This document shows positions 1 through 64,000 of a stretch of 64,000 nt of DNA, in pieces (position 1 is the stretch's first letter; each line of letters begins with the position of its first letter). Both the position numbers and the translations under genes were made by a program. The notes beneath the pieces were generated by a model. That model did no database searches. It saw nothing but the letters and a program-made list of their open reading frames with translations, and was not told the origin of the DNA. Origin of the DNA: Chondrosia reniformis (lineage: Eukaryota; Porifera; Demospongiae; Chondrillida; Chondrillidae); contig OX359192.1 in NCBI GenBank assembly GCA_947172415.1, positions 6,868,401 through 6,932,400 on the forward strand, in the 5' to 3' direction.

Positions 1-10648
<10,648 letters not shown>

Positions 10649-11225
10649 GACAATACATAATAATAGTGACTTCTTCATCTCATCAAAGCTGTCTCGTACA
10701 AGAACATCACAGTCATCCATCCAACCCCACCAACCTCTCTAAAATATTGATCCGCTGTCACTAGTGTCTTGTAATGAAATAGTACACACCCGAACAAACA
10801 CACTAACAATCATATGTATTATATATTATATTAATTTGTTTAAACTCTTCATTTACAACTGTTTTGTTTCCTGCATTTGAAATGTTACGAAATACTTAAA
10901 ATACTGTACATGCGTAGCTTGGAGTAATGCTATATATGCTGTTCAAGAAAATCGACATTTGTTGTTACCAAATTTTAATATATGATATTGATGAATGTGA
11001 GGAATATATTATATTGACAAAAGCAATAATAACATGACATTGTGTATTGTATAAATCTGAAATAAACACTAAAGTACATATGCAAAAACTTGAAAAGAAT
11101 TTAGTTTGAAGTATATATATCCTCAAATGTATATTTCTTCCATGGCCACCTATATATACAAGATAATGTGTATATGTAGCTACTACAAATATATGAAGTG
11201 AGTTTTTGTTGCGTTCATAATGAGA
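10649..11225 (+). other. SMG1 3' UTR and convergent intergenic region
   Basis: AT-rich sequence follows the SMG1 stop codon. AATAAA at 11061-11066 is the best poly(A) signal. No further open frame is convincing. The facing receptor gene terminates at 11787, so the two genes are tail to tail. Confidence 0.6.
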
Positions 11226-11465
11226 ACAGGATCAAATTTCAGGTTTCATATGGCATGAAACCTATTTGAAACTTCTTGTCAATGAACAGCCATGCTCAGC
11301 CAGGGTGCTCAAGAATGTGCTATTATAACAGATTAATTTCACAGGTTCAATTTTTAACAGCCCCCTTTCCAAATTTTATACATACTTTCATACCTTTTGA
11401 AACCTGGCTGTTCATAGAGTTTCAAATAGGTTTCATGCCTTCTGAAACCTGAAATTTGATCCTGT
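11226..11465. mobile_element. Foldback (long inverted-repeat) element 1
   Basis: The 240-bp unit has ends that are near-perfect inverted repeats (ACAGGATCAAATTTCAGG at the left, its complement at the right). The inverted arms include TTTGAAACTT/AAGTTTCAAA blocks, and a short loop separates them. No coding frame is present. It resembles a foldback MITE and would form a long hairpin if transcribed. A related element lies 88 bp further right. Confidence 0.8.
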
Positions 11466-11553
11466 GGAGTATCCTAATTTATTGAGACTCAGCAACAATT
11501 GTATTTAAAAACATTATACACATGTTATATGAAGTGCAATGCGTATATACAAT

Positions 11554-11784
11554 CACAGGATCAAATTACAGGTTTCAGATGGAATGAAACCTATTTGAAA
11601 CTTCTTGAACGGCCAGGTTTCAAAGGGTGGACAAGTATGCATTAGGAGATTAATTTCACAAGTTTCAAGTTTTTCCCAGATCCTTTTCCAAGTTTATCAT
11701 GTTTTCATGTCTTTTGAAACCTGGCAGTTCCCAAGAGTTTCAAATAGGTTTCATTCCATATGAAACCTGTAATTTGATCCTGTG
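11554..11784. mobile_element. Foldback (long inverted-repeat) element 2, in the receptor A1 3' UTR
   Basis: The 231-bp inverted-repeat unit is of the same family as 11226-11465 (ends CACAGGATCAAATTACAGG and its complement). It begins 3 bp beyond the receptor stop codon at 11787. The nearest minus-strand poly(A) signal (TTTATT on the plus strand, 11478-11483) lies beyond it. Receptor A1 mRNA should therefore carry the hairpin in its 3' UTR. Confidence 0.8.
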
Positions 11785-11786
11785 AA

Positions 11787-13896
11787 TTATACCTCACTCT
11801 CTGGTTCTATAGTCAGTGGCTGATCATGATGATCTGGAATAATTTCCGAATAGTCCCTTACATCTGACTGAGCTGAGTGAATATTCTCTGAGTCAATAAC
11901 AGTGTCATATATTGATTCTAATGTAATGGTAACAGCAGTGCCTGGCCTAACAGAGTTATAAGTGGGTTCAACTGATAAGGTGGACCTTTTATTACTGCTT
12001 CTTCTCTTACAAATAAACCAAATTACCAAGATGAGGTTCTCCCCTGCTATCAAAAGGAGTAAGATGAAGATGATGGTGCCAAAGACAGCAGACAAGATTT
12101 GTTCTCTTTCTGTATACATATTGGCTGCAGTTTCATTGCATGTTTCTGGAAAAACAGTTTGACTACCTTTAATACTGAGTATACTGTTGTTTTCCATTTC
12201 CTGTGTACGTAGTGTTGTGAGCAATTCACTGGTACTTGAAACTGAGGATGATTCAGGGCTGTTCTCTTGGTTGCTAGTAACATCTGTGTATATATAATGT
12301 GGAAGTAACACCAATGGATGTCCTGGGATCATGTTGCATTTAGACAGGGAATTTTGCTGTTTCAAAAATATTCAAAGTGTTATAGGCTTTCAACTAATAT
12401 TTGAGTACAAATGAAATCTTGTGAATGCATGGGAAAACACTTAGCTTCGAGCTAGTGTATGTACAGGATATACCCAGGCCATCAATATTATTGTACAATG
12501 GAGATTGCATATACCATATCCATGTATGTGGCTGTCAGTGATTTATTGAGCGTCAGTAACATATACATGGATAATTTGACCCAGAGGTCTTAATTCATCA
12601 AAGGAAAAGGAACAATTTAAACAAGACACAAAGAAACAATTTAAAGAAACAAATAAGTGGTCTATATAATATGTACATCTGCAATAGAAGTCCCATATAT
12701 AAAGAGAGGGAAAGGAATTAAGGCAGCTGCAAAAAGAGTGAAAGGAAGGCAGCCGTGAAGAGAGGGAAAGGAAGGAAGGCAGCTGCAAAGAGAGTGAAGC
12801 CATGCAGAGAGGGAAAGGAAGGCTGTTGTGAAGAGAAGGAAAGGAAGGCAGCCGTACATGAAGAGAGAGAAAGGAAGGCAGCCTTGAAGAGAGGGAAAGG
12901 AGAAAAACTGTTTATGGTACTGTATTATGCAGTTTTAAATGTGTGTGTCAATTATCCATGCAGTGCTACATGGGGCAAAATAGCCTTAGTGTGCAAAGCA
13001 CATGGAAGCACTTATAATAATAATAATAAAGTGCACCTGCATATAAATATGCATGATTAGTGTTTATATATAGACACATGCATTCCTGTATACCTGATGT
13101 GGATTTAACAGAATCTGAACTTGCAGTGGGTAGCAGGATATGTTCAGAAGTACTAGTACTCAGACTGATACTATAGACTAAAAAATTATACATTCATAAG
13201 GCATCGGTCATATATAGTTTATCCTTTGAAAAAAGCATACATGCACATCAATATATATATGACTTACTTTCTAGGAATGGTGCTTTAGTATAAACAACCT
13301 GCTGATTAACTGTTATTCTCTCTGTATCGCTGGGACTATAGTTTGCAACAGAATAATATGAATGGTCTCCTGCGGTGGCAAAAGGAATTTCTACTCGTCC
13401 ACTTGCACCTTGTGTAGGTAGGTAAAATCCTACTATATCTCCTGATTCATAAGTAGTTGCTACAGTTGGAGTTATTGTAAAGATATTAGTTGACGTTGTA
13501 CTATCTGTAACAATGACCATCTCGTTATAGACTCTAGTGTAGTCAATAGTATTTTCGTTACTGGCTATTTGTCTCCATATTTGCAGTTCCATTATTTTGG
13601 GATAATCAAGGATTCCGTCAAAATGGGTCACTTTCCATCTTAAAAATGTTGTGTTACCATTGCAAGAGAAGCTTAACGAAGGAACCAATGTAAATGACTT
13701 CGCTTGAAATGTACCTAGATGCGGATATGTAACGCTAGGATTCGAGATACAAGAAAGAGCTAACGATTTTTCTGTATATATAAAAGAAAAGATTTATTGC
13801 AGTAATTTAATCTTTATATGTATACTTGTAATAAATATACTTACCAAAAGAGGGAGAAAAGAGAACTACAACACTAAAGAATACGTGAATCCTCAT
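11787..13896 (-). CDS. Single-pass receptor A1, candidate recognition receptor family
   Basis: Minus-strand exons are 13896-13845, 13771-13268, 13177-13094 and 12283-11787. Phases agree throughout, giving 378 residues. Exon 1 is a signal peptide (MRIHVFFSVVVLFSPSF). Exon 2 encodes a beta-rich ectodomain with two cysteines, CNGNTTFLRW, ELQIWR, YTRVYNE and GDIVGFYLP. Exon 3 is a Ser/Thr-rich stalk. Exon 4 carries stalk, a transmembrane segment (ILSAVFGTIIFILLLLIAG then ENL), a KRRSSNKR stop-transfer, and a tail with YNSV, SIYDTV (fits ITIM SxYxxV) and YSEI. I do not recognise a named family; the ectodomain pattern recalls uncharacterised sponge extracellular domains. The receptor function is inferred from topology and tail motifs. 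Confidence 0.85.
12700..12905. repeat. Purine-rich minisatellite in a receptor A1 intron
   Basis: Imperfect repeats of a GAGAGGGAAAGGAAGGCAGC core lie in the intron between exons 3 and 4 of A1. The counterpart in A2 (18333-18535) differs in spacing and copy detail. Open frames here on either strand are repeat artefacts. Confidence 0.85.
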
Positions 13897-14169
13897 TACA
13901 TTTAAAAACTACTTGGAGATCTGCAATAAATGCTTACAAATAGGCAATTCGTTCCGTTTGGCCTGCATGCATCATTTTATATGCGTGAGCTCAGGAAATT
14001 ATATTCATATACGTGTCACAATACTTTTACAAGCGCATGCGCGTGCCTTGCAATTGGTTTTTAGGAGAGATACATATAGGACAAACAGATCTAGATAATT
14101 GGGCAATGTGAAGTATGATTAGATGGACATAGCACATGGCCCTTTCAGCACTTCAGTTGTTGTCCTTAG

Positions 14170-16282
<2,113 letters not shown>

Positions 16283-16859
16283 GACAATACATAATAATAG
16301 TGACTTCTTCATCTCATCAAAGCTGTCTCGTACAAGAACATCACAGTCATCCATCCAACCCCACCAACCTCTCTAAAATATTGATCCGCTGTCACTAGTG
16401 TCTTGTAATGAAATAGTACACACCCAAACAAACACACTAACAATCATATGTATTATATATTATATTAATTTGTTTAAACTCTTCATTTACAACTGTTTTG
16501 TTTCCTGCATTTGAAATGTTACAAAATACTTAAAATACTGTACATGCGTAGCTTGGAGTAATGCTATATATGCTGTTCAAGAAAATCAACATTTGTTGTT
16601 ACCAAATTTTAATATATGATATTGATGAATGTGAGGAATATATTATATTGACAAAAGCAATAATAACATGACATTGTGTATTGTATAAATCTGAAATAAA
16701 CACTAAAGTACATATGCAAAAACTTGAAAAGAATTTAGTTTGAAGTATATATATCCTCAAATGTATACTTCTTCCATGGCCACCTATATATACAAGATAA
16801 TGTGTATATGTAGCTACTACAAATATATGAAGTGAGTTTTTGTTGCGTTCATAATGAGA

Positions 16860-17099
16860 ACAGGATCAAATTTCAGGTTTCATATGGCATGAAACCTATT
16901 TGAAACTTCTTGTCAATGAACAGCCATGCTCAGCCAGGGTGCTCAAGAATGTGCTATTATAACAGATTAATTTCACAGGTTCAATTTTTAACAGCCCCCT
17001 TTCCAAATTTTATACATACTTTCATACCTTTTGAAACCTGGCTGTTCATAGAGTTTCAAATAGGTTTCATGCCTTCTGAAACCTGAAATTTGATCCTGT
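16860..17099. mobile_element. Foldback element 1, duplicate copy
   Basis: This copy of the inverted-repeat unit at 11226-11465 was carried by the segmental duplication. Both arms are preserved. Confidence 0.78.
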
Positions 17100-17187
17100 G
17101 GAGTATCCTAATTTATTGAGACTCAGCAACAATTGTATTTAAAAACATTATACACATGTTATATGAAGTGCAATGCGTATATACAAT

Positions 17188-17418
17188 CACAGGATCAAAT
17201 TACAGGTTTCAGATGGAATGAAACCTATTTGAAACTTCTTGAACGGCCAGGTTTCAAAGGGTGGACAAGTATGCATTAGGAGATTAATTTCACAAGTTTC
17301 AAGTTTTTCCCAGATCCTTTTCCAAGTTTATCATGTTTTCATGTCTTTTGAAACCTGGCAGTTCCCAAGAGTTTCAAATAGGTTTCATTCCATATGAAAC
17401 CTGTAATTTGATCCTGTG
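17188..17418. mobile_element. Foldback element 2, duplicate copy
   Basis: This copy of 11554-11784 ends 3 bp beyond the stop codon of receptor A2, so it too would lie in that gene's 3' UTR. Confidence 0.78.
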
Positions 17419-17420
17419 AA

Positions 17421-19528
17421 TTATACCTCACTCTCTGGTTCTATAGTCAGTGGCTGATCATGATGATCTGGAATAATTTCCGAATAGTCCCTTACATCTG
17501 ACTGAGCTGAGTGAATATTCTCTGAGTCAATAACAGTGTCATATATTGATTCTAATGTAATGGTAACAGCAGTGCCTGGCCTAACAGAGTTATAAGTGGG
17601 TTCAACTGATAAGGTGGACCTTTTATTACTGCTTCTTCTCTTACAAATAAACCAAATTACCAAGAAGAGGTTCTCCCCTGCTATCAAAAGGAGTAAGATG
17701 AAGATGATGGTGCCAAAGACAGCAGACAAGATTTGTTCTCTTTCTGTATACATATTGGCTGCAGTTTCATTGCATGTTTCTGGAAAAACAGTTTGACTAC
17801 CTTTAATACTGACTATACTGCTGTTTTCCATTTCCTGTGTACGTAGTGTTGTGAGCAATTCACTGGTACTTGAAACTGAGGATGATTCAGGGCTGTTCTC
17901 TTGGTTGCTAGTAACATCTGTGTATATATAATGTGGAAGTAACACCAATGGATGTCCTGGGATCATGTTGCATTTAGACAGGGAATTTTGCTGTTTCAAA
18001 AATATTCAAAGTGTTATAGGCTTTCAACTAATATTTGAGTACAAATGAAATCTTGTGAATGCATGGGAAAACACTTAGCTACGAGCTAGTGTATGTACAG
18101 GATATACCCAGGCCATCAATATTATTGTACAATGGAGATTGCATATACCATATCCATGTATGTGGCTGTCAGTGATTTATTGAGCGTCAGTAACATATAC
18201 ATGGATAATTTGACCCAGAGGTCTTAATTCATCAAAGGAAAAGGAACAATTTAAACAAGACACAAAGAGACAATTTAAAGAAACAAATAAGTGGTCTATA
18301 TATGTACATTTGTAATAGAAGTCCCATATATAAAGAGAGGGAAAGGAAAGCAGCTGCAAAAAGAGTGAAAGGAAGGCAGCCGTGAAGAGAGGGAAAGGAA
18401 GGAAGGCAGCCACAAAGAGAGTGAAGCTGTGCAGAGAGGGAACGGAAGGCTGTTGTGAAGAGAAGGAAAGGAAGGCAGCTGTGCATGAAGAGAGGGAAAG
18501 GAAGGCAGCCTTGAAGAGAGGGAAAGGAGAAAAACTGTTTATGGTACATGTATTATGCAGTTTTAAATGTGTGTGTCAATTATCCATATATGCAGTGCTA
18601 CATGGGGCAAAATAGCCTTAGTGTGCAAAGCACATGGAAGCACTTATAATAATAATAATAAAGTGCACCTGCATATAAATATGCATGATTAGTGTTTATA
18701 TATAGACACATGCATTCCTGTATACCTGATGTGGATTTAACAGAATCTGAACTTGCAGTGGGTAGCAGGATATGTTCAGAAGTACTAGTACTCAGACTGA
18801 TACTATAGACTAAAAAATTATACATTCATAAGGCATCGGTCATATATAGTTTATCCTTTGAAAAAAGCATATATACATGCACATCAATATATGACTTACT
18901 TTCTAGGAATGGTGCTTTAGTATAAACAACCTGCTGATTAACTGTTATTCTCTCTGTATCGCTGGGACTATAGTTTGCAACAGAATAATATGAGTGGTCT
19001 CCTGCGGTGGCAAAAGGAATTTCTACTCGTCCACTTGCACCTTGTGTAGGTAGGTAAAATCCTACTATATCTCCTGATTCATAAGTAGTTGCTACAGTTG
19101 GAGTTATTGTAAAGATATTAGTTGACGTTGTACTATCTGTAACAATGACCATCTCGTTATAGACTCTAGTGTAGTCAATAGTATTTTCGTTACTGGCTAT
19201 TTGTCTCCATATTTGCAGTTCCATTATTTTGGGATAATCAAGGATTCCGTCAAAATGGGTCACTTTCCATCTTAAAAATGTTGTGTTACCATTGCAAGAG
19301 AAGCTTAACGAAGGAACCAATGTAAATGACTTCGCTTGAAATGTACCTAGATGCGGATATGTAACGCTAGGATTCGAGATACAAGAAAGAGCTAACGATT
19401 TTTCTGTATATATAAAAGAAAAGATTTATTGCAGTAATTTAATCTTTATATGTATACTTGTAATAAATATACTTACCAAAAGAGGGAGAAAAGAGAACTA
19501 CAACACTAAAGAATACGTGAATCCTCAT
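17421..19528 (-). CDS. Single-pass receptor A2, near-identical copy of A1
   Basis: Exons are 19528-19477, 19403-18900, 18809-18726 and 17917-17421. Each has the same length as in A1 and all splice sites are kept, giving 378 residues. Differences from A1 are few: in exon 4, Asn-Ser-Ile-Leu becomes Ser-Ser-Ile-Val before the membrane segment, and Ile becomes Phe after GENL. The tyrosine motifs YNSV, SIYDTV and YSEI are unchanged. As for A1, the type I receptor role is inferred from signal peptide, ectodomain, membrane anchor and tail. Confidence 0.85.
18333..18535. repeat. Purine-rich minisatellite in a receptor A2 intron
   Basis: This is the counterpart of 12700-12905, with a slightly different arrangement of the AGAGGGAAAGGAAGGCAGC units. 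Such rapid change fits replication slippage after the duplication. Confidence 0.82.
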
Positions 19529-19764
19529 TACATTTAAAAACTACTTGGAGATCTGCAATAAATGCTTACAAATAGGCAATTCGTTCCGTTTGGCCTGCAT
19601 GCATCATTTTATACGAGTGAGCTCAGGAAATTATATTCATATACGTGTCATAATACTTTTACAAGCGCATGCGTGTGCCTTGCAATTGGTTTTTAGGAGA
19701 GATACATATAGGACAAACAGATTTAGATAATTGGACAATGTGAAGTATGATTAGATGGACATAG

Positions 19765-22700
19765 AGGTCCATGCTTAAAGGGCACTAGTACAGTGTGTAA
19801 TACTTGTATTAATGTATAATATATTCAGACGACTTCTCGCGATGGTAGTCTACAGTTAACTGTTTCTAATCAAACTTAGAGGAAGAAGAAAAATTACAAC
19901 AAATCAAGGCGCCTATTTATAGAAGAAAAGTTAAAATGAGATGAACTCTGGAGTTTCTTTTTTTCTTTTTTCTTTTTCTTTATTCCTTTTTTTCCTTTTT
20001 AGTTTTACTTTCCTCCTTTTTCACTTTTTTTCTTTTTTTCGTTTTGTTTTCCTTTCCTTCTTTTTCTTGACTTACAACACGAATGACGTTTATGATACAT
20101 GTCTGTATCCTGCAACGTTGCCGCAATCTAAGAGACATGGTCCAGCCTTTGGATTTTGTAATACAGTAGTTGTTATGCAATAATTTACAAGAGTATACTG
20201 AATGCTTACATAGATGAGTGCATTTACGATGAGCTAGGTTATATTGTATATCTTATTATACCAATCTCTCATTATGAGTTCGTCATTATCGACAATTGAG
20301 AGATTGCATACTGCACAATGATCCTTTTCGTTTGACAATTCTGAAATATACATGTACATGGTATTAAAATTAAAAAATGTTCAAACAATGTAGTTCTTAA
20401 ACAAGTTCTTTATGGTTGCTGTTTCTTCTTCTTTTGAATGTTACTGGAACGGTGCTGCAGTACTTCTTTTTGCATCACTTTACTGACTGTAAAGGTGACC
20501 CCAGGGCACACCACGAGGAGGTAGAAGTACTTCGTGCCCCAAAAGGCCTCCGGTTTCTCAACTCTGTTTGATACTTCCACTACTTGCGTCGTAAGAGAAG
20601 TTGCTCGGGAACGGTCCGGCGTACCTGACCGACCTGTGACCAGTTACTAGTCTTGCCCTGCCTCACGCTACGGACAGAACAAGCCCGACCCTGGCGGACC
20701 ACAAACTCCCACCAATGAGAATCATCATGTGCACACAACGCAGCTTGAGAGCACTGTACACAGACTTTAGCTCATTGGGATCGGCCAGGTCGCTTTAGAG
20801 TAGGGACCCATCGATGAACTACAAGAAAGGATTAGATAATACATAATTACCAGCATATATATAGACGTACATATACGGACATAAAGATTGAGCACATGCG
20901 CATGTAAAATTCTAAATGCAAATGCAAATGCTTCCAAACCAACCTGATGTGGCAGCCTACAATAGCTCCCTGACCGACTACGTAGTGGCACTGGACCACA
21001 CCAACCTCCAGGTACGGGTCGTATAGCAAGAATCCGCAAGTGCCAATTTAACACACAAGCAAGATTAATAGTGAGATACATCTCCAGGCACTAACCCATG
21101 ATAGAGAGACCACCCCACTATACGAACACCGATGACCCTTCGGATAGGCATGTACCATTACTCGTACTCCAAGAATGGTTGGCGCATCGATCCACACCAA
21201 AGTAGACCTCCAGAGTTGATAGCCCGGAGGCCAAAGACTGAAAATTTCCTTGCCTATTTATTAAAAATTGTCGGCGGGAAACATCGTGAACTTGGCGGAA
21301 AATCTTGGAAGCAAAATTCTGTTTATTGTTTTCGATGTCGTGTTCGAGAACAATAGACAACATGTAGTACATGCCCCGGATTATTCAGCAAGTTGTTATT
21401 GTGTTATTGAATTTCGATTAGAAATCATTAATGACTATCCAGCGAAGCACATCATAACATGTACAGTGACCCCATGAATAGAAATGCTTAATTAATTAAC
21501 AAGCTATCAGTATTTTCATTATTTTAGCAGTGATCTTTTATTTCAGCTATTGCAATTGCATAAATCGACATATCAATCGGCATGTCTCATGCACAACACA
21601 GGACAACGTCACAAAGATATTTATATTTAACAAGAATCACTTGTTATACGCATTTACGCTATTTGCGCTTTACATGTGTTCTTTAGCTAAATACTCGTGT
21701 TATTTCAATCAATTTGTGAATCCAAAATGGCCGTTGTTATATATTGCCTGGTTTTAGGAACTTTGGCGTTGTCCATGCCTAAACTACACTCATTGGTAGG
21801 TCATCAAACTTGTTTAGAGAATCAGAGAAACTATATAGGTACTTTAAATGAAGTTTTTTTCTTTTAAGTTATGATGTATTAATCATACTTGTGAGACTGT
21901 TCCAAATGTAACATTAAATTTTGATTAGACAAGTATATGATGGTTAATATATATGTCTTATTGTGCAGCCTATACCTCATTTGCTGTATATTCATTATAG
22001 AATTGTCATGGAAGTCAAATATCAGTTACCTAGCAACATGTCTAATTAAGAAACAAGGAGGATTGAGTGCAATTATTATTAAAGTTTTTGGCTTAACCCA
22101 TTCAGGTGGGAAAATATAGTGAAAGAAAGTGTTGGATCAAAGGAAAATTTGTATGGAATTTACAGTGAATATAACAACTGTAAAGGTCCTGGATTACATC
22201 TGTTCAATGGGACCGCCAGACTTAGCATGTCTACCAGTCCCTAGTAACTCCCAGCTACGGTAATTCAGATAGGGGAGGTGTGTAGTACATGCTTAACAGG
22301 TTCTCTGTATCCTATATATCAGTTTGCCTTGCTGTTTGGCTATGAAACTGTACAATCCCTTTGAGCAAGATTATTATTGCTTGAGCTTTTATAGGAAAAT
22401 TTGGCGGGTGAGTCAGACCTCAGTGTGACATTGACATTTGGTAAGATATTGGTTTTCGATGTCACTCTTGTCTTAGCCTCCTGAGGTCTCAAGCTCAGAA
22501 CACTTGTCAACTCAGTATACATATATAAAGTGTATAGGTATAGCTGTACAATTATATGTAAACGTGCATGATTTTAAGACTGTTAACCTTTTAACAAGGT
22601 CCAAACATTCTCCAACCAAACTACTGTCAATTAGCCTTATAACTGAGCAATATAATGTACAAACTATTAAATCTAAATCTAGTTCGACATTAATCATAAA

Positions 22701-23970
22701 GCACGCATGCAGTTTCAATTGTTATTATTATTCATTAGGCATTGCAAATTCGAATGATCTAGTGTAAATTGACACAATCTAAGTGGAAGAGAAATGTGCA
22801 ATGAATGGACTACAGGGTTGGATGTGACTAAGAAAGTGACAAATAAATGGACAAGATGATGGGAGATGGTACATGCATGATTCCTAACTACCAAAACCTC
22901 ACAGAGCTATACATGTTCTTAAATAAAGTTGTACTTAATAAAGTTTAAATTAAGACATTGTACCCACCAGCTAAGTTAATGTTATAATTGCTCAGTTACA
23001 GCCTAAATTGATTGCATGGATTGCAGCTGTTGCTATGGCAATCTTGTGTAACCATGGTAATTTGTACTTGTATTAACATTTTGTTCTTAAATGTAAGGCT
23101 GTTTTCCTCAAGTGTGACTAGAATGATAAGAATTGTTCTTATAGTTGTCTGTATCAGTCCAGGCCAATAATAATAGTACATTTTCAGCATGTTTATTCCC
23201 AGGTTCATACTACTGTGGGTTTCATTTTTGTTTCCATAACACTAGCTATAGTTTTTTAAATCTTAAAGTGTTGAAGGAAGATAATGTTAGAAAGGAATCC
23301 CAAACTTGTTTTTCATACAATTTGGCTTAATTAGTCCATAGCTCTCAGCTAATGTTTTCCAGCCAAACCAGAAATGCAGCAGTGCTCAGCTGGAGAGCTC
23401 CTTGGCCATGTATAAGCCATTTAAGGTTGTTGATAGTTTAAATTGTCCTATACCATGGAGCCAGGTATTTGGCTGTTCCTGTTGAAGTGTAGCTAGCTGC
23501 TTTGGTTTCATAGTGATCCTTGTTCCAATTTTAGTTTAAAGTAAAGCCCTGGAGCTTGGTACCTTTTAAAAGTAAGGCATGTCAGTTTGTATTCTTTGTG
23601 TGATAATCATTTCAGACTATTACTTAGATAACTTTGTTAGAATGTTCTAGTCCAGATTATTGTTATGAACAGTTATGGGGAATAACAAAGAACAATGGCA
23701 GGTCTAGTGCAAAGCAGCTCAGTAACTGTCCTATGACAGGGAATGATATTAATAGGCACAGTTCAATAAGAACTTTTCAGAATAGTAGCAAAGTAATTGC
23801 CATCTCTAAATAATCAATTTCTCTAGAGATTACCAATAAAATGGGGTCACGTTCCATCTCAATGATGTAATACCAGAACATGCACATGATCATGAGAAGC
23901 TTGTTAAGTTTATATAAAGGAACCACTACAATTGATTGGTTGCCTAATTTGAATTTGAACTACATGACAG
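19765..23970. other. Gene-poor spacer between the two receptor clusters
   Basis: This 4.2-kb stretch has a T-rich tract (19955-20070), a GC-richer segment at about 20440-21380 with short open pieces on the minus strand, and long AT-rich sequence from 21800. In the GC-richer part, minus-strand pieces such as DLADPNELKSVYSALK (near 20790-20740) and LEVGVVQCHYVVGQG (near 21010-20950) look coding in composition but are broken by stops and do not join into a gene I can support. They may be relics of a retrocopy or an unannotated exon cluster. Confidence 0.5.
21727..21795 (+). other. Possible isolated signal-peptide exon
   Basis: An ATG in a favourable context (CCAAAATGG) opens MAVVIYCLVLGTLALSMPK, a typical secretion signal. 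The frame runs 23 codons to a clean donor, TTG|GTAGGT. I could not find a convincing second exon downstream before the receptor array. It could be the first exon of a small secreted protein or chance. Confidence 0.3.
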
Positions 23971-24895
23971 AGTTGTTGATTCTGAAAAGATATATATACA
24001 CCGGGGGCGTAAGAAGCAATTTGAAACTGGTCTAGCTAATAAATATTGTGGGTATAGTATACATTTTGCAAGTTTTTTTCAATTTTAATGTGTATGGTTT
24101 CATCTTGTCTGCAATGTCATTCTGAATTTTCTCCCCACTTACAAATTACCTCATGCATGCATCAGATGCTTCAACTTCATGGCACATTTGAATAACAGAT
24201 TATGAACAAAACAATGTTAAAAACACATTACAATACATTAGAACTTTGCAAAAATTGTTAAACATAGGACAAATGCCAACAGTTGTGCAGATACCTGAAC
24301 AATGATGAGGTATGGTTGGGTATAAGGTATATAGAGCCCAGGGTATCTTGAGGTAATGTTGCACTATTTAGGACTGTTGGAAATGAATGCATAAGATGGA
24401 AAATCTAACAAAAAAGTTATTAAAAGAACAATGCAAATATAATTATACGTATAATTTTGCAATTCGACTGTTTGAAGTTAAGCCAGTATTCCTATTGTCA
24501 AATGTAATCACCATCTTCCTCCTACATATGTACATACATGTACATATAGTTATATGAACAAAATAGATTATTGATACACGCATGTACGTATATAGCACAA
24601 TTGAAGTTAAATATTCGTATGACATATATGTGTAATGTTTCATATACATAGACTCAATAAACATTTAAATTATGTATACATAATATAAGCTATGTATGGT
24701 TTTATTGGGTTCCAATGGTATGAATCTTCTGAGGGTGCATGAGCACCTATATATATATTTTATATATGGCCTGAATTTTATGTAATGTATCTATACATAT
24801 CTATTAGATAGATCTACAGTGTATTACGTATGTCTTTGATTAAACTTTTATTTATACTGTATATGGATCAAAGTGACCACATTTCTTCATGTTGT

Positions 24896-26827
24896 TTAAA
24901 GTATATATATGCATGTGTTTCTATTACCACAGCACAATGCATGACATATATACGTACATACTTTTCTGTGCATGTCAGGTTCTACTGACTGATAGCAAGG
25001 ATTTGTCTCCATGACAACATTAGCACCCATTTTTGACTGGGTTGAGTCAACATCTTTAACAGTGGTATAATATACTGAATTGTCTGATCTCATGGTAGCA
25101 GTACTAGTAGCACTTGGGTTACTAGTGGGTTCAACTGATGAGATGGACCTTTTATTACTGTGTCTTCTCTTACTAATAAACCATATTACCAAGAAGAGGT
25201 TCTCCCCTGCTATCAAAAGGAGTAAGATGAAGATGATGGTACCAAAGACAGCAGACAAGATTTGTTCTCTTTCTGTATACATATTGGTCGCTACGGCTCC
25301 ATTACATGTTTCTGCAACTGGAGAGTGATAGGGAGAGGGAGTTGGTGAAGAGGTTCCAAATTCTGTACATTGTGAAAACAATATTGACCTCTGTTTGATC
25401 ATGAAAAATTAGTTAGACTGCCTTCAATATTGTTATTGTTCTCCATTTACTGCATGTGTATGTATTAATAGTACATATTGTGAGCAATTTACTGGTAACT
25501 GAAGCTGATGATGATTCAGAGCCATTCTCTTACAGATGATTGCTAGTAACATCTGCATGAATGATGTCAAGAGATACTTAGCACATTGAGACATGATTAC
25601 ATGGGTTAGCTCTCCTATATACGCCTGACAAGGTATAAATGCATAACTTTGAAAGTGGGAGTATATGCATGGTGTACATCACAAGTATATATTGCATACT
25701 TCACTACTCCTACTAAAGTTAGCATTTACTATATATAATTACTATAGTTATTAGTCTCATATTGGATATACCCTATATAAGACTTATTATGTGTATATAT
25801 ATGAAAATGTAACATATCACAGTCATTGATGTCATGCATATACTACTGCTGGCAATTAAAAAATCTTAAATCTTAAAATCTTATTACTAAAAAAATCTTA
25901 AAAATTAAAAAAACACGCCTTGCATTAATGATTTGTGGTCATAGCACTCTCACTAAATTTAACAATCAGTTGTAGACTTACCACCTGTTGAAGGATCACT
26001 AGTAGTTTGTGTCACAGTCACTGATGTCATACTACTGGTGATAAACTTAGTTTGCATTGTTGTTTTTGTGCCCATAGCACTCTCACTGTATGTTGATAAT
26101 ACAGATCTAACAGATAATGACATTTCTTTACTAGATGTAGAGATTGCTGTGACTGAAGGACAAAAGGACTTTAAAGAGTTATGCACAATATTGTCACATT
26201 ATACTAAGATAACTTACTTTGGAGAAATGGTGCTCTATTTCTGGACATAATGTTCAGTGGATTAATGCTTTCTTCTGAACTAGGACTACTAACTGTTACA
26301 TAATAATATGAATGGCCTTCAACACTACCAAATGGAACTTCAACTACTCTAGTTGCACCTTGTGTAGGTATGTAAAACCCTACTATATCTCCTGATTCAT
26401 AGGTAGTTGTTACAGTTGGAGTTATTGTAAAGATAGTAGAACTATATGTAACAATGACCATCTCGTTATAGAGTCTAGTGTAGTCAATATTGTTCCCTGA
26501 ACTGTTTGTTTGTCTCCATATCTGTAAATCGATTCTTCTAATAGGCGTATTAAGATCACCACCAAATTGAGTCACTTCCCATCTCAATGATGTTGTATTA
26601 CCAGAACAAGTAAAATTTAATGAAGGAATCAATACAAAAGAGTTCGCTTGAAATATACCTCGGGGACCTCCTGTAACACTTGGATTCGTTAAACAAGTAA
26701 GAGATGTCGATCCTGAAAAAGATATACCACAACAGATAGTTATTATGCGATGATCATATATAGCTGTATACTTACGGGTAGAAATAGAAAGGAGAGTAGC
26801 AATACAAAAGAAGAATATATCATTCAT
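24896..26827 (-). pseudogene. Receptor B, frameshifted before the membrane segment
   Basis: Exons 1 (26827-26776) and 2 (26712-26218) are intact, with signal peptide MNDIFFFCIATLLSIS and ectodomain FTCSGNTTSLRW and GDIVGFYIP. In exon 3 (from 26152) an 8-bp deletion relative to C-E follows GGKSTT, so the frame ends at once (Asp-Cys-stop). The exon 3 donor is also GCGTGT instead of GTATGT. Exon 4 (25317-24896) still encodes the membrane segment and NPCYQSV, but its own stop codon has shifted, extending the frame. The product would be a soluble ectodomain at best. I call it a pseudogene, with a secreted decoy as the alternative. Confidence 0.75.
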
Positions 26828-27327
26828 TATTTCCTAATTTATTCGACTATATAACCTCTGCCAGCAATACGTATATATACGCAAGCAGTCCGATCTATAA
26901 ATTTATATACATATACTACCGTATATATTCTCTAATGCTGATTTCTTCCTCAGGATATCGAACCGCAGATTATAGAGATGTTAAAGAAGGAAGGAGGTCC
27001 ATAATGGAAACCATTGATGATGCATGGGACCTTATATTAACTTAATCTACCCCTGCAAAAGATAAATGACTTGATCGATATACTATAAAATTGTCCATAA
27101 TGCGGACAGAAAATTGACTCTATTGGTGCATGCATGGGACCTTATATTAATTTATTTCAAGTACTGGACCTTACTCTATATCAATCTCCCCCTGCAAACA
27201 TTAAATAACTTACAGCTTGTATATGTATAGAGCTGCAAATATACAGTCCCAACAGTAGGTCTCAAAAAAATTAGCATTTTAGGAATTACATATAGTTTTA
27301 CACAAAACTCAGCAGTTCAACTATATT
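26828..27327. other. Receptor B 5' flank and HGS-B 3' flank
   Basis: This 500-bp spacer corresponds to the 308-313-bp spacers in units C-E, with an extra stretch near 26830-27060. The conserved CACGTG box seen upstream of receptors C, D and E is not preserved here (TTGATCGATATACTATAAA near 27071). No gene is seen. Confidence 0.6.
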
Positions 27328-28760
27328 TTAGTCAAAAGATATAAGTTCAACAGACTTCTGTGTGGAGGTAGACGTGGATCTCTCTGGTGGAGGCAGGTTG
27401 TACTGCTGATACACAGGGTAACCCCCCGGGGCCTGGGCTTCACTGCCATACTGCATTTGTGTAGACATGCTATTAGCAGGCACGGCTCCCTGGGGCAGTG
27501 AGGATGGCATTTGGAACTGCTGTTGAGTGTCTCCAGGTGGTGCTGTGGATCCCAAGGGGTAGCTGGGAGGAGGAAGGTCTTGCCATGTAGATGGTTCTTG
27601 TGCAAATTGCTGCTGCTGTGACTGCTGGTAAGGTTGACTGAAAGCTGTTATATTGTCAGTTTGTGGCTGGAAGGATGTGGGTTGGTAGACCTCAGTTATG
27701 TTATGAGACTGAAAGCTCTGAGGCTGCATGCTTTGTGGAGGTGGGAAGTAGGAGGTTTGAGTTGTAGTAAGAGACTGAGGTGGCTGCATGCTTTGAAGTC
27801 CTTGAGGTTGTGTGTATGACTGAGGTGGCTGCATGCTTTGAAGTCCTTGAGGTTGTGTGTATGACTGAGGTGGCTGCATGCTTTGAAGTCCTTGAGGTTG
27901 TGTGTATGACTGAGGTGTCTGCATGCTTTGAAGTCCTTGAGGTTGTGTGTATGACTGAGGCTGCATGCTTGGAGGAGGCACTACAGATATAGACTGAGGT
28001 TGACCTGACTGGACACTCAGTCCACCAAACTGCTTCTCAAACAGTTGCTGCTCATAGTTCTTTCTCTGCTGTTCTTCTATTTCTTTACTTTGCTGCATGC
28101 GCTGGTGATATAAGCTATGCTGAAAAGCTAGATCATCTTGCCTCAAGGAGGTCTTGGTAGGCACTTTCCTCATCCTTCAGCTGCTGTAGGAGAGCTCTCT
28201 TCTGCTCAACCTGAAGTCTAGCGAGCATAAGCATCTCCTCTTGTTGCTGCTTCATCTTCTCCTTGTGTTGTCTTCTCATGGCATCAAGGGAGATGCGAGC
28301 TTCCTTTACTTCATCCAGCTTTCTAAGAACACCCTCCTCCTTCATCTTCTCCTGCTGTTTGTCCTCTACGGCAGCCAGTAGGGAGGGGTGCATGGATGTG
28401 AGTGTCTGGAACATTGACTGCACAGAAACATCTGTAGCAATGCTACGACCACTGGCATGGACTTCCTGCATACGTGCAACAAACATATCAATAGTACTCC
28501 TTAAGCTGGTAAGCATAGGGTTCTCCCCCCTACAGAGGGTGTGACCACAGGGACAGGGGCCATGGGTTGATTGGTTGGGGGCTGGACTGCCCTTGATTGC
28601 TGGTTTTGTTGGCTGCGTTGCTCCCAGAAACTGCGATCCATGTACTTGGACAACTGGAGAAGAAAGAAAATGACAAAGTTTCAAATCTAAATAGAGTGTG
28701 TTTACAAACTGTAAAAATGTGTGCTAAACTTACATCTGGACTTTCTTCCTGCTCAGGAAT
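27328..28760 (-). pseudogene. HGS 3'-fragment copy B (exons 7-8, frameshifted)
   Basis: Exon 8 (28653-27328) and exon 7 (28760-28734) of HGS are recognisable: [14 protein letters not shown] at the start, the helical core, a 45-bp repeat in four copies, and the terminal ELISFD. Compared with the complete gene, one base is missing in a C-run near 28530 and 8 bp are missing near 28143, so the core is read out of frame between them. Exon 6 has been separated by an insertion. There is no VHS or FYVE sequence. This is a non-functional copy left by the segmental duplication. Confidence 0.88.
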
Positions 28761-28789
28761 CTGAAAAAATAGAGTTAGTTGTTATAATT

Positions 28790-29250
28790 AACTTAACAAA
28801 TGTACATTTAGTGCTGTAACACTGTCAATTTGATAAATATGAAGCTTAAACTTGGTATCTACATTCACAGACATGTATGAAACATTTCCAAACAGTTTTA
28901 GAAATTTTGAATTCTACATAAATTTGCCCTATCTCTCCCCATACATTAACTTAACAAATGTACATTTAGTGCCGTAACTCTGTCAAATGGCTAAATATGA
29001 ATCTTTTACTTTGTGTCTACATTCACAGACATGTATGAAACATTTCCAAACAGTTTTAGAAATTTTGATATCTACATAAATTTGCCCTATCTCTCCCCAT
29101 ACGTACATTAACTTAACAAATGTACATTTAGTGCCGTAACACTGTCAATTCGGTAAATATGAAGCTTAAACTTGGTATCTACATTCACAGACATGTATGA
29201 AACATTTCCAAACAGTTTTAGAAATTTTGATTTCTACATAAATTTGCTCT
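28790..29250. repeat. About 160-bp satellite, left block (3 copies)
   Basis: Each copy contains CTTAACAAATGTACATTTAG, CATTCACAGACATGTATGAA, CATTTCCAAACAG and TTTGCCCTATCTCTCCCCAT in order. Copies start near 28790, 28950 and 29110. The second block at 30858-31350 is the same family, more diverged. Confidence 0.88.
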
Positions 29251-30141
29251 ATCTTCTCATTAGTTCGGGGTGGTTCCCAAATTATCCTTGTTCCCTATAA
29301 TGGTTTTACAACGAAGGAATAACCCTTTTCCTAATCCTCTTGCCTCATTCATGTAGTAGAGATATAGGATCTGACAGTAGCACGTACAGCGGCATATATA
29401 GCAAGTAAATATAACTTGGCGGCTTTAAATCCGGATTGACATCTAACCCGTGCATAACCAAAAGTTTCTTCCATCTGGATAGATTTTGATGGGTCTTGAT
29501 AGAGTTTCCAGTGGTTCAACATTACCGAACCTCCTTGAACCACTTTAGGTCCAGAGGGAACAAGGATCATAGGCTTATCAGAGGAAGCCCTTCAAACAAG
29601 TCAAAAATCAGTGAAACAAAATTTAAGATAATTCTCATATAAATATTAAACATGTAGCTAAAACAAATAGACAAATAGATTTTGTTCCGACACTTTGTTT
29701 TATTAGGAAGTAGCTACAGTACATGCTCAAAGAAAAGTGAGGGTGAGTTCAGGGTGGTTCAACCTACAAAAACTGCTTGAACTACTGAGTTTTGCATCAG
29801 CCCTAATTGCGTAATACTATAAATGGCCGACCTTGAGTAGGTGTAATGCGGTACTGTATATATTTCTGAAAAAATAGAACTCTTTGAAAGATTTCTTATA
29901 CACATGGATATGCACTGTGTAGTACTTGATTGTTGTTGAAGCAGTATCTGTCCACATATATTATATGGATGTCGTTAAAGTGAAATTTTGCCGATCGACG
30001 GCCAACGAAACTCCAAAGAAAAAAAGTTGGACCATACCGAACGCTACCATCCACGACGCTCAGAGGCCGGGATCGGTGGTAACGCTCTGCCGAGTTGAGC
30101 TTTGGGTGTCACTTGCGTGAGAAGAACCAGTTCTTCTCGAT

Positions 30142-30324
30142 ATGGCCGACTCATATGAATCCTTAAAGATATCAGATGCCAATCCCACATTACGTGGAAC
30201 CCCCCCGAAATCCGGATTATTGGTGAGCACGTCTCTATGGCACCAACCGATTAGGAGACAGCTTCAGAGTCTAAGCGCTACCAACCCCTATGGGAACCGC
30301 TACCACCATAGAGATGTGTCCAGG
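30142..30324 (+). other. Possible first coding exon of an unknown gene inside the insertion
   Basis: An ATG opens MADSYESLKISDANPTLRG, and the frame runs 61 codons to AG|GTAGGC, a good donor. An internal alternative donor (TTG|GTGAGC) lies at about 30222. The composition is polar and gene-like, but I recognise no domain and cannot join it to a later exon. It may be a captured exon. Confidence 0.3.
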
Positions 30325-30857
30325 TAGGCCTACTTTATAAGGTTTTTCGCTTCTATTTAAACAAGAAAATTTCAAAAGGAAACGATTGTGGTTGGCGCTA
30401 TTCCATACTTAAGAATAGGGTATTTGCGAGAAAAATGTAGTCAAATTATATCAAGTTAATTCGGGATGAGTGCATCGTTCCAAGCCGTTTTAAAGGTATA
30501 TCCAGTATTCGTGGTTCATCTAGAAACTGGGAAAAATGGATAGAATCCTGTAAGTGTCTTGATTGGCGGAGGAGACCAACTTTTCTGGTCCCATGTAGAA
30601 ACGATTTTAGCGAGAGGTGTTCCGATATGAACGTAAACTGGTATAACCAGCCACACTCAATCTCAATTGCAGTAATAGCATAATGGCTACCTGCCTCTAT
30701 GTAAAGACCTTCTGACAGCTGCGTTCTGGACTGTCCCTGCGTGTTTCTAGTTGCCCCATTCATGTCAAAACATTTTAACTTGGTATGCCGATAATTTGCA
30801 TAATAGTATCGCACGATATATATGCTACACCATTTAAGGTCGTATAGTAGAAATTTA

Positions 30858-31350
30858 ATGTACATTAGAGTGCTGTAGTTCTGTCAAATGGAGAGATATG
30901 AAGCTGAAACATTGTGTAAGTATTCACAGAGATGTATGAAAGGCTTCCAATGAATATTACAAATTTTCATATCTACTCAAGTTTGCCCTATCTCTCACCA
31001 TACATTAACTTTGTATAGCAGTAATTGAAAGTACATTTATGGCTGTAACTCTTCCAAATGGAGAGATATGAATCTGAAACTCTAGCTCAGTATTCACAGA
31101 CATGAATGAAAGATTTTCAATGAGTTTTGCAAATTTTGAAATCAACTCAAATTTGCCCTATCTCTCACCATACGTACATTAACTTTGTATAGCAGTAATT
31201 CAAAGTACATTAAGTTCTGTAACTCTTCCAAGTGGAGTGATATGAATCTGAAACTCTATCTCAGTATTCACAGAGGTGTATGAAAGGTTTCCAATGAGTT
31301 TTGCAAATTTTGATGTCAGCTCAAATTTGCCCTATCTCTCTCCATACATT
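30858..31350. repeat. About 165-bp satellite, right block (3 copies)
   Basis: Three diverged copies of the same satellite as 28790-29250 (TTCACAGA.ATG.ATGAAAG, TTTGCCCTATCTCTC.CCATA), joined by ACTTTGTATAGCAGTAATT linkers. The orientation is the same as in the left block. Confidence 0.85.
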
Positions 31351-31385
31351 AAGAGTTGGTGTGCAATCAGCAATGCACATACCTG

Positions 31386-31757
31386 ATTATAGAATACAGT
31401 GAGGATTGTTGGGGGGCAGGGTTGTAGTAAGAGACTGAGGTGGATGCATGCTTTGAAGTCCTTGAGGTTGTGTGTATGACTGAGGCTGCATGCTTGGAGG
31501 AGGCACTACAGACTGAGGTTAGGAGGAGACGAGTAAGAGTTTGAAGATGAGATTGTCTTCACTTTCTTGTTCTCTTGGTCATTCAAGCACATTGCCAAAG
31601 CAAGTTCTAGTTCTTCTTGGTTCCTTCAAGTCATCAGTCTTTGTTGTTGTTGTTGCTGCTCTAGTGGAAGTGGGCACTTGGGATTCCTGTGCCAGTGCAC
31701 TGGAGAGGTACTCAGGAGGCAAACCACTGTCTAGTGCAGCCATTTGGCTCCCACTGG
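31386..31757 (-). pseudogene. Rearranged HGS exon 6 fragment of unit B
   Basis: The ends match HGS exon 6 (TATAATCAG donor side near 31386; [16 protein letters not shown] near 31742-31690). The middle is replaced by about 100 bp (31421-31518) of exon 8 Gln-rich repeat sequence, so the exon is a mosaic and cannot encode HGS. Confidence 0.75.
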
Positions 31758-32794
31758 AGCTGTTGATTATGTATATACACCTGCGGCCTAGGAAGCAATT
31801 TGAAACTGGTCTAGCTAATAAATATTGTGGGCATAGTATACAGTTTTAAGTTTTTTTTCAATTTTAATGTGTATGGTTTCATCTTGTCTGCAATGTCATT
31901 CTGAATTTTCTCCAGACTTACAAATTACCTCATGCATGCATCAGATGCTTCAACTTAATGACACATTTGAATAACAGATTATGAACAAAACAATGTTAAA
32001 AACACATTACAATACATTAGAACTTTGCAAAAATTGTTAAACATATGACAAATGCCAACAGATGTACAGATACCTGGACAATGATGAAGTATGGTTGGGT
32101 ATAAGGTAGAGCCCATGCAGGGTGTCTTGAGTTAATGTTGTGCTATTTAGGACTGTTGGAAATGAATGTATATGATGGAAATTTTAACAAAAAAGTTAAA
32201 AGAACAATGCAAATATAATATACGTATAATTGTGCAATTTGACTGTTTGAAGTTAAGTTAGTATTCCTATTGTCAAATGTAACCACCATCTTCCTCCTAC
32301 ATATGTACATACATGTACATGTAGTTATATGAACAAAATAGATTATTGATACACGCATGTACGTATATAGCACAATTGAAGTTAAATATATATATATGCG
32401 TAATGTTTCATAGAGATTCAATTTAACCTTTAAATTACGTATACATATAATATAAATTTGCAGGTGCACATTAACATACGTACTAATTTCCTATATAAGC
32501 TATGTATGGTTTTATAATAATACATTGAGTTCCAATGGTATGAATCTCCTGAGGGTGCATAAGCCTTTATATATATATTTTACTGATAATTGTATATGGT
32601 CTGAATTTTATAATGTAATGTATATATGTTTCTATATCTATTAGATAGATCTACTGTATTATGTCTTTGATTAAAATGTTTTATTTTATATTTAAGGGAT
32701 CAAAGTGACCACATTTTTTCAAATTTATGTTTATATATACATGTTTCTATTACCCCAGCACACAGTGCATGACATATATACCTTTCTGTACATG
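31758..32794. other. 3' flank of receptor C (unit start)
   Basis: This 1-kb AT-rich segment is repeated as 23971-24895, 36750-37754 and 41690-42671 in the other units. It holds no gene I can support. Shared blocks include CAATTTGAAACTGGTCTAGC and ATTAGATAGATCTACTGTAT. Confidence 0.7.
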
Positions 32795-34651
32795 TCATGC
32801 AGGTTCTACTGACTGATAGCAAGGATTTGTCTCTATGACAACACTAGCACCCATTTTTGACTGGGTTGAGTCAACATCTTTAACAGTGGTATAATATACT
32901 GAATTGTCTAATCTCATGGTAGCAGTACTAGTAGCACTTGGGTTACTAGTGGGTTCAACTGATGAGGTGGACCTTTTATTACTGTGTCTTCTCTTACTAA
33001 TAAACCAAACTACCAAGAAGAGGTTCTCCCCTGCTATCAAAAGGAGTAAGATGAAGATGATGATACCAAAGACAGCAGACAAGATTTGTTCTCTCTCTGT
33101 ATACATATTGGTCGCTATGGCTCCATTACATGTTTCTGCAACTGGAGAGTGATAGGGAGAGGGAGTTGGTGAAGAGGTTGTAAATTCTGTACATTGTGAA
33201 AACAACAATATTGACTTCTGTTTGATCATGAAAAATTAGTTTGACTGCCTTCAATATTGTTAACTAAACTATTGTTCTCCATTTACTGCATGCATGTGTA
33301 TGTATATTATGAGCAATTTACTGGCAACTGAAGCTGATGATGATTCAGGGCCATTCTCTTGCGGAGGATTGCTAGTAACATCTGCATGGATGATGTCAAG
33401 GGACACTTAGCACATTGAGACATGATTACATGAGTTAGCTCTCCTATACACGCCTGACAAGGTATATAACTTTGAAAGTGAGAGTATATGCATGGTGTAC
33501 ATCACAAGTATATATATATTGCATACTTCACTACTCCTACTAAAGTTAGGCATTTACTACTTTAAGTTTAATTATATAAGTCTCATATTGGATATACATA
33601 TATAGTGATAAGATTTTATGTATATAAGATATAAGACTTAAATTAAGTGTATTATATGTAAATGTAACATATCACATTCATTGATGTCATGTATTACTGC
33701 CGGCAAATTAACATACCTTGCATTAATGATTTTGTGGTCATAGCACTCTCACTAAGTTTAGCAATGTCTGTTTCAGTTGTAGACTTACCACCTGTTGAAG
33801 GATCACTAGTAGTTTGTGTCACAGTCACTAATGTCATACTACTGGTGGTAAACTCAGTTTGCATTATTGTTTTTGTGCTCATAGCACTCTCACTGTATGT
33901 TGATAATACTGATCTAACAGATAATGACATTTCTTCACTAGATGTGGGGATTGCTGAGACTGAGGGACAAAAGGACATTAAGAGTCACATACGATATTGT
34001 CACAATGTAAAGATAACTTACTTTGAAGAAATGGTGCTCTAGTTCTGAACACAATGCTCTGTGTATTAAGTATTTCTTCTGAACTAGGACTACTAGCTGA
34101 TACATAATAATATGAATGGCCTTCAGCACTACCAAATGGTAAGTCAACTGCTATTGCAGTTGCACCTTGTGTAGGTATGTAAAATCCTACTATATCTCCT
34201 GATTCATAAGTAGTTGCTACAGTTGGAGTTATTGTAAAGATGTTAGTTGATGTTGTACTCTCTGTAACAATGACCACCTCGTTATAGACTCTAGTGTAGT
34301 CAATATTATTATTCCTTATACTTATTGTTTGTCTCCATATCTGTAAATCGATTCTTCTAGGCGTATTAGGATTACCACCAAATTGAGTGACTTCCCATCT
34401 CAATGATGTTGTATTACCAGAACAATTAAAATTTATTGAAGGAACCAGTACAAAAGAGTTCGCTCCAAATATACCTAGGTGACCTCCTGTAACACTTGGA
34501 TTCGTTAAACAAGTAGGAGATATCTCTTCTATTGAAGCAAACACATTAAACAGTAACAGATGAATTGCAAAGGATATTCTGTAAAACTATAAAACTTACC
34601 AAAAGTAAGAAAAAGGAGTACAACAGTACGGAAGACCAGGTGACCATTCAT
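32795..34651 (-). CDS. Single-pass receptor C
   Basis: Exons are 34651-34600, 34528-34022, 33959-33717 and 33141-32795, phase-consistent, 382 residues. Parts are signal peptide MNGHLVFRTVVLLFLT, ectodomain (NFNCSGNTTSLRW, DLQIWRQ, GDIVGFYIP, HSYYYVS), an 81-residue Ser/Thr-rich stalk exon, and the membrane segment ILSAVFGIIIFILLLLIAG followed by ENLFLVVWF and SKRRHSNKR. The tail has SVYYTTV (fits VxYxxV) and NPCYQSV (an NPxY motif). All four exon junctions have GT-AG signals. This is the best-preserved copy in the right-hand cluster along with E. Confidence 0.85.
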
Positions 34652-34710
34652 TTTATTTTTACCTGCTTACCAACTGCGAGATGTCGTACTTACCTGGTAG
34701 CTATACGGGC

Positions 34711-34716
34711 CACGTG
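34711..34716. promoter_or_regulatory. Conserved CACGTG box upstream of receptor C
   Basis: The palindromic E-box lies in GGCCACGTGATCGATA, 60 bp upstream of the receptor C start codon. The same box with the same neighbours occurs upstream of D and E. Conservation may reflect recent duplication rather than selection. Confidence 0.4.
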
Positions 34717-34959
34717 ATCGATACTATATTCATAATGCGGACAGAAAATTGACACTATTGGTAATGCATGCATGGGACCTTATATTAATTTTAAGTACTG
34801 GACCTTTCTCTATATCAATCTCCCCCTGCAAAAATTAAATGACTTTCAGCTTGTATAATATAGAGCTGCAAATATACAGTCCCAACAGTAGGTCTCAAAA
34901 GGATTAGCATTTTAGGAATTACATATAGTTTTACACAAACTCAGCAGTTCAACTATATT

Positions 34960-36737
34960 TTAGTCAAAAGATATAAGTTCAACAGACTTCTGTGTGGAGG
35001 TAGACGTGGGTCTCTCTGGTGGAGGCAGGTTGTATTGCTGATACACAGGGTAACCCCTTGGGGCCTGGGCTTCACTGCCATACTGCATTTGTGTAGACAT
35101 GCTATTAGCAGGCACGGCTCCCTGGGGCAGTGAGGATGGCATTTGGAACTGCTGTTGAGTGCCTCCAGGTGGTGCTGTGGATCCCAAGGGGTAGCTGGGA
35201 GGGGGAAGGTCTTGCCATGTAGATGGTTCTTGTGTAAATTGCTGCTGCTGTGACTGCTGGTAAGGCTGACTGAAAGCTGTTATATTGTCAGTTTGTGGCT
35301 GGAAGGATGTGGGTTGGTAGACCTCAGTTATGTTATGAGACTGAAAGCTCTGGGGCTGCATGCTTTGTGGAGGTGGGAAGTAGGAGGGTTGAGTTGTAGT
35401 AAGAGACTGAGGTGGCTGCATGCTTTGAAGTCCTTGAGGTTGTGTGTATGACTGAGGTGGCTGCATGCTTTGAAGTCCTTGAGGTTGTGTGTATGACTGA
35501 GGTGGCTGCATGCTTTGAAGTCCTTGAGGTTGTGTGTATGACTGAGGTGGCTGCATGCTTTGAAGTCCTTGAGGTTGTGTGTATGACTGAGGCTGCATGC
35601 TTGGAGGAGGCACTACAGACTGAGGTTGACCTGACTGGACACTCAGTCCACCAAACTGCTTCTCAAACAGTTGCTGCTCATAGTTCTTTCTCTGCTGTTC
35701 TTCTATTTCTTTACTTTGCTGCATGCGCTGGTGATATAAGCTATGCTGAAATGCTAGATCATCTTGCCTCTGTTTCTTAAGGAGGTCTTGGTAGGCACTT
35801 TCCTCATCCTTCAGCTGCTGTAGGAGAGCTCTCTTCTGCTCAACCTGAAGTCTAGCGAGCATAAGCATCTCCTCTTGCTGCTGCTTCATCTTCTCCTTGT
35901 GTTGTCTTCTCATGGCATCAAGGGAGATGCGAGCTTCCTTTACTTCATCCAGCTTTCTAAGAACACCCTCCTCCTTCATCTTCTCCTGCTGTTTGTCCTC
36001 TATGGCAGCCAGTAGGGAGGGGTGCATGGATGTGAGTGTCTGGAACATTGACTGCACAGAAACATCTGTAGCAATGCTACGACCACTGGCATGGACTTCC
36101 TGCATACGTGCAACAAACATATCAATAGTACTCCTTAAGCTGGTAAGCATAGGGTTCTCCCCCTCTACAGAGGGTGTGACCACAGGGACGGGGGCCATGG
36201 GTTGATTGGTTGGGGGCTGGACTGCCCTTGATTGCTGGTTTTGTTGGCTGCGTTGCTCCCAGAAACTGCGATCCATGTACTTGGACAACTGGAGAAGAAA
36301 GAAAATGACAAAGTTTCAAATCTGATAGTTATGTTTACAAACTGTAAAAATGTGTGCTAAACTTACATCTGGACTTTCTTCCTGCTCAGGAATCTGAAAA
36401 AATAGAGTTAGTTGTTATAATTAAAAGTTGGTGTGTTTATCAGTGATGCACATACCTGATTATAGGTGATGGAGGAATACAGTGAGGGCTGTTGGGGGGT
36501 AGGGGCAGGGGGTGGGGCTTTACTGGTACTAGGAGGAGATGAGTAAGAGTTTGAAGATGAGATTGTCTTCACTTTCTTGTTCTCTTGGTCATTCAAGGAC
36601 ATTGCCAAAGCAAGTTCTAGTTCTTGTTCCGTCTTTGTTGTTGTTGTTGCTGCTCTAGTGGAAGTGGGCACTTGGGATTCCTGAGCCAGTGCACTGGAGA
36701 GGTACTCGGGAGGCAAACCACTGTCTAGTGCAGCCAT
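34960..36737 (-). CDS. N-terminally truncated HGS paralogue C (no VHS or FYVE)
   Basis: Exons are 36737-36456, 36393-36367 and 36288-34960, with intact frames and donors, 545 residues from the first in-frame Met ([19 protein letters not shown]). It keeps the ubiquitin-interacting motif ([17 protein letters not shown]), the helical HRS core, the Gln-rich region with four 15-residue repeats, and the C-terminal ELISFD clathrin-box-like end. It lacks the membrane-binding VHS and FYVE domains because the duplication breakpoint lies in exon 6. A splice acceptor (CTTTTTCAG) now precedes the Met. Whether it is expressed is unknown; it may be a neutral remnant or a cytosolic competitor of HGS. Confidence 0.6.
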
Positions 36738-36749
36738 TTGGCTCCCACT

Positions 36750-37754
36750 GGAGCTGTTGATTCTGAAAAAGATATATACACCTGGGGTGTAGGAAGCAAT
36801 TTGAAACTAGTCTATATAGCTAATAAATATTGTGGGCATAGTATACATTTAGCAAGTTTTTTTTTCAATTTTAATATGTATGGTTTCACCTTGTCTGCAA
36901 TGTCATTCTGAATTTTCTCCCCACTTACAAATTACCTCATGCATGCATCAGATGCTTCAACTTCATGACACATTTGAATAACAGATTATGAACAAAACAA
37001 TGTTAAAAACACATTACAATACATTAGAACTTTGCAAAAATTGTTAAACATAGCCAACAGTTGTGCAGATACCTGGACAATGATGAGGTATGGTTGGGTA
37101 TAAGGTGGAGCCCAGGGTATCTTGAGGTAATGTTGTGCTATTTAGGACTGTTGGAAATGAATGTATAAGATGGAAATTCTAACAATAAATAAATAACAAT
37201 GCAAATATAATATACGTATAATTGTGCAATTTGACTGATTGAAGTTAAGTTAGTATTCCTATTGCATGTAACCACCATCTTCCTCCTACATATGTGCATA
37301 CATGTACATGTAGTTACGCATATTAACAAAGTAGATTATTGATACACGCATGTGTAATGTTTCATATAGATTCAATTTAACCTTTAAATTACGTATACAT
37401 ATAATATAAATTTGCAGGTGCACATTAATATAAGTCCTAATTTCCTATATAAGCTATGTATGGTTTTATATATACATTGAGTTCCAAAGGTATGAATCTT
37501 CTGAGGGTGCATAAGCCTATATATATATATTACTGATAATTATATATGGTCTGAGTTTTATAATGTAATGTATATATGTATCTATATCTATTAGATAGAT
37601 CTACTGTATTATGTCTTTGATTAAACTGTTTTATTTGTTATTTAAAGGATCAAAGTGACCACATTTTTTCAAATTCATGTTTATATACATGTTTCTATTA
37701 CGCCAGCACAGTGCATGACATATATATATATATATATGTACCTTTCTGTACATG
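36750..37754. other. 3' flank of receptor D
   Basis: This AT-rich repeated segment corresponds to 31758-32794. It contains a short (TA)n run near 37720-37737. No gene is seen. Confidence 0.65.
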
Positions 37755-39632
37755 TCATGCAGGTTCTACTGACTGATAGCAAGGATTTGTCTCCATGACA
37801 ACATTAGCACCCATTTTTGACTGGGTTGAGTCAGCATCTTTAACAGTGGTATAATATACTGAATTGTCTAATCTCATGGTAGCAGTACTAGTAGCACTTG
37901 GGTTACTAGTGGGTTCAACTGATGAGATGGACCTTTTATTACTGTGTCTTCTCTTACTAATAAACCAAATTACCAAGAAGAGGTTCTCCCCTGCTATCAA
38001 AAGGAGTAAGATGAAGATGATGGTACCAAAGACAGCAGACAAGAGTTGTTCTCTTTCTGTATACATATTGGTCGCTATGGCTCCATTACATGTTTCTGCA
38101 GCTGTATAGAGTGATATGGAGAGGGAGTTGGTGAAGAGGTTGCAAATTCTGTACATTGTGAAAACAATATTGACCTCTGTTTGATCATGAAACATTAATT
38201 TGACTGCCTTCAATATTGTTAACTAAACTATTGTTCTCCATTAACTGCATGCATGTGTATGAATATTGTGAGCAATTTACTGGTAACTGAAGCTGATGAT
38301 GATTCAGGGCTGTTCTCGTGCAGATGATTGCTAGTAACATCTGCATGAATGATGTCAAGAGACACTTAGCACATAGAGACATGATTGCGCGGGTTAGCTC
38401 TCCTATACACGCCTGACAAGGTATAAATGTATAGTTTTGAAAGTGGGAGTATATGCATGGTGTGCATCACAAGTATATATTGCATACTTTACTACTCCTA
38501 TATATATACTAAAGTTAGGCATTTACTACTTTAAGTTTAATTATATAAGTCTCATATTGGATATACATATATAGCGATAAGATTTTATGTATATAAGATA
38601 TAAGACTTAAATTAAGTGTATTATATGAAAATGTAACATATCACAGTCATTGATGTCATGTACTACTGCTGGCAAATTAACACGCCTTGCATTAATGATT
38701 TTGTGGTCATAGCACTCTCACTAAGTTTAGCAATACCTGTTTCAGTTGTAGACTTACCACCTGTTGAAGGATCACTAGTAGTTTGTGTCACAGTCACTAA
38801 TGTCACACTACTGGTGATAAACTTAGTTTGCATTGTTGCTTTTGTGGTCATAGCACTCTCACTGTATGTTGATAATACAGATCTAACAGGTAATGATATT
38901 TCTTCACTAGATGTAGGGATTGCTGAGACTGAAGGACAAAAGGACATTAAGAGTCATGCACAATATTGTCACAATATACTGATCTTTAGTAAGATAACTT
39001 ACTTAGGAGAAAAGGTGCTCTATTTCTGAACACAATGTTCAGTGTATTAATGGTTTCTTCTGAACTAGGACTACTAGCTGATACATAATAATACGAATGG
39101 CCTTCAACAGTACCAAATGGAAAGTCAACTCGTCCAGTTGCACCTTGTGTAGGTAGGTAAAATCCTACTATATCTCCTGATTCATAAGTAGTTGCTACAG
39201 TTGGAGTTATTGTAAAGATGTTAGTTGACGTTGTACTATCCGTAACAATGACCGTCTCATTATAGACTCTAGTGTAGTCAATATTATTACTATTCCCTGC
39301 ATTTTTTGTTTGTCTCCATATGTGCAATTCGATTCTTCTAGGCGTATTAGGAGTACCAGTAAATTGAGTGACTTCCCATCTCAATGATGTTGTATTACCA
39401 GAACAAGTAAAATTTATTGAAGGAATCAGTAAAAAAGAGTTGGATTGAAATGTACCTAGGTGATATCCTGTGATACTTGGATTCGTTAAACAAGTAGGAG
39501 ATATCTCTTCTATTGAAGCAAACACATCAAACAGTAACAGATGAATTTCAAAGGATATTCTATAAAACTATAAAACTTACCAAAAGTAAGAAAAAGGAGT
39601 ACAACAGTACGGAAGACCAGGTGACCATTCAT
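37755..39632 (-). CDS. Single-pass receptor D, altered exon 3 donor
   Basis: Exons are 39632-39581, 39509-39003, 38928-38686 and 38101-37755, 382 residues if spliced as in C and E. Ectodomain markers are NFTCSGNTTSLRW, ELHIWRQ, YTRVYNE and GDIVGFYLP. The membrane segment and tail match the family (SVYYTTV, NPCYQSV). The exon 3 donor reads AAG|GCGTGT instead of AAG|GTATGT, a GC donor with a weak context. If intron 3 is retained, translation would stop 10 residues later (GVLICQQ-stop), before the membrane segment, giving a secreted form. It may be full-length by GC-AG splicing, secreted, or a decaying copy. Confidence 0.7.
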
Positions 39633-39697
39633 TTTAGTTTTACCCTACTCACTAATGCGTAGACGAGATGCCGTACAAACTTGGTATATAGCCAGGC

Positions 39698-39703
39698 CAC
39701 GTG
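39698..39703. promoter_or_regulatory. Conserved CACGTG box upstream of receptor D
   Basis: An E-box in GGCCACGTGATCGATATACT lies 66 bp upstream of the start codon. It is the counterpart of the boxes at 34711 and 44592. Confidence 0.4.
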
Positions 39704-39945
39704 ATCGATATACTATAAAGTGGTCCATAATGCGGACAAAAAATTGACTCTATTGGTGATGCATGCATGGGACCTTATATTTATTTATTTAAAGTACTGG
39801 ACATTACTCTATATCAATCTCCCCCTGCAAACATTAAATAACTTTCAGTTTGTATATGTAGAGCTGCAAATATACAGTCCCAACAGAATTAGCATTTTAG
39901 GAATTACATAATAGTTTTACACAAACTCAGCAGTTCAACTATATT

Positions 39946-41670
39946 TTAGTCAAAAGATATAAGTTCAACAGACTTCTGTGTGGAGGTAGACGTGGGTCTC
40001 TCTGGTGGAGGCAGGTTGTATTGCTGATACACAGGGTAACCTCCTGGGGCCTGGGCTTCACTGCAATACTGCATTTGTGTAGACATGCTATTAGCAGGTA
40101 CGGCTCCCTGGGGCAGTGAGGATGGCATTTGGAACTGCTGTTGAGTGCCTCCAGGTGGTGCTGTGGATCCCAAGGGGTAGCTGGGAGGAGGAAGGTCTTG
40201 CCATGTAGATGGTTCCTGTGCAAATTGCTGCTGCTGTGACTGCTGGTAAGGCTGACTGAAAGCTGTTATATTGTCAGTTTGTGGATGGAAGGATGTGGGT
40301 TGGTAGACCTCAGTTATGTTATGAGACTGAAAGCTCTGAGGCTGCATGCTTTGTGGAGGTGGGAAGTAGGAGGGTTGAGTTGTAGTAAGAGACTGAGGTG
40401 GCTGCATGCTTTGAAGTCCTTGAGGTTGTGTGTATGACTGAGGTGGCTGCATGCTTTGAGGTCCTTGAGCTTGTGTGTATGACTGAGGTGCCTGCATGCT
40501 TTGAAGTCCTTGAGGTTGTGTGTATGACTGAGGCTGCATGCTTGGAGGAGGCACTACAGACTGAGGTTGACCTGACTGGACACTCAGTCCACCAAACTGT
40601 TTCTCAAACAGTTGCTGCTCATAGTTCTTTCTCTGCTGTTCTTCTATTTCTTTACTCTGCTGCATGCGCTGGTGATATAAGCTATGCTGAAAAGCTAGAT
40701 CATCTTGCCTCTGTTTCTTAAGGAGGTCTTGGTAGGCACTTTCCTCATCCTTCAGCTGCTGTAGGAGAGCTCTCTTCTGCTCAACCTGAAGTCTAGCGAG
40801 CATAAGCATCTCCTCTTGTTGCTGCTTCATCTTCTCCTTGTGTTGTCTTCTCATGGCATCAAGGGAGATGCAAGCTTCCTTTACTTCATCCAGCTTTCTA
40901 AGAACACCCTCCTCCTTCATCTTCTCCTGCTGTTTGTCCTCTACGGCAGCCAGTAGGGAGGGGTGCATGGATGTGAGTGTCTGGAACATTGACTGCACAG
41001 AAACATCTGTAGCAATGCTACGACCACTGGCATGGACTTCCTGCATACATGCAACAAACATATCAATAGTACTCCTTAAGCTGGTAAGCATAGGGTTCTC
41101 CCCCTCTACAGAGGGTGTGACCACAGGGACAGGGGCCATGGGTTGATTGGTTGGGGGCTGGACGGCCCTTGATTGCTAGGCTGCGTTGCTCCCAGAAACT
41201 GCGATCCATGTACTTGGACAACTGGAGAAGAAAGAAAATAACAAAGTTTCAAATCTGATAGTTATGTTTACAAACTGTAAAAATGTGTGCTAAACTTACA
41301 TCTGGACTTTCTTCCTGCGCAGGAATCTGAAAAAATAGAGTTAGTTGTTATAATTAAGAGTTGGTGTGTTTATCAGTGATGCACATACCTGATTATAGGT
41401 GATGGAGGAATACAGTGAGGGCTGTTGGGGGGTAGGGGCAGGGGGTGGGGCTTTACTGGTACTAGGAGGAGATGAGTAAGAGTTTGAAGATGAGATTGTC
41501 TTCACTTTCTTGTTCTCTTGGTCATTCAAGGACATTGCCAAAGCAAGTTCTAGTTCTTGTTCCGTCTTTGTTGTTGTTGTTGCTGCTCTAGTGGAAGTGG
41601 GCACTTGGGATTCCTGAGCCAGTGCACTGGAGAGGTACTCGGGAGGCAAACCACTGTCTAGTGCAGCCAT
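39946..41670 (-). pseudogene. HGS 3'-fragment copy D (frameshifted)
   Basis: Exons 6 (41670-41389), 7 (41326-41300) and 8 (41221-39946) are recognisable. Early in exon 8, an 8-bp deletion in the SQQNQQSR region (near 41178) shifts the frame. The long downstream frame can therefore only be reached from an internal ATG at 41139. Three copies of the 15-residue Gln-rich repeat are present. Exon 6 is almost identical to that of copy C. There are no VHS or FYVE exons. Confidence 0.82.
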
Positions 41671-41689
41671 TTGGCTCCCACTGGAGCTG

Positions 41690-42671
41690 TTGATTCTGAA
41701 AAAGATATATACACCTGGGGTGTAGGAAGCAATTTGAAACTAGTCTATATAGCTAATAAATATTGTGGGCATAGTATACATTTAGCAAGTTTTTTTTTCA
41801 ATTTTAATATGTATGGTTTCACCTTGTCTGCAATGTCATTCTGAATTTTCTCCCCACTTACAAATTACCTCATGCATGCATCAGATGCTTCAACTTCATG
41901 ACACATTTGAATAACAGATTATGAACAAAACAATGTTAAAAACACATTACAATACATTAGAACTTTGCAAAAATTGTTAAACATAGCCAACAGTTGTGCA
42001 GATACCTGGACAATGATGAGGTATGGTTGGGTATAAGGTGGAGCCCAGGGTATCTTGAGGTAATGTTGTGCTATTTAGGACTGTTGGAAATGAATGTATA
42101 AGATGGAAATTCTAACAATAAATAAATAACAATGCAAATATAATATACGTATAATTGTGCAATTTGACTGATTGAAGTTAAGTTAGTATTCCTATTACAT
42201 GTAACCACCATCTTCTTCCTACATATGTGCATACATGTACATGTAGTTACGCATATTAACAAAGTAGATTATTGATACACGCATGTGTAATGTTTCATAT
42301 AGATTCAATTTAACCTTTAAATTACGTATACATAATATAAATTTGCAGGTGTACATTAATATAAGTACTAATTTCCTATATAAGCTATGTATGGTTTTAT
42401 ATATACATTGAGTTCCAAAGGTATGAATCTTCTGAGGGTGCATAAGCCTATATATATATTTTACTGATAATTATATATGGTCTGAGTTTTATAATGTAAT
42501 GTATATATGTATGTATATCTATTAGATAGATCTACTGTATTATGTCTTTGATTAAACTGTTTTATTTGTTATTTAAAGGATCAAAGTGACCACATTTTTT
42601 CAAATTCATGTTTATATACATGTTTCTATTACCCCAGCACAGTGCATGACATATATACCTTTCTGTACATG
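41690..42671. other. 3' flank of receptor E
   Basis: Repeated AT-rich flank, nearly identical to 36750-37754. No gene is seen. Confidence 0.65.
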
Positions 42672-44526
42672 TCATGCAGGTTCTACTGACTGATAGCAAG
42701 GATTTGTCTCCATGACAACATTAGCACCCATTTTTGACTGGGTTGAGTCAGCATCTTTAACAGTGCTATAATATACTGAATTGTCTAATCTCATGGTAGC
42801 AGTACTAGTAGCACTTGGGTTACTAGTGGGTTCAACTGATGAGATGGAACTTTTATTACTGCGTCTTCTCTTACTAATAAACCAAATTACCAAGAAGAGG
42901 TTCTCCCCTGCTATCAAAAGGAGTAAGATGAAGATGATGGTACCAAAGACAGCAGACAAGAGTTGTTCTCTTTCTGTATACATGTTGGTTGCTATGGCTC
43001 CATTACATGTTTCTGCAGCTGTAGAGTGATAGGGAGAGGGAGTTGGTGAAGAGGTTGCAAATTCTGTACATTGTGAAAACAATATTGACCTCTGTTTGAT
43101 CATGAAAAATTAGTTTGACTGCCTTCAATATTGTTAACTAAACTATTGTTCTCCATTAACTGCATGCATGTGTATGAATATTGTGAGCAATTTACTGGTA
43201 ACTGAAGCTGATGATGATTCAAAGCCGTTCTCTTGCAGATGATTGCTAGTAACATCTGCATGAATGATGTCAAGAGACACTTAGCACATTGAGACATGAT
43301 TACATGGGTTAGCTCTCCTATACACGCCTGACAAGGTATAAATGCATAACTTTGAAAGTGGGAGTATATGGTGTGCATCACAAGTATATATTGCATACTT
43401 CACTACTCCTATATACTAAAGTTATAGGCATTTGCTACTTTAAGTTTAATTATATAAGTCTCATATTGGATATACATATATAGTGATAAGATTTTATGTA
43501 TATAAGATATAAGACTTAAAATATGTGTATTATATGAAAATGTAACATTTCACAGTCATTGATGTCATGTACTACTGCTGGCAAATTAACATACCTTGCA
43601 TTAATGATTTTGTGATCATAGCACTCTCACTAAGTTTAGCAATGTCTGTTTCAGTTGTAGACTTACCACCTGTTGAAGGATCACTAGTAGTTTGTGTCAC
43701 AGTCACTAATGTCACACTACTGGTGATAAAGTCAGTTTGCATTATTGTTTTTGTGCTCATAGCACTCTCACTGTATGTTGATAATACTGATCTAACAGAT
43801 AATGACATTTCTTCACTAGATGTAGGGATTGCTGTGACTGAAGGACAAAAGGACATTAAGAGTCATGCACAATATTGGCACAATATAAAGATAACTTACT
43901 TTGAAGAAAAGGTGCTCTAGTTCTGAACACAGAGTTCAGTGTATTAAGTCTTTCTTCTAAACTAGGACTACTAGCTATTACATAATAATATGAATGGCCT
44001 TCAGCAGTACCAAATGGAACTTCAACTTGTCCAATCTCCCCTGCTGTAGGTATATAAAATCCAACTATATCTCCTGATTCATAACTAGTTGCTACAGTTG
44101 GAGTTATTGTAAAGATGTTAGTTGATGTTGTACTCTCTGTAACAATGACCATCTCGTTATAGACTCTAGTGTAGTCAATATTGTTCCCTATAGTTATATG
44201 TCTCCATATCTGGAAATCGATTCTTCTATCTATAGGCGCATTAGGAATACCACCAAATTGAGTCACTTCCCATCTTAATGATGTTGTATTACCGGAACAA
44301 GTAAAATTTATTGAAGGAATCAGTACAAAAGAGTTCGATTGAAATATACCTTGGTTACCTCCTGTGATACTTGGATTCGTTAAACAAGTAGGAGATATCT
44401 CTTCTATTGAAGCAAACACATCAAACAGTAACAGATGAATTTCAAAGGATATTCTATAAAACTATAAAACTTACCAGAAGTAAGAAAAAGGAGTACAACA
44501 GTACGGAAGACAAGGTGACCATTCAT
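42672..44526 (-). CDS. Single-pass receptor E
   Basis: Exons are 44526-44475, 44403-43900, 43837-43595 and 43018-42672. All junctions are GT-AG and in phase, 381 residues. Parts are signal peptide MNGHLVFRTVVLLFLTS, and an ectodomain with two cysteines in NFTCSGNTTSLRW plus an upstream PTCLTNPS, then DFQIWRH, NIDYTRVYNEMV, GDIVGFYIP and HSYYYVIASS. A Ser/Thr stalk exon, one membrane-proximal cysteine (AETCNG), the membrane segment LLSAVFGTIIFILLLLIAG + ENLFLVIWF, SKRRRSNK, and a tail with SVYYSTV and NPCYQSV follow. The stop codon of HGS lies 313 bp upstream, on the same strand. Confidence 0.86.
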
Positions 44527-44591
44527 TTTAATTTTACTCTGCTCACCAATGCGGAGGCGAGATGCCGTACAAACTTGGTATATAGCCAGGC

Positions 44592-44597
44592 CACGTG
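44592..44597. promoter_or_regulatory. Conserved CACGTG box upstream of receptor E
   Basis: An E-box in GGCCACGTGATCGATATACT lies 66 bp upstream of the receptor E start. It falls within the 313-bp spacer between the HGS stop codon and the receptor, which must hold both the HGS 3' UTR and the receptor promoter. Confidence 0.4.
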
Positions 44598-44839
44598 ATC
44601 GATATACTATAAAGTGGTCCATAATGTGGACAAAAAATTGACTCCATTGGTGATGCATGCATGGGACCTTATATTTATTTATTTAAAGTACTGGACATTA
44701 CTCTATATCAATCTCCCCCTGCAAACATTAAATAACTTTCAGTTTGTATATGTAGAGCTGCAAATATACAGTCCCAACAGAATTAGCATTTTAGGAATTA
44801 CATAATAGTTTTACACAAACTCAGCAGTTCAACTATATT

Positions 44840-47800
44840 TTAGTCAAAAGATATAAGTTCAACAGACTTCTGTGTGGAGGTAGACGTGGGTCTCTCTGGT
44901 GGAGGCAGGTTGTATTGCTGATACACAGGGTAACCTCCTGGGGCCTGGGCTTCACTGCCATACTGCATTTGTGTAGACATGCTATTAGCAGGTACGGCTC
45001 CCTGGGGCAGTGAGGATGGCATTTGGAACTGCTGTTGAGTGCCTCCAGGTGGTGCTGTGGATCCCAAGGGGTAGCTGGGAGGAGGAAGGTCTTGCCATGT
45101 AGATGGTTCTTGTGCAAATTGCTGCTGCTGTGACTGCTGGTAAGGCTGACTGAAAGCTGTTATATTGTCAGTTTGTGGATGGAAGGATGGAGGTTGGTAG
45201 ACCTCAGTTATGTTATGAGACTGAAAGCTCTGAGGCTGCATGCTTTGTGGAGGTGGGAAGTAGGAGGGTTGAGTTGTAGTAAGAGACTGAGGTGGCTGCA
45301 TGCTTTGAAGTCCTTGAGGTTGTGTGTATGACTGAGGTGGCTGCATGCTTTGAAGTCCTTGAGGTTGTGTGTATGACTGAGGCTGCATACTTGGAGGAGG
45401 CACTACAGACTGAGGTTGACCTGACTGGACACTCAGTCCACCAAACTGCTTCTCAAACAGTTGCTGCTCATAGTTCTTTCTCTGCTGTTCTTCTATTTCT
45501 TTACTTTGCTGCATGCGCTGGTAATATAAGCTATGCTGAAAAGCTAGATCATCTTGCCTCTGTTTCTTAAGGAGGTCTTGGTAGGCACTTTCCTCATCCT
45601 TCAGCTGCTGTAGGAGAGCTCTCTTCTGCTCAACCTGAAGTCTAGCGAGCATAAGCATCTCCTCTTGTTGCTGCTTCATCTTCTCCTTGTGTTGTCTTCT
45701 CATGGCATCAAGGGAGATGCGAGCTTCCTTTACTTCATCCAGCTTTCTAAGAACACCCTCCTCCTTCATCTTCTCCTGCTGTTTGTCCTCTACGGCAGCC
45801 AGTAGGGAGGGGTGCATGGATGTGAGTGTCTGGAACATTGACTGCACAGAAACATCTGTAGCAATGCTACGACCACTGGCATGAACTTCCTGCATACGTG
45901 CAACAAACATATCAATAGTACTCCTTAAGCTGGTAAGCATAGGGTTCTCCCCCTCTACAGAGGGTGTGACCACAGGGACAGGGGCCATGGGTTGATTGGT
46001 TGGGGGCTGGACTGCCCTTGATTGCTGGTTTTGTTGGCTGCGCTGCTCCCAGAAACTGCGATCCATGTACTTGGACAACTGGAGAAGAAATATTCAAATC
46101 TGATAGTTATGTTTACAAATTGTAAAAATGTGTGCTAAACCTACATCTGGACTTTCTTCCTGCTCAGGAATCTGAAAAAATAGTTATATAGTTGTTATAA
46201 TTAAGAGATGGTGTGTTTATCAGTGATGCATATACGTACCTGATTATAGGTGATGGAGGAATACAGTGAGGGTTGTTGGGGGGCAGGGGCAGGGGGCGGG
46301 GCTTTACTGGTACTAGGAGGAGACGAGTAAGAGTTTGAAGATGAGGTTGTCTTCACTTTCTTGTTCTCTTGGTCATTCAAGGACATTGCCAAAGCAAGTT
46401 CTAGTTCTTCTTGTTCCTTCAAGTCATCAGTCTTTGTTGTTGTTGTTGTTGTTGTTCTAGTGGAAGTGGGCACTTGGGATTCCTGAGCCAGTGCACTGGA
46501 GAGGTACTCGGGAGGCAAACCACTGTCTAGTGCAGCCATTTGGCTCCCACTGGTGTCACTACACAAGTGAGGGTGAGAGTGTTAAGAATATGGTTTGGTG
46601 AGGGTGAGAATTATCATGTGGTGAGGGTAAGGATGGATTCACCCTCTATTGAACTAGTGTACATGTATATTGACCCACCCTCTTTTCACTGCATTATAAC
46701 ATAAATCACACACTCTGACAGGTTCCTCAATGCCAAACTTTGGAAGGGGTACGGACTTTGATGAGCAATTTTGACAAAAGCTTTTGCCACAGTTTCTACA
46801 ATGATGCTATTGCATGGAGAAGAAACATTCAATAAGCTACCATAACGACTAACTAGACAGACCTACCCTTCTGTTGCCACGGATAACACTGAACTCAGTC
46901 CTACACAAACAACACCTTTGCCCCTCCATCCACTTGGGAGGCTTCTGGGCATAGGCCGCCGCACTGATTTTGACTTGGGGCATAAAGAACCCCCTTTGAT
47001 CAAGCTCCGAGCACACCTCCTTAATAGCATGATAATCAGAATTATCACCAAAGGCAGACTTCCATTCAGCCATGAGTTCCAATGCTCTATTAATGGCTCT
47101 GTCGTTTCCAGAATCCTGGAGGTCAGATAAGAAGAGGCATATGGACAGTCAAATCAGTCATGACACCATTATCACATATGTAACTACTAGACCATTTCAG
47201 ATTTCATATTCTCTGAGGAATAGTAATGTATAATAGATGTATAATGTGGTTTATGAACTAATAAAATTAATAGTATTCATAGATTATGTGGTTATCATGT
47301 TAACTCTACTAAGCCACAAAATTTGAAATCAGTACATCAAGTAATTACATGTGCAGTGTATAGTAAATATGGTACAACCTTTACTTCTACATAGTGTGGG
47401 ATATATACGCACAGACAGTAATTAGAGATCAGTTGAAGCAACTTACCATTATTACAGACTTCATAACATTCAGAAAGTCACTACTTAGCACTTCTTTATG
47501 CACCTCTGCGGAACAATTCTTTGTCACAAAGTCAACCACCTCCACGGCATGACACACACAATATTGATCACTGTCTAACAGCTTCTTCCTTATGTCACCA
47601 AGAGCTGATTTTACCCTGGAGAGACATCGGTATATTAACCATAAATAGCCCCTCACATGTCCGGAAAATTTATATCTACAATAGCTTTTGTGTTTGTTCA
47701 CAGTTAACTGACTTTCCAATTCCTTTAATCTTCTTAAATTCGTCGACATAGTCAAAAATGGCGTTCACATCAGGATCGAACGACTTCTTGTCTGTTGCTG

Positions 47801-47900
47801 CATCTAATAACAGAATGCGAGGACTTAATCGTTAATCGGTAAATATTGAGTAGAATTGGGGATCTACCAACCAACCTAACAAACTCTTCAAGTTAACCAT
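44840..47900 (-). CDS. HGS: HGS/HRS, ESCRT-0 ubiquitin-sorting protein (complete)
   Basis: HGS recruits ubiquitinated membrane receptors on early endosomes for delivery to multivesicular bodies. Exons are 47900-47876, 47803-47713, 47615-47447, 47115-46867, 46806-46679, 46558-46240, 46171-46145 and 46078-44840, all in phase, 748 residues (human about 777). Residues 1-125 form the VHS domain ([14 protein letters not shown]). Residues 150-220 form the FYVE zinc finger, with RRHHCRNCG across an exon junction and VCDLCY; the usual WxxD entry motif reads WMEG. The ubiquitin-interacting motif is near residues 269-286 ([18 protein letters not shown]). The helical HRS core starts near residue 380. The C-terminal half is Gln-rich with two 15-residue repeats and ends ELISFD, like the human ISFD end. 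Three partial 3' copies lie to the left. Confidence 0.96.
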
Positions 47901-48491
47901 CTTTCCTTCACTACAAAACACGAGAATTGAATTATTGAACTACCTTGATTACGTAATGTCCTGAGACTTACTATAAATATACTTATTGCGTAATCAATGA
48001 AACGCATCCAATAATAAGGTGTTAACACATAGAAAGTATGATGTCATCACTTTCTAAATTCACAATTGCCAAACTGTTACAAGAAAGGAATCTTTCCTTT
48101 TAGTGGTGATGTTAGGCTGGAACCTTGGATGATAATTTAGATGTTTTGTTTGATGCCTCACTGTTGCCCCTTGGTAGGTAATATAAGATAGCCTCATTGC
48201 CTGTCACAAAATTTAGATATATTTATTTATTTCTTTACACCTTTTGGTAATTATGTGCATGGGCTTGCAACCTCGATCCGACTCCCGTGCAACAGAAACG
48301 CTATAGCTATATGGCTCGGTCATAAAGAAAAGATTGTAAAAAGTCATTGCTATGGAGGTAAAATGTGCCAAATATGGAATATAAGCATTAATATAGATTT
48401 GTTCTCTCTATATATTTACAATAATATAATAAAAAGACCAAACAACACAGATACTGCATGGATATAGAAGTAAATACATTAGTTTTTCACA
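47901..48491. other. HGS 5' region and synaptojanin 3' region
   Basis: About 590 bp separate the HGS start from the synaptojanin stop, both on the minus strand. The sequence is AT-rich with no supported gene. It should contain the HGS promoter and the synaptojanin 3' UTR. Confidence 0.6.
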
Positions 48492-51400
48492 TCACTTCTG
48501 TACATTAAAATGTCTTGGTGCCGGAACAGGGGAGCTTGAAATAGATGTTGATTTAGGCAGTGGTGGACGGCTTGGGGGCGGGGGCTTTCTGGGTGGCTGG
48601 GACCTCTTAGGGGGAGGGGGCCTCTGGGGGCCTTCCTTAGCAAGTAGACACACATCAGGCAAGGATGGTCTGGGTGGGGGGAGGGGCTTTGGGCGGGGCT
48701 CTCCTGTATAGCTTTTCCGTGGAACACTTGGTCTGGGGGGTAGGGATGGTTTCTCTATGGACAGGCTCTATAATCAAGGATGAGATGTGTTTGCTTATGT
48801 TGAGAAAACACATTTACAAAAACTTCAATAACTAATACTTACTTGAGCTTGACTTAATTGAGGTATAGAAAGAGCCTTCTGTGGAACAGATTGAGGATGC
48901 AGTTCCTGTGGTACAGGTTGAGGAAGGATTTTATTATTTTCAGAACTAGGCTTTGCTGGTGACAGTGAGAGCCTATCAGAAGGATAAGAGGAAGTACTGC
49001 TGTTGGATGACTCAAATTCCTTGTGCTCCGTTTTGGGATGAAAGTAGCCATTTTGGGCTCTTGGCTCGTCAGTGAGGTCACTTGGAGACTCCTCAGCATC
49101 ATAGTAATCAGGTTCTGAATCAGCTAGATCCAATTGGTCCAATTCTTCTGGTTCATCTCTGTAATCTTCATCAGACTCTTCAACATCACTGACTTCCAAT
49201 TCCTCAAGGCCCCCCACCAGGTCTTGGTCACTTATTGGTTCCTCATCTTCCTGTATCAAGTCTGTATCCCCAAGTTCTTTAGGTGCTTCAGCTTCTAAAG
49301 GTTCTGTAACCAGTGATGACAGATTGACAACCATACTCTTCACAATTTTCTGTCTTGGAGATGGGCTTGGGGCATCCAGTGGGGTGCGCAGTTTTACACT
49401 TATCTTTACTCCATCAATCTACATTTGAAGCAGATACCAAATTGACATTACCTTCACCTATATAATCTCTAATCAGGCCCAACCTCTTCTCCATTGAGTT
49501 GAAGTGCACTTATTGCAGCTTTGCCATCGTGAAAGGTGATCTCATGAACAGAATCCTTTTCTCTGCATGTTTTAACACCGAGATGAGGTACACTATATAT
49601 ACACTATATAGAGGCCTACCTCATTAGGACTATTGCACCATGTTCCATGACTTTTCTGAGCAAAAGATTGACATCAACTTTTTCTTCTTCCTTTTGAGAT
49701 TGCACAAGAATGGTTTGGTCTGCAGGCCCCAACTCTCGGACAACCTGTCTCTTAGTTGACTTGAGGATTTCATTGTGGATCTTCAAAACTTCAATATCAA
49801 ATACTGCCACCACAGGTCTGTATTCACAAGACATTCACAAGACATTCACACATCAGCACACATGGCATTGCAGATTTTACACCATTTAAGTAAAACTCAT
49901 ACAACTGCATAAAATTTGTACTGTACCACTGACCTGTGATCTGATGTCTTCAGCTCTGCCCTACCATAGAACATTAATTTTCCTGGATGCCAAAATGGCT
50001 GCCTCTGTTTCAGGTCTGTCACATTAAGCTGCATCACATCACTGGGATGCAGCCCAAAATCCTGGAAGTAGCACTCCATCTTGTGAGTGGGAAAGAGGCT
50101 GTAGTCTCCTTGGGGTCTTCTCTTCCAGAGGATTCTGTCAGTCCAGGCTGGAATCCTGTTCTTCTCACTGGTGTCGTAGTCATCCGAAAACTGATCATAC
50201 TTGTAGGTGGGGGCAAAATTCAGTACTCCTTCGGAGAATCCTTCAAATATCTTATTTGGCTTCTTTTTCTCCTGATTGAGCTGGTCACATGACATCAAAG
50301 CATCCCATTCCTTATTGGCTATGCGTGCCTTGCAGTCTTCAAGTGGCAAATCGATTCGGTAGTTCAAATCTCCACACCAAAATACATAGTCATGACTTGC
50401 AAGGGTATTCCCCTACAATAAACACAGAGAAGGAGGGAATTACCTAAACTAGTGATTTTGATACTAACTAATTCTACATTTAAGAGAGTTAGTCTGGTAG
50501 AAAAATGCATCTTGTAGCTTCATTATAACACCACCACATACGTATATACGTACATACATACCATGGGGAAAACAATTTTCCTGACAATGTCTTGGTAGTC
50601 ACTGTTTCTTTCTGCCACATGTGATTGATGAGCTGCCAAATGAGCACATACAAAGCAGAGGGAGGTGCTGTGGAGGAGGAAGCGAACGGCCACTCCTCCC
50701 TTGTTACCAGCCCTGTTCCCCAAGCCAGTCTTCACAGTACAGACACTCACATCCCTATAGAGAGACACCATTAAGATACAACACCAGCTTCATACTATGA
50801 ACCCAACACTAAATCAAACACTAGTATCTGTCAATTATTAGTCTTCTCTGTGTCCGTTTGTGCAGATATAAGCAGAGCTGTCTCACCTGATAATTGGGAC
50901 CAGATGAGGTCTGACAAAGATGTAGAGACAAATTCCAACCATCTGTTCTGCGGTTAGCAAGACATATTGTGTGTTTGAGGACAGCTCTCTTTCCAGTTCT
51001 GCTCCCCACTCCCGACGGTTTGTAGAGCTACAGGAACAAGTGTACATATAGAAGACTGTGTGATAAGCAAACCACAAGTCTTAATATACATATATTAATC
51101 CCAAAGAAGACTAGTAATGAAACAGGAGTTGCCCAGAGTCACTGAATTACCACAGCTAACATGCTCGCCATTCTCCTTTCAGTACCCCACTATGTTCTTT
51201 GAGCGGTAGTGACTGGTAGCTACCCATAGCTAGCTGCCATAGCTAGCTGCTATAACTATAGCTGCCATAGCTAGCTGGCCGCCAGTGTCTCTCTTTAAAG
51301 TCATCTTTGCAACTACAGCAGTCACACTAGCTAGTGCATGCACTCTGTATAAGATAGGTACCTTGTGTGCACGATTGCTGAAGCCTTCAAGTCAACCATT

Positions 51401-54400
51401 TCTTCAAAGCCAATTGCAAATATGTCAGAAGGGTTTTCCTTGGCCTAGTGACATGGACACACACGACTGACATCAAACAGGAAGTGGGAGTGGGATGTAT
51501 ATAATTGTCACATGATTGATACCAAACAGGAAGTGGTATGTATATAATTGTCACATGATTGATACCAAACAGGAAGTGGGATGTATATACTTGTCACATG
51601 ATTGATACCAAACAGGAAGTGGGATGTATATACTTGTCACATGATTGATACCAAACAGGAAGTTGTATGTATATATTGTCACATGATTGATACCAAACAG
51701 GAAGTGGTATATCACATGTGTACACAGGTGCCATATACTTATGATGTGCTCTCCTTCTGTACCTGCAGGATGTCCTTATATGGGTCTAACAACCAGTTGA
51801 TCAATGAGGCATGCTTGAAGGCAATACTACGGACATGCTTCCCTCCATTAATGTTCCAAGTGCCCATAGTAATCCGTACGGGAGCCAGGTCTGTGTATTC
51901 AGAAAACCTTTCAATCAGTGTCTTCCTGTATGTGGATGGACCTGAATGGGACAACAGCAGTAATGTACTAGAAAACATCTCTTTAACAGTAAGTTTCATA
52001 AATAGCTGAATAAAGGAGAATTCTTTGAAATACTAAACAGTAAAACACTAACTGTATGCATCGGTGGGAGAGAGAAGCGCTCTTGTCTGCCGTCCCAACT
52101 CTCCCTCAAAGGCATGACTGAACAGAAGCTTATTTATAGCTTCTTGTTTTGAGCTGTCATTGAACTTGCTCTGAAAGGCCCTTTGAACAGATCGACTCTT
52201 ATCCTTCAGCTACAAGGAATTGAGGTAAATGTTTCAAAAGAAAAGAACACAAAAGGTCAAAGTTCATTGTAGGCACTTGTTAGCATACACAATTGGATGG
52301 GCAGCACCAACCTTAGAAGACTTGTGCTGTGCTCCACTTCCTGCATAGATCCAGCTCAGGTTATCCCCATTATTCTTCCAACAAGTCTTAAATACCTCCT
52401 GAAATCTTGGAAAAAACTTTTTATCAATATCCAATGCTTGAAGCTGGTCTTGTAACACCTAGGGTTGCATGACCAATGATTATCTGAAATTATAATTCAA
52501 GATCAAAGAAGGATAAAGTCTCACTTTAGATGAGTGAAATGTCTGAACAGCGTTAGTTCTATCCAGACAGTCCATACAGTTGGTTCTAATTGTTCCTGTC
52601 TGCTTGCTGTAGGATCAAATGTAATTCACAAACTTATCATTACAAACAACATTCACTCAGAACTATTAATAGACTACATATACAGAGCAATAGTATGACA
52701 TTCACTTTCATCTTGTATTGCAGTGACTGTACAATAAGTATTGAATGTGAATAATACTGAAGTATATAGACACAGTAGCATATACCAATAATACTGAAGT
52801 ATATAGACACAGTAGCATATACCAATAATACTGAAGTATATAGACACAGTAGCATATACCAATAATACTGAAGTATATAGACACAGTAGCATATACCAAT
52901 AATACTGAAGTATATAGACACAGTAGCATATACCAATAATACTGAAGTATATAGACACAGTAGCATATACCAATAATACTGAAGTATATAGACACAGTAG
53001 CATATACCAATAATACTGAAGTATATAGACACAGTAGCATATACCAATAATACTAAGGGTTGATATTTACATCCATATCTGTAATGACTTGGTCACTGAC
53101 CTGATGACAATGCCTCGCTTCTTGTGAAAGAAATTGTGTTCTGAGATAAATTTTCCTGTTTGCTTGTACAAGATTGATTCCAACTTTTCAGATTTGGAAC
53201 TGGAGGAAACATTCTGATGGTAGTCGAAATGAATAAGTTTCAAATGGTCCTTGAACTCAGAATCCTGCAAATGGTCCTGCAGTTGAGACCAACCACAATA
53301 ACAGGAAGTATTAGAGCTGTACAAATCAATTAGCCACTAACCATAACATCAAAAGATATCATTCCTATTTTTACAATTACATACTGAATAATTGCTTGTA
53401 AGGATGCTACAATGGTGTGTACTATAAATACCTTGTAAGCATCAGAGAGAAGCTTATCTGAAGCCTTTTTACCCAAAAGATTGACTAGAAACTGTTCTCC
53501 ATAGAGCAGGACAATGCGACCAAAGTGCCTTAATTGAGAGAGAGGCCAATTATTAGCAAAGACAATGTCTTATACAACAATGGTACCTTTCAAATGCCAA
53601 ATGACTGCACTCAAAGCCTCGTGTCAGAGTCACACCTCCACCCTACGTGAGGAAAGGAATAGGATCTAATTATACTGAGACAGTGAAGGGATGTCACATG
53701 CTGGTCACATGCTGATCACATGCTGGGGCTCACTGGCATAGCATTCTGCTTCCAAAACACAGGCAAGGTTCCTCTTATTTGCACATAGGAGGTAACAGCA
53801 TCCTCCAAATACACCAGCTACGGAGGAGCAAACCAAATTAGATGACACATTCCACTACTCAATCAAATGAAGGCTAAAGTCTACTAATTTCTCTACCTGC
53901 TCGGTTTCTACAAAATTGGCCACGTTCCCTTCGTCATCAATTCCTTTGACATTGTATCTGGTTCCAGCTCTCTCACAACTCAGTCTAGAAACCAATACAG
54001 CCTTGGCCTGCTGGGCCCCTACATACACTGTCTTAAAGTCCACACTGCCACATATCAACTTAGTACACCAATCTTCAATAGAAACTCCAAAATCCTTCAA
54101 ATAGGCCAGCAAAGATCTGTTCCTATAATCAAGAAAATGGTACTTGGCTGTGTAAAACAAGGCTAAACAGCAGTATAATATGTAAAGCATTCCTAAGTGC
54201 TGAATTTTCTACCAGTGATGTAATCAAAATGTACTATTTGAAACAACACAACTATGGTCACATGGGAAAGGTGAAACACATGCCATTCATAGTTTTAGAA
54301 AACTTCACTGTTCTGAAGAAATACTTATGCAACTACTAACCAAGTAAAATCAATAATATCCACTTTGTCACATGACATTTGGGTGTTACTATATAAACTG

Positions 54401-55109
54401 AAATGATGAGATTGTCCTGGCACACTAAAATAGAAGAATCCACTAGAGAGTAGCTTTGCAACTTCAGACACAACATCAGCTCTTGACTCGGCAGTCAGGC
54501 CAATAAAGGATGTTTGAGTTAGTCTATAGACCTCCACATCTCCCACCTTTCCAACAGCAAAACACCCAGTTACAAGGACGAGGTATTTCAAAACTACATC
54601 CTCTACAATACAAATCGAAAATGAAACTCACTAAAGTAAATGTTTATTCAAGAGATAAGATTAACTTCTCATTAACACATAATGCATTAATAAGCATAAT
54701 AGGCTAGAGATAATACAATCCAAGCGAAATGGTCTTAATTTCGATATTTCAATACATAAAGGTCCCATATTCATTTGTCAATAACTTGTGACCTTGTGAA
54801 GGCCACCTTTAGTCGTGAACACACGTCCGGAGGTGCCTCCCGGCTCACCTTGATTGATACACAAGACACCAAGACAACCGTGAGCTTTGGTTACTTCCTG
54901 ATAACTTTTACACAGAACATCTACCTCATTTGGGACTATAAAGAAAAGGCCATTAAAAGGGAAGTTGCTTGAATCAAATGGTGCAACTTACGTAACGATA
55001 TAATCGATGACGATTGGAATAGCAAAGCTTCTGATAGTAATTTAGATTCTAGAACTACCGATAAAGGCAGGCTCTTCTTCAGGACTCTGAGGCTTTTACT
55101 CAAAACCAT
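48492..55109 (-). CDS. SYNJ: Synaptojanin, SAC plus 5-phosphatase phosphoinositide phosphatase
   Basis: Synaptojanin removes 4- and 5-phosphates from phosphoinositides during clathrin uncoating. Twenty exons, in phase: 55109-54992, 54935-54849, 54602-54341, 54122-53897, 53802-53734, 53642-53587, 53528-53432, 53276-53101, 52606-52525, 52458-52312, 52209-52053, 51980-51763, 51444-51362, 51027-50887, 50754-50562, 50412-49934, 49817-49620, 49562-49484, 49418-48843, 48767-48492; 1239 residues. The SAC domain (about 60-390) has [13 protein letters not shown] and the catalytic CX5R, CMDCLDR (374-380). The 5-phosphatase (about 525-865) has [27 protein letters not shown] and SDHRPV. An RRM-like region follows, then an acidic linker and a proline-rich tail (91 residues) suited to SH3 partners. 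The acceptor at 51980/51981 is weak and the least certain junction. Confidence 0.95.
51466..51712. repeat. About 43-bp minisatellite in a synaptojanin intron
   Basis: About six imperfect copies of a unit containing CACATGATTGATACCAAACA, GGAAGTGG and ATGTATATA lie between the exons at 51362-51444 and 51763-51980. Open frames here are repeat artefacts. Confidence 0.88.
52754..53054. repeat. 37-bp minisatellite in a synaptojanin intron
   Basis: Eight nearly perfect head-to-tail copies of a 37-bp unit starting AATACTGAAGTATATAGACA lie in the intron between the exons at 52525-52606 and 53101-53276. Copies are almost identical, indicating recent expansion. 37 is not a multiple of three, so all frames cycle through the array; the overlapping long frames are spurious. 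Confidence 0.95.
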
Positions 55110-55532
55110 TATCCCTACAAGTTACCTCTCCTACGTATTTGAGCAACCATTTTGGATCAACTCTGATTATTTGATACGAAAACCACAAGCAAAATAATTT
55201 AAGCACATAATACAATCCAATCCAATTATTTAGAATTATCTTCCTCAATGGATACTTACTCAACAACTATCTGAAACAAGTTCATGCATTAGTTCATAGT
55301 TCATTTTCATAATCACTGAATTGCAAATGGACTATTCAATGGAATTACTTTAGTCTTATAATCCAGATAATTTTAGTACTGCAAGCAGCATATGCTCAAT
55401 CACTGTTATGTCCAAGCCAAAACATAAGTGTATATAAATGTACACAAGTTTTCAGTTAGTGAGGTTAGAAATTATTGTGTAATTTAGTTTTAGCTTTGCA
55501 CACACATAATGTGGCTTATATATATATGTATG

Positions 55533-55572
55533 TATTTGTGTGTGTGTGTGTGTGTGTCTGTGTGTGTGTGTC

Positions 55573-55646
<74 letters not shown>
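55533..55646. repeat. (TG)n microsatellite
   Basis: A long TG dinucleotide run with a few TCTG interruptions, between synaptojanin's 5' end and the MEIOB 3' end. It is non-coding. Confidence 0.95.
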
Positions 55647-55648
<2 letters not shown>

Positions 55649-55757
55649 TTAATTCCATTTCCCAGCCATTATGGCAGATTTAATTATACATGAACATGCA
55701 TTTACACACGGTTAGTGGATGATTAGATAGGTAAGTGATGGTTTTAACAATTGCATG

Positions 55758-58665
55758 TCAAATCTTGTTGATATCGTCAAAGTCAAAGTGTGCAATGGAA
55801 AGCACCCTTAGTTGAGGATAATGGTAACCTGTGGATTGCTGGTTGTAGAGAGCCTGCATAGATAGTGGATATAAACATATACTGTTATGTATAATATTCA
55901 GACATAAAGACACACATAGACATTAGTACATAAATGATCTCCTAACAATTTGCAAACCTTGAAATATATTTTCCATCTTTCCAGAATTCTATTAGTTCTC
56001 AAAGATATTCTTTCACTGATACTCATGGTGGCAAACGTTTCTGGCTACATGTATATGAAGAAACAGAGTCAACAAAGAGTATATACTATCCAAAATATCA
56101 GCAAATTGATCAATATATTGTATAGTTCATTATCAGCTTACAGTGCATTTCAAAAATTCCTCAGCAGGTTTATCTGATAACCTTACACTGCTGATACTTC
56201 CAGTCTGGTCTGCTATACACATGCGGAGATCAAACGTCATATTGCCATTGGACTGGTCAGTACCATATGCAGTGCAATTTGGATTCTGACAGACGGACTG
56301 ATCATTGGATATTCGTGTTTTACAAGATGAACTACATATATAAACACAATATAGTTACAAATATATATGTTTGTAATGTGTATATTGCTATGGCAAGGTC
56401 CACTAACCATTTGAGACTTATGCATCTCCTCCAATCATCACTGTGAACATCTAGTGATTCTATTGCACCGTAACATATGCCAGTATATGAGAAAGACTGT
56501 GCATATTCTGGCTTGTTGGAGGAGTGCTGCTTTATCTGGACTGTGGTAAACACGTCTGATATCTTACTAACTGCAAACGGAATAATACACGTACTGTACA
56601 TAGACAAATAATTATGCATTGAACACAAATTTCTAATTATATACATATACATAGTTTAGCTGAAATGTTCACCATCAGAAAGTTGCGTCTCAGCTTGAGT
56701 TTCAAAATCATCTGATCCTATATCAGTCTTTTGTGCATATTGATACAATCTGTGTCCTTCTGGACAATCTATATAACATAGCAGAATCGAAAGATGATTC
56801 CTTCAAATATAAGTCATGCAGAATTTGCTTAGTTTATAAGTATATTTACATGATTCCATATATGGTATAAATATAATACACATACTGTACATATGGTATA
56901 AATACAATCAATATATTTACCAGGATTAGTAATGACAATTGTCTTTGGTCCAAATGTAGCAACTATAGATTGTCTAAATTCATCAAATTTGACTTGCACA
57001 TCCACAATAAACAGAACTATGAACAGTACAAACAGATATTGACAGACACATATTATCATTATATGAGTGTACTGTGCGCTATGCACACTAGAGCTAAACT
57101 GACCTGTGTACTGTACAGAAAAGAAAAGTACTATTATAAACTTCATATGTACGTATACATGCATACCACTATTCTTTGACTGCCAAGTCTTTGCTAATTC
57201 AATTACGTCCTTATCCCATCTGTAATAAGATGCATATAGAGCTATTATGTATAAGTTAATATTTCACATTATAATATTAATTTGCTACTGAGGAAATGAA
57301 GCTCACATAAACAAGCTGAAGGTTTGCCATGTTTCATCAAATAATTTAACCTCACACCTCTCCAACAATTTGCCACTCTTACTGTTGAGAGTTTTAGTAG
57401 GACCTACCTGAGATCAGGTAGAGAGATATTCAATAAAGCCTCTCACTTATATAGTGTAAGCAGCTTAGAGTGAGATATATCAGCTGTACATGTATGGCTA
57501 TAGAAGTCAAGGAAGTGGTCCTCGCAAATAGTGGGGAATTCGATAAAAAGGAAAGAAAATCTCTTTATTCTCATCCAATTTTCTAGGTTTTTTGAGTTTC
57601 TGTATATATGTCTTGGAAAAGAGCATTTTTTTAGATATGTACCATGGTACATTTTCATTGGTTTGAGATACATGAATAATCTAAAACATTGAACATGGAG
57701 ACTTACTGATTTTACTACTGCCAAAATATTGACAAGCATGGTGCTGTTGGTCGGGGTGTTTTGAAGATTTAAGAGTGTTGCATATTCATCCATTGACCGT
57801 ATAGGAATATGTGATAGTCCTTGTAGAGTGTCTGCATCCCAACCAGCGTACAGTGACAGAGTTGAATACTTCTCATTAAGTGTTAACTGAAGAGGACTGT
57901 ATATGGATATAGAGAAATTCCTTAATTAGCTGCATATGAAGGAATGATAACCATAGTTTTTGGAATATCATGTTTTAGATAATTTATGTATGTACATATA
58001 CATCTCTACATTTTCAGACAAACTACATGTGTATTGCTATATATACCTTGTGGTTGTAGGAGTCCATTTCTCATCAATAGTTGTTTTTGTTTGAATGTTG
58101 GGATTACCAATCTCCACTACATCCAATATTTTGAATGCACTGTTTAGTTCCATAATGTAGTCCTCACTGCCCCAGCATGTTACATTGATGTAGTCTGAGG
58201 GGCTATCACGAATTGTCAAGGTTAGCTTCCACCTTGTGTTTCCTGGATCTGTATTACAGTAGGTACTCATGGTAGGTAAACGTCCCTTGTTAGTTAGGTC
58301 TGGTATGTGTTGTAAATCAGCTAATAATTAATACTTTGACACTCTTGTGGGACCTTACGTGCACTGTCCATGGGTCACTACATTCTGAGTGCACACCCAT
58401 ATATACATATACCATTACATGATGTAGTGAGTTTCTGATTTCTGAGTCAATTCTAAATGTGTCTTATAGACCGAAAGTGTTTAGAATAGATTTGCATGAC
58501 ATATAGCAAAATAAACATTATGAGATTATTATTATTTGGCCTATATTTGCCCTGAGTATTAATATTCTCAGACTTACTCTTCTTGTCGGGAAATGAGCGA
58601 GTTCCCAACTTTGAAATAACCAAACCTACCACGACCTTCAAAAAGAGCAGAAACACTAGCGTCAT
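55758..58665 (-). CDS. MEIOB: MEIOB, meiosis-specific OB-fold ssDNA-binding protein
   Basis: MEIOB (RPA1-like OB folds) works with SPATA22 on resected ends in meiotic recombination. Exons are 58665-58578, 58248-58047, 57896-57707, 57407-57307, 57219-57167, 57016-56921, 56768-56673, 56570-56408, 56331-56142, 56044-55958 and 55853-55758, in phase, 453 residues (human about 440-470). N-terminal OB markers are VVGLVISKLGTRSFPDKKN, TIRDSPSDYINVTCWGSEDY and NPNIQTK. The middle has NILAVVKSVGP, RCEVKLFDET and FDEFRQSIVATFGPKTIVIT. The C-terminal third carries four cysteines in a zinc-ribbon pattern (CSSC...CQNPNC) and PETFATM. The start is the first Met of the second exon-like block (acceptor TTGCAG|G just upstream), so a short 5' extension or upstream non-coding exon is possible. 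Confidence 0.92.
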
Positions 58666-58927
58666 CCTGCAAGTGTCACGGCGCTGTTTCAGCTACTTAC
58701 GGTGTTATGAAAATGAGGTACAAGTTCTTTTATACATGTTCTTTGAGGTTTCTCATTTGTCTGTTGAGGTTGCTGATAGTTACTGGAACTACCCTCCCAC
58801 AGTGACTTTCGGTGAAATACGGCCATCTCTCAACCGAACGCGCTGTCCAGTATTTTTCCGCCAATACGGCATATAAAGATCGCTTAACGCATACTAGCGT
58901 GAACATCAACCCACCTAACGCAAAAAC
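58666..58927. promoter_or_regulatory. Divergent promoter region of MEIOB and the aquaporin
   Basis: Only 262 bp separate the MEIOB start (minus) and the aquaporin start (plus). The interval includes a possible non-coding first exon of MEIOB (donor ACC|GTAAGT at about 58700 on the minus strand). I see no TATA box at either end. Confidence 0.45.
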
Positions 58928-59935
58928 ATGCCTCGCAAGATTTTGCTGCCCCCGTCGTCTTGGTCGGAGAAATGGTACACGTCGAAAGATTTCTACCTCA
59001 ACCTTGTACAGCGTTCGCTGGCAGAGCTCTTTGGTACAATGCTATTCGTGTTTGTTGGAGTGCTCAGTACCCGAGATACGGATTTTGATGTTCGCTATGA
59101 TACCACGCCCTCTTCCGTGGTAGCCGTTGCTTTGGGACACGGATTGGGGCTAATGGGAATGATCGCAGCCTTTGGACACATCAGCGGAGGCCACTTTAAC
59201 CCAGCTGTAACCACTGGAGCCTTCATTGCTGGAAAAATAAATGTACTGGCGGCAGTTTTCTATGTATTGGCTCAGTTTGTCGGAGCTATATGCGGATCTC
59301 TATTGGTTTTGGTAGGTCGACTGGATAGCACTAGCTAGATATTCGAAGCCAATGCATGGCTAATCCGCCAGATTTAGTGTATGTCAAGGTATATTCCGAA
59401 TATGTTTAGGTACTGGGAATTGGTCACGTGACGACTGGTATTCACGCACTGGGACCCAATGTATCTCCAGGACAAGGAATCTTTGTTGAAATGATGCTTA
59501 CTACCTTCTTTGTGACAACCATTATAAATTGTGCAATGGACAAGCAGTCAGATTCCAAGTGGATGGCTCCACTTGGAATAGGATTGGCCTTAAGTGCAAG
59601 CATCATGGGAGGGTTAGCAACTGTCTATTATTAATTACATGCTGCAAGTCCTGAGATTTACTACTTTGACTGCAGTTATGTATCTGATCTGTTCTGGTAG
59701 GTTTCACATATCTGGTGGCTCCTTGAATCCAGCTCGAAGTTTTGGCCCCGTTGTAGCAGCTAGTGGTACCGGAAGCCAGGTTTGGCAGAACCATTATGTG
59801 TACTGGGTGGGTCCTCTCTTGGGAGGAATAATTGCTGGGACTGGGTACAGGTTTCTCTTCAGCTCAACACCTGTGATCCCCCTTAGAGCAGCCAGGAAAC
59901 ACTCCAGATCCATTGACCCCCTTAGTATTGGCTAA
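58928..59935 (+). CDS. AQP8-like aquaporin
   Basis: A six-helix water (possibly ammonia or peroxide) channel of the plasma or inner membranes. Exons are 58928-59311, 59410-59612 and 59701-59935, in phase, 273 residues, the usual aquaporin length. Both half-helix motifs are intact: HISGGHFNPAVT in the first half and SGGSLNPARSFGPVV in the second. Helix 1 is RSLAELFGTMLFVFVGVLS. VYWVGPLLGGIIAG marks the last helix. GGHFNPAV and the overall helix spacing are most like animal AQP8. The substrate is inferred, not seen. AATAAA at 60111-60116 is the probable poly(A) signal. Confidence 0.93.
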
Positions 59936-60508
59936 CATATATAGACCTGTGTGCACTCTTCTTCATAGCTTAGACTTTATATTTTATGTATATACGTACT
60001 GCAGATTACTGTATATCAAGGCCAGTGCAATACCTTGACCATATAACATAATGATTATGTATGTACTATTAATCTGATGTATTACATATTTTACTTCTAA
60101 TGTACATTATAATAAATATGTTTATAGTTTATTATCTGTTTCTAACTATGTAATGATTATTTTGAGTATAATTACAGTGATGGAAACCTTGTAATTAGAT
60201 ACGTATATCATGATAGAAATGAAATGGCAAAAGATAAACAAAGCAAACAGTGAAAGGCAGTTAAGCTCTCAATTCCTTAACACAAAAATAATGAGGCAAG
60301 AAAAAATAATACGCACCAAACAAACTACACAGTTGATGGCATTAGAACAGAAAACCTGAAAAAGAATGATTTACATACATAAGGATGGGCTGGATCTGAA
60401 TACACTGTAATCTGTAACACATTCACACAATACAAAGGGTTAGAGCGACTCAAAGTCAGTTAAGAAACAAATATAGAGTTAAGCACTTCAGGACAGGTTG
60501 AAGAAATA
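59936..60508. other. Convergent 3' ends of the aquaporin and TNRC6
   Basis: The spacer is AT-rich. The aquaporin signal AATAAA at 60111 and a minus-strand signal (TTTATT on the plus strand, 60128-60133) lie 17 bp apart, so the two transcripts probably abut or overlap at their 3' ends. No further gene is seen. Confidence 0.6.
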
Positions 60509-63500
60509 TCAAAAAAGACCATCTGGCAAAAACTTGCTAAGCGAAGGGCTTGAACTAATGTGGCTCCAATCTTCCCCATCAGGAGTAGTTGGGGTTGGAG
60601 CAGTAAAGTTGACAATCGAGCTTGATCCTTTGGACCACAGTTGTCCGACTTCTGATCTAGGAATCTGTATTGGAGGACCATTCCACTTAGAGGGCTTTCT
60701 GTCATGGGGAATCCCCTTTGCAGGTTGCACAGCCTGTTCACTGCCATTATCACTTAAACTAGTACCTTCAGTGAAGTTCTCTCCTTCAGCTGGATTGGTG
60801 ATGTTGAAAGTGGCCAGTGTGCTTGGCGACAGAACAACAGGACTGTTTAACTCAGTAAAGAAATTTCCAATGTCTTCATCCGAAGCATATTCCACAGAAA
60901 TAAAACTTCCACTTGACAGACTTATGGCATTCATGGTTGACTTGGCCAATTGAGTCTGTTCCTTGTTATGGTAACGAACTAGTACCACCAGCTGGGAATC
61001 ACTAATGAAAAAATTTTTTGGCTCACCAACTTCACTGAATTTAGCCTTTAGTTCTTCCTGGTCTCCAGAGCATAGACCCTTTACCAGAAGCCATGTTGAT
61101 GGTGGGTTATCCTTATTTTCTAGGCCTTGCTCAAAAGGTGTGGCTGGTTGCAAACCTGTTACAACAGGTTTTCCATCTTCCCCAGTGTCACTCCCTGACT
61201 CACCAGCTGTCATTGAGGCAGCTCCGGTAAACCCACTCATTTCAAAGAGATCTGACACAGCCCACACGGAGCTAAGGGGCGTGGTACTTAATCCATAGGT
61301 GGTGGACACATTGAGTGGCATTGACAGGTCATCCGGGAGTGTCAGTTGTGGCGGACGCTGAACACTCTCTTTAGCCATAACGATTCCATCAGATCCACTG
61401 GGAGAGGTTGCTGTGAGCTCAGGGCTGCAGATAGGAGAGGTAGTTATGGACAAAGTAGAATCCATTGAGCTATAAGGCTTTGCAGAAGACAAGGCAAAAG
61501 GTCTAGCTTCAGCTGAGAGCTTACTGGGAGACAGATGAGTAGACACAGTTGGGTTGCCAGGAGACAGATGAGTAGACACAGTTGGGTTGCCAGGAGACAA
61601 ATGAGTAGACACAGTTGGGTTGCCAGGAGACAGATGAGTAGACACAGTTGGGTTGCCAGGAGACAGATGAGTAGACACAGTTGGGTTGCCAGGAGACAGT
61701 TCAGACATAGGGGAACTTGGGCCAGCATTTCCATAGAGCTGAGCTGGTTCTGTTGGTTTTGGACGTGGCTGCCATGGCTTACCAGGTTTAAACTCTGGTA
61801 TGCTGTCAGGATTATAGCTTGCCTTGATCTTGGGAAGGGTTCGCTTGGTGTCTCCTGTTGTAGTTGGAGTGGAGATTGACCTTGTTGGCTGGACCTGATT
61901 GTACTTAATATTGGGGCCTTTGATGCTACCAGTGGACATCCGAGACTCCTTAGTGGTAAAGGCTGCCGCACCAGTAGCACTAGGTCGGCTTGGGATAGTG
62001 GAGTGTTGTGTTGTCGTAGTAATGGGGTGTGCCTTCGGCTGATTGAAAAGGTTTTGAGGTAAATTGGCTGGAAGTGTTTTGTTGTTAAAGCTAGTTCCTT
62101 GCTGGGTAGCACCTTTCAGGGGGTTCTGGTGGCTCTTAAGAGCAACAAGAAGTTGAGGTTGAAGGGTTTGTAAGATTTTTGCAACCTGCATAAGCTGCTG
62201 GGCGTTCTGTTGCTGTTGTGCAATAACCTGAGGAGAGGAGGTTAGGGCTCTCAGCTGTAGTTGCTGTTGAAGTAACTGCTGCTGGATGACCTGTAGGTTG
62301 GCTATCTGCAGGGTCAGGTTAGCAATGTGAGGAGGCATGCTTGCAAGCTGCATCAAGACAGCCTGCTGGCTCAGCTGCTGCTGGTGAAAGAATTGCATAA
62401 GTCTTTTGTTATTGGCCAGCTGGTTTGGTATTTGGTTCTTAGCAGAGACACTGGTAGTTGTAGAAGGTAAGTGAGAGGTCTGCTGAGTTGCCATGGTTAC
62501 AGGGGTACTCTGACGGGTTCCTGCGGCTGGTGTTCGCCTGAGAGAAGCTGTTACTGGTACAGTCATATTGGTGAGAGAGGTGGAGGGTGACATTATCAGT
62601 GTGGTGCTGTTGGAACACTGAGGAGATTCTTGAGTACCATTCTCATTGATGGCCATCAAAGCTAATAAATCACCTATTGAAATAGAAAGTTTAAAAAATT
62701 TAAGCCAAGCCAAGGTATTGAAAATTCTGCACTTATTAATGAAACTAATACTTGTTAGGTATGCTAGGAATTATGGTTCAATCACCAAAGTAGTATACAA
62801 GTGCACTTACAGTGACTGCGCCATACATATTACTTTCCATTCCTAAAATTGCTTAGTATCTAGGTGTTGACATGATAAGTTAACCTTGATAACCCCTATT
62901 CAAATTGTATGGAGCACATTGCACTATTGTAGTCTTACCTAAAGCATTATCAAAATTATTTTGATTAGCCGTTAATGCCTTGAGCGCATCCTCCCGCTGG
63001 AAACCCATTTCTGACAGCTTTTCAACGTGCTTCTCAAGGATTGCCTATTATAGTGGAAGAAAGATTAAATATATTCAGTTTCACGCCACTTGTACATACG
63101 TACAAATAAGACACAGCCAACTTACTGTACTAGCAGCATCAGGTTTCCAATTTTTGCCATTGTTGCCATGCCAACCAGCTGCCCTGGTCCCATTAGCGTC
63201 ACTCTCAGATGTGGCAGACACATTCCAGTTGCCAATTGTTTCACCCCAACCGGGAGTAGCTACCTGGTGCATCTTTCTCTGTGCCAGACTGTCGTTCAGA
63301 GGAGCACCCCAAGCTGATGTTCCCATGTCAACCACTGGTTGGTTGCTAGGGAGATCACCCCAACCTGATGGTTCCTTTTGAAGTGAACTGACTGTTTCTT
63401 CCAGAGGAGTGACCACCTTGCTCTTTCCCTTTCGATAGACGTTGGCTCCATTAATGCTTCCTCGCTGAGTCTGATTACCTCCTCCCCGCTTGGTGATGCT

Positions 63501-64000
63501 CTGTGACCCCCTACTCTGGTAGGGCCGGGCACTGCCTCCGTTGTTAGGGACACTAGAGTTGTTCTTGGTACTCAAGTTCTTACTGATAGCACCAGGTTGT
63601 CCGCTACGAGTACTGCTATTGTGCCAGGCCTGGTTTCTCTTTGTCTGGTGGCCAATGCTGTTGAACCCAGTACCTGTTGTGCCCCCATTGCTTGCCACAC
63701 TATCTGCTACACTGCCCTCATCCACTCTCCGTCTCTCCTGGCTGTACCTATGGATTGGTGATTTTATGCCAGCCTTTGATTGTCCCACATCTGTGCTCCC
63801 AGTCACACCAAAGAGTTCAGTTTCTGACCCTTCACCTTGAATACTACTAGCTAATTGTGAAGGACCATCCCTGGCATCCAGTTCTGAGGAGGAAATGGTT
63901 GTGGTTTGGATATCTTGTGACCCTGGATCTTTAATCTTTGGATTGTGATCCTGAAGAGAGCCCAACCCAGTGTTCCATGTGTTTGTAGGAGGTTGATATC
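60509..64000 (-). CDS. TNRC6: GW182/TNRC6, miRNA silencing scaffold (5' end outside window)
   Basis: GW182 proteins link Argonaute to PABP and the deadenylases. Exons in the window are 64000-63126 (partial), 63044-62939 and 62673-60509, in phase, about 1047 residues. The N-terminal part has scattered GW/WG-type tryptophan motifs (TNTWNTGLG, SGWGDLPSN, AWGAPLND, GWGETIGNWN, GWHGNNGKNW). The small exon is a UBA domain (KLSEMGFQREDALKALTAN). A Gln-rich stretch follows (about 62420-62150), then a PAM2 motif, IPEFKPGKPWQ (near 61800), five 11-residue repeats, and an RRM (STWLLVKGLC ... VEYASDEDIGNFF). The C-terminal tail ends SKFLPDGLF. The order UBA, Q-rich, PAM2, RRM is the animal TNRC6 order. 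Confidence 0.94.
61531..61697 (-). repeat. 33-bp coding minisatellite in TNRC6
   Basis: Five copies of a 33-bp unit encode LSPGNPTVSTH. The unit keeps the frame and lies between the PAM2 motif and the RRM. Copies are nearly identical, so the array is recent. Confidence 0.93.

Follow-up and report, generated by a model that had tools for sequence, protein, structure and literature searches.

The window, a stretch of 64,000 nucleotides from the sponge Chondrosia reniformis, contains six receptor genes (A1, A2, B, C, D and E), all on the minus strand, which were rebuilt as splice models. The four-exon plan and common phases ascribed to them in the sequence-only reading are borne out, as all 18 introns are in phase 1, with GT donors (18/18) and AG acceptors (18/18), and all six frames are open over 358-394 amino acids. 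The proteins comprise a putative signal peptide, a single ectodomain exon, a Ser/Thr stalk, one membrane span and a short YxxV/I tail; the CxGNTT...W core, the single hydrophobic span and the YxxV/I tail, likewise proposed earlier, are present in each of the six. The proposed signal peptide fares less evenly: exon 1, 52 bp long in every gene, looks like one by eye, but the hydropathy scan flagged the membrane span as the sole segment. Exon 3 of B-E ends at a common donor, the earlier GTG/GTAAGT; a downstream GT donor is found only in C and E. In B the stop codon of C-E is read through, which yields a Cys-rich C-terminal extension of ~25 amino acids. The genes and the tandem units around them are positioned as follows.

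11787..13896, minus strand: kinase-less receptor A1, splice model; exons 13845-13896, 13268-13771, 13094-13177, 11787-12283; 378 aa
17421..19528, minus strand: kinase-less receptor A2, splice model; exons 19477-19528, 18900-19403, 18726-18809, 17421-17917; 378 aa
24896..26827, minus strand: kinase-less receptor B, splice model; exons 26776-26827, 26218-26712, 25982-26152, 24896-25362; 394 aa
32795..34651, minus strand: kinase-less receptor C, splice model; exons 34600-34651, 34022-34528, 33789-33959, 32795-33186; 373 aa
37755..39632, minus strand: kinase-less receptor D, splice model; exons 39581-39632, 39003-39509, 38758-38928, 37755-38101; 358 aa
42672..44526, minus strand: kinase-less receptor E, splice model; exons 44475-44526, 43900-44403, 43667-43837, 42672-43063; 372 aa
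8491..14132: first copy of the duplicated A unit, 98.8% identity with the second copy; 3' exons of a gene on the plus strand lie in it too
14133..19764: second copy of the duplicated A unit, immediately following the first, head-to-tail
31520..46553: receptors C, D and E, each in a tandem unit of about 4.9-5 kb

A1 and A2 appear to represent one recent tandem duplication of 5.65 kb, with copies 98.8% identical and proteins differing in three residues. Each of the C, D and E units carries C-terminal exons of HGS/Hrs, an endosomal sorting gene, upstream of the receptor (the copy in unit E matches the Hrs_helical domain), and a fourth, more diverged unit, with receptor B, lies at about 24.0-28.8 kb. 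The HGS/Hrs copies lie beside the receptors because they were co-duplicated with them.

Neither NCBIfam nor the PDB sequences gave a match to the ectodomain, and nothing in Pfam matched it above the curated cut-off. The best match, DUF1287, was rejected (E 0.002; 18.3 bits where the cut-off is 25), as was ECSCR, a weak Pfam match below cut-off. Profile and sequence searches thus placed the ectodomain in no known housekeeping or structural family; such a placement would have told against the earlier reading. No Pfam Ig model matched at E up to 1 in two window and four distant ectodomains, a result that still leaves room for a divergent Ig fold. The suggested structure search was also run: AlphaFold2 modelled the six window ectodomains with a mean pLDDT of 51, and Foldseek with this low-confidence model returned 257 matches at E<=10 and none at E<=0.001 (best 0.20, TM 0.13), from which nothing is drawn.

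The relatives of this ectodomain are found elsewhere in the same genome. An array of eight tandem receptor tyrosine kinase (RTK) genes is located at C4:6.49-6.55 Mb, ~330 kb from the window on the same chromosome (chromosome 4). Kinase core motifs are present in the array genes, and the joined exons of one member match PF07714 (E=1.2e-58), while at least three of the eight copies have a defect. The top PDB match of the kinase, EGFR, is a chain with two matching kinase stretches and was not taken as a special relation. Comparison of window and array by blastn shows that exons 1-3 of C-E and exons 2-3 of B are common to the array genes, with a DNA identity of 82-90% for seven of these and 77-79% for the eighth, while A matches in exon 2 only. 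The ectodomain of E is 76-82% identical to that of seven array genes and 68% to that of the eighth. The shared stretches, together with the exon that follows them in E, are listed here.

33792..34693, minus strand: 5' module of C in common with the RTK array (short 5' flank, exons 1-3), blastn
38761-39689, minus strand: module of D matching the RTK array, blastn
43670-44583, minus strand: module of E matching the RTK array, blastn
25985-26705, minus strand: match of B to the RTK array, exons 2-3 only, blastn
42672..43063, minus strand: fourth exon of E, encoding the membrane span with its buried GEN motif and the YxxV tail, from alignment and genome search

The alignment reaches the exon-3 donor in four of the eight array genes for B, C and E and in three for D, the remaining alignments stopping inside exon 3, and no blastn homology extends beyond this donor in any of the eight. 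Past exon 3 the array genes run on into another membrane span and a tyrosine kinase. The window proteins have no kinase and stop after a tail of 66-91 amino acids, and a kinase search gave no match in the window among the matches listed (134 of 1104 candidates scored). As the ectodomain exons match those of the array and the kinase is replaced by a short tail, the window genes are kinase-less counterparts of the RTK array. Closely similar ectodomains are thereby carried on different signalling ends, a feature that characterizes paired receptors. A genome-wide search with the ectodomain gave 21 matches, the six window genes among them, and a kinase is also found downstream of it at six of eight further loci at which the downstream DNA was examined. 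The six-copy cluster described from the sequence is therefore real but not the whole family, and the view of an undescribed receptor family holds as regards the databases, but not as regards a stand-alone family, since the ectodomain belongs to an RTK family.

A genome search found exon 4 six times, one copy per gene and every copy inside this window. Tyrosine motifs exceed those of shuffled tails in A1 (P 0.008), A2 (P 0.008), C (P 0.040), D (P 0.031) and E (P 0.031), but not in B (P 0.155), and the tails of B-E contain the NPxY-like NPCYQSV. The ITIM consensus is [SIVL]xYxx[IVL], and one match to this short motif, in itself weak evidence, is found in each of the six tails; with a single ITIM-like match each, the tails can be assigned neither as inhibitory nor as activating from their sequence. 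Between A and B-E the span shows a dN of 0.05-0.06 and a dS of 0.03-0.06, so that conservation of the span is weak evidence for a role of GEN.

The modules of these genes differ in their history. Between A1 and B-E, dS is 0.57-0.65 in exon 2 and 0.03-0.06 in the membrane exon (53 gap-free codons), with disjoint bootstrap intervals; a preliminary value of 0.16-0.20 for the membrane part of A1, caused by gaps near the alignment start, is superseded. This roughly ten-fold difference in silent divergence implies that the modules have separate histories and fits an exchange of modules. Among C, D and E, divergence is 9.7% in exon 2, 2.8% in intron 1 and 2.9% in exon 4, and is also raised outside exon 2 (upstream sequence 7.0%, intron 2 7.5%). 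Recombination is detected within exon 2 (PHI-like p 0.003), and the exon-2 run test gave p<0.01 in 3 of 55 pairs using polymorphic sites and 4 of 55 using informative sites, while direct tracts between the kinase-less and RTK classes are borderline for the best pair (global p 0.05-0.08); R6504 was excluded from these three analyses. A Sawyer-type run test over exons 1-3, which gave p<0.01 for 32 of 66 pairs, was set aside, as most runs among the 16 rows listed lie in exon 1/intron 1, an effect that we ascribe to R6504 and K_B, both of them divergent rows. In the tree of exons 1-3, B-E form one clade (100/99), and a single capture therefore fits equally well as repeated exchange. The tree of exon 2 alone splits B-E, yet the AU test does not reject their grouping as one clade (p 0.22), and multiple origins are accordingly not claimed.

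The ectodomain and the kinase have evolved under different regimes. Pooled pairwise dN/dS of the ectodomain is 1.00 among B-E and 1.17 among seven RTKs, as against 0.08, 0.00 and 0.02 in the RTK kinase exons and 0.19 in the juxtamembrane region. Over the whole exon the ratio does not significantly exceed 1 (1.09, bootstrap 0.80-1.50), and single-ratio estimates on trimmed alignments are lower, at 0.66-0.67 for 11 genes, 0.75 for B-E and 0.82 for the seven RTKs; comparison of A with the other genes gives 0.36-0.63. The M1a/M2a site test, our own implementation, which recombination in exon 2 can inflate, gave an LRT of 81 for the 11 genes, 46 without indel-rich columns and 41 with a separate tree per third. 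The LRT was 11.0 (P 0.004) on B-E alone and 62 on the seven RTKs, against 0.5 in the kinase and 0 in the juxtamembrane control. A1/A2 and the C5 outgroup were excluded from the tests of B-E plus RTKs; R6514, whose exon 2 is frameshifted at its end, was excluded from the site tests and the RTK ectodomain ratio and retained in the pairwise ratios of A against the others, the whole-exon bootstrap, the trees and the run tests. The site models thus support positive selection on the ectodomain in both classes, with the caveat of recombination, and the pattern fits that of a putative recognition surface. The stalk exon of B-E has a dN/dS of 2.07 from few changes (dS 0.030), from which nothing is concluded.

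Taken together, the gene sequences incline us to regard the window genes as probable kinase-less partner receptors of the sponge RTK array. Both classes would bind the same fast-changing ligand, which may be a microbe, a symbiont or a polymorphic molecule of the sponge surface. Upon engagement, the tail tyrosines would be phosphorylated, either by the partner RTK or by a tyrosine kinase of the cytoplasm, and the phosphorylated tails may recruit SH2 proteins, by which the kinase signal would be counterbalanced or re-routed. The buried acidic Glu of the membrane span may pair with a partner having a basic span.

Other roles have to be weighed against this. The genes might act as decoys or dominant-negative co-receptors for an RTK of development or growth-factor signalling, dimerising via the common ectodomain and damping the signal with no immune or allorecognition role. 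Such proteins would share ectodomain and stalk with the RTKs and lack the kinase, as is found here, and decoys of such a layout are known among RTKs. However, growth-factor receptor ectodomains are usually conserved, whereas here both classes combine a pairwise dN/dS of about 1 with sites under positive selection, and a pure decoy would not need the YxxV/I motifs kept in the tail, which makes this role unlikely. A slightly poorer prospect is that the six genes themselves carry self/non-self specificity as stand-alone allorecognition receptors. Sponges do tell self from non-self grafts (PMC5450542), and a tandem array with a fast-evolving ectodomain in a sessile animal agrees with such a function, but the ectodomain is common to the RTKs, with which specificity would hence be shared, and a word search of the main text of the Amphimedon graft study finds neither ‘receptor’ nor ‘tyrosine kinase’.

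The tails could instead serve endocytic or scavenger receptors, driving uptake of symbionts or particles. YxxPhi and NPxY are sorting signals, and YxxV/I is found in all six tails and the NPxY-like NPCY in B-E; the same tetrapeptides may nevertheless be SH2-binding sites and are not diagnostic, and the neighbouring HGS/Hrs copies are accounted for by co-duplication, so that we consider this improbable. Least credible is drift of functionless, truncated RTK copies after local duplication under relaxed constraint. An ectodomain ratio near 1, the defects in at least three of the eight array copies and a span dN as large as dS between A and B-E would be expected from it, but all six kinase-less copies retain intact frames and splice sites, dN/dS of B-E is 0.30 for the part that runs to the end of the span, 95 of 188 ectodomain columns (gappy columns counted) lack a non-synonymous difference, and M2a is preferred over M1a.

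With the window genes read as partners of the RTK array, a broader proposal may be put forward tentatively, with more doubt than confidence: a sponge paired-receptor system of a full RTK and a kinase-less tyrosine-tailed partner, whose diversifying and hitherto unmodelled ectodomain is traded by exon exchange, the design having arisen independently of vertebrates. If so, the paired-receptor regulatory design of vertebrate immunity also arose in an early-branching animal lineage, and receptors matched by a common, fast-changing ectodomain but signalling through different ends would not be exclusively a vertebrate immune invention. For the molecular basis of self/non-self and symbiont recognition in sponges, few candidate receptors are known that show a measurable signature of selection. 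The present result offers linked loci on chromosome 4, a candidate recognition exon with seemingly positively selected sites and a testable regulatory logic.

A close known counterpart is the RTK array of the same sponge, which has exons in common with the window genes; the latter lack the kinase exons and have another span and tail. Among the papers listed in searches of an open-access library, none describes such a receptor family in its title or abstract opening, nor is such an ectodomain named in the portions consulted of PMC8662651 and PMC11999971. The ITAM consensus has I/L at +3. Like ITIM/ITAM immune receptors, the window genes have short YxxV/I tails with one [SIVL]xYxx[IVL] match in 6/6; unlike in these, the ITIM-like match is single, there is no canonical ITAM and most motifs have V rather than I/L at +3. 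A Geodia cydonium RTK with an Ig-like ectodomain is mentioned in a discussion of how immunity originated (PMC12018476); in contrast to that description, no Pfam Ig match was reported for the ectodomains searched here. In vertebrate paired receptors of the CEACAM family (PMC5112662) the ligand domains are Ig-V and the partners carry ITIM or ITAM, whereas the sponge domain has no Pfam match and one of its classes has a tyrosine kinase domain. The likeness to paired receptors is one of gene layout: as in CEACAM, the genes are linked, with similar ectodomains, different signalling ends and tyrosine-motif tails, and the ligand-binding exon, for which exon 2 is the sponge candidate, diversifies and recombines.

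The six four-exon, minus-strand genes of the window (A1, A2, B, C, D and E) give open frames when modelled with GT-AG splice sites and introns in phase 1, and encode proteins of 378, 378, 394, 373, 358 and 372 aa, respectively. The 52-bp exon 1 codes for a short hydrophobic leader that on visual inspection resembles a signal peptide; a hydropathy scan of the proteins picks out no segment other than the membrane span. The ectodomain is encoded by exon 2 (495-507 bp) and is followed by a Ser/Thr stalk from exon 3; span and tail both come from exon 4. The A1 ectodomain shares 61-63% identity with those of B-E; identity to E is 76-81% for B, C and D. Unchanged in all six are two cysteines, the GNTT of CxGNTT, LRW, IWR, YESGDIVGFY and the APFL end. 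The single hydrophobic segment that follows contains GEN in every gene, and the tails carry YNSV, YDTV and YSEI in A, and YTTV or YSTV plus YQSV in B-E. The first exon of B differs from those of C-E and of the receptor tyrosine kinase (RTK) array described below. The genes and their surroundings are as follows.

11787-44526, minus strand: the six kinase-less receptor genes
8491-19764: duplication holding A1 and A2, also doubling the 3' exons of a plus-strand gene
11226-11794 and 16860-17428: repeat pair of ~250 bp with inverted symmetry (GGATCAAATT...CAGGTTTCA), directly behind A1 and A2, apparently mobile-element-like
24896-24975, minus strand: Cys-rich C-terminal extension of ~25 aa in B, which lacks the stop used by C-E
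27328-28723, minus strand: HGS/Hrs copy of unit B, frameshifted, in contrast to the copies of C and D
34960-36315 and 39946-41175, minus strand: truncated HGS/Hrs C-terminal copies in units C and D, frames open
52640-53092: tandem repeat (unit ~37 bp, 99.6% identity between copies) that yields long, repetitive frames of hydrophobic residues

The window, which has no N bases, spans 6868401-6932400 on chromosome 4; the genome totals 117,379,552 bases in 15 contigs. The odChoReni1.1 assembly is described as 14 chromosomes plus a mitochondrion built from HiFi reads at QV 69.8 (PMC12181767). A1 and A2 sit inside one head-to-tail duplication of 5.65 kb (98.8% identity), which may be a leftover haplotype duplication. 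The units of C, D and E (~4.9-5 kb) each also hold HGS/Hrs 3' exons, and exons encoding VHS are found upstream of unit E; the receptors have therefore been amplified in part along with the terminal portion of a housekeeping gene. The HGS copies of C, D and E show pairwise dN/dS of 0.16-0.24, and the short copies of C and D may be functional Hrs fragments or may have been converted recently by the full gene.

A genome search with the E ectodomain as query scored 25 candidates, of which 21 matched at E<=0.01: the six window genes, eight on chromosome 4 at 6.49-6.55 Mb, one on chromosome 5, a fragment on chromosome 2 and five distant ones. The gene models and the family proposed in the sequence-only reading are both real. 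The eight, ~330 kb from A1, form the RTK array, in which the ectodomains lead into a different membrane span, then a juxtamembrane exon rich in tyrosines and the exons of a tyrosine kinase. Pattern searches recovered the N-lobe seven times, HRDIAARN seven times and DFG eight times, and the joined exons of one array gene matched PF07714 at 1.2e-58. Within the array (loci L022-L029), the exon-2 end of R6514 is frameshifted, R6538 has an in-frame stop ahead of the span and a GC donor, and R6551 lacks the N-lobe and HRD exons of the other seven. These defects reflect birth and death, and the R6538 product could be a soluble ectodomain.

In C, D and E, homology to the array sets in 11-57 bases before the ATG, takes in the first two exons and their introns and extends into exon 3, in full or in part; B shares only exons 2-3 and A only exon 2; none of the window-versus-array DNA comparisons shows homology beyond the exon-3 donor. 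B, C and E each align up to the donor with four of the eight array genes and D with three; with the rest, homology stops within exon 3, where array stalk lengths vary. Array exon 3 runs on past the point of the window donor, through stalk and span (R6538 hits stop earlier). Against seven array genes, C-E show 85-90% DNA identity and B 82-87%; against R6504, B-E show 77-79%. Window exon 4 was found by genome search solely in the six window genes, an extra row at E 0.036 being left uncounted.

A kinase lies downstream of the ectodomain at six of eight further loci: C5:1.02, C4:8.70, C8:7.97, C4:8.37, one C4:8.17 gene and C5:7.59 (chromosome:Mb), the C4:8.37 kinase being supported by one search alone and the C5:7.59 ectodomain match being weak (E 0.004). 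At C8:7.86 and C14:4.35, no kinase motif was found in any frame of at least 60 aa within the ~5 kb that follow. Beyond these eight loci, the ectodomain also matched at C2 (fragment), C14:4.33, C6:8.18 and C4:5.94 and in the remaining C4:8.18-8.19 genes. At C4:8.172-8.192 Mb there are four apparent genes with two ectodomain matches each; the one read (L044) continues into a tyrosine kinase. The RTK is thus the common state among the loci examined, and the kinase-less form would most simply, on an unrooted comparison, be derived from it.

Silent divergence between A1 and B-E is 0.57-0.65 in exon 2 (lower bounds 0.38-0.45) and 0.03-0.06 in exon 4 (upper bounds 0.10-0.18; 53 codons), and that between E and five array RTKs is 0.10-0.26 in exon 2. 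The E ectodomain is therefore nearer to the RTKs than to A, the membrane exon being common only to A and its sisters. Exons 1-3 combined place B-E in one clade (100/99), which exon 2 by itself neither supports nor rejects (AU p 0.22). In exon 2 of 11 genes (without R6504), near sites are more concordant than far sites (PHI-like p 0.003), and the four-gamete test marks 742 of 1275 site pairs as incompatible; among tracts shared by a kinase-less gene and an RTK, the strongest (D with R6520) has a borderline global p of 0.05-0.08 after correction. Such patterns may be read as an RTK 5' module having been joined at least once to a kinase-less 3' module, or as the 3' modules having been homogenised, with exon 2 reshuffled later. 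Divergence among C, D and E is elevated in exon 2 (9.7%), yet elsewhere too (intron 2 7.5%, upstream sequence 7.0%, exon 3 4.7%, intron 3 4.5%, exon 4 2.9%, intron 1 2.8%, exon 1 2.6%, HGS frame 1.4%).

Pooled pairwise dN/dS of the ectodomain is 1.00 in B-E and 1.17 in seven RTKs, and 1.09 over 12 genes (bootstrap 0.80-1.50), with 95 of 188 columns lacking any non-synonymous difference; the RTK kinase exons give 0.08, 0.00 and 0.02 (n=7, 7 and 8) and the juxtamembrane exon 0.19 (n=7). Counting against an elevated ratio are one-ratio estimates on trimmed alignments (0.66-0.67 for 11 genes, 0.75 for B-E, 0.82 for seven RTKs) and, at higher divergence, A versus the other genes (0.36-0.63). A custom-written codon-site model favours a positively selected class (LRT 81, 11 genes), also after removal of indel-rich columns (46 and 44), with an own tree for each third of the exon (41), for B-E by themselves (11.0, P 0.004) and for seven RTKs (62), the controls giving 0.5 (kinase) and 0 (juxtamembrane). 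Exact P values are unreliable because of recombination in exon 2; the contrast between ectodomain and controls is the solid part of the result. That the kinase-less copies are truncated RTK duplicates under relaxed constraint is judged improbable. In B-E, dN/dS is 0.30 for the sequence as far as the end of the span, silent changes in the tail being too few for a ratio; between A1 and B-E, dN over the same 53 exon-4 codons is 0.05-0.06 at a dS of 0.03-0.06, so that no span constraint is demonstrated there.

It is somewhat more likely than not that the window genes are kinase-less partner receptors, or twins, of a sponge RTK array with a diversifying ectodomain. The proposal of an immune or self/non-self receptor family was right in spirit as regards recognition, and incomplete in lacking the link of this unmodelled ectodomain to RTKs. 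That both classes form a paired-receptor system trading the ectodomain, arisen independently of vertebrates, is a more tentative suggestion. Confidence in both is slightly reduced, and that in relaxed constraint slightly raised, because B lacks the shared first exon, divergence is raised beyond exon 2, one-ratio estimates are below one and span constraint is not demonstrated between A and B-E. In the working scheme that we infer, one fast-changing ectodomain would be carried on two chassis, one signalling by its own kinase and one by a short tyrosine tail. If the two share a ligand, the tail could be phosphorylated on receptor clustering and recruit SH2 proteins, which may dampen kinase signalling or steer it elsewhere. 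An acidic residue within the span, which would be unusual for an isolated span, suggests an intramembrane partner, for which GEN conservation is weak evidence because exon 4 is little diverged.

Searches of the open-access literature listed nothing that describes a sponge family of this kinase-less/RTK type. From Geodia, a sponge RTK whose ectodomain is Ig-like has been described (cited in PMC12018476); the Chondrosia ectodomain gave no Ig profile match. CEACAM paired receptors combine similar ligand-binding regions with differing cytoplasmic signals, ligand-exon recombination and diversifying selection, a design (PMC5112662) which that of the window genes and the RTK array resembles. The two classes are candidate paired receptors, a status that would further call for a common ligand and opposing signals. 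They differ from CEACAMs in using another domain, and in that one partner bears a tyrosine kinase domain.
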